In this document: one piece after another, positions 1 to 44,247 of the stretch
Numbering within the stretch: the stretch's first letter is position 1
How the letters are laid out: each line of letters opens with the position of its first letter
From: Halobacteriovoraceae bacterium
Lineage (GTDB): Bacteria > Bdellovibrionota > Bacteriovoracia > Bacteriovoracales > Bacteriovoracaceae
Assembly: GCA_002706205.1 (NCBI GenBank)
Contig: PAKC01000092.1
Location: 9,520 to 53,766, forward strand
Length of the DNA stretch: 44,247 bases
Direction of reading: 5' to 3'
Made by a program: the position numbers and the translations under genes
Notes under the pieces: model-generated
What the model was told of the DNA's origin: nothing
The model's input: only the letters and a program-made list of their open reading frames with translations
The model's database searches: none

Positions 1-1251
1 TACATCTAAGTTTAAACTTTGTTTTTGTATTTGAGAAGACTCAATTCTTATAAGCTCATTTAATAATTGGGAGATTTTTTCTAATTTAATTAAAGTTGCA
101 GGAGAAGTCTCTTTAATATATGAATATTCCGTAGAACGATGAACACGGGGACCACAAAAAACAATTAATCCACTTAAATAAGGTTCTAAAAGGCTATGCA
201 CAGAACTTCCAAATCCACCACCAACATAAGCGAAATCAAAACTACTATAAAGCTCACATAAAACACCTTTTACATCAAAAAGAAAAACTCCTTTCTCACG
301 CTCATAAAGCTTAAAAAGCTGACTCAGCTCATTTTCATCAAGCAGATTAGAGATAACATAAACAGGTATACTAAGTTTTTTAAATCTATTTTTAAGATCC
401 AACATATGCTCAGTATCGAGCTTATGGGGTGCAATACAAACAATATCTCGACTGACAAGATCTTTTCCATGCTCTTTAAATGCCTCAACCTCCTGTGGCC
501 ATAAACTACCCATAATAACTTTTTGTTTTTTTTGTTGCTGCATCCAAGACTCAAAATTAAAAAAAATAGGAAATTTTTGAGTCAGTGTTTTCGTTTTATG
601 AGCAACTCTTTGGGAAATAGTTAAAACTCTAAAATCAAAATAATCCAAATGACTTTCAGTCTTTACCTGATAGCTAAGAAAAAGTTTATAGTCATTTTTT
701 GTCGATGCAATAATTTTAGAAAACTGTCGATAACAAAAAAGTAAGTACTGTTTCACCATAAAATTTTTACGGCAAAAGTTTTTCATTGAACCAGCAACAA
801 GAATAAAACTACTGGCTTTATTAGCACCATAATAAATAAGTTCATAAAAAAAGTCATAACGACATAAAATGAGCGTTCGCGCAGTTAACCAAAGAGCTGT
901 ATTTTGTCTTCTTATAAAGGGATGGAAACTTAAAATAGGCAATCGGAATATCCGAAGCTTTGGATATACTCTTGCTAAGTCTAGGACTCTATGCTCAACA
1001 CTTTCAGAACAAAAAATAAGCTCTACTTGTTTATCAAGGTTTAATACCTCTAATAAAAGAGGTTTGACTTGTTCTAATTCTCCTTCAGAAGATACTTCAA
1101 AAGCATAGTCGGCACGACCACAATTGTGAGAACTTAGTTCATTTTTAAGCTCAAACTCCAATCTCTTTTGAGCTTGTTGAGAAAAAAATGGGAGAAGATA
1201 TCTTAAAAATGGGTAAAGAGCTAAACGAAAAAATAAATACAGTTTATACAT
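1..1251 (-). CDS. waaA: 3-deoxy-D-manno-octulosonic acid (Kdo) transferase, 3' end cut by window
   Basis: This frame is open for 417 codons from an ATG at 1251 to the window edge. It is missing from the ORF track because no stop codon lies inside the window. By hand translation it begins MYKLYLFFRLALYPFLRYL, a hydrophobic anchor typical of WaaA. An N-terminal SSEGE segment sits where the family has SVGE with its catalytic Glu. The second Rossmann domain shows GSLWPQEVEAF, IVCIAPHK and YVGGGFGSSVHSLLEP followed by FCGPRVH, matching the family G(S/T)-HEGEE, PRHPER, VGGS-HN-LEP and GPH motifs. The enzyme transfers Kdo from CMP-Kdo to lipid A precursor at the inner membrane. Its start overlaps the end of the upstream heptosyltransferase gene by 8 nt, so the two are probably translationally coupled. 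The sequence is divergent (GGFGSSVH replaces the usual GGSLV-GGHN), so the number of Kdo residues added cannot be predicted. Confidence 0.85.
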   Translation of the reverse strand, partial: MYKLYLFFRLALYPFLRYLLPFFSQQAQKRLEFELKNELSSHNCGRADYAFEVSSEGELEQVKPLLLEVLNLDKQVELIFCSESVEHRVLDLARVYPKLRIFRLPILSFHPFIRRQNTALWLTARTLILCRYDFFYELIYYGANKASSFILVAGSMKNFCRKNFMVKQYLLFCYRQFSKIIASTKNDYKLFLSYQVKTESHLDYFDFRVLTISQRVAHKTKTLTQKFPIFFNFESWMQQQKKQKVIMGSLWPQEVEAFKEHGKDLVSRDIVCIAPHKLDTEHMLDLKNRFKKLSIPVYVISNLLDENELSQLFKLYEREKGVFLFDVKGVLCELYSSFDFAYVGGGFGSSVHSLLEPYLSGLIVFCGPRVHRSTEYSYIKETSPATLIKLEKISQLLNELIRIESSQIQKQSLNLDV

Positions 1252-2320
1252 AAACACTCTCAAGAGTTTCTTTTAAAACTTGAAAAACCTGTTCTGGATG
1301 AATTTCTTTCATACAATAATGTTCTAATCGAAAGCATTTTCTTTTACCAGTACCAGAACATGGACTGCATGTTATATTTTTATAAAGATATTTCGATTGA
1401 GCTAAATGTGGCCTAAACCCAAAACTAGGAGATGTAGAACCAAACAACGAGATAACGGCCCGGCCGTAAGCTTCTGCAATATGAGCACTTGCAGTGTCGT
1501 TCGTTATCGTCACGTCTGCATAAGACAAAATTGTCCCCGACTCGCCCACTGAAGTTTTACCTTGATAATTCAAAAAACGCTCATGTCTCAATTCTGGATC
1601 TGTATTGAAAACATCACAATAATCATCTGCAGGGCCTCCCACTAAAACAACTTTGTAATGATTTAAATCTTTATCGTTTAAAATTTTTTTTACCAAATCT
1701 TTATAGGATTCTAAGGGCCATCGCTTAGATGCAAATGAAGCCACAGGTGAAATGACAATATACTTGCCCTGAATGATTGGTTCAAGAGTTAAGAACGAGC
1801 CTTTTAGCGACGTAAGGCCGATCGTTTGACGTTGAGATGTATTTTGATTATTTACTTCCACCTCTTTAGCTTCTAAACTTTTTTTAAAAAGAAATTTAAA
1901 ATCATTAATAACTCTTTCATGATGAGACTCTAAGTTCTTAAGTAAATCAATCTTAAACTTAATCAGTAGAAAGCGCCTAAAACTACGCTTATCAACAACT
2001 AAACTTGGAATCTGATAGCAAAAAAAACGAATGACTTTAGCACGTAAAGTATTATGCAAGTCGATCAAAAGGCTCAGCGACTTATCTTTTCTTAATTGGC
2101 AAGAAAGCATCCAAAGCTGTTTAATGTCCTCAACTCCCCGTTTACGGTCAATAGTCAGAATTTGATCAATATGAGGATGCCCCTCTAAAACAGGTGCAAA
2201 TGAAGAAGAAGTTACAAATGAAATCTTGCACGTAGGATAACTATACTTCAACCAAGAGATTAATGGCGTCTGTAAAACAATATCTCCAAGACTAGAAAAT
2301 CTAACAATAACAATATGCAT
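1244..2320 (-). CDS. ADP-heptose:LPS heptosyltransferase family protein (GT9)
   Basis: This 358-residue protein belongs to glycosyltransferase family 9, which adds heptose to the LPS inner core on the cytoplasmic face of the inner membrane. The N-terminus IVIVRFSSLGDIVLQTPL is the classic GT9 opening. The C-terminal half has the sugar-nucleotide region: SPVASFASKRWP, then ITNDTASAHIAEAYG and SLFGSTSP. A cysteine-rich tail (CSPCSGTGKRKC, then HYC) is typical of WaaC/WaaF/WaaQ-like enzymes. Which heptose it adds cannot be told from the sequence, so no symbol is given. It lies between hemB, 9 nt upstream, and waaA, which overlaps it by 8 nt, so LPS core genes share this operon. No Shine-Dalgarno sequence precedes the ATG. 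A TAAAAT hexamer lies 6 nt before it, so coupling to hemB or an internal leaderless transcript are both possible. Confidence 0.9.
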   Translation of the reverse strand: MHIVIVRFSSLGDIVLQTPLISWLKYSYPTCKISFVTSSSFAPVLEGHPHIDQILTIDRKRGVEDIKQLWMLSCQLRKDKSLSLLIDLHNTLRAKVIRFFCYQIPSLVVDKRSFRRFLLIKFKIDLLKNLESHHERVINDFKFLFKKSLEAKEVEVNNQNTSQRQTIGLTSLKGSFLTLEPIIQGKYIVISPVASFASKRWPLESYKDLVKKILNDKDLNHYKVVLVGGPADDYCDVFNTDPELRHERFLNYQGKTSVGESGTILSYADVTITNDTASAHIAEAYGRAVISLFGSTSPSFGFRPHLAQSKYLYKNITCSPCSGTGKRKCFRLEHYCMKEIHPEQVFQVLKETLESVYV

Positions 2321-2329
2321 TTAGCTATT

Positions 2330-3313
2330 TTAATTTTTTTTAAGCAATGTGGCCATTTCTTCGGCAAAATAAGTCAGAATGATTTTTGCTCCTGCACGTT
2401 TAAAAGCAGTTAATGTCTCTACCATAATCATCCTACCGTCAACCCAGCCTCTTTCAGCAGCGGCTTTAACCATGGCATACTCTCCGCTCACATTATAAAC
2501 GGCAACTGGAAGAACAGTATTTTGTGAAACTTGATAAACAATATCTAAATAACTCAAACCGGGCTTAATCATCACGATATCAGCTCCCTCTGCTTCATCC
2601 AAGGCAAGCTCTCTTAAAGCTTCTTTCCCATTAGAAAAATCCATTTGATAAGTTTTTTTATCTCCAGCCTTTGGAGCTGAATCAAGTGCATCTCTAAAAG
2701 GGCCATAAAAACCTGAGGCGTACTTGGCCGTATAGGCCATAATCGAGACATGTTCAAAGCCCTGCCCGTCTAAAGCAACTCGGATGGCTTCAATTCGACC
2801 ATCCATCATATCTGAAGGACCCAAAATATCACTACCTGCTCGAGCTTGCGCAACGGCCATTTTTTTAAGCACCTCTAAAGTTTCATCATTTAAAATCTCT
2901 CCATCAGCTGCAACAAGACCGTCATGTCCATCACTAGAATAAGGATCAAGAGCAATATCCGTCATAAGTAGAATTTCAGGGCAAGCTTTTTTAATTTCTT
3001 TAATAGCATTTAAATAAAGACCATCGGGATTATATGCCTCTTTTGCATCTTTAGTTTTTAAATGTTCCTCAATAACTGGAAATAGGGCGATACATTTTAT
3101 TCCAAGTAATGAGAGTTCATTAACTTTTTGTATAAGTAAGTCTAAAGTGTATCGATATTGGCCAGGCATAGATTCAATAGGGACTTTTTTATTATGTCCT
3201 TCAATAATAAAAAGTGGCATAATAAGGTCAGTAACTTGTAGTTGATTCTCTTTTACTAAATCTCTTATGGCCGTATTTTTTCTATTTCTTCTTGGTCTAG
3301 ATAGCATTGGCAT
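2330..3313 (-). CDS. hemB: delta-aminolevulinic acid dehydratase (porphobilinogen synthase)
   Basis: HemB condenses two 5-aminolevulinate molecules to porphobilinogen in cytoplasmic haem synthesis. The length, 327 residues, is normal. The two active-site lysines are K197 (in MAYTAKYASGFYGPFRDA) and K250 (in MIKPGLSYLDI). The C-terminal region shows VAVYNVSGEYAMVKAA. The metal segment at residues 119-131 reads DIALDPYSSDGHDG. The zinc-binding cysteines of E. coli-type enzymes are replaced by Ala/Asp, which is the Asp-rich, Mg-dependent form known from Pseudomonas and Bradyrhizobium. The start overlaps sufE by 17 nt, indicating co-translation. Its link with sufE and LPS genes seems to be operon economy, with no shared pathway visible. 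Confidence 0.97.
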   Translation of the reverse strand: MPMLSRPRRNRKNTAIRDLVKENQLQVTDLIMPLFIIEGHNKKVPIESMPGQYRYTLDLLIQKVNELSLLGIKCIALFPVIEEHLKTKDAKEAYNPDGLYLNAIKEIKKACPEILLMTDIALDPYSSDGHDGLVAADGEILNDETLEVLKKMAVAQARAGSDILGPSDMMDGRIEAIRVALDGQGFEHVSIMAYTAKYASGFYGPFRDALDSAPKAGDKKTYQMDFSNGKEALRELALDEAEGADIVMIKPGLSYLDIVYQVSQNTVLPVAVYNVSGEYAMVKAAAERGWVDGRMIMVETLTAFKRAGAKIILTYFAEEMATLLKKN

Positions 3314-3755
3314 CCATCACCCCTTTATCGTATAAAGACTTGTAGACAAGTGCATACATTTTAATTTGCTTGAGCATACTGGCCAATCCATTAGTTCGAT
3401 TCATCGATAAATGTTCCGTAATACCGATTTGCTTCAAAAAATCCGGCTCAAGGGCCAATATCTCATCTGGCGTTGCATCTGAGTAAACATATGTCAGGAC
3501 GCCAACGATTCCTTTAACCAACATTGCATCACTGTCAGAAGTAAAAACTACTCGCCCATTTTCATACTGTGGTTTTAACCATACTTGTGACTGACAGCCC
3601 TTGACTTGGTACTTCTCAACTTGATCATCACAAGAGTATTCTTTTGACTCTTTACCAAATTTTATTAATTCTTTATACCTATCTTCCCAATCTTTATATT
3701 GATTGAAACGCTCTATTACTTTTTGCACTTTATCTTCTAAGTTCATAAATTTCAC
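3297..3755 (-). CDS. sufE: SufE family cysteine desulfurase activator / sulfur acceptor
   Basis: SufE takes persulfide sulfur from a SufS/CsdA cysteine desulfurase and passes it to the Fe-S scaffold. This 152-residue protein has the hallmark VKGCQSQVW loop with the acceptor Cys54. Typical flanks are YKDWEDRYKELIKFG upstream and GIVGVLTYVYSDATPDEI downstream, and it ends with LSMNRTNGLASMLKQIK. No sufS, sufB, sufC or sufD gene lies in this window, so the partner is elsewhere. It is the first gene of the minus-strand operon sufE-hemB-GT9-waaA. A good Shine-Dalgarno sequence (AAAGG) precedes the ATG, and a sigma-70-like promoter lies just upstream. CsdE is the alternative name within the same family; the sequence alone does not separate them. 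Confidence 0.93.
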   Translation of the reverse strand: MKFMNLEDKVQKVIERFNQYKDWEDRYKELIKFGKESKEYSCDDQVEKYQVKGCQSQVWLKPQYENGRVVFTSDSDAMLVKGIVGVLTYVYSDATPDEILALEPDFLKQIGITEHLSMNRTNGLASMLKQIKMYALVYKSLYDKGVMDANAI

Positions 3756-3769
3756 ACCTTTAGAATGTA

Positions 3770-3798
3770 TTTATAACAAATCGGCAAGTTTTTCACAA
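3770..3798 (-). promoter_or_regulatory. sigma-70-like promoter of the sufE-hemB-GT9-waaA operon
   Basis: Read on the minus strand, TTGTGA (3798-3793) is followed after 17 nt by TATAAA (3775-3770), then the AAAGG Shine-Dalgarno and the sufE ATG at 3755. The spacing is ideal and both hexamers are close to consensus. The element overlaps the divergent sigma-28-like -35 zone only at the edge of the intergenic region. Confidence 0.5.
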
Positions 3799-3809
3799 TC
3801 ATTATTATT

Positions 3810-3837
3810 TAAAGTTATTGCCAGTATTTATCGATAA
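3810..3837 (+). promoter_or_regulatory. sigma-28 (FliA)-type promoter upstream of the GYF-domain gene
   Basis: TAAAGTTA (3810-3817), 12 nt, ATCGATAA (3830-3837), ending 26 nt before the ATG at 3864. The family consensus is TAAAGTTT-N11-GCCGATAA. The same motif with the same 12-nt spacing recurs before cheX, cheY and the chemoreceptor remnant. Confidence 0.6.
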
Positions 3838-3863
3838 GTCTCAAGAGACAATGAGGTTTTATC

Positions 3864-5075
3864 ATGGATGAATTAAAGAAAAAAATAGATTTAAAGCCCT
3901 TAACAGACCAACAAATTAAAGAACGCTCAGTTTCTTTGACGGATCTTTGGATGGTGCGAACAGAATCTGAAGAAATTTTAGGTCCATTTGATACAGAGTC
4001 TTTAAAAACTTATACCGGTAATCATCAACATTTATTTGAAAATACACAAGTATACAATCTCGAAAGTGAAAAATGGTTTGAAACTTTTAAAGTTTCTTAT
4101 TTTCAAAGAAGAAAACCAGCTTTTATGTCTGCCCAAAATCTCATCAAATCAGATGAGTTTTATATTATGATTAACGGACAAAAAAATGGACCTTATCACA
4201 AAAATGAAGTTCAAGCTTTTTTAAAAAATGGACAAATATCTCCCAGCTCACAAGTATCACTTGATAAGGGAGAGTCATGGATAAAACTTTACGAACACCA
4301 TGCATTTGACCGACGAGAGAAAAAGTCAAATCAAGAATTACCCTTCACCCCTGCTCCAGAGCTTCTAGAAAAGATGGCCAAAACCAAAGAAGACATACTT
4401 AAAGCCAAGCAACAAGAAGATGCTATTATAGAATTAGCTTATATTGGACACTCCAAGAACACCTCTGATTCAACGACTAAAAAAACCAAAACGACTCTTA
4501 CTGAAGACAATAATACACCTAAATCAAAACTAAAAAGTTACGTTACAGTTTTTGCTACCATGACACTTATTATTTTTGCGACGACAGTTTTTATTCAAAG
4601 TACGAATGAGTCTCAAAAAAGAATCGAAGCGAAAACAGACCCTAAAAGTATCGATAACTCAAATAGGAATTTAAGAAAACCTGCTTCGGTTGAAACAAAA
4701 CAACCTCCTAAGACCAAAGTTCAACATAAAAGAATTAAGCCAGTAACACGCAAAAGAGTCGAGCCCAAAAGGTATCGTCCAACCGTAACAAGACCAAGCC
4801 CTCCCAAGCGTGAAAGAAGATCAAGAACTTCTTCCCCAAGATCCCGTCGAGTTGAAAGAAATATTGATTACGCTAATACTGTCGATCAAACTGAAGAAAG
4901 AATTGATATCAATGACCCAGAAATCCAAAGAGAAATAACACGTGAGTTATCAGGTGAATATGATCTTGATGGCGAATTACTTGATGAACAAGAAGTTCCA
5001 GAAGAATATTTTGACGATGAAGAAATCTTAGAAGAAGACTATCCAGATGATATGCGTCAAGAAGTTTATAGATAA
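3864..5075 (+). CDS. GYF_2 domain membrane protein, basic and acidic tail
   Basis: A 403-residue protein of unknown function. Two GYF_2 (DUF4339-type) domains are visible at about residues 28-76 (WMVRTESEEILGPFDTESL) and 98-146 (FYIMINGQKNGPYHKNEV). Each has the x-GPF/GPY core and the buried W. A Lys/Glu-rich stretch and one membrane helix (about 226-245, VTVFATMTLIIFATTVF) follow. Next come a Pro/Arg-rich segment (265-335) and a strongly acidic C-terminus (EEYFDDEEILEEDYPDD). GYF_2 domains usually bind proline-rich or other peptides. Here they should lie in the cytoplasm, with the charged tail in the periplasm. The ATG is preceded by GAGG and by a sigma-28-like promoter, which ties it by inference to motility. 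It is followed closely by tmk but probably forms its own transcript. Confidence 0.85.
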   Translation: MDELKKKIDLKPLTDQQIKERSVSLTDLWMVRTESEEILGPFDTESLKTYTGNHQHLFENTQVYNLESEKWFETFKVSYFQRRKPAFMSAQNLIKSDEFYIMINGQKNGPYHKNEVQAFLKNGQISPSSQVSLDKGESWIKLYEHHAFDRREKKSNQELPFTPAPELLEKMAKTKEDILKAKQQEDAIIELAYIGHSKNTSDSTTKKTKTTLTEDNNTPKSKLKSYVTVFATMTLIIFATTVFIQSTNESQKRIEAKTDPKSIDNSNRNLRKPASVETKQPPKTKVQHKRIKPVTRKRVEPKRYRPTVTRPSPPKRERRSRTSSPRSRRVERNIDYANTVDQTEERIDINDPEIQREITRELSGEYDLDGELLDEQEVPEEYFDDEEILEEDYPDDMRQEVYR

Positions 5076-5109
5076 TCATCAATAAGCTTATTTGCTAAAA
5101 ACAAGCATT

Positions 5110-5139
5110 TTTACAATTCAAGAAAAATTATGCTATCTT
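5110..5139 (+). promoter_or_regulatory. candidate leaderless promoter of tmk
   Basis: TTTACA (5110-5115), 18 nt, TATCTT (5134-5139), then six bases (CCCAAC) and the ATG at 5146. No Shine-Dalgarno sequence precedes this ATG. If the promoter is real, transcription would start at or next to the start codon. This also argues against the upstream TTG start used in the ORF track. Confidence 0.35.
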
Positions 5140-5145
5140 CCCAAC

Positions 5146-5823
5146 ATGAAAAAAACCACAAACTTAACTGACCTTGTAAAACCCTTCAAGGATCAATATG
5201 CCAAAGACTCTTATTTTGTCAGCTTTGAAGGAATTGAAGGCAGTGGAAAAACGACTCAAATCAATCTTCTCAAAGAAGATCTCATTACTCAGGGTTATAA
5301 GGTTTTACTCTTAAGAGAGCCTGGAGGGACTCATTTTGGAGAGAAATTAAGAGAAGTTATTCTAACATCTAATGAAAAGATTTCCCCTCTAAGTGAAGCT
5401 TTACTTTTTGCCTCATCAAGGGCCCAACTCTTAGAAAATAAAATATTACCATTTTTATCCCAACCTAAACATATTGTTATAATAGATAGATATATAGACA
5501 GCTCAATCGCCTACCAAGGGTTTGCGCGAAAGCTTGGAGTTGAAACAATTCTAAAAATTCATCACCATAGCCCGTTAAATATTCTCCCTAATCTCACATT
5601 TTACCTAGATATAAACTTAAACCTCTCCATGCAACGCCAAAGACTTAGAGGGCAAAACAAAGATTATTTTGAAAAAGAAGACCAAGACTTTTACCAAGAG
5701 CTTATAAACGGATATGAGTTCTGTGTTGAAAACTTCAAATCCCGGGTTAAAGTCATTGCTGCTGACAACACAATTGAAAATGTTGCGCAGCAAATTAAAA
5801 CTCATCTTGGAAATCTCCTATGA
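5146..5823 (+). CDS. tmk: thymidylate kinase
   Basis: Tmk phosphorylates dTMP to dTDP for DNA synthesis. The P-loop is FEGIEGSGKTT (residues about 27-37). The family motif REPGGTHFGEKLR follows, then IIDRYIDSSIAYQGFAR (the DR motif and base-binding region) and an Arg-containing lid region, RQRLRGQNKDYFEKE. I place the start at ATG 5146, giving 225 residues, and not at the TTG at 5092. The 18 extra residues carry no family sequence and overlap a promoter-like region. Even so, about 24 residues precede the first strand, longer than in E. coli Tmk. The stop overlaps the holB start as ATGA, so the two are coupled. The tmk-holB-ricT order is also found in Bacillus, where it belongs to a replication/maintenance cluster. 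Confidence 0.95.
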   Translation: MKKTTNLTDLVKPFKDQYAKDSYFVSFEGIEGSGKTTQINLLKEDLITQGYKVLLLREPGGTHFGEKLREVILTSNEKISPLSEALLFASSRAQLLENKILPFLSQPKHIVIIDRYIDSSIAYQGFARKLGVETILKIHHHSPLNILPNLTFYLDINLNLSMQRQRLRGQNKDYFEKEDQDFYQELINGYEFCVENFKSRVKVIAADNTIENVAQQIKTHLGNLL

Positions 5824-6539
5824 GCACAAACCTACAGAGTATTTTAAAAAATAAAGCACACAACAAGACACTCGCTTCACTCTATATTCTAGAAGCAACT
5901 TACTCCAATGAAAATCATCAATGCCTAGAATGGATAAAAGACTTATTGGCGCAAATAACAAATATAAATACTTCAAAATTAGAAAACGCCCAAGACATAC
6001 TTATTCTAGATGCAAATGACAAAAAAAATTATCAGCAAGAACATATCCAACAAATCTATCAGTTTTTAAGTTTTCAAGCTTTAGAGCTTGGCCAAAAGTT
6101 TCTCATCATCCCCGAATGTGAGAAGATATCAACAAATCATTACAACAAATTACTTAAAACTTTTGAAGAACCGCCTGTTGCCCTTACTGCATTTCTTATA
6201 AATGATCATAAAGTAAAAATTCTCCCCACCATTGAATCAAGAGCGATTCAATTAAAAATCCCGACTCAAAAAGCTCAACTTGATCCTCAATGGAAAGAAT
6301 TTCTTATTAAGTCGCATTCTTTAATCGAGTTTCTGGACTTTGTTGAAAAAAATGATTTAACACCTCATAAACTCTGTACACTTACTCTAGACATCATTCA
6401 ACAACACTCATCACATTATCAGCACTACGCACAAACGATTAAGGCCATTAAATCAATTCAAGAAGATATCAAATTTAATAACTCAGCTAGTCAAATAAAT
6501 GTCAAAATCTATCATATCCTTTCAAAACTAAGGGTTTGA
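5820..6539 (+). CDS. holB: reduced DNA polymerase III delta-prime-like subunit
   Basis: A 239-residue protein related to the clamp-loader delta-prime subunit, which works with DnaX and delta to load the sliding clamp. The best evidence is NKLLKTFEEPP (family LLK-LEEPP, the sensor/SRC-adjacent region) and KILPTIESRAIQL (family LLPTI-SRC). The upstream strand FLIIPECEKISTNHYN corresponds to the Walker B-like DADxM region. The N-terminal half has no Walker A motif and no zinc-binding cysteines. It is also shorter than the usual 300-330 residues, having lost most of the C-terminal collar domain. Position supports the call: it follows tmk with an ATGA overlap and precedes ricT, as holB does in many genomes. 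It may be a normal divergent delta-prime or a paralogue; no other clamp-loader gene is in the window. Confidence 0.75.
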   Translation: MSTNLQSILKNKAHNKTLASLYILEATYSNENHQCLEWIKDLLAQITNINTSKLENAQDILILDANDKKNYQQEHIQQIYQFLSFQALELGQKFLIIPECEKISTNHYNKLLKTFEEPPVALTAFLINDHKVKILPTIESRAIQLKIPTQKAQLDPQWKEFLIKSHSLIEFLDFVEKNDLTPHKLCTLTLDIIQQHSSHYQHYAQTIKAIKSIQEDIKFNNSASQINVKIYHILSKLRV

Positions 6540-6599
6540 CTAGTCGTCGCAGACGCTAGAGAATACTAATTCAATTTAGATGGTTATTTGGAATTAAAC

Positions 6600-8000
6600 A
6601 TGAATGATATACAAGAAAATACTGGTGAAAATAATCATCAGGATGAAATCAAAACAGAAAAAAGAAAAAAAAATAAATTTGCCGTAAAAGAAGAAATCAC
6701 TGAAGATAACTGTAAATTTACGGAAGGACAAATCCTACGCTTTGTACGAGTGCGTTTTCCAGGACATGCCAAGTCCTATGCTTTCTTACTTGGTCAAAGA
6801 AATTTAGCCTATGGAAAAAAAGTTATGGCCATGAGTGACCGTGGGATGGCCGTTGGTTATATTAACTCTTTTCCCTATGAATTAGCTTTTCACAAAGATA
6901 TGTTGCCACTTAGAAGTATCACAAAAGCTGCAACAGAAGATGATATTAGTAATGAAATAGATATTTATAAAAAACAAAAAGAAATTGAAACTTTATGCCA
7001 AAACTTAATTGAAAAACATAAGCTTGACATGAATCTCACCCATGTTGAGTTTACTCAATTTGGAAAAAAAGTTGTTTTTTATTTTGTCGCCCCAGCACGA
7101 GTTGATTTTAGAGGTTTAGTTAAGGACCTTGTCTCAGAATTAAAACTAAGAATCGAATTACGTCAAATATCAGTAAGGGATAGAGCTGCATCTCAAGGGG
7201 CCATAGGTCCCTGTGGTCGAGAACTTTGTTGTTCTTCCTTTCTCTCTAAGTATGGGAATGTCTCAATAAAAATGGCCAAAAATCAAAACCTTAGTCTTAA
7301 CTATTCAAAGCTCAACGGAGTCTGTGGCCAATTAAAATGCTGCTTGCAATATGAAGACGAAGTTTACGCTCAAAAACGAAAAAAACTCCCTCAAGAGGGA
7401 TCACTTATAAAAACAAAAAATGGCGATAGCGGTAAAGTCAAAAAACTAAATATTCTTAGTCAGCAGTTTGATCTGTTAACAGACAAAGGAAGAATTAAGC
7501 GCTACACCCATGACCAACTCAGTAAAACTTATAAAAATGGAGAATATAAATTCCCAACACATTTTGACAATATCTCAGATGAAACGGCGACAGTTGTAGG
7601 GCTTAATGATTTAGAGGCAAAAAAAACGCGTCAATTCGAAAAGGATATGGACAAACTTAAACTCAAAGCAAAACAATATGCTCATGAGGCAATTGAAGAC
7701 ATATCTGACTTTCTTCCACCAAGAGACCGTTCAGATGATCTCAAACAGATCAAACAAGAACAAGAACAAGAAAAACTAAAATCGTCCACACAGTTGCCAG
7801 AAGACAAGAGTACACAAACACCTCAACGTGATGATCATGGAACGACACAAAACAGCGACGAAATGCAAAGTAAAGATAAAGATGACAGAGCAAAAAAAAC
7901 TTATCGTCATCCAAAGAAGAAAAATTATAATAGAAGAAATAATCACTCTAAGGGCAGTTCACGTAGGAATAACAAAAAACCAAATTCTTCTAAGGATTAA
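6600..8000 (+). CDS. ricT: PSP1 domain protein, RicT/YaaT-like
   Basis: A member of the PSP1 family; Bacillus RicT (YaaT) acts with RicA and RicF in a complex that binds [4Fe-4S] clusters and modulates RNase Y maturation of mRNA. After a charged N-terminus, residues 46-255 carry the domain: VRFPGHAKSYAFLLG, VEFTQFGKKVVFYFVAP and RDRAASQGAIGPCG. The cysteine motifs GPCGRELCCSSFL (C205, C210, C211) and GVCGQLKCCLQYE (C242, C247, C248) are intact. A KOW-like segment follows (SLIKTKNGDSGKVKKLN). A 150-residue Lys/Arg/Gln-rich disordered tail suggests RNA contact. I chose ATG 6600 over the track's TTG 6588. Neither start has a clear Shine-Dalgarno sequence, so the start is uncertain by four codons. 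It sits directly after tmk-holB, the conserved neighbourhood. Confidence 0.88.
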   Translation: MNDIQENTGENNHQDEIKTEKRKKNKFAVKEEITEDNCKFTEGQILRFVRVRFPGHAKSYAFLLGQRNLAYGKKVMAMSDRGMAVGYINSFPYELAFHKDMLPLRSITKAATEDDISNEIDIYKKQKEIETLCQNLIEKHKLDMNLTHVEFTQFGKKVVFYFVAPARVDFRGLVKDLVSELKLRIELRQISVRDRAASQGAIGPCGRELCCSSFLSKYGNVSIKMAKNQNLSLNYSKLNGVCGQLKCCLQYEDEVYAQKRKKLPQEGSLIKTKNGDSGKVKKLNILSQQFDLLTDKGRIKRYTHDQLSKTYKNGEYKFPTHFDNISDETATVVGLNDLEAKKTRQFEKDMDKLKLKAKQYAHEAIEDISDFLPPRDRSDDLKQIKQEQEQEKLKSSTQLPEDKSTQTPQRDDHGTTQNSDEMQSKDKDDRAKKTYRHPKKKNYNRRNNHSKGSSRRNNKKPNSSKD

Positions 8001-8002
8001 GG

Positions 8003-9202
8003 ATGTCTTCTAAAGAGATCTTTAAAATTATTCACACGTCAGACTGGCACCTTGGAAAAAAACTCTTTAAGGCCATAAGAGAAGAAGAGCATCAAGCCTT
8101 TTTAGACTGGCTTTATCAATATATTCAACAAAACGATATCAATCTTTTAATTATTGCTGGTGATATTTTTGATGTTCCAGGACCGCCTTATAGCGCACAA
8201 AAGATGCTCTATAATTTAGTTCACAAGATGGGGAAAATCAAAAACTTCCAAACAGTTATTATTACAGGCAATCACGACTCGCCGGCCTTATTTGAGGTGC
8301 CCAAGGCTTTTTTCGAAGAGCATAATTGTCATGTTTATACAAGACTCGAAAAAGACCTTACAAGACTAGAACATATAATCAGCTTTCAAGATCAAAAGAT
8401 TGCTTTAAAACTCCTGCCCTATTTCAGGAATTACGAGCTTTTAAATCAACTTGAGCAAAGAGGCTTGAAAAATGATCCAAGTGGCCTCAAGGTTTTTTTT
8501 AATGATTTTTTTTCGAGCTGGACTCAAGAGTCTCTAGACCATAAAATTTTAGTCGCTCATCATAGTTTTGGCGACTTTATGGCAACAGGCAGTGAACATG
8601 CCATCCATCTTTCAGGACTAAGCCATTTTCCCTTAGAATGGGTTCTGCCGCACTTTGATTACGTAGCACTCGGACATATTCATAAAAAACAAAAATTGAC
8701 ATCAAAAAAGCCTGTTTTATACTCAGGCTCTCCCCTTCCTCTACGTTTCAATGAATCAAACAACAAAAATATTATTGAAATTGATTTGACAAAAAAATCC
8801 CTAACATACAAAGAAGTTAATATCCCACTCATAAAAAGTCTCATACAAATAAAGACAAATACAGATTTTTTTATCGAAGATATTAAATCATTTCTTGCAA
8901 CAATAGATGATAATCATTATTACTATCTAGAAGTTCAAATGGAATTCACTCAAGCTGCATCAGGAATCGCTGATCATGTAAGGTCTCTTATCAAAAACCA
9001 TCCAGTCGAACTTTTATCCTTTATTCCTACACTGACACAAACAAATGAGAAAAAACTATCATATGGACAGATAAACGAATTAAATATTCAAGAACTCTTT
9101 GAAAACTACTACCAATATAAATATGATGGCAAAGAGGTTCCTTCTGATCTTAAAAAGAGTTTTCAAGAACTCTTAGATGAGGTTCATCGTGAAAATTCAT
9201 AA
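8003..9202 (+). CDS. sbcD: exonuclease SbcD (Mre11-type nuclease subunit)
   Basis: SbcD is the metal-dependent nuclease that, with the SbcC ATPase, cleaves hairpins and processes DNA ends. The 399-residue protein shows all calcineurin-like phosphoesterase motifs in order: HTSDWHLGKKL (residues 11-21), LIIAGDIFDVPGPP, VIITGNHDSP, VAHHSFGDF and VALGHIHKKQ. The C-terminal capping region contains YSGSPLPLRFNE. The ATG follows the ricT stop by two bases and is preceded by AAGGAT inside the ricT end, so it is in the same transcription unit. The 3' end overlaps sbcC by 14 nt when the GTG start of sbcC is used. Confidence 0.97.
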   Translation: MSSKEIFKIIHTSDWHLGKKLFKAIREEEHQAFLDWLYQYIQQNDINLLIIAGDIFDVPGPPYSAQKMLYNLVHKMGKIKNFQTVIITGNHDSPALFEVPKAFFEEHNCHVYTRLEKDLTRLEHIISFQDQKIALKLLPYFRNYELLNQLEQRGLKNDPSGLKVFFNDFFSSWTQESLDHKILVAHHSFGDFMATGSEHAIHLSGLSHFPLEWVLPHFDYVALGHIHKKQKLTSKKPVLYSGSPLPLRFNESNNKNIIEIDLTKKSLTYKEVNIPLIKSLIQIKTNTDFFIEDIKSFLATIDDNHYYYLEVQMEFTQAASGIADHVRSLIKNHPVELLSFIPTLTQTNEKKLSYGQINELNIQELFENYYQYKYDGKEVPSDLKKSFQELLDEVHRENS

Positions 9203-12200
9203 TTTAAGTATAAAAAATATGGCCTCACTTGATGGTGAGCATGAAATAAATTTTGATAAAATCATGCAAGATTCGCATCTATTTGCCATCACGGGCCAAA
9301 CAGGTGCTGGAAAGTCCACAATTCTCAATTGTATCTCTCTTGCTCTTTATGGCAAAGTTTACAAAAAAAATTCAACAGGGTTTGACTTTATTACGCTAGG
9401 AAAGCCAGAAGGAGAAGTGTCATTAATTTTTAGTTCATCAGGGAAAAAATATAAGGCCAATTGGAAACAAAGAATAGCAAAAAAAAATGGAGAGCCTCTC
9501 AAAAACCCAGAACTCAAACGACAAATATTCGTTCTAGAAAGCTCATCAGAAAAAGCAATCGATACCCCCATAGAAGAAATTACAAATCTCACCTATACTC
9601 AGTTTTGTAAAACGACAATCCTTAATCAAGGACAGTTTTCCAAGTTCCTAACAAGTAACTTCACTCAAAGAAAAGAAATACTTGAAAAGTTTTATCAAGG
9701 AGACGATTTAAATCTTATTTCGAATGTTTTAAAAGAAAAAATAAAACGCCAAGTTCAACTTAAAGACGAAAAATCGAATCTTATTGAGGGCCTTACTCAG
9801 TCCTTTAACAAAAAAGTATTAACAAAACAAGAGCTTACAAGTCTTGAAAATGAACTTCAGCACTATTCAAAAGATGAAAAACAAATTGTTCAATTAAAAA
9901 AATATCTTAAAGAAACAATAGAAGCACTTCAGTTAATCAAAAAAAATCAAGAGAAAAAAAATTACTTAAAAGAACAAATCACAAGCATAAATCGCAAGCT
10001 AAACGAGGCGTTGGATCAACTCAATATTTATACAAAAAAATCTTTTCAAATAAAAGACAACTTTGCCAATAAAAAGCCTCTTTTACTGGAATCACTCACC
10101 AAATTAGAGGAAAAAAAGCAATATCAGGCTCAAAGCCAAGAACTTACAGCTGAACGACAAGAATCAATCAACCAACTTAAAAATGTGACAAGTAAGATCA
10201 CTCAAATTCAAAGTCAAAAAAATGAGATTCAGCACCAACAAGAAAAGCTCAAAGCAAAGTCAAAAACTTTGCAATCTCCTAAGCTCAAAAGTTTTGATAA
10301 ATATTATGATATGATGATGAACTATTATTCTGATCGAGACTTGGCCCAAAATAATCTTAATCACACATTGCAACAGCTAAAGTCACGAGAAAACAAACTA
10401 AGTGAACTCTCTTCTCATATAGAAACGATTCAAAAAAAATTTGAAATTTTAAGCAACAAAGACCTCACTAATAAAGCTCAAGACCTAGAGCAAAAAATCA
10501 AATTACTAGAACAAACAACATATCAATACTCTCAACTCAATATGGAAGAAGAAAAGAACAAAAGCCTTCTCGATGAGTTAAAAGTAAATCTCACGCAAAT
10601 AGATAAAGAATTAAATCTAACTCAAGAAGAACTCAATACACTAAAAATAAATAAGACTAAAAAGACAAAAGAATTAGAGAAGTTTAAGCTCGACGCTGCA
10701 ATACACCTGTGTCAAAAAACCTCTCAAGAACAAGGTAACTGCGTTGTCTGCCACAGTGATAAACAGCTTTCCACTAGTCATTTTTCTCCCCACGAATCTG
10801 AAGATCATAATCTAACAAATGAGCTCAAGTTACTAGAAGAGAGAGAAGCATCCTTACAAAAACAATACTTACAATGGGAAGTAAAAAAGACAACAACAAA
10901 AGATCAATTTAGTAAAGCGCAACAAAATCAACAAAAAATGATTAAAGCTAAAAATTCTTTAATAGAAAAACTTAAAGAACAAATAGCGCACAAAATTTCA
11001 CTTAGTGACTCCGACCTCAAAAAGACTCTCTTAGTTCTAGAAGAAGAGCGAGATATCATTCTAGATCAAACGCAGCAAAAAAATATTTTAACGGAACAAC
11101 TTAGATCAAAAAAACAAGACCAAACAGAACTCTCCGAAGAGGTCACATCACTAAGAAAAAACAAAGTTGTTTTACAGCAAAAGCTCGACAATCTACAGCA
11201 AAATAAAGACCATCAAATAAAAGATTATCAAGCTTTCTCTTATATCCAAACTGTTCAGGATTTAAAAGACAACAAAGAAATGATCCAACATTTTCTCGAT
11301 CTAGACTCTAACTCTATGCTCTTAAATATCGAGTTAAAAAGCCTTAATCAAAATAAAGAAGAACTAGAGTCCTTACAGCAAAAAATTGATTTCAAAAAGC
11401 AAAATATCGAAGACAAAATAAAACAGCTGACTGTCTTTTTGCAAAATAATACATCGACAGGTGACCCAAAAAGAGAAATGGAACAATGGGAAAATGAAAT
11501 AAAAGAAATAGACTCAAAAGTAGTAAATATTAAAGATCAAATAAAAATTTATGAAATTGAATATGCCCAACTCAAAAGCAAACTTGAAAGTACCTTAGAG
11601 CAATTAGAACAAACAGAACTCCTTAAAAAAAGTTATATCTATGAACTTTTTGAAGTGACAAAGACCCCTCCTTTATGTCTTCAAACCAATCCACAACAGT
11701 TTAGCTCCCTAGAAAAAATTTTTTCTAAGCTAATAAATATGGATGAAAACAAAACTGATTTGAATATATTAGAATTAACATTTCAAGAAATTTCACAACA
11801 AGTAGAAATTTTTAATAAATTAATTAGAGAAAAAGAAAAAAACTATCTCGAGCAACTTGGTTATTATAAACAAAAAAAGCAAACGGAAGAAAAAATAAAA
11901 ATTTTTAATTCTGAATTGACGCTTATTAATGAAAAGCTGGCAAAATTAGATGAGCTTTATCAAGTCATAGGTAAAGATGAGTTTCGAAATTATGTTTTAT
12001 CGACTATTGAAAACTTACTACTAGAACAAACAAATACAGAACTTAAGATTTTATGCCAAGGCCGATATGGATTAAGTCAAACAAATAAAGCTCATAAGAT
12101 GGCCTCTGAGTTTGTCATTGTTGATTATTTTCATGATGCCAAAATGAGAAAGATATCGACATTATCAGGTGGAGAAACATTTTTAGTCTCGTTAGCAATG

Positions 12201-12449
12201 GCCATGGCCTTAGCAGAACTTACCAGAGGCTCTACCCAAATTGACTCCCTATTTATTGATGAAGGCTTTGGTACTTTAGATGAAGAAGCTATTGACGAAG
12301 TCTATCAGTTATTACAAGTCATTCAAAATACAGGCAAGCAAATTGGGATTATTTCCCATGTCAAAGACTTAACTACTCGAATTCCAATTAATATTCATCT
12401 GGCCAAAAGCACAGAGGGCCATTCAAAGATTTCTGTAGTACAGAACTAA
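9189..12449 (+). CDS. sbcC: exonuclease SbcC (Rad50-type ATPase subunit)
   Basis: SbcC is the SMC/Rad50-like ATPase partner of SbcD. Walker A is ITGQTGAGKST (about residues 34-44), followed by a Q-loop region and two long coiled-coil arms rich in Lys, Glu and Gln. At the apex is a zinc hook CVVC (C518 and C521). The C-terminal lobe has the ABC signature LSGGETFLVSLAMAMALAEL, Walker B SLFIDEGFGTLDEEA and the H-loop IISHV. I prefer GTG 9189 (MKIHNLSIKNMASLDGE, giving 1086 residues) over the ATG at 9177. GATGAGGT lies five bases before this GTG, and family members begin MKI. The start lies inside the sbcD end, giving tight coupling. Length is about 40 residues above E. coli SbcC (1048), in the arms. 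Confidence 0.97.
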   Translation: MKIHNLSIKNMASLDGEHEINFDKIMQDSHLFAITGQTGAGKSTILNCISLALYGKVYKKNSTGFDFITLGKPEGEVSLIFSSSGKKYKANWKQRIAKKNGEPLKNPELKRQIFVLESSSEKAIDTPIEEITNLTYTQFCKTTILNQGQFSKFLTSNFTQRKEILEKFYQGDDLNLISNVLKEKIKRQVQLKDEKSNLIEGLTQSFNKKVLTKQELTSLENELQHYSKDEKQIVQLKKYLKETIEALQLIKKNQEKKNYLKEQITSINRKLNEALDQLNIYTKKSFQIKDNFANKKPLLLESLTKLEEKKQYQAQSQELTAERQESINQLKNVTSKITQIQSQKNEIQHQQEKLKAKSKTLQSPKLKSFDKYYDMMMNYYSDRDLAQNNLNHTLQQLKSRENKLSELSSHIETIQKKFEILSNKDLTNKAQDLEQKIKLLEQTTYQYSQLNMEEEKNKSLLDELKVNLTQIDKELNLTQEELNTLKINKTKKTKELEKFKLDAAIHLCQKTSQEQGNCVVCHSDKQLSTSHFSPHESEDHNLTNELKLLEEREASLQKQYLQWEVKKTTTKDQFSKAQQNQQKMIKAKNSLIEKLKEQIAHKISLSDSDLKKTLLVLEEERDIILDQTQQKNILTEQLRSKKQDQTELSEEVTSLRKNKVVLQQKLDNLQQNKDHQIKDYQAFSYIQTVQDLKDNKEMIQHFLDLDSNSMLLNIELKSLNQNKEELESLQQKIDFKKQNIEDKIKQLTVFLQNNTSTGDPKREMEQWENEIKEIDSKVVNIKDQIKIYEIEYAQLKSKLESTLEQLEQTELLKKSYIYELFEVTKTPPLCLQTNPQQFSSLEKIFSKLINMDENKTDLNILELTFQEISQQVEIFNKLIREKEKNYLEQLGYYKQKKQTEEKIKIFNSELTLINEKLAKLDELYQVIGKDEFRNYVLSTIENLLLEQTNTELKILCQGRYGLSQTNKAHKMASEFVIVDYFHDAKMRKISTLSGGETFLVSLAMAMALAELTRGSTQIDSLFIDEGFGTLDEEAIDEVYQLLQVIQNTGKQIGIISHVKDLTTRIPINIHLAKSTEGHSKISVVQN

Positions 12450-12466
12450 CCTATTAAAATTCAGCT

Positions 12467-12494
12467 TTGAGATAAAAATTTTATAAAGTATAAT
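12467..12494 (+). promoter_or_regulatory. alternative sigma-70-like promoter upstream of cheX
   Basis: TTGAGA (12467-12472), 16 nt, TATAAT (12489-12494). It overlaps the sigma-28-type element at 12484-12511. Dual control is possible, or one of the two is chance in AT-rich sequence. Confidence 0.35.
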
Positions 12495-12511
12495 AACAAA
12501 ATATTCGATAA
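12484..12511 (+). promoter_or_regulatory. sigma-28 (FliA)-type promoter of cheX
   Basis: TAAAGTAT (12484-12491), 12 nt, TTCGATAA (12504-12511), about 38 nt before the cheX ATG at 12550. Spacing and core are the same as at the GYF, cheY and chemoreceptor-remnant loci. The chemotaxis gene downstream supports it. Confidence 0.6.
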
Positions 12512-12549
12512 TGATTTTGTTACTAATCTCAATTAAAGGTTTAATTATT

Positions 12550-13065
12550 ATGAGTGATAATTATTTTGTAAAATTTTCCAAACCATTTTTAGATGCCCTT
12601 TCTGAAACATTTGAAATGATGGTTCAAACAAAGATTTCAGCTCACTCTCCTAAAATTAAGACAAATAATGTTGCTCACGGTGATATAACTGCTCTCATTG
12701 GGATGAATGGAAAAGTCGAAAGAGACGGCCAAGAAAAAGACTTTAAAGGCTTAATGGCCATATCATGGCCTGAAGATATGTATGTTAAACTTGCCGGTAG
12801 AATGTTATTTGAAGAATATACAGAATACTGTGAAGATATTGCTGACTCCGGAGCAGAGATATGTAACATCGTCATGGGAAATGCAAAGAATGGGTTAACT
12901 CCCTTAGGCTATAAAATAGATATGGCCACACCGAGTACCGTCAGAGGTAAAAATCACGAAATTAAATATCCTGCCAAAACAACAGTTGTTGAAATTACTT
13001 TATCTTGTGATTTAGGAGATTTTTCTTTAGAGCTATGTTATCAAGAACATGCTATTAATAGCTAG
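12550..13065 (+). CDS. cheX: CheX-family CheY-P phosphatase
   Basis: CheX dephosphorylates phospho-CheY to end the motor signal. The 171-residue protein has the family catalytic motif ExxN in SGAEICNIVMGNAKNGL (E103 and N106). It also has the typical first strand GDITALIGMNGK and the late strand VVEITLSCDLGDFSLELCY. The track start at 12511 adds 13 unsupported hydrophobic residues. ATG 12550 has AAAGGT nine bases upstream and gives the usual N-terminus. A sigma-28-type promoter precedes it. It converges with the HD-GYP gene; the two TAG stops abut in a GCTAGC palindrome. cheY lies 1.1 kb away. Confidence 0.9.
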   Translation: MSDNYFVKFSKPFLDALSETFEMMVQTKISAHSPKIKTNNVAHGDITALIGMNGKVERDGQEKDFKGLMAISWPEDMYVKLAGRMLFEEYTEYCEDIADSGAEICNIVMGNAKNGLTPLGYKIDMATPSTVRGKNHEIKYPAKTTVVEITLSCDLGDFSLELCYQEHAINS

Positions 13066-14019
13066 CTAAAGACCTGCTTTTTTAACAAAAGCTTTAAATT
13101 TTTTCATAATATCAAGTTCGTAATTTCCTAATTGATTCATATTAAAATCATCTAAGACCTCTGCCCGCGTTTTACCCAAACAAGTTACTTCTCGATCATA
13201 AAAAGCACAAATAGACATCACCTCTTGGGCAGGTGTAAGCTGAGTTAATTTATTTGGAAATCCATTTCCATTTTTTTTCTCTTCATGGCTTAAAACCAGA
13301 TCAATAACTTCTTTGCTGGCAAAATCTTTATCTTGTAAAATTACGCTACCAACCTTAGGATGCTCTTTATACTCTGTCAGCTCAGCGGCCTCCATCTCTT
13401 TCATCGGTTTAAAAAATAAGGCTTTCTTCTGCTCATCATATTGAGAATAAGCAATATCATGAAAAAGACCCGCAACGCCTAAAAATTCGACTAAAGATTT
13501 ATCTAACTTTAAATACTCTGCAAAACTTATGCATAACGAAGAAGTATTTACCGAATGTCGTTGCATGAGGGCATCATTGGACTTGCTTTCTTCATCAATT
13601 TTATGATCAAAAATTCCTCGCAATAATTCATCACTTTGCCCCAACACATTAATCAGATTAGTTGCAGTATTTTGAGCAGCATCGTAAGATTTTTTAGAGT
13701 GTGGATCTTCATAAATTCTTTCAGCCGTTGCTTCTCCCGCGCCAATAACCAGCGAAGACTTCTCCTCCAAACTGGTACTCTCATCATTAATCGCTTCACT
13801 TAAACAGCGGTCAATATAAGCCTGATAAGAACTTTCCGCACTCTCCTGTATAAAAAGTTTACGGACCTTTTTACCTTTTAAATACTTGATTCTATGGGCT
13901 TCAATATCATCACTTCCTCTGGCATATAATAGCACTTTATGAGGGAGTTGAATATAAACATCAAAACCTAATTGGATATCACTCTTTAAAGTTGATACTC
14001 TTATTGGAAGAAATCCCAT
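13066..14019 (-). CDS. HD-GYP-like domain protein
   Basis: HD-GYP proteins hydrolyse cyclic di-GMP. This 317-residue protein has an N-terminal domain (about 1-75) of a type I cannot name. A linker and then an HD-type domain from about 150 follow. The expected ligands are present: H155 (RHSVNTS), H187-D188 (LFHDIA), H220 (EHPKVG), H245-E246 and a late D in AFYDRE. The signature region reads HEEKKNGNGFPNKL, so the canonical HHE-DGSGYP has drifted: first H to S, GYP to GFP, and no Lys after HD. It may still bind metal, but activity on c-di-GMP is uncertain. AAAGG precedes the ATG. It lies between cheX and cheY on the opposite strand. It resembles the more decayed HD-GYP protein at 15120-16145 in domain order. 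Confidence 0.8.
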   Translation of the reverse strand: MGFLPIRVSTLKSDIQLGFDVYIQLPHKVLLYARGSDDIEAHRIKYLKGKKVRKLFIQESAESSYQAYIDRCLSEAINDESTSLEEKSSLVIGAGEATAERIYEDPHSKKSYDAAQNTATNLINVLGQSDELLRGIFDHKIDEESKSNDALMQRHSVNTSSLCISFAEYLKLDKSLVEFLGVAGLFHDIAYSQYDEQKKALFFKPMKEMEAAELTEYKEHPKVGSVILQDKDFASKEVIDLVLSHEEKKNGNGFPNKLTQLTPAQEVMSICAFYDREVTCLGKTRAEVLDDFNMNQLGNYELDIMKKFKAFVKKAGL

Positions 14020-14111
14020 TTTAATTATCCTTTGATTAATTAAGTATAATATTTATCCTTGGCATAATAAAGAAATTATTGAATGACCACTAAACTCCAG
14101 TAATTTTTTAT

Positions 14112-14139
14112 TAAAATTTAATAGGTTCTTTTCCGATAA
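14112..14139 (+). promoter_or_regulatory. sigma-28 (FliA)-type promoter of cheY
   Basis: TAAAATTT (14112-14119), 12 nt, TCCGATAA (14132-14139), 44 nt before the cheY ATG. Seven of eight bases match the family consensus in each half (TAAAGTTT, GCCGATAA). It is the best match of the four sites in the window. Confidence 0.7.
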
Positions 14140-14183
14140 TATTATAAAATAAAGCATAACTTTTTATTCAGGAGCTAGAAATT

Positions 14184-14582
14184 ATGGCCTTTAACCCTAA
14201 ACAAAAGATACTAATCATAGATGATATGAGCACGATGAGAAAAATCATCAAAAACATGCTCGGGAAAATGGGATGTAACGATCTCCACGAAGCAGATGAC
14301 GGAGCCCCAGCTTGGGAAATGATCCAACAGGCCCATGAAGCAGGAAAGCCTTTTGAATTTATTGTATCAGACTGGAACATGCCAGGCTTAACAGGTCTAG
14401 ATCTCTTAAAAAATCTCCGTGCAGATGAACGCTTTAAAAAGCTCCCCTTTTTAATGATTACAGCTGAGGCTGAACAAGCAAATGTCATTATTGCTGTTAA
14501 GGCAGGTGTAAGTAATTTTATTGTTAAACCTTTTTCAATTGTTACTCTTAAAGAAAAAATTGATAAAATTTTTCCAGGATAA
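14184..14582 (+). CDS. cheY: chemotaxis response regulator CheY
   Basis: A stand-alone 132-residue receiver domain of CheY type; phospho-CheY binds the flagellar switch to change rotation. Acidic pocket D13-D14 (IIDDMSTMRK), phospho-acceptor D63 (VSDWNMPGLTGLDLL), T93 (MITAEAE) and K115 (VKPF) are all present. The DDMSTMRKIIKNML start and the WNMPGLTGLDLL stretch are close to E. coli CheY. AGGAG lies upstream of the ATG, preceded by a strong sigma-28-like promoter. Five bases separate it from the 168-residue gene downstream, so the two are co-transcribed. No CheA, CheW or flagellar switch gene is in this window. Confidence 0.95.
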   Translation: MAFNPKQKILIIDDMSTMRKIIKNMLGKMGCNDLHEADDGAPAWEMIQQAHEAGKPFEFIVSDWNMPGLTGLDLLKNLRADERFKKLPFLMITAEAEQANVIIAVKAGVSNFIVKPFSIVTLKEKIDKIFPG

Positions 14583-14587
14583 ACTTT

Positions 14588-15094
14588 ATGTCTATGCTAC
14601 AAGATCCAGAGATGGCCGAAATTGTCGATGACTTTTGCAAAGAGTCTGAAAAAATCTATGAGCAGTTAGAAGAAATGCTAGAAGACTATGAAGAAACAAA
14701 AGACCCAAAAAAATTAGAAGAATTTGGTCAAGTCATAGATCGAATTATGGGAGCTGCAAAGTCTGTTGATGCTGTTCAAACTGGAGTTTATTGTGAATTA
14801 GGAAAAACGATTAGCTACAAGGCCAGTCAATCTATGGACAAGGCTTTATTGGATATTGTTGTTGCTGTACTTTTTGACACAGTTGAAATTTTACAAGTCA
14901 TGAATAAAAATATCGAAAAAATAAAAGAAGAAAAAGTTTCAGGTATTAATTTAGAAACTTTTTCTACAAGATTAAGATGGTTAGCAGACAAGTTTAAAGA
15001 TATTCAAAGATCTTCTGTTGCAATTGGAGCTAACGAAAAACAACTTGGTGATCAAAAATCTATTGATGATCTCTTAAGTGATCTAGGACTCTAA
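14588..15094 (+). CDS. CheY-operon helical protein with CheZ-like C-terminal peptide
   Basis: A 168-residue, almost entirely helical protein whose family I do not recognise with certainty. Residues 10-65 resemble a CheA-type histidine phosphotransfer helix pair (FCKESEKIYEQLEEML, then VIDRIMGAAKSVDA against AAHTLKGSAG), but the phospho-histidine is replaced by Asp. The same segment reads FGQVIDRIM, close to the CheZ active-site helix TGQVIKRMM with catalytic Gln, here Q48 with Glu at the -4 position where CheZ has Asp. The last residues, DQKSIDDLLSDLGL, closely match the E. coli CheZ C-terminus DQVDDLLDSLGF, the peptide that docks on CheY. It is translated 5 nt after cheY, with AGGAT upstream. 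Inference: a CheY-binding protein, perhaps a short divergent CheZ-like phosphatase. An inactive Hpt scaffold is the alternative. Confidence 0.7.
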   Translation: MSMLQDPEMAEIVDDFCKESEKIYEQLEEMLEDYEETKDPKKLEEFGQVIDRIMGAAKSVDAVQTGVYCELGKTISYKASQSMDKALLDIVVAVLFDTVEILQVMNKNIEKIKEEKVSGINLETFSTRLRWLADKFKDIQRSSVAIGANEKQLGDQKSIDDLLSDLGL

Positions 15095-15112
15095 GGCTTG
15101 ACATAAAATGCG

Positions 15113-15137
15113 GCTATCATTATAGCTGATCTTTTTT
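15113..15137 (+). terminator. weak terminator-like hairpin after the cheY operon
   Basis: GCTAT (15113-15117), loop CATT, ATAGC (15122-15126), followed by TGATC and a run of six T (15132-15137). It overlaps the 3' end of the convergent HD-GYP-like gene. The short stem keeps confidence low. Confidence 0.35.
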
Positions 15138-16145
15138 AGCAAGGTCTTTTTCCAAATCATTAAGTAAGAAGCTGCCCAAACTTTCAAGTAGCCTTGGAGG
15201 AAAATTCACATTGACTCCTTCAGCGCTTACACCTTTATGGAATAACTCTATTGTTTTGATAAGGTCGGTCTTTCGTCCATTAATTTTTCCACTAGAATAC
15301 ATAATAATTTGATCTGAGAGATTTACTATAAAAGAAAGATAAGCGATATGATCTTCTTTTTTTTGTCTTGGAAAGCCAGAACCATCAGTTTGTTCGTGCT
15401 GTTCCAAAATAATTCTTTTTATCTCTGTTGGAAACTCATATCCGATCTTAGAAAGAATATAAATACTTAACATAGGATGTTTTAAGTAGATATTATGATT
15501 TTCTAAGTCTGCATAATTTTTAAAAAGTTCTGTACTCAAAACGCTCAAACCAAAGTCTTTCATTAAAGAGGCCATAATAATAGCGACCAATTTTTCTCGA
15601 TCTGTAATTTTGTTTTGACGAGCAAGAAAAAAAGCAAAAGCAGCTACTCGTACAGGGAGCATATCTCTAGAGAATGTTTTATCAACAACTTCTGTACACA
15701 TTGATGTTAAATCTGACTCATACAAAGGATAACACATAACTTCACTTTTTACTCTCTCAATAAGAGGCAAAAAATCATTTGTTTTTGCTATTGTTTGTAA
15801 TATTTTTTTTAACAGAAACTTTTCTTTTGCTTTCTCTTCATATTTCTTCAATCTCGATTCTTGTAAATTGAACATTTTAAAATAAAAAGCATTAAGCTCC
15901 ATTAACTCATCATGACTTACATTTGTCTCATAATGAAAATCATCTTTATCATCTTTATAAAGCTGTAGATAAGCCCCCTTTGCTTCAAGTTCAAGCCACG
16001 ACTCTTTAAGTTCACCAGTTAAAGGTGAATTAGCATATAAGGCCACTATTCGATGTTCACGCATTTTATCAAAGAGAAAGATATTAAATGAGTAAACTCG
16101 ATCCAATTCAAAAAAGTCGGATTTTAACTTGTAAAAAGAAATCAT
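15120..16145 (-). CDS. degenerate HD-GYP domain protein
   Basis: A 341-residue protein with an unnamed N-terminal domain (about 1-95), a short coiled coil (96-112) and a C-terminal HD-GYP-like domain. The signature region EQHEQTDGSGFP (248-259) and LKHPMLSIYIL (H223) are kept, and NLSDQ supplies the late Asp. The HD pair has become KD at 196-197 (SLMKDFGL), and the first ligand His is missing near residue 164. Without these ligands it is unlikely to be an active c-di-GMP phosphodiesterase. A binding or scaffold role is more likely. Its ATG abuts the stop of the 780-residue gene (TAAATG), so they form one coupled unit. Its domain order is the same as in the HD-GYP protein at 13066-14019, which keeps the ligands. 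Confidence 0.78.
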   Translation of the reverse strand: MISFYKLKSDFFELDRVYSFNIFLFDKMREHRIVALYANSPLTGELKESWLELEAKGAYLQLYKDDKDDFHYETNVSHDELMELNAFYFKMFNLQESRLKKYEEKAKEKFLLKKILQTIAKTNDFLPLIERVKSEVMCYPLYESDLTSMCTEVVDKTFSRDMLPVRVAAFAFFLARQNKITDREKLVAIIMASLMKDFGLSVLSTELFKNYADLENHNIYLKHPMLSIYILSKIGYEFPTEIKRIILEQHEQTDGSGFPRQKKEDHIAYLSFIVNLSDQIIMYSSGKINGRKTDLIKTIELFHKGVSAEGVNVNFPPRLLESLGSFLLNDLEKDLAKKDQL

Positions 16146-18488
16146 TTAACTCCCCTTTGCCTTTTCAAACTCTTCTAGAATTGCTCCTTTGAGTATCAAA
16201 GCTAACAGCTCTACCTTTGTTGCATCTGCGTGGGTCTTGATTGTTCCTCTAAAATGGCATAGAGCAAAGCCTAAATATTCACCTTCTTCAAAATACGGAT
16301 AAATAAACTCATTAAGCTCTGTCTGATACGTTTCATCATTCCAAAATGGAAGTTTTTGTTGGTACCAACTTTCTAAGTTTTCTCTCTCAAAATTCTCAAA
16401 ATCATTTTGTACAACTTCATTCTTTCGAGCGATATGCCCTGAATAAAGACAAGCTTTACAATTTTTATTATTGCTTTCAGCAGCACTATCTCGAGAGAGA
16501 TATAAACTCATATCCCCATCATATTCCTTAATCAAAGCAAAATGAATAAATTTATAAAGTTGTTCTTTTGTCATATTATCTTTAAAAAGAAAATCATTAT
16601 GAATAACCAAATATTCCAAACCGTAAGAAAGGTTTTCATAAAAAGTATATTCAGGCTGCTCTAAAAGCTTGTCTGCAATTTTTTTGTTAACTGCAGATTC
16701 ATCTTCAGTAGATAAATAAAGTTCTCCCGACTTTTTTAGTTTTTTAAATTCAGAATAATCAAGAGTTTGTTCTAGTTTTTTCTTATTCTCCTGTCCAAGG
16801 GCCAATTGTTCATCTTTTTTCTTTTTTGCTTCTAAGTCTATTTCTTGATTTTTATTTTTAGCACCACCAATTAATATTTCATTAAAAGGTTTTTTCTTCT
16901 TATTTTGATTTTCATCATCTAATGATTGACTGCCAGTCACCTTCTCTTTATCTAGATCAATTTCATTAAACTGTTTCTTTTTGTTGTTTTCTTCTTGAGT
17001 TAAAAATTCAGTATGATTTTTCTTCGTCGTCGTATTGTCTTCTTCAAAGTTTGATTTTTTCTTATTTTTTGATATATCAACTTCTTCAAAATCATTTGAT
17101 TTTTTTGCAAGATCCTCTTCGCCAATAACAGCATTAGATCTTTTTTTATTGAGTTCATAATCATCAAGTTGAAGTTTTTTTAACTCTTTATCTTCTAGGA
17201 CCTCTTCTATGATTCCTCTATTCTTCTTTTCTAATTCATCCAATTCATCTAAGAGTTTCTTTTTTTTCTTAGCAAGCTCTAAGACTTGTATTTCTAATCC
17301 TTTTTTCTTTTTTTCTTCATATTCTTGATCAAATTGTACTCGTTTTTTTTTGTAGTCATTTTCGATCTCTGTGAAATTCTTCTTTTTTAATTCCATTTTT
17401 TGTTGATTTTTTTCTAATTCGGCCCTTTTTCGATTTAAATCTTGCTGTGCCGCTTCAAACTTTTTCCGCTTATTTCTTTCTTCCTCAGTTTCTCCCACTT
17501 TAGGTAAAGACTTTTTTTCAAACTGTCGTTGAACTTCGTCAAACTGAGTTTTTTTTCTATTTAGCTCTTTTTCGTTTTCTTTAAAACTGGCCCTTTTGCG
17601 ATTAATTTCCTGCTCAACTTCTTCAAAGGTTTTGCGTTTAGATTCATTTTCAACTTCTGCTAAATTTAGTCCCTCTCTACGTTTTTGACTTAGCTCTCCA
17701 AGTGGCTTTATATCAAGCCCCTTGTACGGATTTTTCTTTAACTCTGCCTCAACAGGCGTAAATTTTCCATTTTTTGCCTTAGAGGCTTGAGCAACAGGTT
17801 CAAATTCACTTGTCCTTTTAAGTTGAAAAGAGTCAAAGTCAGAGTTTAAAAAAGACATATCAGTTGAATTCTTCTTTAAGTTAAAATTTGATAAGGGACT
17901 CGCTCCAATAAGAACTCCTCCCTTATTTTTTTTGCTGGCCTTATTTCCAAAATCTGAATTATTTTCCTCATCAAGAATGGCCATTTTTTCGACTCTTAGT
18001 TTTTCTTTAGAATCATAAGCCTTTTTTTCACTTTCACCTATTAAAGTTTTTCCTCCCATAAATTGCTCTGGTAAGGCCTTGTTTTTTTCTTCTTCTTCTT
18101 TTTTTTCCTGTTGTTCAAATGGAACAAAAAACATATTAATTTTATGCAAAAGACTCTTTTTATTTATATCTTCTGAAACAACTTCATCTAAACCATTCTT
18201 TTGTAATTTAGAAAAAATATGAGGAGGGATATTTTTAGCTTGTATAAGTATGTTTTTTGACTTTTTATCACGTACAAATTTTTTACATTCATTTAAATAA
18301 AGTTCGGTTTTTTTTAAATCTGCTGAAAATGTCACGGCATGTTCCATGACACCAATTAATTGATGATACTCGCTGAGCGAATCAAGCTCATAAACTGTAT
18401 AAGAATTGTCTTCCTCTACACTCGCTTTCAACTGTTGCAACTTATCGGATAAAGGATAAAGAAAAACCACGTTTCGTTCGATTGCCAT
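16146..18488 (-). CDS. pseudo-receiver protein with long Lys-rich repeat region
   Basis: A 780-residue protein with no family I recognise. Residues 1-125 have the alternating pattern of a receiver-like fold and end GLDEVVSEDINKKSLLHKINMFF, but there is no phospho-acceptor Asp. Residues about 130-590 are extremely Lys/Glu/Asn-rich. They contain imperfect units such as ELNRKKTQFDEVQ and DLNRKRAELEKNQ with a near-14-residue period, and later units of form KKxxFNE (NKKKQFNEID, NKKKKPFNEI). Part is probably coiled coil and part disordered. The C-terminal 180 residues are globular, contain CKAC and end with a GAF-like pattern (GEYLGFALCHFRG, then LLALILKGAILEEFE). It is the first gene of a unit with the degenerate HD-GYP gene. 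No Shine-Dalgarno sequence precedes the ATG, but TATAAT does, six bases away. Confidence 0.8.
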   Translation of the reverse strand: MAIERNVVFLYPLSDKLQQLKASVEEDNSYTVYELDSLSEYHQLIGVMEHAVTFSADLKKTELYLNECKKFVRDKKSKNILIQAKNIPPHIFSKLQKNGLDEVVSEDINKKSLLHKINMFFVPFEQQEKKEEEEKNKALPEQFMGGKTLIGESEKKAYDSKEKLRVEKMAILDEENNSDFGNKASKKNKGGVLIGASPLSNFNLKKNSTDMSFLNSDFDSFQLKRTSEFEPVAQASKAKNGKFTPVEAELKKNPYKGLDIKPLGELSQKRREGLNLAEVENESKRKTFEEVEQEINRKRASFKENEKELNRKKTQFDEVQRQFEKKSLPKVGETEEERNKRKKFEAAQQDLNRKRAELEKNQQKMELKKKNFTEIENDYKKKRVQFDQEYEEKKKKGLEIQVLELAKKKKKLLDELDELEKKNRGIIEEVLEDKELKKLQLDDYELNKKRSNAVIGEEDLAKKSNDFEEVDISKNKKKSNFEEDNTTTKKNHTEFLTQEENNKKKQFNEIDLDKEKVTGSQSLDDENQNKKKKPFNEILIGGAKNKNQEIDLEAKKKKDEQLALGQENKKKLEQTLDYSEFKKLKKSGELYLSTEDESAVNKKIADKLLEQPEYTFYENLSYGLEYLVIHNDFLFKDNMTKEQLYKFIHFALIKEYDGDMSLYLSRDSAAESNNKNCKACLYSGHIARKNEVVQNDFENFERENLESWYQQKLPFWNDETYQTELNEFIYPYFEEGEYLGFALCHFRGTIKTHADATKVELLALILKGAILEEFEKAKGS

Positions 18489-18494
18489 TTTAAG

Positions 18495-18500
18495 ATTATA
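18495..18500 (-). promoter_or_regulatory. TATAAT -10 element, possible leaderless start of the 780-aa gene
   Basis: On the minus strand TATAAT is followed by CTTAAA and then the ATG at 18488. No -35 hexamer or ribosome binding site is visible. The whole element lies in the 31-bp gap after the upstream hypothetical gene. Confidence 0.35.
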
Positions 18501-18519
18501 GCATAAATAACATCATCTT

Positions 18520-19326
18520 TTAGGAAGATATTCCTTGAATTTTTACTTGTGACTTGTTCTGCCAATAGTTCATAAAATAGTAATAATGATAGTTTACATA
18601 AAGCTGTACAAATTTCCGAGTATTTCTGTCAACCTCCAAAACCCTGATGTACTCTTTAAGTTCAGACTCCCTATATTTCATAAAAATTTTATGTAAAATT
18701 TTTTTCATAAATACTTCTGAGCTATCGACTCTCGACTCAATTTCTGCATAATTAATAAACTTATCAAAACCTGACCCATTTCTTAAACGCAAGATAGTTT
18801 TTTTATTTGGAAACATAGTCGACCAAAGGTTTTTAATTTTATCCAACTGTAAACTATAGCCACATAATCGATAAATTTCACTTAACAAACTTATTCTTTT
18901 TAAAGATTTAGGCTTTTGCTTGTAACTTTGCCCATCGAATAAATCATAATAAAAACTGTAAAGATCACGTTGATAAGTTTGGTCAGCTAAAATTTTAACA
19001 AAAAAATGATTATTCCTGGCCAAGAGATTGATTTTTTTTAACTGGGCCGAAGAAAAGCTTGAATTTAACTTAGACACAAATTTTCTTCTATAATCTAAAT
19101 AATCAAACTCCTGCCAAACGAATTTTTGTTGATAAAGCTTTTTTAATTTGTAATCAGTTTCACTAATTTGATAGATATTTTGATATTGATCAATCTTTTT
19201 AACATTTTCAAAGAAATCTCTTAAACCGATTTCTATATAGATTGAATCTGCTATAGTTTCAATTTGTCCATACGCCGGATGGCCAATAAAAAATATAAAA
19301 AGCAAAATATAAGGTTTCATTCTCAC
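18520..19326 (-). CDS. secreted hypothetical protein
   Basis: A 268-residue protein with a clear signal peptide (MKPYILLFIFFIGHPAYGQ, cleavage likely after AYG) and no transmembrane helix after it, so it is probably periplasmic. The mature part is rich in Tyr, Phe, Lys and Ile and is mainly helical. A segment SSFSSAQLKKINLLARNNHFFVKIL loosely recalls DUF2059-like helical secreted proteins, but I would not assign that family. Only one Cys is present. The second Met (MKPYIL) is an equally good start. It follows asnS by 39 nt on the same strand and may be read through from it. No function can be given. Confidence 0.7.
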   Translation of the reverse strand: MRMKPYILLFIFFIGHPAYGQIETIADSIYIEIGLRDFFENVKKIDQYQNIYQISETDYKLKKLYQQKFVWQEFDYLDYRRKFVSKLNSSFSSAQLKKINLLARNNHFFVKILADQTYQRDLYSFYYDLFDGQSYKQKPKSLKRISLLSEIYRLCGYSLQLDKIKNLWSTMFPNKKTILRLRNGSGFDKFINYAEIESRVDSSEVFMKKILHKIFMKYRESELKEYIRVLEVDRNTRKFVQLYVNYHYYYFMNYWQNKSQVKIQGISS

Positions 19327-19365
19327 TCTATCGACAAATAGAATGAGAACAAAACTTAAATAAAG

Positions 19366-20748
19366 TTAAAATTCAATATGGTTTGGGGTTCTATAAAAAG
19401 GAATAACATCACGAATATTACTCATCCCTGTAATATACATAATAGCTCTTTCAAATCCGAGTCCAAAACCAGAATGAGGAACACTTCCAAAACGGCGCAA
19501 ATCTAAGTACCAATTATACAAAGATTCTTCCAAATTAAGCTCTTTCATTCTCTTAGTTAATTTATCTAAGTCTTCTTCTCGTTGTGAGCCACCAATAATT
19601 TCACCAACTCCTGGAACTAAAATATCCATAGCACGAACTGTTTTATTATCATCATTCTGTTTCATATAAAATGCTTTAATTCCTTTAGGATAATCTGTAA
19701 CAATAACTGGACCTTTATAGTACTCATCAGTTAAATATCTTTCATGTTCAGTTTGTAAGTCTGCTCCCCACTCAACAGGATAATCAAAACTTTTATTACT
19801 CTTAATTAATATATCGACTGCTTCGGTATACGTTATTTGCTTAAAATCAGAAGTTGAAACTTTTGTAAGTTTATCTATTAAACCTTTTTCAATGAATCGA
19901 TTAAAAAACTCTAACTCATCTTTACAATACTTTAAGGCATGTTTAATCATATATTGAATATATTCGGCACCCAACAAAGCGATTTCATCCAAATCAGCAA
20001 AAGCGACTTCTGGCTCTATCATCCAAAACTCTGATAAATGCCTCGTTGTATTAGAATTTTCTGACCTAAATGTTGGTCCAAAAGTATAAACACTCCCCAT
20101 TGAACAAGCAAAAGCTTCAGCTTCTAATTGACCTGTCACACATAAATAAGACTCCTTGCCAAAGTAGTCCTTTTCCCAAATAATATTGCCAGATTTATCA
20201 TATGGCATATTCTTAGGATCCAAAGTAGAGACTCTAAACAACTCTCCAGCTCCTTCAGCATCCATAGCTGTTAAAATTGGTGTGTGGATATAATAAAAAC
20301 CTTTATCACTAAAAAACCTATGCGTCGCTTGGGCCAGTTCATGTCTTACTCGAAAAACCGCACCAAAAGTATTTGTACGAGGTCGCAAATGAGCTATCTC
20401 ACGTAAAAACTCCATCGATGTCCCTTTTTTTTGTAAAGGATAATCTTGGGGAGCTTTACCTAAAACTTCAATTGAATTAGCATGAACTTCAACTGGTTGC
20501 TTTCCCTTAGATTCAACTAATTTACCATATATTGCAAAAGCAGAACCTGTTAATGACTTCGTAAAGTCTTCATAGCCTTCTAACTGATCATCGGCAATGA
20601 TTTGTAGATCTTTTTGACAAGAGCCATCATTAATAACAATAAAGGAGAACGATTTAGAAACCCTTATACTTCGAATCCAACCTTTAACCAAAATATCTTG
20701 TCCCGAGGGCTTTGTAGCATAAAGCTCTTTAACAGTAGACCTTTTCAT
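19366..20748 (-). CDS. asnS: asparaginyl-tRNA synthetase
   Basis: A class IIb aminoacyl-tRNA synthetase that charges tRNA-Asn. Residues 1-110 form the OB-fold anticodon-binding domain (VKGWIRSIRVSKSFSFIVINDGS). The catalytic core shows motif 1 around FFSDKGFYYIHTPILT, and motif 2 FRSENSNTTRHLSEFWMIEPE. Motif 3 is GFGLGFERAIMYITGMSNIRDVIPF. GVGEIIGGSQREEDLDKL and the ending YRTPNHIEF distinguish AsnRS from AspRS. Length, 460 residues, is typical. GAGGAG lies ahead of the ATG. The gene follows a terminator-like hairpin of the porin gene, so it has its own promoter, which I could not fix with confidence. Confidence 0.98.
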   Translation of the reverse strand: MKRSTVKELYATKPSGQDILVKGWIRSIRVSKSFSFIVINDGSCQKDLQIIADDQLEGYEDFTKSLTGSAFAIYGKLVESKGKQPVEVHANSIEVLGKAPQDYPLQKKGTSMEFLREIAHLRPRTNTFGAVFRVRHELAQATHRFFSDKGFYYIHTPILTAMDAEGAGELFRVSTLDPKNMPYDKSGNIIWEKDYFGKESYLCVTGQLEAEAFACSMGSVYTFGPTFRSENSNTTRHLSEFWMIEPEVAFADLDEIALLGAEYIQYMIKHALKYCKDELEFFNRFIEKGLIDKLTKVSTSDFKQITYTEAVDILIKSNKSFDYPVEWGADLQTEHERYLTDEYYKGPVIVTDYPKGIKAFYMKQNDDNKTVRAMDILVPGVGEIIGGSQREEDLDKLTKRMKELNLEESLYNWYLDLRRFGSVPHSGFGLGFERAIMYITGMSNIRDVIPFYRTPNHIEF

Positions 20749-20799
20749 CTTTTTCTCCTCACTTACCTATAATTAAATAACCTCAGCATAACTCAAAAG

Positions 20800-20829
20800 C
20801 CCTTTATCGTCCAGAATGACACTAAAGGG
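20800..20829 (-). terminator. terminator of the porin gene
   Basis: On the minus strand CCCTTTA pairs with TAAAGGG around a loop containing an inner GTC/GAC pair, followed by CTTTTG. It starts just after the porin stop codon and separates porin from asnS. Confidence 0.55.
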
Positions 20830-20833
20830 TTAC

Positions 20834-21865
20834 TTAAAAACTAACACCGTAGTCAACTTGAAGCTTAGTATAATCATCCTCAGTTGTATCGATGTTCTTT
20901 TTATTAACAAAATATCCAAATGATAAATATTCATGATCAGTTAGCTTATACTTCCCCCAATAAATAAACCCAGAAGAGTCGGTCGTTTTTCCAGCAAAGT
21001 CGCCGTCAGCAAAGTCACGGTTAGCTCCATTCGCTTCAACTGTACGGTGATTTAATCCCACAATCCATGATCCTTTCTTCTTGGCCTTCCCCATAGAAAA
21101 GCCAACATAGTTTGAAGAGTTATTATCTTCAGCTTCATTGTTTTTAATCGAAGAGATAGCTATTGTGATAGGATACTTCCAAGCATATTTTAATTCCCCA
21201 TAAACTTCTAAAAAGTTTAAGCCTTCACCTGTGGAATTAGGGTCATAACCGACTTTCCTAGCATTTTCATAATGATATTGGGAAACTCCAAGATTATAAG
21301 CAAAATCTCCGCTTTCTCTTTCATAACCAATTTGAGAAGCCGACAAAGTCACATCGGCGCCATCTTGAGTAGAAGAAGCTTTGTTTTCATCAACCCAAAA
21401 CGAAGCAAGATTTAAATAAGCTCCTGAAAACTTATAATTCACATGAAGACCATCAAAGCTCACATCACTATCCCAAAACATCTGATTCTTTCCTGCTTTC
21501 GTAAAAACCTGCTTCATTCTTCCTATGTTAAATATAAGATCGTTATACTTTTTTTGAATTGTGGCCCGATCAATATAGATATCCTTAGGTTTACTTTGGT
21601 TACCTAATGTCGAATTAGTCGTTGTCACACTTGGTCCATCGCTTGTGGCCAGACGTAATTCAAATTTCATCTGATCATTAATTTGATATAAGCTCCCAAT
21701 TCTTACTCGTATTCTATGGCGATTGCGTCCCTCACTAGCCGCTTCGTCCTTAGAGTTTTCAAATCTATAGCGAAAATCAGCACTGGGAGTAATTTGATCC
21801 CAATTAGACTCCCCTTTGACACTTAATACACTTAACATAACCGTCCAAAACAGTATTTTTTTCAT
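20834..21865 (-). CDS. putative outer-membrane porin
   Basis: A 343-residue outer-membrane beta-barrel protein. It has a signal peptide (MKKILFWTVMLSVLSVKGES) and a mature start ITPSADFRYRFENSKDEAASEG-like, as in putative porins of the Porin_5 type. Alternating amphipathic strands follow throughout, such as MKFELRLATSDG and YLNLASFWVDENK. The last strand KLQVDYGVSF ends in the C-terminal Phe recognised by the BAM machinery. The substrate is unknown. CGGAG lies before the ATG. It is divergent from the chemoreceptor remnant and is transcribed alone, with a terminator hairpin after its stop. Confidence 0.8.
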   Translation of the reverse strand: MKKILFWTVMLSVLSVKGESNWDQITPSADFRYRFENSKDEAASEGRNRHRIRVRIGSLYQINDQMKFELRLATSDGPSVTTTNSTLGNQSKPKDIYIDRATIQKKYNDLIFNIGRMKQVFTKAGKNQMFWDSDVSFDGLHVNYKFSGAYLNLASFWVDENKASSTQDGADVTLSASQIGYERESGDFAYNLGVSQYHYENARKVGYDPNSTGEGLNFLEVYGELKYAWKYPITIAISSIKNNEAEDNNSSNYVGFSMGKAKKKGSWIVGLNHRTVEANGANRDFADGDFAGKTTDSSGFIYWGKYKLTDHEYLSFGYFVNKKNIDTTEDDYTKLQVDYGVSF

Positions 21866-21926
21866 TTTAACTCCGAAAATGATATATATATAAGTTCTTG
21901 AATATGTTCCCTTCTTTAAAAAATTA

Positions 21927-21954
21927 TCAATTTTTTACAAGTATTTGTCGATAA
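21927..21954 (+). promoter_or_regulatory. sigma-28-type promoter of the chemoreceptor remnant
   Basis: TCAATTTT (21927-21934), 12 nt, GTCGATAA (21947-21954), 36 nt before the ATG at 21991. It has the same geometry as the three other sites. The -35 half is the weakest of the four. Confidence 0.5.
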
Positions 21955-21990
21955 AAGAAAAGAAATAAATTCTCTTTTAAAAGGCTTTTT

Positions 21991-22867
21991 ATGAAAAAAG
22001 TGCATTTTTTAAACAATTTTAGTCACAAAACTCAAATTTATCAAATGACTATCTTGTTAAACTTTTAACGTTTAGAAGAAAGGAAAAAGATTTTCTTCTA
22101 AAAAGAGGCCCGACTTATCTCAACAAACTGGATAAAGATATTCAACAAGTATCTCAAAGAATGAAAAATCGTGGTTTAGACAATATTCGAAAAAATGACC
22201 TTATAAAACTTATGCAAAAATATCGCATGCATTTTAAACAAGTCATCAAAAATTATGATTATATCATACAAACAAAGTCGCAGCAAAATGCAGCTGCCGC
22301 AAATCAAGGTAAAGAAACTGTTTTTAATGTGATTACGGCCATGAACTCTTTATCAGACTCAGCCAAGAATATGATGAGCCGTTTTAACCAAACAAGTTCA
22401 GAGCTTCAAGATGTTGTTAATATCATCAACCAAATAGGAGAAAAAGCCCAAGTCGTTAATGATATAGTTTTTCAAACTAAGTTACTTTCATTTAATGCCT
22501 CAGTCGAGGCTGCAAGAGCTGGTGAACATGGAAAGGGCTTTGCCGTCGTAGCCGAAGAAGTTGGAAATCTTGCCAATATGAGTGGAAGATCAGCTGAAGA
22601 AATTTCCACAATCCTCGATTCTTCAACCAAGAAGGTCGACCAATTGGTAAAAAGCAATCAGCAAGAAATTGAAAAGCTTGTCAAAAACAGCACTCACAAG
22701 ATATTAATTAAAAAACTCAATTGGTCTCACAAGTAGCAGGCCAGCTAGAAATATTACTCTACGGTCATAATAAGAATACTAAAAACCTTAATAAGAGTTC
22801 ACAAAAAAAAGTCGTCAATGAGACAATAAAAACCGACTCATCATCTGAAGAAAAAAAGGCAGCTTAA
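21991..22867 (+). pseudogene. decayed methyl-accepting chemotaxis protein gene
   Basis: A chemoreceptor gene broken by deletions and frameshifts. An ATG at 21991 with AAAAGG upstream begins [25 protein letters not shown] and then stops at 22066, in the middle of what looks like the first membrane helix. From about 22068 another frame reads [20 protein letters not shown], a sequence seen in HBM-type receptor sensor regions. This frame continues through the track ORF (22161-22736). That ORF holds the conserved signalling tip [29 protein letters not shown] and then stops after HKILIKK. A third frame gives [16 protein letters not shown] and a tail ending EEKKAA at 22867. The second membrane helix and HAMP region are missing. 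A short soluble signalling fragment could still be made from 22161, but its start has no Shine-Dalgarno. Confidence 0.8.
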
Positions 22868-22877
22868 AAGCTGCCTT
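22856..22877 (-). terminator. terminator of the PfkB kinase gene
   Basis: Perfect inverted repeat AAGGCAGCTT-AA-AAGCTGCCTT. On the minus strand the stem is followed by a run of T, fitting termination 15 bp after the kinase stop. On the plus strand it also closes the chemoreceptor remnant, whose last codons lie inside it. Confidence 0.8.
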
Positions 22878-22891
22878 AGGATTTTTAATTA

Positions 22892-23899
22892 TTATTCATT
22901 ATTATGATGCTGTTTAAGTATATCCTTAGCTTCGCGCCAGCTTAATCTTGGACCAAATTGCTCCACAAGTTTAGAGCTGGCCAAGCTGGCAAGTGATCCA
23001 GCTCCAGCATAAGACATGCCATTGGTTATTCCATAAAGAAATGCTCCAGCATACATATCCCCAGCACCATTGGAATCAATAGCTTGAACCGCATGAGGTT
23101 CAATATCGATAAACATAGTGCCATCCCAGATCATCGCCCCATTTTTACCTAAAGTAATCACAAAAGTTTTTGCATATTTTTTAAGCTCTTCTCTGGCTTC
23201 ATTTAAACTCGTTTTTCCTGTAAAGTCTCTTACTTCATGCTCGTTACAAAAAATGAGATCAAGGCCATCACCGATTATTTCTTGCATATTCTCTTTGAAA
23301 AACTTAACCATGTTAGGATCACTCATTGTCAATGAGGTTTTAACCCCCGCCTGCTTTGCAAGTCTTACCGCTTCAAGGGCTGCCGTATGTCCAGTAGGAC
23401 TTGCAACTAAATACCCTTCAACATAAAGCCACTTAGAGTTTTCCAACGCTTTTTCATCAATTTGATCTTTATCTAAAGTCGCAGTTATACCAAGAAATGT
23501 ATTCATAGTTCTCTCTGCATCTGGTGTCACCATAACCATACACTTTCCCGTTTTCCCTTGAGGTAAATTTTCCAAAGTATTTTTAGTATCAACACCATTT
23601 TCAGATATATCATTTAAATAAAAACTTCCAGTATCATCATTCGCAATTTTAAATGAATAAAACGACTTCCCTCCAAACTGGGAAACCGCAATAATCGTGT
23701 TTGCTGCACTTCCACCACACTGGCGTTTTATTTCACTTGTTTTGTGTGACTCTAAGGCTGAAATAAGCTCTGCCTGACGCTCTTCTTCAACCAACGTCAT
23801 AGTTCCTTTCTCTATTGAGTTTTTTGTAAAGAAATCATCATTGACTTCAAACTCCATATCAACTAGCGCATTTCCTATACCATACACATCATACTTCAT
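22892..23899 (-). CDS. PfkB family carbohydrate kinase, adenosine kinase-like
   Basis: A ribokinase/PfkB-fold kinase of 335 residues. The start MKYDVYGIGNALVDMEFEV, the glycine pair region CGGSAANTIIAVSQFGG and the C-terminal signature AIDSNGAGDMYAGAFLYG (catalytic Asp in the anion hole) are all present. The N-terminus and the FLGI-A-L segment are closest to bacterial adenosine kinase-like members, so nucleoside salvage is likely. Fructose- or ribose-type substrates cannot be excluded. The track start adds 15 residues. ATG 23899 has AAGGAT upstream and gives the family N-terminus. It follows rsmJ by 48 nt on the same strand and ends at a strong terminator. Confidence 0.88.
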   Translation of the reverse strand: MKYDVYGIGNALVDMEFEVNDDFFTKNSIEKGTMTLVEEERQAELISALESHKTSEIKRQCGGSAANTIIAVSQFGGKSFYSFKIANDDTGSFYLNDISENGVDTKNTLENLPQGKTGKCMVMVTPDAERTMNTFLGITATLDKDQIDEKALENSKWLYVEGYLVASPTGHTAALEAVRLAKQAGVKTSLTMSDPNMVKFFKENMQEIIGDGLDLIFCNEHEVRDFTGKTSLNEAREELKKYAKTFVITLGKNGAMIWDGTMFIDIEPHAVQAIDSNGAGDMYAGAFLYGITNGMSYAGAGSLASLASSKLVEQFGPRLSWREAKDILKQHHNNE

Positions 23900-23947
23900 T
23901 ATTTTATCCTTTTTGTTAAATGAGGCATATATATACCAAAGCAAAAA

Positions 23948-24676
23948 TCATTTTGAAATACTTAGATAGACATCATATGAAGTTGATTTACCTTTATGGA
24001 TCAAATCAGGCTTTCCTAATAGGCTATCTGCTTTATTAGACCTTTTTATAACTAAACGCTCCCTTGTAAAACCTCTAAGCTTTTTGGCCACCATCAATGC
24101 ATCTGTGTCTTCTCCTATAATATGTCGAAAAATACTCATTTCTTTTTTAGGTGCTGATTTGAGATTTTTTTGAGCATACATAGGATCAAAAAAAATGACA
24201 TCAGGCTTGGAAGCGAGATTTGAACAATAATTAAGGATATCACCATAATAAAATTCAATTTTTGCGGCAGAAAATTTTAATCCATTAGTGATCAATGCTG
24301 CGGCTAAAGGGTGTCGCTCAACACAAATCAACTTTTCAAGTCCATAACTATACATGAGTAAGGAATCACCTAAAAGTCCTGCCGTAGCGTCTAACACACT
24401 CGGTCGTTTTTTCCCTTTTTTTAATCCAATTGCTTTGGCCAAAAGATCCTTATAAATAGAGCTTTTATAAAAAAACTTTTTATGTTTTTCTAAGATATCA
24501 GCAACTGCAATAAAAATGGGGCTAAAAGGCTCCTGACTCAAGGCAATCTTTCCAAGTTCATCAACTCTCAATGTATAAGGTGCTGCTTTAATATCCTTTA
24601 AAATTCTCGCTTCTTCAGGGCAAAAAGTAGCAAACGCCTCAAAGTCAATTTTTTTTGAGCTTTTAATAATATTCAT
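23948..24676 (-). CDS. rsmJ: 16S rRNA m2G1516 methyltransferase, RsmJ-like
   Basis: RsmJ methylates N2 of G1516 in 16S rRNA with S-adenosylmethionine. The 242-residue protein has the characteristic LLAKAIGLKKGKKRPSVLDATAGLLGDSLL (SAM motif I). It also has VERHPLAAALI, FFDPMYAQKNLKSAPKKEMSIF (catalytic DPMY segment) and a C-terminal VIKRSNKADSLLG. These match E. coli RsmJ (YhiQ) in order and spacing. The N-terminal region is shorter than in E. coli. There is no obvious Shine-Dalgarno sequence. It is divergent from gcvP and upstream of the kinase gene. Confidence 0.9.
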   Translation of the reverse strand: MNIIKSSKKIDFEAFATFCPEEARILKDIKAAPYTLRVDELGKIALSQEPFSPIFIAVADILEKHKKFFYKSSIYKDLLAKAIGLKKGKKRPSVLDATAGLLGDSLLMYSYGLEKLICVERHPLAAALITNGLKFSAAKIEFYYGDILNYCSNLASKPDVIFFDPMYAQKNLKSAPKKEMSIFRHIIGEDTDALMVAKKLRGFTRERLVIKRSNKADSLLGKPDLIHKGKSTSYDVYLSISK

Positions 24677-24779
24677 TACTCATAAATATCTTATCTCTAA
24701 CAAAAATCAACCATTTTTCTGACTACTTTTCGATCAAAATATGTTAAATAAAACTAAATAGACAATCAAGGAAGGCTTT

Positions 24780-27770
24780 ATGAATGATAAAACTCCCCAC
24801 AAAAGAGAATTATTTCCTCATTATATTGGTATTAACAAACAAGAAGAGCAGGAACTTCTACAAGAATTAGAACTAAAAAGCTTAGATGATTTATTTTCAC
24901 ATATAGATCCACAAGTCCTACACAAAGGCTTGAAAATGAATACATCATTATCTCACCCACAGCTCAAAGAGCATATTCTAGAAATGGCCAAAAAAAATAA
25001 AATTTACACAAGTTTTATAGGTGATGGTCTGCAAGACTTTAAAGTTCCAGACATCGTTGCAAAAGTTTGTTCTATCCGTGGCCTAACCACTGCATATACA
25101 CCTTACCAACCTGAAAGAAGCCAAGGAACCTTACAAAGTTTATGGATTTATCAAAATCTTATTTCTAAGCTAACAGGATTTGAGGCCATTAATGCCTCTT
25201 TATATGAAAGGGCCACATGCCTTTTTGAAGCCCTCAATTGTGCTACCAGAATCAAAAAAAATAAAAACACCGTATTAGTTGCCGAAAATATTTATCCTCA
25301 GGATCTGGAAGTTTTAAAAACTCAGGCCAAATGGACCAAACTAAAACTCATTTTTGTTCCCATAAACAAAGAGAGCGGCTTAATTGATCAGCAAGAACTC
25401 AAAAACCTTATCAAAAAGAATCATGATATTGCGGCTTTTGCTTTTACCCAGATCTCATCTTTTGGCCATATCGAAGAATTCGATACCCTCACCGATATTT
25501 GTCAGAAAAATGAACTCTTAAGTATTTCCTTAGTTAATCTTCATGCTCTCTCAAATAATGGACTCAAAGAGCCGGCAAAATGGGGATCAAATGCATCCGG
25601 AACAGATATTTTAGTGGCTGAAGGACAATCATTAACCCTTGAACCTAATTTTGGAGGACCTGGCCTAGGAATATTTGGTATAAGATTCAACCAAGACAAT
25701 AAAAACATGATTCGAGCGGCAGCTGGTAGATTTATTGGAAAAACGAAAGATATAAATGGTACTGAATGTAAAGCCATTATTCTCTCTACACGAGAGCAGC
25801 ATATAAGACGTGAAAAGGCGACTTCAAATATTTGCTCCAACCAATCTTTTGTGGCCACTGCTTGTGGTGCGGCTATTCTTAATAAAGGTTCAGATGGTTT
25901 TAATGAATCATTTCAACTGGCCCATAAAAATGCTCTAAAGCTTCTACAAGAACTTACATGTTTTGAAGGTGTTGAGCTTGCTTTTAATGCTCCCATATTT
26001 AATGAGTTTACTCTTAGGTTAAAGACGAATGTAGCGGAACTTATCAATCTCGCTGCAAATGAAGAACAAATACATATTGGGGTTGATATTAGCCATCGTT
26101 GTCATCTTAATGACAATCTCTTACATATTTCTGTTAACGATCAACATTCAAGCCTTGATCTTCAAAAAATCGTTACATTTTTTAAATCGCAATTTAAACC
26201 AAAAAGTATTTCAAGCACTATCAGCTCAATAAGAAACAACCAAAAAAGAATTCAAGAATTTCATTTTGAAGCAAAAGCGACGCAAGAACTGTATGATTAT
26301 TATGGCCAACTAGGAAAGCAAAACCTCTCACCAGACGATGGTATTTATCCTCTTGGAAGTTGTACCATGAAATACAATCCAGAAATTAATGAATGGGCAG
26401 CTAATTTAAAAGAGTTTACTAAAACCCACCCACAAGCACCTGAAACCAGTGTGCAAGGTAATTTAGAAATACTCTATAATATCCAAGAAATTTTTAAAGA
26501 TATAACTGGACTACCAGGAGTCACAACCCAGCCAGTAGCTGGAGCTCAAGGAGAGCTTGTTGGGCTAAAAATGTTTCAAGCCTATCATGCAGATAAGGGA
26601 GAGCAACAATCTAGAGATATTATTCTTATTCCACGCTCTGCTCATGGAACGAATCCTGCAACTGCAACCATGGCCGGTTTTGAAACCAAAAAGCTCAATG
26701 GTATCGCTTATGGAATTCAAATAATTAATGCCAATGACAACGGAGAAATCGACTTCAATCAACTTCAAAGTTTAGTTGAAACTTACAAAGAAAGAATTGC
26801 AGGAGTCATGATTACCAACCCCAATACTGCTGGTATTTTTGAAACAAAATTTAAAGAGATTTCTCAACTCATTCATTCCGTTGGTGGACTCGTCTATATG
26901 GATGGTGCCAATATGAATGCGATTGCAGGAAAAGTTGATCTCAATGCCCTGGGAGTCGACGCCGTTCATAATAATTTACATAAAACATGGTCAATTCCTC
27001 ATGGTGGAGGTGGCCCTGGTGATGCTATTGTAGCTGTGAGTCAGCTTTTGATTGACTATTTACCTGGTAGACAAGTCAAAAAGAATGAACATGGCAGCTA
27101 TTCAACTTATAAGGCAAAAAAATCTATTGGTGAGTTTCATAGACATTATGGAAATTTTGCCCACAAAGTAAGGGCCTACACTTATCTTAAAGCATTGGGC
27201 TCTGATGGTATTGCGAGAATGAGTGGTATCGCTGTTTTAAGTGCTAGATATCTCTATCAAAAACTCAAAAAAACTTATCCTGTCTTACCTGCACATTCAG
27301 AAAACTCACCTCGAATGCATGAATTCATTCTTACTTTACATGAGGACAGCTTTAATCGTTTGGCCAAAGCTGGAACTCCTAAAGCTCAAGTTATGGCAAA
27401 ATTAGGAAAGCTTTTTTTGGACTTTGGCTTTCATGCTCCAACAGTGGCTTTCCCAGAAGTCTATGGACTTATGTTAGAGCCAACTGAATCCTTTACCAAA
27501 TCAGAACTTGACCGCTTTTGCCAAGTCGTAGAAACAATTCATCATATTATTAATGAATATCCACAAGTTCTACAAACTGTTCCTCACTTTACTCCTGTGG
27601 CCAAAGTTGATGAAGTTTTGGCCAATAAGCACCCAATTCTAACTGAAGATATTAAAAACCTCTTAAGCCCAGTTTTAAAAGATAAAGAAGCTGCTGAGGT
27701 TTTAAGAAATTCAAGGCCAGAAAAGATCATTGAGAAAATTCTTCAAGCACACGAATCTGCGCTAGCTTGA
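24780..27770 (+). CDS. gcvP: glycine dehydrogenase (decarboxylating), glycine cleavage P-protein
   Basis: The PLP-dependent P-protein decarboxylates glycine and passes the aminomethyl group to the lipoyl H-protein. This is the single-chain form (996 residues), about 40 longer than E. coli GcvP. The N-terminal half starts LFPHYIGINKQEEQELL and contains TAYTPYQPERSQGTLQ. The C-terminal half carries LGSCTMKYNPE, RSAHGTNPA and the PLP lysine K735 in NNLHKTWSIPHGGGGPGD. AAGGAAGG precedes the ATG. No gcvT or gcvH gene is adjacent, so the gene is split from the rest of the system. An inverted repeat follows the stop. Confidence 0.97.
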   Translation: MNDKTPHKRELFPHYIGINKQEEQELLQELELKSLDDLFSHIDPQVLHKGLKMNTSLSHPQLKEHILEMAKKNKIYTSFIGDGLQDFKVPDIVAKVCSIRGLTTAYTPYQPERSQGTLQSLWIYQNLISKLTGFEAINASLYERATCLFEALNCATRIKKNKNTVLVAENIYPQDLEVLKTQAKWTKLKLIFVPINKESGLIDQQELKNLIKKNHDIAAFAFTQISSFGHIEEFDTLTDICQKNELLSISLVNLHALSNNGLKEPAKWGSNASGTDILVAEGQSLTLEPNFGGPGLGIFGIRFNQDNKNMIRAAAGRFIGKTKDINGTECKAIILSTREQHIRREKATSNICSNQSFVATACGAAILNKGSDGFNESFQLAHKNALKLLQELTCFEGVELAFNAPIFNEFTLRLKTNVAELINLAANEEQIHIGVDISHRCHLNDNLLHISVNDQHSSLDLQKIVTFFKSQFKPKSISSTISSIRNNQKRIQEFHFEAKATQELYDYYGQLGKQNLSPDDGIYPLGSCTMKYNPEINEWAANLKEFTKTHPQAPETSVQGNLEILYNIQEIFKDITGLPGVTTQPVAGAQGELVGLKMFQAYHADKGEQQSRDIILIPRSAHGTNPATATMAGFETKKLNGIAYGIQIINANDNGEIDFNQLQSLVETYKERIAGVMITNPNTAGIFETKFKEISQLIHSVGGLVYMDGANMNAIAGKVDLNALGVDAVHNNLHKTWSIPHGGGGPGDAIVAVSQLLIDYLPGRQVKKNEHGSYSTYKAKKSIGEFHRHYGNFAHKVRAYTYLKALGSDGIARMSGIAVLSARYLYQKLKKTYPVLPAHSENSPRMHEFILTLHEDSFNRLAKAGTPKAQVMAKLGKLFLDFGFHAPTVAFPEVYGLMLEPTESFTKSELDRFCQVVETIHHIINEYPQVLQTVPHFTPVAKVDEVLANKHPILTEDIKNLLSPVLKDKEAAEVLRNSRPEKIIEKILQAHESALA

Positions 27771-27771
27771 T

Positions 27772-27799
27772 GTTTCTGCCATTTTTATATGGCAGAAAC
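27772..27799 (+). terminator. hairpin after gcvP
   Basis: GTTTCTGCCAT (27772-27782), loop TTTTAT, ATGGCAGAAAC (27789-27799): an 11-bp perfect stem starting 2 nt after the gcvP stop. The T tract after it is poor (TATCTCTATC), so termination may be partial. Confidence 0.6.
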
Positions 27800-27973
27800 T
27801 ATCTCTATCTTACTAAATTATCATAGAGCTTTAAGAACTCTATCGTTTTCGAATATTTTATTTTTTCTAAACAAATTAACATGGTAAAATACTCAGACAT
27901 TTAATATATAAAGTCGTCATACCGATACATTATTTAATAAAAAGTTAAATATTTTCATCTGAGAGGCTTAATT

Positions 27974-29161
27974 ATGTCCACAGCAAGTGTCAATTACCAA
28001 CCAAATATCGACTCTGTTATAGACTCGAGTAAAAAAAATTCACTCATTATCGGGCAAGAAGAGTTTGTTAAAATTAATGTCTCAAATCGATTAAATGATA
28101 AATTTGAATTTAATGTTCTTACCAAAAATTCCATTGAAGAAGGAATTGATTTACTCACACAAGAAAATTTTCAGCTTGTTGTTGTTGATATTGATGGTCT
28201 AGACTTTGAAGGCGTGAATCGCTTATACAAAATCATAAATCATATTCAAACTCCTTGTATGCTCATAGGAAGTGATGTTACATTTTTAAATCGATTGAGG
28301 GTTGATCTTGATAATTCCTTTATTTCATTTCTTCCCAAAGCAATTCTTAATACAATGTTTAATGATACTGTTAATTTACTTTTAAAAAAGACTAACTCTG
28401 CTGCAAAAGTCTCCAAAAGATTTATGGATGTTAGTGCATTTGAAAAACCACTCTCTCTCTATTTCTTAGCAGCAGCACTTATTTTAGAACCCCTCATAAA
28501 AGTTTTTTACCTCAAAGTTCAAACTGGCTTTGAATGGGATATATTAGCTCGTACCATTTTTAGTATTGAAGGCTTCTTAGGTAATTTTGAGTTTTGGGCA
28601 CTCTTTCCTTTAGCTGGATATGCTTTAATTAGTGTACGCTCATGGAGTTTTTTCTTTTTTATTGGTCTCCAATTGTACTCGTTATATGCATACTTTAGTT
28701 ATGAAAAGTTTACATGGCCTTATGTTGCCGAAACACCCCATGTATCAAGCACTCTCCTATTATTTTTTAATGTTGCCCTAGTCCTTTACTTTTTAGTACC
28801 AGCAAATAGAAGACCTTACTGGAACAAAACAAGAAGACTATGGAGAAATACATCAAGATATGGAACGAATCTTAAAGGTCAATTTAAGCACAATAATAAA
28901 ATGGTCACAACAACGATTACAAATATTTCAGAGACAGGAGCTTATTTTACAACCACTAAAAATCTTCCCGTTGGTCATCGAATGATGTTAGAAGTCCCCT
29001 TAGGAGATGATGTTAAAAACCTTGAAGCGATCGTTCGAAGAACCCAAAGCACCGCTCACGAAAACTATTATGGCTACGGTATAGAATTTAAATACAAAAA
29101 TAAACAAGATAAAATAGAACTTAAAGAGTACATCAACTCTTTAAATCATCGAATTCAATAG
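27974..29161 (+). CDS. membrane PilZ domain protein with N-terminal receiver-like region
   Basis: A 395-residue protein. Residues 20-140 look like a receiver domain (LVVVDIDGLDFEGV with D72 in the phospho-acceptor place), but the acidic pair is missing. About three to four membrane helices follow between 158 and 276 (SLYFLAAALILEPLIKVF; WALFPLAGYALI; SWSFFFFIGLQLYSLYAYF; LLLFFNVALVLYFLVP). The C-terminal PilZ domain has both cyclic di-GMP motifs, RNTSR (R291-R295) and NISETG (317-322). It should therefore bind c-di-GMP at the inner membrane; the output is unknown. GAGAGG lies before the ATG. In Bdellovibrionota, PilZ proteins often govern motility and predation, which is context and not proof. 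It converges with the GDPD gene at 15 bp. Confidence 0.85.
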   Translation: MSTASVNYQPNIDSVIDSSKKNSLIIGQEEFVKINVSNRLNDKFEFNVLTKNSIEEGIDLLTQENFQLVVVDIDGLDFEGVNRLYKIINHIQTPCMLIGSDVTFLNRLRVDLDNSFISFLPKAILNTMFNDTVNLLLKKTNSAAKVSKRFMDVSAFEKPLSLYFLAAALILEPLIKVFYLKVQTGFEWDILARTIFSIEGFLGNFEFWALFPLAGYALISVRSWSFFFFIGLQLYSLYAYFSYEKFTWPYVAETPHVSSTLLLFFNVALVLYFLVPANRRPYWNKTRRLWRNTSRYGTNLKGQFKHNNKMVTTTITNISETGAYFTTTKNLPVGHRMMLEVPLGDDVKNLEAIVRRTQSTAHENYYGYGIEFKYKNKQDKIELKEYINSLNHRIQ

Positions 29162-29176
29162 AATGAAAAGTAAAAA

Positions 29177-29983
29177 TCATTTAATAAGACGCCAGGGGTG
29201 GTTTGTAAAATGCCATTCCACCCCTCTGGCCATTTCCCGATAAAGGCAATTTTTTGACCATATAAAGCCTGTCCCTATTTTTTGAGACTGAGCAAAATGT
29301 TTACCTAGATAAGCTTTATGAATTAATAAAAAATGTCCTGTCACACCACCAATTTTATGCTCCAAAGTATCTAAACTTCTTTTTTTGACATCAAAACTTG
29401 AAACAAGTAAGTAAGTTTGGGCCGGAAAACAATTAAAATGCTGAATAGGATCCATACTTAATGCCATAATATGAAAATCTTCAACCGGTACAAGCGAGCT
29501 TAATAAGTTCTTTAAAATAAATTTTTGTCGATCAATATCTCTCCACTTTACTTGCTTAAGCTCAATAAAAAGATGAAGTTTTTTCCCAAACTTTTCAATA
29601 ACATCTTCTAAAGATGGAATCTGAGGAAAACGCTTTCTCAGCTCATCGTAAGTGATATCTTCGAGTTGAATATTTTCATCCCAAACCCGTTGTAATGACA
29701 CATCATGATGAATAACTGGTACTAAATCTTTAGTCCAGCGAACATCAAACTCAATACCATACAAACCTTTTTCAAAGGCCATTTGAAAACTTTCAAGTGT
29801 ATTTTCTTTAATTTTCTTTTCATGCCAGCCCCGATGGGCCACAATTTTAGGTTTTTTATGACTTAAAGACTTATTAATAAAAGCATAAGGCACAATGCTA
29901 TAAAAAAGGTCTATTGTGAACTCTAAACTTCTTATAATATGTTGATACAAGCTAACTCCTAAAAAAGACTTGAGACTCTGCAC
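29177..29983 (-). CDS. glycerophosphodiester phosphodiesterase family protein
   Basis: A GDPD-family enzyme of 268 residues, expected to split glycerophosphodiesters into glycerol-3-phosphate and alcohols. The catalytic start is KPKIVAHRGWHEK (HRG) followed by ENTLESFQMAFEKG. GIEFDVRWTKDLVPVIHHDVSLQRVW carries the metal-binding E-D and the second H. LFIELKQVKW supplies the later ELK motif. The domain ends near ENCLYREMARGVEWHFTNHPW-like sequence. About 42 residues precede the domain and look like an amphipathic or membrane-associated helix. The track start is GTG with only a weak ribosome site, so it is uncertain. The gene is divergent from the histidine kinase and shares its operator-like region. 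Confidence 0.88.
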   Translation of the reverse strand: MQSLKSFLGVSLYQHIIRSLEFTIDLFYSIVPYAFINKSLSHKKPKIVAHRGWHEKKIKENTLESFQMAFEKGLYGIEFDVRWTKDLVPVIHHDVSLQRVWDENIQLEDITYDELRKRFPQIPSLEDVIEKFGKKLHLFIELKQVKWRDIDRQKFILKNLLSSLVPVEDFHIMALSMDPIQHFNCFPAQTYLLVSSFDVKKRSLDTLEHKIGGVTGHFLLIHKAYLGKHFAQSQKIGTGFIWSKNCLYREMARGVEWHFTNHPWRLIK

Positions 29984-30002
29984 TTAATCAATTTTAATAA
30001 AA

Positions 30003-30029
30003 TTAACATAAAATTGACAAATAATTGAT
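30003..30029 (+). promoter_or_regulatory. three tandem 11-nt direct repeats, candidate response regulator operator
   Basis: Half-sites TTAAC (30003), TTGAC (30014) and TTGAT (30025) begin exactly 11 nt apart, one helical turn. OmpR/PhoB-type regulators typically bind tandem half-sites of this period. They sit 22-48 nt before the histidine kinase ATG in the gap shared with the divergent GDPD gene. An equivalent array precedes the DsbA-like gene at 32230. Confidence 0.6.
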
Positions 30030-30043
30030 CCTTTTTGTTAAAT
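30014..30043 (+). promoter_or_regulatory. sigma-70-like promoter of the kinase operon, possibly leaderless
   Basis: TTGACA (30014-30019), 18 nt, TTAAAT (30038-30043), then 7 nt and the ATG. There is no Shine-Dalgarno sequence. The perfect -35 coincides with the middle TTGAC half-site, so regulator binding would compete with or replace -35 contacts. Confidence 0.4.
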
Positions 30044-30050
30044 TTATAAA

Positions 30051-31571
30051 ATGAGACTTGAACTTTTCCTCTTTGCCCTTGCTCTTATCCTTGCTTTTCT
30101 AACTGGCAATATCACCTATTTTATTAAGGCAGATGAAAGTGTCGACTTAAAAGATTTAAAACAAATCAGAGAATTGCACCAAGAACTCCAAGAAGAAGTT
30201 ACACCTTATAGACGACTTGACCTGAATATCGATTACCCAACAGCTGAGCATTTAAAATTACTTAACACACAAACTAATATTGGAAATAATAAACAAATCA
30301 CCTTAAACTCATCAGAATGCCTTAAATCAAAAATATCACAAATAAGCTCTGATTTTATTAATAAAGAAACTCTTTGGCTGGCCTATTTATGCAATCAAGT
30401 TCAAAGACTACCACTCAATTTTTTTAAAACACCACCCTTTCTTCACTCAAATGGCATGAGCTACGCCTTCATGCAATTTAAAATGCTTTCAACAAAAAAA
30501 GAGAAGTACAATTGGCTAGAAAAATATGCAAATTCAATGCATATTAACGAGCTTAAAGAGTTGCAATGGCCAACATCTCAAAATTTACGCTTTCTTATGT
30601 TTCAATCTGCTAACTCCATTCAAAATATAATAAAAGGGGAAAATACATTTCTTAGCAAGGATTTTTATTTCATTAAAACCGGTAATTTAAAATATTATAT
30701 TATACAAAAAAAAATTGCTGAACGTTTTTTTAGCCGCACCAGATTTGCTTTTTCACAAAAAATCCAAGGTTGTAATTTAAAAATAGGAAATGTCTGTTGG
30801 GAAAAAAGAACCCGTAACTTACAAAGCTTTCTTTCTCAATCAATCAATTTTTTATTTATTGGGACAATCATTATTCTCATCCTTACAGCTTCAAGCCTCT
30901 ACTCGAGATTAAAAAGAAAAAGAAAAGAAGAAGACCGAAAAAAGCATGCCCTAAGAGTCCTCACACATGAGTTAAGAACTCCTATTGCCTCTTTGATCCT
31001 ACAGATCAACCAACTCAACCAAAATACTCAAGCGCTTCCCCTCGATGTGCAAGAGTCTCTGTTAAAATTAGAAGGTCAAATTTATCGTCTTAAACATTTA
31101 GCAGAAAAAAGTCAAAGCTATCTCCAAACGGACACATCTGATCTCATTGAACTTAAACCTAGTAAGATTCTCTCTCTCAAAGACTATCTTGAAGATATTC
31201 TCTCTGAGTATCATGACACAGATATACAACTTGATGTTCAAGCAGATACTTCTTTATCTGCAGATCAGTATTGGCTTAAAATGTGCATTACAAATCTCAT
31301 AGATAACGCGATAAAATATGGAAAAACACCAATCAAAATTCGTTTAGATCAGAACAAAAAATATATCTTTATCAGCATCATTGACCGAGGTGAAATAGCC
31401 TATAATAACTTAAAAGATTTACTAAAAACAAAACATACCAATACGAAAGGATTAGGAATAGGACTGACAATTGTAGAAAAGACACTTAAAGAAATGCACG
31501 CTAGTCTTAAGCTGACAACAAATCCCACACAATTTATGATAAGAATACCTAAGGATAAAAATAATGACTAA
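30051..31571 (+). CDS. sensor histidine kinase
   Basis: A 506-residue membrane kinase. Membrane helix 1 spans about 5-24 and helix 2 about 264-284, enclosing a periplasmic sensor domain of 240 residues that I do not recognise. The sensor has four cysteines (C90, C114, C241, C249), which could form disulfides. There is no recognisable HAMP domain; a basic linker leads directly to the dimerisation helix with H306 in LTHELRTPIASL. The ATPase domain has the N-box NLIDNAIKYGK, a short G1 (DRGE) and the G2 box GLGIGLTIVEK. The ATG has no ribosome site and lies 7 nt after a -10-like hexamer. The last 8 nt overlap the response regulator start, so the pair is coupled. Confidence 0.93.
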   Translation: MRLELFLFALALILAFLTGNITYFIKADESVDLKDLKQIRELHQELQEEVTPYRRLDLNIDYPTAEHLKLLNTQTNIGNNKQITLNSSECLKSKISQISSDFINKETLWLAYLCNQVQRLPLNFFKTPPFLHSNGMSYAFMQFKMLSTKKEKYNWLEKYANSMHINELKELQWPTSQNLRFLMFQSANSIQNIIKGENTFLSKDFYFIKTGNLKYYIIQKKIAERFFSRTRFAFSQKIQGCNLKIGNVCWEKRTRNLQSFLSQSINFLFIGTIIILILTASSLYSRLKRKRKEEDRKKHALRVLTHELRTPIASLILQINQLNQNTQALPLDVQESLLKLEGQIYRLKHLAEKSQSYLQTDTSDLIELKPSKILSLKDYLEDILSEYHDTDIQLDVQADTSLSADQYWLKMCITNLIDNAIKYGKTPIKIRLDQNKKYIFISIIDRGEIAYNNLKDLLKTKHTNTKGLGIGLTIVEKTLKEMHASLKLTTNPTQFMIRIPKDKNND

Positions 31572-32229
31572 AATATTACTTATTGAAGATGACCACAGCT
31601 TAGGCCCTACTCTTAAGAAGACACTAGGTCAGGAAGGCTATGAAGTAAAACTTTGCAAAAATATCGCTGAAGCTCAAGAAGAGGACTTTCAAGATTATTC
31701 CTTAGTGCTTTTAGACTGGATGTTGCCTGATGGTCAAGGAATTGATTTATTAAAACATATCTCAGGGCCCCCTATCATCATGTTAACGGCCCGAACTGAT
31801 GTTATTGATAAAGTCTTAGGACTAGAAACAGGAGCTGATGATTATATTACCAAACCTTTTGAGCCGCGAGAGCTTTTGGCAAGAATTAGAGTTCAATTAA
31901 GAAAATCTCATAAAAAACAATCTACCCAGACCACACAGGAAGTCCTAAGCTCACATCTTAAGTTTAATCTTGATGAAAGAAGAATATATTATAAAGATCA
32001 AGAAATAAATCTTACCAAAATGGAGTTTGACTTACTTTATCTTTTGGCCACTCATCCCAAACAAGTTTTTACTAGGGAAAAACTGTTAGATGAAGTTTGG
32101 GGTTACGATAACTACCCAACGACCCGAACTGTCGATACGCATGTTCTTCAATTAAGACAAAAATTCTCTAATGACATTATTGATACAGTCAGAGGTATTG
32201 GCTATCGCTTTAATCCCGAACATAATTAA
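31564..32229 (+). CDS. OmpR/PhoB family response regulator
   Basis: A 221-residue transcription regulator, partner of the preceding kinase. The receiver domain has E8-D9-D10, phospho-acceptor D51 (LLDWMLPDGQG), T in MLTART and the switch Lys in ITKPFEPRELLARI. The winged-helix DNA-binding domain (about 125-221) has FNLDERRIYYKDQEINLTK and the recognition helix TRTVDTHVLQLRQKF, ending VRGIGYRFN as in OmpR/PhoB. AAGGAT inside the kinase end serves as ribosome site. Tandem 11-nt half-sites flank the kinase-regulator unit on both sides, which predicts autoregulation and control of the downstream DsbA-like gene. Confidence 0.95.
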   Translation: MTKILLIEDDHSLGPTLKKTLGQEGYEVKLCKNIAEAQEEDFQDYSLVLLDWMLPDGQGIDLLKHISGPPIIMLTARTDVIDKVLGLETGADDYITKPFEPRELLARIRVQLRKSHKKQSTQTTQEVLSSHLKFNLDERRIYYKDQEINLTKMEFDLLYLLATHPKQVFTREKLLDEVWGYDNYPTTRTVDTHVLQLRQKFSNDIIDTVRGIGYRFNPEHN

Positions 32230-32262
32230 TTGACTAAGAGTTGACAAAAAACTGACTCAAAT
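32230..32262 (+). promoter_or_regulatory. three tandem 11-nt direct repeats upstream of the DsbA-like gene
   Basis: TTGACTAAGAG, TTGACAAAAAA and CTGACTCAAAT start at 32230, 32241 and 32252, an exact 11-nt period, immediately after the response regulator stop codon. They match the half-sites before the kinase gene (TTAAC/TTGAC/TTGAT). A weak -10-like TATAAG or TACGAT lies at 32271-32282, in range for activation. Confidence 0.65.
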
Positions 32263-32323
32263 TAAAATTTTATAAGTACGATAGAAATTAGTAAGGAACT
32301 CATAATATAATGAAGGAGTCTAA

Positions 32324-33121
32324 ATGAACTTACTAAAACTTTTATCCTTGGCCATCGTTGCTTATTTTATTACTGGTTGCAGCACAGATAAGCAATTTCA
32401 AAAAAAATTACAACAAGCACTTACAGATAATCCAGATATTGTCTTTGATACAATTAAACAACATCCTGAAAAATTTATGATGACGCTTCAAACTGCAGCA
32501 ATGGAAGCAAAGCAGAGTATGGCAAAAAAGGCACAAGAAGAAGAAGTTAAGCAGCTTGAACAAGCACTTAATAATCCCCTTAAACCTAAGATTGAAAAAT
32601 CGAGAATTATTAAGGGAAATCCAAATGCTCCTCTTACAATCGTAGAATATTCTGACTTTGAATGTCCATTTTGTGCAAGAGGTTATAATACAGTTAATCA
32701 GCTATTCAAAAAATACCCTGGCAAAATCAAATTTATCTTTAAACACCTCCCTTTAAATATACATCCAAACGCCATGATAAGTGCTAAGTACTTTGAAGCG
32801 ATAGCATTACAGTCAAAAAAGAAGGCATTACAATTCCATAACCAAATATTTGAACAACAAAAAAAACTTAAACAAGGAGAAAAGTTTTTAAAAAAGCTTG
32901 CTAATAATCTCAATATTGACATGAGCAAACTTGCTAAAGACATCAACTCTGATCAAATTGAAAAACTTATTACCTCTGATATGGAAGAAGCGAAAAAGTA
33001 TGGCATGCAAGGAACTCCAGGCTTTATAATTAACGGTATTCCTGTCAGAGGTGCCTACCCTGCAGAGTATTTTGATGAAATTATCAAAAAACTCACGGCC
33101 AAAGGAAAGCTTACACTTTAA
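32324..33121 (+). CDS. DsbA-like thiol-disulfide oxidoreductase, lipoprotein
   Basis: A 265-residue lipoprotein. The signal peptide ends with the lipobox ITGC (lipidated C19), followed by a helical, charged spacer (20-95) and a DsbA/thioredoxin-fold domain. The active site is CPFC (C114 and C117) in VEYSDFECPFCARG, and the cis-proline loop is MQGTPGFIINGIPV. Related proteins (BdbD/DsbA-like, DsbG-like) make or repair disulfide bonds in the envelope. The missing Asp after the lipid Cys (Ser instead) allows outer-membrane sorting in E. coli terms. GGAG precedes the ATG. The operator-like repeats upstream suggest control by the adjacent two-component pair. A stem-loop follows the gene. Confidence 0.93.
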   Translation: MNLLKLLSLAIVAYFITGCSTDKQFQKKLQQALTDNPDIVFDTIKQHPEKFMMTLQTAAMEAKQSMAKKAQEEEVKQLEQALNNPLKPKIEKSRIIKGNPNAPLTIVEYSDFECPFCARGYNTVNQLFKKYPGKIKFIFKHLPLNIHPNAMISAKYFEAIALQSKKKALQFHNQIFEQQKKLKQGEKFLKKLANNLNIDMSKLAKDINSDQIEKLITSDMEEAKKYGMQGTPGFIINGIPVRGAYPAEYFDEIIKKLTAKGKLTL

Positions 33122-33511
33122 AACTCCTTCATGAGTGAGTCCTTCAGAATTGAAGGACTCCAGGCCTCTTTTCTCACTAAAACCATTTTAACCGCCCGAC
33201 TACCGTGGGGATAGAAGAGAAAACTCAAACTCACAGACAGAAGCTGTTATGATGTAACTATTTTAAATTACTAGATGTCTGAACAGAAAAGCTTATTTCA
33301 TATTTACTTCTAGTATAACTGCTCACTAGCGCCTCAATGAAACCTTTTTTAAAAGCACTCTAGAAGTTAGTTACTAAGTTTGAATTTTCTCTATCATCAA
33401 TTTAGTAAGGCGATTTAAAAATCATTGGCTAAGAAAAAAGTATCTGGCATGCGCAAGAATATTGCCGGTTAGTTCTACAACGTTTATTATTGTCCCCTAG
33501 AAGGATAAAAT
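33122..33511 (+). other. 390-bp gene-free region before speA
   Basis: Apart from the terminator-like stem at 33137-33160 and the AAGGAT ribosome site just before speA, I see no conserved gene. A nine-codon ATG-to-stop frame (MKPFLKAL, near 33337) has no sign of being a leader peptide. A weak stem GGCA/TGCC lies near 33448-33466. No known riboswitch class is recognisable by eye. The length suggests an untranslated leader or several promoters for speA. Confidence 0.4.
33137..33160 (+). terminator. terminator hairpin of the DsbA-like gene
   Basis: GAGTCCTTCA-GAAT-TGAAGGACTC, a perfect 10-bp stem with a 4-nt loop, 15 nt after the stop. The following CAGGCCTCTTTTCTC is only moderately T-rich. Confidence 0.65.
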
Positions 33512-35437
33512 ATGACAGACAGCAATAAAAACTGGTCCATTGAGGATTCATTACATACCTATCAAGTCAAAAGATGGGGAGAAGGCTATTTTGGTATTAA
33601 CCCACAAGGAAACCTTAGTGTTTACCCTACTAAAGAGCTTAATGGTCCACTTATTGATGTCCAAGCAGTTATAAAAGAAATAAAAAAAGAAGGTTTAGGC
33701 TTCCCTGCAGTGATTCGTTTTCATGATGTTCTTCGCTCTAAAGTCAAAAACCTTAACAACACTTTTAGCCAAACTATAAAAGAGGCAAACTACAAAGGAG
33801 ACTATTACGGGGTTTATCCTATAAAAGTGAATCAACTAAGAGAGGTTGTCGAAGAAATCACAGATATTGGCCGTGATTTTCATTATGGGCTCGAAGCAGG
33901 TTCAAAGCCAGAACTTCTTACAGTACTTGCCTATAATCACAATCCTAATGCCTTGACTATTCTCAATGGCTACAAAGATAAAGAATATATGCGCCTTGCT
34001 ATGCTTGGAACTCAAATTGGAAGAAATATTGTCATTGTGATCGAAAAATTCTCAGAAATCTATTCTGTTCTAGAGGCTGCCCAAGAGTTTAATGTAACTC
34101 CTATAATCGGAGTCCGAGCAAAACTTAGCTCTAAAACATCAGGAAAATGGTCTGAGTCATCTGGAGACTTTGCAAAGTTTGGTCTATCTATCACAGAAAT
34201 CATTGAGCTAATTGAACTGCTTAAAGAAAAAAATAAAATTGATTGGTTACAATTATTTCACTTTCATGTCGGCAGCCAGATACCAGATATCAGAGCAATA
34301 AAAGAATGTCTGACGGAGGGAGCGAGAATATTTGCAAATCTTGTCCAAATGGATGTTCCACTCAAATATATTGACGTTGGAGGAGGAGTTGGAATCAATT
34401 ACGATGGAACAAACTCAAACTGCTCATCCTCTACAAACTACACTCTTAAAGATTATATAGGTGATGTCATTTATATTATAAAAGATGTTTGTAATATTCA
34501 CCAAATTGCCCACCCTCATATCGTCTCTGAAACCGGCAGGGCAATTGCGGCTCATCACTCATGTGTTATTACTAATGTTTTTGGCAAGGTAAACCTTACA
34601 AGATATAAGGCCATCGATACATCTAAAAACCCGCATGATCATCACTTACTTAAAAATATTAAAGAACTTTATAAAGATCTTAATCATTCCAATTACCAAG
34701 ATATTTATAATGATGCATGTGTGATTAAAGATGAGGCCATAGCCGCTTTTAAGCTAGGAGTCGTCAACTTAACACAGAGGTCTCAGATAGAAACCTTGTA
34801 CTGGAATATATGTCATCAAATTATAAATATGACTGAGAATGAAAAATATGTCCCCGTTGAAATCAAAAAACTTAAATCTGTTTTGGCCGATAAATACTTA
34901 TGCAATTTTTCTCTTTTTCAATCTGCCCCTGATGCTTGGGCGATTGGCCAAATTCTACCTGTCGTCCCTATATCTTATCACAACGAGTCTCCTTATATTG
35001 AATGCACTCTTGCAGACATTACTTGTGACTCTGACGGTAAAATTAATCATTTTCTAGGTGAAGATGGTCACCGATCAACATTAAAAATTCACGATTTAAA
35101 AGGCAAAGAGGAATATTATATAGGTTTATTTCTAACTGGGGCCTATCAAGATACGATGGGAGATATGCATAATCTTTTTGGAAGATTAAATGAATTTCAT
35201 GTCTATGCAGACAGTGATGACCCTAATGGCTTTTATATCGAAGAATCTATCAAAGGAAATAGTGCTTCAGATGTACTCGAAATCATGCAATACAACTCAA
35301 AAGAAATGTGCAAAAAAGTTAAAAACGAAGTAGACCAACAAATTAAAGCCGGCAAACTTAAAGCAAGAATTGGAGTAAAACTTAACGACTTCTATGAGGC
35401 CTGCTTAAATAACTATACTTATCTAGGAAACTCATAA
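33512..35437 (+). CDS. speA: biosynthetic arginine decarboxylase
   Basis: SpeA converts arginine to agmatine, the first step of one route to putrescine and spermidine. The 641-residue length matches the family. The PLP lysine is K105 in GVYPIKVNQLREVVEEI. The next signatures are GLEAGSKPELL, FHFHVGSQIPDIRAI, YIDVGGGVGINYDGTNS and SETGRAIAAHHS. The active-site Cys region is supplied by FLTGAYQDTMGDMHNLFG. AGAAGGAT lies before the ATG. No agmatinase or agmatine deiminase is nearby. It converges with the gamma carbonic anhydrase gene at one base. Confidence 0.97.
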   Translation: MTDSNKNWSIEDSLHTYQVKRWGEGYFGINPQGNLSVYPTKELNGPLIDVQAVIKEIKKEGLGFPAVIRFHDVLRSKVKNLNNTFSQTIKEANYKGDYYGVYPIKVNQLREVVEEITDIGRDFHYGLEAGSKPELLTVLAYNHNPNALTILNGYKDKEYMRLAMLGTQIGRNIVIVIEKFSEIYSVLEAAQEFNVTPIIGVRAKLSSKTSGKWSESSGDFAKFGLSITEIIELIELLKEKNKIDWLQLFHFHVGSQIPDIRAIKECLTEGARIFANLVQMDVPLKYIDVGGGVGINYDGTNSNCSSSTNYTLKDYIGDVIYIIKDVCNIHQIAHPHIVSETGRAIAAHHSCVITNVFGKVNLTRYKAIDTSKNPHDHHLLKNIKELYKDLNHSNYQDIYNDACVIKDEAIAAFKLGVVNLTQRSQIETLYWNICHQIINMTENEKYVPVEIKKLKSVLADKYLCNFSLFQSAPDAWAIGQILPVVPISYHNESPYIECTLADITCDSDGKINHFLGEDGHRSTLKIHDLKGKEEYYIGLFLTGAYQDTMGDMHNLFGRLNEFHVYADSDDPNGFYIEESIKGNSASDVLEIMQYNSKEMCKKVKNEVDQQIKAGKLKARIGVKLNDFYEACLNNYTYLGNS

Positions 35438-35438
35438 A

Positions 35439-35966
35439 TTAACTCTTAATCAGCTTCACATTATTTTTAAACAAACGAGAGTTTTCGATATAACTTAAAT
35501 AATGGGTCGAAATTTGTTCTACTTCCTGGGCTGAAAGCTCTCTAATAAACTTAGCCGGCAAACCGCGAATAAAGCTTCCTGCAGGATAAACTTTTCCAGG
35601 AGGCACAACTGACCCTGCGGCAACCAAACAATTATCTCCTATAACCGCTCCGTCTAATATTTTTGCACCCATTCCAATTAAGCATCCATCCCCTATTGTA
35701 CAAGCATGAATAACTGCACTATGTCCTATCGTTGTATTTTTTCCAATTTTTACACCTAAATCTTGAGTTACATGCACAAGGCTTAGATCTTGTATATTCG
35801 TATTTTCTCCCACGTAAATAGAGTTTATGTCAGCGCGCAAGACACAGTTGTGCCAAATATTAACCTGGCTTTCAAGCACCACATTTCCAATAATTTTTAC
35901 CCCTTCTGCAATATAATTAGAAGAATCAATCTTTGGAACAAATGTTTCACATGAAAATAATTGCAT
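35439..35966 (-). CDS. gamma-class carbonic anhydrase-like protein (left-handed beta-helix)
   Basis: A 175-residue protein of the gamma carbonic anhydrase/YrdA family. Repeated hexapeptides (VKIIGNVVLESQVNIWHNCVL, VGENTNIQDLSL, VKIGKNTTIGHSAVI, CTIGDGCLIGMGAKI) build the left-handed beta-helix. The three zinc ligands of the family are visible as His in LVHVT and the pair in GHSAVIHACTI. The family hydrates CO2 or simply binds metal; many bacterial YrdA homologues show no activity, so catalysis is uncertain. AAGGAG lies upstream. It is divergent from the Maf-like gene across only 29 bp. Confidence 0.92.
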   Translation of the reverse strand: MQLFSCETFVPKIDSSNYIAEGVKIIGNVVLESQVNIWHNCVLRADINSIYVGENTNIQDLSLVHVTQDLGVKIGKNTTIGHSAVIHACTIGDGCLIGMGAKILDGAVIGDNCLVAAGSVVPPGKVYPAGSFIRGLPAKFIRELSAQEVEQISTHYLSYIENSRLFKNNVKLIKS

Positions 35967-35995
35967 ATACAGACTCCTTGTAGTAAGTAAATATT

Positions 35996-36580
35996 ATGAA
36001 AAGAATAATACTTGCAAGCAATTCTCCCTACCGCAAAGCTTTACTTGAGCGATTAGGAATAAACTTCACTTGCCTTAACTCTAATCTGGATGAATCAATA
36101 CTTAAAGAAAAGATTCAAGATCCTCAAGAATTGACACGTCAACTCGCCCTAGAAAAGGCAAAAAATATTGCCAAAAATCATAAAGAGGCACTTGTTATTG
36201 GTTCTGACCAAGTTTGCCACTTTAAAGGTCAAATACTTGGAAAGACGGGTAATTTAGAAGACTCTTTTAAGCAACTCACCTACCTTCAAGGACATACACA
36301 CGAGCTCATTACGAGCTATGCTATAATTGATAATAACGTTGAGATTGTAAAAACAAACATAACAACTCTCCACATGAGAGAATTAAACGACTTACAGATT
36401 AAAAAATACTTAAGTGCTGATAATCCCATTGACTGTGCTGGCTCATATAAACTAGAACTAAATGGTATAAGTTTATTTAAGAAAATTGAGACTGAAGATC
36501 AAACTGCGATCATTGGTTTACCACTTTTAAGTTTAGCAGATGATCTTATAAGTTTAGGGCACACTATCCCGCCCTATTAG
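35996..36580 (+). CDS. Maf/YceF-like nucleotide pyrophosphatase
   Basis: A Maf-family house-cleaning pyrophosphatase of 194 residues that removes modified nucleotides from the pool. The start RIILASNSPYRKALLERLG, VIGSDQVCHFKGQILGK and the C-terminal CAGSYKLELNGISLFKKI match the YceF branch better than YhdE. In that branch the known preference is 7-methyl-GTP. IIGLPLLSLADDLISLG ends the domain as in YceF. The ATG has no strong ribosome site. It is probably co-transcribed with the response regulator that follows 14 nt later. Confidence 0.92.
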   Translation: MKRIILASNSPYRKALLERLGINFTCLNSNLDESILKEKIQDPQELTRQLALEKAKNIAKNHKEALVIGSDQVCHFKGQILGKTGNLEDSFKQLTYLQGHTHELITSYAIIDNNVEIVKTNITTLHMRELNDLQIKKYLSADNPIDCAGSYKLELNGISLFKKIETEDQTAIIGLPLLSLADDLISLGHTIPPY

Positions 36581-36594
36581 CAAGGAGAAAAGGG

Positions 36595-37296
36595 ATGTTT
36601 ATATCTAAAAAATTATGGATTATTGAAGACATGGAAGACTTGCAGCCAATCTACAATCACATTTTTAATGGTGATGAATTCCACCTTCATTTCTTCACAT
36701 CATTTGATGAATTCAGCAGAGCCTATGCTTCGGAGAAAAGTCACCCTGATCTTATTATAGCTGATATCATGCTAGAAGACGGGCACTTTTTTAAACTACT
36801 CAACGAATCTGATATGACTCTTAATACTCCTTACTTGGTAATTTCATCCTCAGATGATCTTGAGACGATCAGAAGTGCATATCAAGCTGGTGCGATTGAT
36901 TACCTCTTGAAGCCCTTTAATCAAAATGAAATTAGAGCTAAAGTTGAAAGACATTTAATTAATATCGAAGAAAGAATACAAGAGACCTCAAAATCACTAG
37001 AAGCTTTAAATCTCGATCTCACTCAATTTACAAATAAAGAAATTAAGATTATTGAAAGTTTCAATATGAAAGAAGAGAAAACACTTCATAGAAATGAGAT
37101 TGTAAAAGTTATCTGGAAAAACATAGCAATTCACCCAAATACACTTGATGTTCATATTTACAATTTAAGAAAGAAGTTAAAACCATTTGGCTATGGTATC
37201 AAAGCAATTGGTAATGGCTTATTCAAGTTTATCGACATCAAGATCAAAGATAAGCCAGATGTTGCAAAACAACAAACAAATATTGAAACCGTATAA
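36595..37296 (+). CDS. response regulator with winged-helix output
   Basis: A 233-residue regulator with receiver domain residues 5-120. The acidic pair is E11-D12 and phospho-acceptor D57 lies in LIIADIMLED. Ser in VISSSDD takes the Thr position, and the switch Lys lies in YLLKPFNQNEI. The output (about 140-225) is an OmpR-type winged helix with ITHPNTLDVHIYNLRKKLKPFG-like recognition-helix sequence, although its first strands are short. No kinase gene is adjacent, so its partner is unknown. AAGGAG precedes the ATG, which lies 14 nt after the Maf-like gene. A strong terminator follows. Confidence 0.88.
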   Translation: MFISKKLWIIEDMEDLQPIYNHIFNGDEFHLHFFTSFDEFSRAYASEKSHPDLIIADIMLEDGHFFKLLNESDMTLNTPYLVISSSDDLETIRSAYQAGAIDYLLKPFNQNEIRAKVERHLINIEERIQETSKSLEALNLDLTQFTNKEIKIIESFNMKEEKTLHRNEIVKVIWKNIAIHPNTLDVHIYNLRKKLKPFGYGIKAIGNGLFKFIDIKIKDKPDVAKQQTNIETV

Positions 37297-37316
37297 AACC
37301 TTAACGAAACCAAAAT

Positions 37317-37350
37317 AAAAAAAAGATCCTATGCAGGATCTTTTTTTTTA
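37317..37350. terminator. strong bidirectional rho-independent terminator
   Basis: AGATCCT-ATGC-AGGATCT core flanked by eight A and nine T, giving a continuous stem. It lies 20 nt after the response regulator stop and ends only 14 nt before the next ATG. Confidence 0.9.
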
Positions 37351-37364
37351 TCTATCATTTTCTT

Positions 37365-37922
37365 ATGAAAAAAAACTCATTATTATTACTTCTCTCTATA
37401 CTTTTACTGCCATTCAATCTTCAAGCTTCAACGAAATTGGACAGTTCCATCTTAGACTCTATCAAGGCCATATTACCAAATATTGAAAATAATCAAAAAA
37501 TTAAAACTCAAGGCTGCTCATTTCAAAAACAAAAGTGGCTTACGGCCTTACTTACCCAAGAAAGTTTTACTGAAACCCTAAAGTTTAAAAAAGACTGTGA
37601 TTTAGAAGGTCAATATACAGTTAAAGTTAATGATTTTTTCCCGATTAATCTTAAAATTCAAAAGCATAAACATATCAAAAGAATTATCACAAATTTAAAA
37701 TTAGAAATTATCTTTACTGAGTCGGCACAGCTTCAAATAAAAATGAAGGATGCTATTTTAAAAAGTAACAAAGATATAAGTTTTGATATGACCTATAAAA
37801 TAGAAATTGATCCCATGGCAGCGTCTCCTTTAAGAAAACACAAAGGTGGGGAAGTTTTCTTAAAACAAGTAGGAACAAAAAAGATAAATAAAAGTTTTCC
37901 CATCAATTTAAAAACTATGTAA
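37365..37922 (+). CDS. small secreted hypothetical protein
   Basis: A 185-residue protein with a clear signal peptide (KKNSLLLLLSILLLPFNLQAS, cut after QAS) and a mature part of amphipathic beta strands. It includes two Cys (GCSFQKQ, KDCDLEG). I recognise no family; the strand pattern (GQYTVKVNDFFPINLKIQ; NLKLEIIFTES) suggests a small beta-rich periplasmic domain. The ATG has no Shine-Dalgarno and sits just after a strong terminator, with TATCAT six bases before it, so it may be leaderless. A similar-sized secreted gene follows in the same direction. Confidence 0.7.
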   Translation: MKKNSLLLLLSILLLPFNLQASTKLDSSILDSIKAILPNIENNQKIKTQGCSFQKQKWLTALLTQESFTETLKFKKDCDLEGQYTVKVNDFFPINLKIQKHKHIKRIITNLKLEIIFTESAQLQIKMKDAILKSNKDISFDMTYKIEIDPMAASPLRKHKGGEVFLKQVGTKKINKSFPINLKTM

Positions 37923-38006
37923 TAATTACAGTCCTCACTATTAAAACAAGAAGCCAACTCATCTTCTGCTATAATTTCATTATCTCATCTTAAAAAAGGA
38001 GTTTAT

Positions 38007-38435
38007 ATGAAAACGGCGATAAGCTATTTTTTTATTTTCATCTCCCTTAATACTTTTGCTAGTACAACGACGCAAGACTTTACGGGAAAATACGAATTGA
38101 TCTCTGGAGATCAAGACTGTGCTCAAAACCTAAGACTCTCTAGTTACTTTGATGACGAGTTAACAGTCGACAATCTTGAAACATCTAATCTTTTATTGGG
38201 CTTTAGTTCAATAAATGAAGGAGTGACATCAAAGACTTATGGTCAACTTGGACACAAAATTTGCTATAAAAATACAATAGAAGGTAATAAGCTTATCAAA
38301 TATCAATCAGAAGAAATTTCTATTTTTAGACCTTGTTTACTTACGAAACTAAATGCTGTACACAGTTTAGAAATAAATGCAGATAAACTCCTGACTCATA
38401 TTTATCAAAAAAATTGCCAATATCAAAAATTATAA
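38007..38435 (+). CDS. small secreted hypothetical protein with four cysteines
   Basis: A 142-residue protein with signal peptide TAISYFFIFISLNTFAS and mature sequence starting TTTQDFTGKYELISGDQDC. The pattern TGKYELISGD followed by short strands resembles small lipocalin-like or META-type secreted beta proteins, but no family can be assigned. The mature part has four Cys, enough for two disulfides. AAAAAAGGAG is a strong ribosome site. It converges with the 1346-residue gene and shares the hairpin between them. Confidence 0.7.
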   Translation: MKTAISYFFIFISLNTFASTTTQDFTGKYELISGDQDCAQNLRLSSYFDDELTVDNLETSNLLLGFSSINEGVTSKTYGQLGHKICYKNTIEGNKLIKYQSEEISIFRPCLLTKLNAVHSLEINADKLLTHIYQKNCQYQKL

Positions 38436-38443
38436 TATTGAAA

Positions 38444-38480
38444 CTTAAAGCACGACTTAGTTTTCAAGTAGTGCTTTAAG
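38444..38480. terminator. convergent terminator hairpin
   Basis: CTTAAAGCAC (38444-38453) pairs perfectly with GTGCTTTAAG (38471-38480), with an inner ACTT/AAGT pair. It lies between the convergent secreted-protein genes and includes the last codons of the minus-strand gene. T runs on both sides are modest. Confidence 0.65.
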
Positions 38481-41400
38481 CTTTTCCTTATCAGATTCTT
38501 CAACATCTTCATAATTTATACTTTCTTCTTCGGAAGTTACAGAAGCCTGTGCCCGTTTAAGAACACGATCATAGTTTCTTTTATAGGCCTTAGAAACGAT
38601 TGTAAACAAAGTATCAGCTTTTTGTCGATCTAACTCTTTTTTACCTTTTCTGAGTCTATTTAATAAGGACTCAACCTCTTGAGTGCTCATATTCTGATCT
38701 TGATATCTTTGTTGATTATTTGAACTCCCATATTCAGAAGCTGTTGAATTTGATGAATGTCCACTTTGTTGATGACTAAGTCTTGAGGGCATGACAATAT
38801 TCACACCAGAGGAAGTCGCTTGATTCTGTCCCGACTCATCTGACTGCGAAGAACTTAACGTATCATTCATCTGATTAACAGCATCAGCTAAATTATTTAA
38901 ACTTTTTGCATTTCCACTCCCTCGAGATTTTGAATCACCAAACTTAGATAGTTTTACAGACTCAGTTGGTGAGTTAGCTTTACTTAGAAAAGATTTATTT
39001 TCGGCGAGGGCATTTTGACTTGTTTTAGAGGCTAAATTAGCACTCGCTTTTTCAAGATTTTTTTGTGAACTGATATCGGCATTCCTTCTCAAAGCACTAG
39101 ACTTTGCTGCATTTAAAGCTTCAATTTCAGCAGGATTAAAAACTTCTGACTTTGATAGTTTATCCATCTGAGAATTAAAAACTTCCAGATTTGTCTCTCC
39201 TTCGAAATTAAGTTTCTTAAAAATATCATAAAATGCTTTTCTGTACTTTATATTTCTAGACTGAGTACCAGCAGCAGCCTCTCCTAAAGAATTATATTCC
39301 TTAACCCTTTTTTCCCAGTCAGCGTTATATAAGCTTGCAGCATCAGCATATTTAATTGCACGAGAAGAAGCCAAAGAGCCTAATTGCTTCATATTATAAG
39401 CGACCAGATTAAAATACTGATCCATACCAACTAAAGGATAACCCATATAATTATTTTTTGTTAAGTGAGACCATTTATAATGAATTTCATAAGCATATTT
39501 AGCAAAATCAGAAGCTTCCGAAGAAGACTCAAATAAGTAACCAAAACCAATCGCTTCTTTATCAGACAAATTGGCCCCACAGTCATTTAGAGTTTTACAT
39601 AAGGCATATTTTCTGGCCCCATTAATAACGGCAACTTTGGGTTTTTTCATATTTTCAATTTGAATTTTTCCCTTCATCGGTAAAAAATGACCTGCTTTAA
39701 TCGCATCACCCAAATGGTCCTGATTACCAAAACTGTCACCACCATTTAGATAGCCGCTTTTAATATGTCCACCTGGTGCCCTTCCTTTTAAATAACGGAT
39801 ACCCGAATCAGTAGCATCTCGTAACATCTCAGGAAATGTTTGCGTATATTTTGGCATCTTATTTAATGAAATAATATTCTCAGAAACAAATAAAGGTAAA
39901 GTTGGATCCATGACATAATTTATATAACCATCAGCATCTTCACGATACCCGGCCTTAAAACATGTCGATGCGCGCCCTTTTGTTTGACACCTCAGGCTCG
40001 ACTGTAAAGCTTTGTTATCAAAACGAGGACCTAAGAAATAACGATGAAACCCATCCATTTTTTTCACACAAACACCTAGAACCCTTTTCACACACTTACC
40101 CTTAACCGTTTTTACGTCAACAATCTCCGGAGTAGAATCAATATCATCTCCTTGATAATATCGCCAAGCTGCTTGCATTGAGTGTTTAGTTGCTGCCTTA
40201 GAATAACCAGCTGAACCTTTATCAAAGTCAAAAAATGAATTGGCCAAGATTCCATTTCCTAAACCTAAAGTCAGTATATTAAAAATTTTAAACCAACCAG
40301 GTCTATAAGTATAACCCCACTTATAAAGCATGACTGAATGTCCTTCAGGATTAGATTTCATCAACCTTTTCCCAGAGATACGATCTTTAAAAACTTCATG
40401 GAAGTCAATATTGGAAATAAAATCACTTAATTCTGATAATTCTTTTTCAAGGTCCGAGTTATCGACAAATCTTTTCACCTGAGCTTCAGCTCTAAGCTGT
40501 AACCACTCAACTAAAAGTTTTTCATGAGAAATAGCGATAGCACCTTTATCTATTTCCTCAATTCTGGCATTATCTTTATCTACCTCTGAAACCTTTTTAT
40601 CCAATGTAGAAATAGAGGTTCCGTCAATTTTACTTTCTTTTTGTCCTTTATTTAAATCTTTCCCTAAAGAAACTTGTAATTCTTTTTTCTGAACGTCACA
40701 ATTATTGTTAAAAAAGTTTTGTTTCACCGAACTAAAGTTGGAAGGCCCAAAAATAGCGACACATTTACAGGCCATATTCTTATCGATTTCCTGCATTTTT
40801 TTCAACATTTTTGAACGGTTTTTACGAAAGGTTTTAGCAACTTTATTTGCACGAGAAAATATATTACCTTTACTTCCGTCTTCCCAATAATCTTGAGTTC
40901 CTTTATGACTATAAACATACTCAAAGGCTCTTAAAAATAGTTCTGCATTTTTTTCTTTATTTGAAGCATCTCTCCAAGCATCATTTAAAGAGTTGAATTC
41001 ACATTTTTTAATATCAGAATACGTTTTAGCTGTAACTCCAGGTATTTGATATTTATTTATATAGTCTTGTTTCTTTAAAGAAACACCCATTGCTCCAGTT
41101 TTTGCCATACAAATACGATATTGCTCTGATCCTTGAGTATTGTTTTTAGCGCAAGCTTCTCCTTTTTTTACATTTTCAGCGAGGTATTTTTTTTCAGTTT
41201 TATCAACTGCTCGCATACAATTATTGTGTGAAGGGCTTCCATTACTAAATTTATCACCACACTTCTCACGTTGTTTGGCCACATCATCCATTTGTTTTTG
41301 GGTTAACCCAGTAAATTTATCCTCCGTATAGTTTTTTTCTAATCTATCAACAGCTTCTAAACAGGCGGTTAAATCTTTTGAATTTGCAGCATTGTTAGTC

Positions 41401-42497
41401 TGACAATCTGAACGTTTTTCTTTTATAAGTTGTTTTTGTGCTTCAGATATTTCATATTTCTTTTCTGCGGCCTTTACAGAACTCACAAAAATATTTAAGA
41501 CAAAGTGAACGGACTTGAGTATTCCTTGCTTAAATGAATCATGAAAACTATATTTAGGTACAGGTGCAACACATCGTCCCTTAACGTTTAAAAATCCAGG
41601 ACAACAGCTCTTGCCTTTAACTAATTTATTTCCATCTCTAACACAGTCTAGACATTTCGAAACTTCAATGCATCGATTATTAACACATGATTGAGAACAA
41701 CAGTCCGAAGATGTTTGACACAAATCACCAGTATTTTTACAAGAATTTGTAACAATCACATCGCTGATATCTAAATTTGTACAACTTCCTTGAGCGCAAA
41801 TAAAGTTTTCTTTATCACATTTTTCACCAATATTTCTAATACGAGAACAGACAAACTGAGCTCTACAGCTTCCTGCTGATTCGGAAGTTTTTTTGTAACA
41901 AATTCCAGAGCAACAATCATTATTTTTCTGACAAGTCTCAGTGGATTTCAAACAAGACTTTCCCTGAAGAGCTTCTTTTGCCACTTGAACTTTTACATGA
42001 TTCATGCAACATTTTTTATTCCCAACAACCTCACCTTCACTAGCACAGCCAATAGAGTTTGCAGTTATTTTTTTCAAATAGCCATCAAACACTTTTTTAT
42101 ATTTATTTTTCCAAAAATTATAAATCTGTTGCTCACTCAAACCTTGAGGAGTTGAGAGATTAAATAGTCGCTTATATTCTGAGACCCAAAATAGTAAATT
42201 TTGATTTGTAGCGTAGCCTGAAATATATAATGATTGAGCTTGTTGATAAAAGGCCGTATAAAGATCTTTTGGTAAATACCCTTTAAACTCCGTTGACGTT
42301 TTTAAATTACGCTGCTTCCAGGCAACTTCAAACAAATTTTCATACGCTTGCCGATAGTCTTTAATCTCTGCTTGGGTTAAGCTTGTTTGATAATAACTTT
42401 TATCGTTTTTCACTTGTTGCAATAATGACTGTATCTGATTACCCATTGCAGTTTGGGCCCACAAAAGCAAAAAGATCACTATTGATAAATTTCTCAT
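38457..42497 (-). CDS. very large secreted cysteine-rich protein
   Basis: A 1346-residue protein with a signal peptide (NLSIVIFLLLWAQTAMGN) and no later membrane helix. Residues about 150-310 are packed with cysteines in knottin-like order. Examples are SCLKSTETCQKNNDCCSGIC and SCKNTGDLCQTSSDCCSQSC, each followed by further Cys. This is the C-CC-C-C layout of disulfide-knotted domains. Next is a region of charged helices with scattered Cys pairs (350-480). A long globular middle (about 480-1080) shows no known family and contains MACKCVAIFGPSN and CVKRVLGVCVKK. A Ser/Gln/Asn-rich linker (about 1190-1270) and a charged coiled C-terminus close the protein. GAGGAT lies before the ATG. It must be exported by Sec; surface display or a role in prey contact are guesses only. 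Confidence 0.82.
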   Translation of the reverse strand: MRNLSIVIFLLLWAQTAMGNQIQSLLQQVKNDKSYYQTSLTQAEIKDYRQAYENLFEVAWKQRNLKTSTEFKGYLPKDLYTAFYQQAQSLYISGYATNQNLLFWVSEYKRLFNLSTPQGLSEQQIYNFWKNKYKKVFDGYLKKITANSIGCASEGEVVGNKKCCMNHVKVQVAKEALQGKSCLKSTETCQKNNDCCSGICYKKTSESAGSCRAQFVCSRIRNIGEKCDKENFICAQGSCTNLDISDVIVTNSCKNTGDLCQTSSDCCSQSCVNNRCIEVSKCLDCVRDGNKLVKGKSCCPGFLNVKGRCVAPVPKYSFHDSFKQGILKSVHFVLNIFVSSVKAAEKKYEISEAQKQLIKEKRSDCQTNNAANSKDLTACLEAVDRLEKNYTEDKFTGLTQKQMDDVAKQREKCGDKFSNGSPSHNNCMRAVDKTEKKYLAENVKKGEACAKNNTQGSEQYRICMAKTGAMGVSLKKQDYINKYQIPGVTAKTYSDIKKCEFNSLNDAWRDASNKEKNAELFLRAFEYVYSHKGTQDYWEDGSKGNIFSRANKVAKTFRKNRSKMLKKMQEIDKNMACKCVAIFGPSNFSSVKQNFFNNNCDVQKKELQVSLGKDLNKGQKESKIDGTSISTLDKKVSEVDKDNARIEEIDKGAIAISHEKLLVEWLQLRAEAQVKRFVDNSDLEKELSELSDFISNIDFHEVFKDRISGKRLMKSNPEGHSVMLYKWGYTYRPGWFKIFNILTLGLGNGILANSFFDFDKGSAGYSKAATKHSMQAAWRYYQGDDIDSTPEIVDVKTVKGKCVKRVLGVCVKKMDGFHRYFLGPRFDNKALQSSLRCQTKGRASTCFKAGYREDADGYINYVMDPTLPLFVSENIISLNKMPKYTQTFPEMLRDATDSGIRYLKGRAPGGHIKSGYLNGGDSFGNQDHLGDAIKAGHFLPMKGKIQIENMKKPKVAVINGARKYALCKTLNDCGANLSDKEAIGFGYLFESSSEASDFAKYAYEIHYKWSHLTKNNYMGYPLVGMDQYFNLVAYNMKQLGSLASSRAIKYADAASLYNADWEKRVKEYNSLGEAAAGTQSRNIKYRKAFYDIFKKLNFEGETNLEVFNSQMDKLSKSEVFNPAEIEALNAAKSSALRRNADISSQKNLEKASANLASKTSQNALAENKSFLSKANSPTESVKLSKFGDSKSRGSGNAKSLNNLADAVNQMNDTLSSSQSDESGQNQATSSGVNIVMPSRLSHQQSGHSSNSTASEYGSSNNQQRYQDQNMSTQEVESLLNRLRKGKKELDRQKADTLFTIVSKAYKRNYDRVLKRAQASVTSEEESINYEDVEESDKEKLKALLEN

Positions 42498-42685
42498 AAA
42501 ACATCCTCAGTTTATCCTCTATAACTTATTCTAATATAAATAACTTATCGACCAATAGACATATAGATTAAGTTATTGAAATTGCGAAATATGAAGGGTT
42601 TATATTGCCTATTTTTTAGTGCAAAAAATGAATATAAAGGGCTAAAATGAATAAAATTTTAACTATTTGGCCAGGAGACCTATTT

Positions 42686-43177
42686 ATGTCTAATCTTTGT
42701 CCTTGTGGAAGTGAAAATGAATATCAGTCATGTTGTATGCCCTATCATAAAAATGAAAGTCTTCCTCCCACAGCAGAAAAACTTATGCGTGCTCGATATA
42801 GTGCATTTGTAAAAAACGAAATCCCTTTTATTGCTCAAACACATCTTCCAGGAACAGAAGACTTTGATATCGAAGAGGCCAGAAACTGGGCAGTAGATAG
42901 TCAGTGGAAGGGCTTAGAAATTGTCAATTCACAAAAAGGCCAAGCTGATCACCAAAGTGGAATTGTTGAGTTTAAAGCTCTCTACGCAGACAAAGAAGGT
43001 AAAGACTATCTTCATCACGAGATCTCAACATTTAAAAAAATAGATGATCAATGGTATTATGAAGATGGGCAAATTGTGGGTACAGGGCCAATAAAAAGGG
43101 CCACTCCAAAAGTTGGACGAAATGAACCTTGTCCTTGCCATTCTGGAAAGAAATATAAAAAATGTTGCGGGGCCTAA
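42686..43177 (+). CDS. YchJ-like SEC-C motif protein
   Basis: A 163-residue protein of the YchJ (UPF0225) family. Two SEC-C zinc-binding motifs bracket it: [13 protein letters not shown] at the N-terminus and [13 protein letters not shown] at the C-terminus. Between them lies the YchJ middle domain ([18 protein letters not shown], then [13 protein letters not shown]), an NTF2-like fold. The biochemical role is unknown; SEC-C in SecA binds zinc and SecB/ribosome. I chose ATG 42686, preceded by CAGGAG, over the track start at 42647, which lacks a ribosome site and adds 13 residues. srkA follows 4 nt after its stop, so the two are co-transcribed. Confidence 0.92.
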
Positions 43178-43181
43178 ACTT

Positions 43182-44201
43182 ATGAGTGCTAATGTTTGGG
43201 GAAATGAAAAAACTGAGTATTTTAACTCAGTCACACCTGATCAGGTCCTAAATGCTATAGAAAGTCTAGGGTACAAAGCGACTGGAAGGGTTATGCAACT
43301 GGCCTCTATGGAAAATAGAGTTTTTGAAGTTGAAATAGAAAATGAGGATGCTAAGCACGTATCTGAAAAATTCAAAATTCTTAAATTTTACAGACCAGGA
43401 AGATGGTCCAAAGAACAAATTCAAGAAGAACATCAGTTTCTTTTTGATTTAATCGAACATGATATCCATGCCATTGCACCAGAAAAATCTAATCAAGAAT
43501 CAGTTTTTATCACCCAAGATGGACTTTACTTTTGTATATTTCCCAAGCAAGGAGGCCGGGCCTGTGACGAATGGAATGATGAACTCTTGGCCCAAATGGG
43601 TCGTCTTCTTGCTCGGCTACACAATGTGGGAAAGGCCCATACAGCAAAGTATCGTTTAAAACTTGATATCAATACTTTTGGTGAAAAAAACCTAGAACTT
43701 ATCTTAAAATCACCTCATATGTTACCAGAATATCAAGAAGCTTATAAGTTAACCGCGCAAACAATTTTTAAACTTTCACATCCTTTATTTGAACAAATTC
43801 AATTTCAAAGGATTCATGGTGATTGTCACCATGGGAATATTCTTTTACACGATGGACGACCATTTCTTATTGATTTTGATGATATGAGTGTTGGTCCAAG
43901 AGTGCAAGATATTTGGATGATCACACCTGGCCGTGATGAATATTCTCTGGCCCAAAGAGAAAAGCTACTTGCCGCTTATACCTCTATGTCAGACTTTGAT
44001 TATAGAGAATTAAAAGTAATTGAGAGTTTAAGGGCTTTGCGAATGATTCATTTTTCAGCTTGGATAGGTCACCGCTTTCAAGACCAAGCTTTTCAAAGGG
44101 CCTTTCCAACTTTTGGCTCACATCAATACTGGGAAAAAGAAATCTTTGAACTTAAAACACAAATCGGTTATATACAAGATGAACTAACAGCACTTTATTA
44201 A
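43182..44201 (+). CDS. srkA: stress response kinase A (YihE/RdoA-like Ser/Thr kinase)
   Basis: SrkA is a cytoplasmic aminoglycoside-phosphotransferase-fold protein kinase; in E. coli it delays stress-induced death. The 339-residue protein shows FYRPGRWSKEQIQEEHQFL (nucleotide-binding Lys/Glu region). It also shows the catalytic loop RIHGDCHHGNILL and the metal-binding FLIDFDDMSVGPRVQDIWM. ALRMIHFSAWIGHRFQDQAF is the SrkA-specific C-terminal signature. Start at ATG 43182 (MSANVWGNEKTEYF); the track start at 43113 lies inside the YchJ-like gene. The pair with a YchJ-like gene is tight (4 nt). The gene ends 46 bp before the window edge. Confidence 0.95.
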   Translation: MSANVWGNEKTEYFNSVTPDQVLNAIESLGYKATGRVMQLASMENRVFEVEIENEDAKHVSEKFKILKFYRPGRWSKEQIQEEHQFLFDLIEHDIHAIAPEKSNQESVFITQDGLYFCIFPKQGGRACDEWNDELLAQMGRLLARLHNVGKAHTAKYRLKLDINTFGEKNLELILKSPHMLPEYQEAYKLTAQTIFKLSHPLFEQIQFQRIHGDCHHGNILLHDGRPFLIDFDDMSVGPRVQDIWMITPGRDEYSLAQREKLLAAYTSMSDFDYRELKVIESLRALRMIHFSAWIGHRFQDQAFQRAFPTFGSHQYWEKEIFELKTQIGYIQDELTALY

Positions 44202-44247
44202 CAAACAGGGGTGACCTAGAAAAATGGTCTGAGATTATACCCTTTGA

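Follow-up and report, generated by a model that had tools for sequence, protein, structure and literature searches.

The four sigma-28-type sites described here are very probably promoters for the flagellar sigma factor FliA that belong to a genome-wide regulon of the Bdellovibrio kind, one using two spacings and reaching a broad set of targets. They lie in the window, i.e., the whole stretch of 44,247 nucleotides that was analysed (contig C3:9520-53766), in an AT-rich genome of 2.9 Mb and 104 contigs (referred to as G000) from a Bdellovibrionota relative of Bacteriovorax. The nearest named relative found was Bacteriovorax sp. DB6_IX, with 63% identity in a class II tRNA synthetase, probably lysyl-; the scan of genome contigs with this synthetase gave this one relevant close relative and otherwise many unrelated phyla. 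One FliA protein in the genome scores above the family cutoff (C75:358-1032; 272.6 bits versus a cutoff of 189.6), and it is full-length and aligns across its length with solved FliA structures. Presumably, this FliA binds the window sites and the sites are active. RNA polymerase carrying it would read sites 1 to 3 and, less surely, site 4.

Sites in the window and the genes behind them

The initial annotation had reported four sites with an N12 spacer, located 26 to 44 nt upstream of start codons on the same strand. All four were found on the plus strand, correct in position and letters (Table 1), and the gaps between the −10 element and the likely ATG are 26 nt (ATG 3864), 38 nt (ATG 12550), 44 nt (ATG 14184) and 37 nt (ATG 21992) for sites 1 to 4, respectively. 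Throughout this study, g is the number of bases separating the 5-base −35 core (TAAAG) from the 7-base −10 element (nCGATAA), and all four window sites have g=16.

Table 1. Candidate sigma-28 sites in the window and the features downstream of them
Feature	Position	Strand	Remarks
Predicted sigma-28 (FliA) promoter 1	3810..3837	+	TAAAGTTA-N12-ATCGATAA; core form TAAAG-N16-TCGATAA
GYF_2-domain protein, 403 aa	3864..5075	+	downstream of promoter 1; orthologues across the family
Predicted sigma-28 (FliA) promoter 2, of cheX	12484..12511	+	TAAAGTAT-N12-TTCGATAA
cheX, CheX-family chemotaxis phosphatase	12550..13065	+	Pfam PF13690, E=4e-17
Predicted sigma-28 (FliA) promoter 3	14112..14139	+	TAAAATTT-N12-TCCGATAA; core form TAAAA-N16-CCGATAA
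cheY-like response regulator, single-domain	14184..14582	+	Pfam PF00072, E=1.5e-25
168-aa protein	14588..15094	+	5 nt 3' of cheY; without Pfam family
Site 4, weaker, sigma-28-like	21927..21954	+	TCAATTTT-N12-GTCGATAA; core form TCAAT-N16-TCGATAA
Chemoreceptor (MCP) remnant, frameshifted	21992-22870	+	MCP signalling frame 22161-22736
Possible further sigma-28-like site, weak	42545..42571	−	TTAAT-N15-GTCGATAA; 12.3 bits

The pattern TAAA-N15..20-CGATAA matches the window four times versus 1.1 expected, and 2 of 100 shuffles reach four matches. When sites were scored with a hand-set sigma-28 matrix, using 20 dinucleotide shuffles of the window as the null, three sites with g=16 scored at least 14 bits, as compared to 0.2 in the shuffles. 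All three are intergenic, in a window of which only about 8% falls outside ORFs, and each shares the strand of the gene that follows it. The sites at 3810, 12484 and 14112 clearly exceed what chance would give. Site 4, at 13.6 bits with the hand-set matrix, is not significant when taken alone. The possible additional site on the minus strand lies 47 nt upstream of an ORF of 1346 aa (38457-42497), which has a signal-peptide-like N-terminal stretch and matches no Pfam family. Rfam and tRNA scans over the window gave no matches.

The GYF_2-domain protein downstream of promoter 1 is no known motility protein. The start of cheX was set at ATG 12550, behind AAAGG, since the start of the longer ORF, at 12511, falls on the −10 element; the sequence and an alignment with a congener both point to this position. 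Judging from its spacing, the ORF next to cheY probably shares the cheY transcript. The initial annotation had counted three chemotaxis genes among the four, and the Pfam matches bear this out for cheX and cheY, while the third is a pseudogene-like MCP remnant behind the weaker site. This remnant is broken near its 5' end (the frame from ATG 21992 stops after 25 codons) and has a truncated signalling domain (the MCP frame spans only profile positions 4-116 of 172), with the sigma-28-like site still upstream. HD-domain (HD_5) proteins adjoin cheX and cheY on the minus strand (13066-14019 and 15120-16145), and a PilZ protein is encoded nearby on the plus strand (27974-29161), an arrangement that suggests a c-di-GMP/chemotaxis signalling cluster.

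Sequence comparison shows conservation of promoters 2 and 3 in G003, the closest congener. Upstream of its cheX gene, the −35 and −10 boxes are identical and the spacer is one base shorter; the cheY promoter is recognisable, with its −10 element TTTTCCGATAAT kept. For promoter 1, the −35 element is kept in three congeners and the −10 element has diverged, reading CGACAC, CGTAAA and CGAAAA. Beyond the closest congener, cheX and cheY are in a different gene arrangement; most relatives outside the genus have no recognisable site before either gene, and elsewhere in the family sites before the GYF, cheX and cheY genes are mostly absent. Deep conservation of the window promoters is ruled out by this altered arrangement together with the mostly missing sites, and membership of the predicted regulon appears to turn over quickly.

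It is possible, if on balance somewhat doubtful, that only part of the window sites are active, with 2 and 3 being FliA promoters and 1 and 4 being decaying or marginal. This reading is a milder version of the explanation favoured here and partly coincides with it. It would account for the altered −10 element of promoter 1 in all three congeners, and for site 4, which reads TCAAT and has a pseudogene downstream. However, the fit of promoter 1 to the consensus is roughly that of the flagellin promoters in its own genome.

The motif across the genome and its two spacings

Genome-wide, THAAG-N16/17-CGATAR has 62 matches versus 24 for a reversed-pattern control. This was a pattern search rather than a scan with a whole-genome matrix; the flanks of all 62 motif sites and all 24 control sites were taken, and ORFs were called mechanically. 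Intergenic positions account for 34 of the 62 motif sites, each with a same-strand ORF at most 160 nt downstream, versus 1 of the 24 control sites; a same-strand ORF in such a position was found for 0/24 controls (Fisher p=7e-7). Three more sites are promoter-like, namely the cheX site and two sites located 20-32 nt inside a mechanically called ORF, giving a strict promoter-like set of 37. Mechanically called coding sequence holds 28 of the 62 strict matches, a number similar to the 24 control matches, and individual sites can therefore be due to chance. Identical motif matches inside ORFs were seen on the contig pairs C4/C102, C15/C47 and C92/C95, which are probably redundant contig ends or repeats. 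The genome-wide excess and the intergenic, same-strand placement mean that sigma-28 promoters are well supported. The original assignment to sigma-28/FliA thus holds up, with a full-length fliA gene in the genome and an enriched motif that sits just upstream of genes including those for flagellins and fliD.

The E. coli-type canonical promoter, TAAAGTTT-N11-GCCGATAA, corresponds to g=15, and the window sites are therefore longer by one base. Both spacings are in use. Within the strict promoter-like set, which includes two window sites, 24 of 37 are at g=16 and the other 13 at g=15; outside the window the numbers are 22 and 13 (leaving out the coding site C8:3637), and all strict matches in this genome divide into 33 and 29. 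Over 25 family genomes, g=15 gave 779 matches versus 399 for the control (1.95-fold, an excess of 380) and g=16 gave 766 versus 335 (2.29-fold, an excess of 431), while g=17 was not enriched (354 versus 394, 0.90-fold). These per-spacer counts, together with the shorter cheX spacer in G003, indicate that the spacing is bimodal and interchangeable. They do not agree with the proposal that a spacer one base longer is constant, and a fixed longer spacer as a lineage trait was rejected after each spacer length had been counted in 39 genomes. In the alignment, the FliA linker that precedes region 4 is a few residues longer than that of E. coli FliA; as a cause of flexible spacing, this is only suggestive.

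The genome encodes five typical flagellins and one more distant flagellin-family protein. In the strict set, the filament promoters (three flagellins and fliD) are all canonical (4/4), and the other targets have the longer spacing in 22 of 31 cases, a split that was noticed post hoc and involves few sites. The family's FliA might then use the two neighbouring spacings purposefully, sorting its targets into classes by the length of the spacer. We consider this quite unlikely; two other flagellin promoters, which are not part of the strict set, fit N18, and the spacing of orthologous promoters changes from one congener to another.

Targets of the predicted regulon

Outside the window, 35 proteins lie downstream of promoter-like sites, and five of them are flagellar or chemotaxis proteins (three flagellins, FliD and an MCP with a CZB domain). 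Other targets match FHA, a sigma-54 activator, a Ser/Thr kinase, PilZ, an HD domain (weakly), a matrixin-type peptidase, RHS repeats, cupredoxin, an ABC ATPase and TPR, as well as Flp pilin, the last being below the curated cutoff; 19 of the 35 have no Pfam family. By a crude heuristic, an N-terminal hydrophobic stretch is present in 20/35 targets versus 17/61 comparison ORFs (p=0.008), and many targets are likely to be exported. A FliA-type site lies 30 nt upstream of a Flp pilin ORF heading a TAD-like locus (C86:1-2500), which has three Flp-like ORFs as well as an ORF for a TadV-like prepilin peptidase, assigned to TadV from the look of its sequence and from synteny. Targets within the window comprise the GYF-domain protein, cheX, cheY with its downstream ORF, and the MCP remnant.

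The mechanism we propose is that FliA would recognise T(A/T/C)AAG and CGATA(A/G) at both the canonical and the one-base-longer spacing, and would drive flagellar and chemotaxis genes, the TAD/Flp pilus locus, signalling genes and many genes for exported proteins. The sites would act in a free-swimming, attack-phase-like state.

The initial annotation had instead read the four sites as defining a regulon devoted to motility, whose N12 spacer is constant and may be specific to the lineage, and had asked for enrichment upstream of flagellar and chemotaxis genes. Genes for flagellins and FliD do follow sigma-28 sites, the spacing is the same at all four window sites, and two of these precede cheX and cheY. 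Nevertheless, this reading is very unlikely: the 13 canonical promoters in the strict set include those of three flagellins and FliD; the cheX promoter is shorter in the congener; the consensus published for B. bacteriovorus already shows the longer spacing (PMC3627812); and 30 of the 35 targets are neither flagellar nor chemotaxis proteins. A motility regulon is too narrow a description, and a motility-only regulon was rejected on the annotation of the targets.

It is more improbable still that the sites are chance matches in AT-rich sequence and the genes use ordinary sigma-70 promoters: the genome is AT-rich, CGATAA occurs 30 times in the window, and site 4 and the coding-strand matches would be compatible with chance, but the position, the strand, the reversed-pattern control, the enrichment at two of the three spacings tested across 25 genomes and the conserved boxes at cheX all argue against it.

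Relation to known FliA regulons

FliA-dependent class 3 promoters of E. coli and Salmonella mostly have one spacing. The predicted promoters described here share their recognition elements (TAAAGTTT and GCCGATAA) as well as flagellin and chemotaxis targets, but differ from them in using two spacings and in having a far wider target set.

Previous work had defined an attack-phase FliA regulon in B. bacteriovorus HD100 with the consensus TTAAG-N16-CCGATA, present in 92 of 140 attack-phase promoters, and had found targets exceeding flagella, including surface proteins, proteases and chemotaxis proteins (Karunker et al. 2013, PMC3627812). The −35 and −10 elements, the N16 spacing and the presence of targets beyond flagella are alike in the two regulons (PMC3627812). 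They differ in that the present genome is from another lineage, is AT-rich and, by its sequence, uses both the canonical and the longer spacing. FliA controls the TAD/Flp pilus operon of both B. bacteriovorus and B. exovorus, and for Bdellovibrio a reporter demonstrated that the TAD operon is under FliA (PMC5430801). The Flp/TadV arrangement found here is as reported for the Bacteriovorax TAD/Flp locus (PMC5430801), with a predicted FliA site in front of it.

With an N16 consensus (24 of the 37 promoter-like sites), a Flp/TAD target and likely exported targets, the predicted regulon is closer to the FliA regulon of the Bdellovibrio attack phase than to a motility regulon. A broad FliA regulon and the longer spacing are already known from Bdellovibrio, and the present genome adds a member. 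The widening of FliA's role beyond the flagellum to broad regulation, which has been RNA-mapped in Bdellovibrio, is thereby provided with sequence evidence in a Bacteriovorax-related genome, and the idea of a fixed, lineage-specific spacer is corrected. The two-spacing promoter pattern could be used to predict exported and pilus genes that are co-expressed with motility, and the same widening of FliA probably holds throughout the family.

What the first reader, a model, noticed from the sequence alone, without database searches (positions are those of the whole stretch)
38457..42497. Giant secreted protein with knottin-like cysteine clusters
Tandem segments with the order C-C-CC-C-C (for example CQKNNDCCSGIC and CQTSSDCCSQSC) are reminiscent of inhibitor cystine knots, more familiar from eukaryotic toxins and dickkopf-like domains. 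They are fused to a long unknown domain and a Ser/Gln/Asn-rich linker in a 1346-residue exported bacterial protein. If this is a predatory bacterium, it is a candidate prey-interaction or surface factor.
Basis: partly seen in the sequence, partly recalled or inferred. Interest (0 to 1): 0.62.

Follow-up and report, generated by a model that had tools for sequence, protein, structure and literature searches.

The report
Bacterial surface protein with knotted-disulfide modules
A 1346-residue exported protein of an uncultured relative of predatory bacteria carries a string of small knotted-disulfide modules like those in spider and cone-snail toxins, appears to be built as two exported halves joined in one chain, and ends in a short tail shared by many unrelated exported proteins of the same bacterial family.

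Summary
The gene runs on the minus strand (window 38457-42497, 1346 aa, 40 Cys, 24 of them in residues 145-312). Two full C-C-CC-C-C hexads (182-211, 253-276) sit in a larger Cys array. In 31 homologues the cysteines are lost in pairs that follow the cystine-knot wiring: C1 with C4 in three modules, C2 with C5 in one, leaving C3-C6. A profile search of the PDB, an AlphaFold model and Foldseek all lead to knottins or their Dickkopf/colipase cousins. The array is confined to GTDB family Bacteriovoracaceae (47 of 369 genomes of the phylum, all in that family), nearly always single-copy, and syntenic within the window's clade. Best reading: a secreted envelope or surface precursor whose knotted N-terminal part is separable from an envelope-retained C-terminal part. 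A prey-contact role is possible but untested; a known predator seems to lack the knot array.

The parts
38457..42497 (-). whole gene, 1346 aa secreted protein (P0001)
   Evidence: homologues full-length in 30 other rows
42441..42497 (-). N-terminal signal peptide, residues 1-19 (cut predicted after AMG)
   Evidence: sequence; hydropathy; N-terminal signal-like sequence in homologues
42006..42047 (-). Cys module A, residues 151-164 (C151, C163, C164); C151-C164 lost together
41865..41954 (-). ICK module B, residues 182-211 (C182, 189, 195, 196, 200, 211)
   Evidence: spacing; C182-C196 lost together; PDB matches pB1, ALO3, maurocalcine
41781..41849 (-). four-Cys spacer, residues 217-239 (C217, 227, 234, 239, invariant)
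41670..41741 (-). ICK module C, residues 253-276 (C253, 260, 266, 267, 271, 276)
   Evidence: C253-C267 and C260-C271 lost together; whole module cleanly absent in L078 and L079
41571..41654 (-). Cys module D, residues 282-309 (CxxC...CC...C, invariant)
41469..41531 (-). internal signal-peptide-like segment, residues 323-343, predicted signal peptidase I cut after A343
   Evidence: -1 Ala 31/31, -3 Ala 27/31; gene split at this point in L086/L044
40398..41051 (-). helical middle domain, residues 483-700, with conserved C499 and CKC (577, 579)
40218..40298 (-). hydrophobic segment, residues 734-760; transmembrane-like, sometimes paired, in most homologues, weak here
39408..40130 (-). C-terminal domain, residues 790-1030, invariant C837 and C846
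38688..39170 (-). Ser/Asn/Gln/Gly-rich low-complexity linker, residues about 1110-1270
   Evidence: (low model confidence)
38547..38657 (-). conserved C-terminal tail, residues 1281-1317 (ADTLFTIVSKAYKRNYDRVL)

Best explanation
A single-copy envelope or surface protein of Bacteriovoracaceae. It is exported through Sec by its N-terminal signal peptide (inferred from sequence). In the periplasm its N-terminal 24 cysteines oxidise into an array of disulfide modules, at least two of which are inhibitor cystine knots (supported by comparative evidence, not by chemistry). The chain carries a second, internal signal-peptide-like segment ending in A-x-A, so signal peptidase I can cut it after residue 343 (inferred). 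This would separate a compact, protease-resistant knot-array protein of about 320 residues from a helical C-terminal part of about 1000 residues. The C-terminal part stays with the envelope through a hydrophobic segment and/or the family-wide C-terminal tail (inferred). The knot array is then the outward-facing binding or inhibitor module, whose targets (prey surface, prey protease, other cells) are unknown. Step confidences: exported ~0.97; knots ~0.85; cut at 343 ~0.5; tail as targeting or anchoring signal ~0.5; knot array acting on another cell ~0.35.
For: Knots: ICK spacing beyond chance. Paired losses in 31 homologues: C151-C164 18 both/13 neither/0 mixed; C182-C196 15/15/1; C253-C267 26/3/0; C260-C271 27/2/0; no other pair of array cysteines was significantly associated. 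On a tree built without these columns the losses are 3, 6, 3 and 1 independent changes, and all 10 supported independent pairs go the same way. Module C is removed whole in two homologues. All 9 PDB sequences matched by the profile are ICK peptides or Dickkopf-4. The AlphaFold model (pLDDT 77.6) matches knottins, colipase, Dickkopf and double-knot toxin in most of its 26 Foldseek hits. Internal cut: -1 Ala in 31/31, -3 Ala in 27/31, -2 variable, K/R upstream of the hydrophobic run; in G016 the gene is split there into two overlapping ORFs (TAATG), the second starting with its own signal peptide. Tail: shared with otherwise unrelated exported proteins (E 4.9e-7 over 34 residues only), at the extreme C-terminus in 20/20 sampled hits, 2-8 per genome and concentrated in this family. 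A DsbA-type oxidoreductase is encoded about 5 kb away.
Against: No disulfide has been measured, and the model's sulphur distances could not be read. Foldseek E-values are all weak (best 0.73), and the window protein is below the Pfam cut-off for every knottin-like family. An internal signal peptide after an already exported domain has the wrong orientation for ordinary Sec insertion, so the cut may not occur. By hydropathy alone the internal site is not the best-scoring site in most homologues. The hydrophobic segment is weak in this protein. Nothing found points to a target.
Confidence: 0.5

Rival explanations
1. Uncut structural envelope protein. The A-x-A segment is a relic of an old gene fusion, kept as a short membrane-associated helix. 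The Cys modules are rigid spacers in the bacterium's own envelope, and nothing is released or aimed at other cells.
For: Synteny and single copy in one clade look like a housekeeping envelope component. In the other clade the gene is followed by an operon of membrane-bound polyamine-type enzymes. The array occurs in many lineages of unknown lifestyle.
Against: The -3/-1 positions are conserved while -2 varies freely, the signature of a working cleavage site rather than a relic. One genome encodes the two halves separately.
Confidence: 0.3
2. Predation effector. The knot array or the hydrophobic hairpin acts directly on prey, as a prey-protease inhibitor or a membrane-inserting module.
For: Family known for intraperiplasmic predators (PMC11656739). 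ICK modules elsewhere are inhibitors and channel blockers (established knowledge). Ala/Gly-rich hydrophobic hairpin in many homologues.
Against: The array is not found in the genome whose length fits the known predator H. marinus SJ. It is present in only 47 family genomes. No toxin or inhibitor family matched above cut-off.
Confidence: 0.2
3. The Cys region is disulfide-rich but not knotted, for example a Dickkopf/colipase-like or novel fold that shares only spacing with knottins.
For: Dickkopf and colipase appear among the fold and profile hits. Modules A, D and the four-Cys spacer are not complete hexads.
Against: The co-loss pairs are exactly C1-C4 and C2-C5. Most fold hits are single ICK peptides. 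A whole hexad is removed as a unit.
Confidence: 0.12

Closest known systems
Inhibitor cystine knot / knottin peptides (omega-atracotoxin, maurocalcine, ALO3, pB1, conotoxins)
   Same: six-Cys spacing C-C-CC-C-C, wiring C1-C4 and C2-C5 supported by paired losses, predicted fold of single modules (TM-score by target length 0.61-0.71 for several)
   Different: bacterial; tandem modules embedded in a 1346-residue chain with extra partial Cys modules; no common descent shown
Multi-domain Cys-rich secreted proteins, 'SCREPs' (PMC6262176), incl. double-knot toxin DkTx and Dickkopf
   Same: several disulfide modules in one secreted chain; SCREPs are reported from bacteria as well
   Different: here fused to a unique helical region, an internal signal-peptide-like segment and a family-specific C-terminal tail
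C-terminal sorting tags (PEP-CTERM, MYXO-CTERM, GlyGly-CTERM, T9SS C-terminal domain)
   Same: short conserved extreme C-terminus on otherwise unrelated exported proteins, preceded by a low-complexity linker
   Different: no transmembrane helix, no beta-sandwich, no NCBIfam match for this protein; concentrated in one family; no processing enzyme identified
Bdellovibrio MIDAS-family adhesins (Bd0875, PMC11003981)
   Same: exported proteins of predatory Bdellovibrionota
   Different: no von Willebrand/MIDAS domain matched here

Membership tests
Inhibitor cystine knot (knottin) | six cysteines in order C-C-CC-C-C within about 30-40 residues | tested here: met
   two matches at 182 and 253; chance rate
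Inhibitor cystine knot (knottin) | disulfides C1-C4, C2-C5, C3-C6 | tested here: inconclusive
   C1-C4 supported in modules A, B and C, C2-C5 in module C; C3-C6 by elimination only; no chemistry
Inhibitor cystine knot (knottin) | small beta-rich fold with the third disulfide threading the ring | tested here: inconclusive
   model and Foldseek hits agree with the fold, E-values weak; threading not readable without coordinates
Inhibitor cystine knot (knottin) | match above the cut-off of a knottin-like Pfam family (a detection aid rather than a defining property) | tested here: not met
   UPF0506 21.3 bits vs cut-off 23.2; Dickkopf_N 14.3 vs 25; a relative reaches E 1.8e-6 with UPF0506
Dickkopf N-terminal Cys-rich region (PF04706) | score above gathering cut-off | tested here: not met
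   14.3 bits vs 25
Known C-terminal sorting tags (PEP-CTERM, MYXO-CTERM, T9SS CTD) | match to an NCBIfam model | tested here: not met
   0 families for P0001; tail alone has no convincing Pfam family
Signal peptidase I substrate at residue 343 | small residues at -3 and -1 after a hydrophobic run preceded by K/R | tested here: met
   actual cleavage not testable here
MIDAS-family adhesin | von Willebrand-like domain with MIDAS motif | tested here: not met
   no such Pfam match

The most novel reading that the evidence does not exclude
Bacteriovoracaceae have a dedicated export or anchoring route that recognises a C-terminal tail ([LI]Fxx[IV][ST]xxY...YPxLL), and one of its clients is a secreted polyprotein from which signal peptidase frees a bacterial tandem cystine-knot protein.
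Probability: 0.25. Interest if true: 0.85.

Novelty: new variant of a known kind. Interest (0 to 1): 0.62.

Why it matters
Cystine knots are studied almost only in eukaryotes. A bacterial family with comparative evidence for knot wiring gives an independent system for how such modules arise and how bacteria fold them. The internal signal-peptide-like site suggests that an exported bacterial protein can be made as a two-part precursor. The shared C-terminal tail, at the extreme C-terminus of 2-8 otherwise unrelated exported proteins per genome, is a concrete candidate for a sorting or anchoring signal in a family of predators, and gives a handle on surface proteins that currently have no annotation.

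Tried and rejected
Plasmid and phage collections hold no relative. No solved structure matches the 1000-residue C-terminal part by sequence, and its model is too poor (pLDDT 56.6) to trust; its Foldseek hits are noise. NCBIfam has nothing. LysM-like GDTLW similarity of the tail was considered; Pfam does not support it. A general polyamine-operon function was considered; the operon adjoins the gene only in one clade, and the window's own genome shows only a short spermidine-synthase-type match and no match to the AdoMet-decarboxylase fusion. A prey-universal role was rejected because the array is absent from most family genomes. Literature search found no paper joining cystine knot and Bdellovibrio. 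Internal translation starts at the second signal segment were considered and rejected: no Met is conserved there. The hydropathy ranking of the internal site was not decisive. One alignment call failed by mistake.

Full report
WHAT IS THERE. The finding lies on the minus strand: window 38457-42497, ATG start, 1346 residues, 40 Cys. The window is part of a 2.9 Mb, 92% complete genome. Its nearest named relatives are Halobacteriovoraceae/Bacteriovoracaceae MAGs. Order along the protein: signal peptide (1-19); N-terminal stretch; a Cys array (151-309, 24 Cys) made of partial module A, ICK hexad B (182-211), a four-Cys spacer, ICK hexad C (253-276) and module D; an internal signal-peptide-like segment (323-343); a helical middle domain; a hydrophobic segment near 740; a C-terminal domain with invariant C837 and C846; a Ser/Asn/Gln/Gly-rich linker; and a conserved tail (1281-1317).

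IS IT MORE THAN CHANCE? An expression for ICK spacing matches twice in the protein. Shuffled whole proteins match once or more in 0.045% of cases and never twice in 20,000; shuffles of the Cys-rich region alone match twice in 0.29%. The family is real and under selection: full-length homologues at 18-44% identity keep most of the cysteines.

IS IT A KNOT? In 31 homologues the cysteines are lost in pairs. C151 and C164: both in 18, neither in 13, never one alone. C182 and C196 (C1, C4 of hexad B): both 15, neither 15, one alone 1. C253 and C267 (C1, C4 of hexad C): 26, 3, 0. C260 and C271 (C2, C5 of hexad C): 27, 2, 0. No other pair is significantly associated. On a tree built without these columns the losses are 3, 6, 3 and 1 separate changes, and every supported independent pair (10 in all) goes the same way; single modules have too few pairs for significance, but the direction is uniform. 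C1-C4 plus C2-C5 leaves C3-C6, which is the inhibitor-cystine-knot wiring. Two homologues lack hexad C cleanly, so it behaves as a unit. A profile of the region matched nine PDB sequences at E up to 1, all of them ICK peptides or Dickkopf-4. The AlphaFold model (pLDDT 77.6) gave 26 Foldseek hits, nearly all knottins, double-knot toxin, colipase or Dickkopf, with target-normalised TM-scores of 0.61-0.71 for several single ICK peptides; no E-value is significant. The window protein itself falls below the Pfam cut-offs. I take the knots as likely (about 0.85) but unproven.

AN INTERNAL SIGNAL PEPTIDE? Just after the array all 31 homologues have a K/R-containing stretch, a hydrophobic run (weak in L079) and a small-x-Ala site: -1 is Ala in 31/31, -3 is Ala in 27/31, while -2 takes many residues and +1 is often Gln (for L085 the script chose a different site from the one seen in the alignment). 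That is the pattern signal peptidase I leaves. In genome G016 (L044/L086) the gene is split at this place: a 279-residue ORF with signal peptide and Cys array ends with a TAATG overlap, and a 966-residue ORF starts with its own signal peptide. So the two halves are separable exported units. Whether the joined form is cut is unknown: an internal signal segment after an exported domain has the wrong orientation for standard insertion, and hydropathy alone does not single the site out.

THE C-TERMINAL PART. No Pfam or PDB relative was found, and the model is poor. A hydrophobic, sometimes paired, segment near residue 740 is strong in most homologues and weak in the window protein.

THE TAIL. The last 34-40 residues recur on otherwise unrelated exported proteins. 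A profile-profile comparison with three paralogues of G061 aligns only the tail (E 4.9e-7). A first profile found it in 81 of 291 genomes of the phylum; every listed match is in this family, one to seven per genome. A broader profile found it in 46 of 50 listed family genomes, two to eight times each, with seven marginal single hits in other families (E 1e-4 to 1e-3). In 20 of 20 sampled hits it lies at the very end of the ORF, and most fetched genes begin with signal-peptide-like sequences. In 75 tail proteins the tail ends a median of 7 residues from the stop and follows a stretch richer in Ser/Gly/Asn/Thr/Gln/Ala (55% vs 39%). The window's own genome has three more. Ten such proteins have no Pfam domain. 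This is a candidate family-specific sorting or anchoring signal.

DISTRIBUTION AND CONTEXT. The Cys array is found in 47 of 369 genomes of the phylum, all in this family. The genome whose chromosome is 3,435,933 bp (G005), matching the 3.436 Mb given for the predator Halobacteriovorax marinus SJ (PMC11656739), is not among them, although it has tail proteins. This identification rests on length only. In the window's clade the locus is syntenic in about nine genomes (YchJ-like gene, giant gene, 185-aa exported protein, response regulator, a Maf-like gene, a gamma-carbonic-anhydrase-like gene, arginine decarboxylase; the Maf and carbonic-anhydrase names are from sequence inspection). In the other clade the gene is followed by three membrane-protein genes: acyltransferase-3-like (weak match), AdoMet-decarboxylase fused to a membrane domain, and a membrane spermidine-synthase-like protein. 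Spermidine synthases with 7TM domains are known from PspA operons (PMC11237479).

VERDICT. Observation confirmed; knot reading well supported; surface or prey role open. New variant of a known kind, with two unexpected features (internal signal segment, shared tail) that deserve follow-up.

Noticed in passing
window 38547-38657 (-); also L105-L124, L154-L195: A C-terminal tail motif ([LI]Fxx[IV][ST]xxY...YPxLL) ends 2-8 otherwise unrelated exported proteins per genome in Bacteriovoracaceae; candidate new sorting signal.
   Followed up: partly
L154: 3128-5131 (+), 7504-9855 (-), 10009-12846 (-): Three further tail-bearing exported proteins lie together on contig C21 of the window's own genome; none has a confident Pfam domain.
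   Followed up: partly
L086 5467-9206 (+) (= L044 3155-6894): The giant gene is split at the internal signal segment into two overlapping ORFs, each with its own signal peptide.
   Followed up: yes
L038 3804-7788 (-), and L039, L040, L041, L117, L120: In one clade the giant gene heads a conserved operon with an acyltransferase-3-like protein, an AdoMet-decarboxylase/membrane fusion and a membrane spermidine-synthase-like protein.
   Followed up: partly
window 32324-33121 (+): DsbA-family (Thioredoxin_4) CPFC oxidoreductase, lipoprotein-like start, about 5 kb from the Cys-rich gene; possible disulfide catalyst, not conserved next to it in most relatives.
   Followed up: partly
window 37365-37922 (+): 185-aa exported protein without Pfam family, conserved next to the giant gene in several genomes of the clade.
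   Followed up: no
L176 658-5005 (-) and L155 2614-6973 (+): Tandem pairs of 700-760-aa tail proteins with similar signal peptides in genus g15.
   Followed up: no
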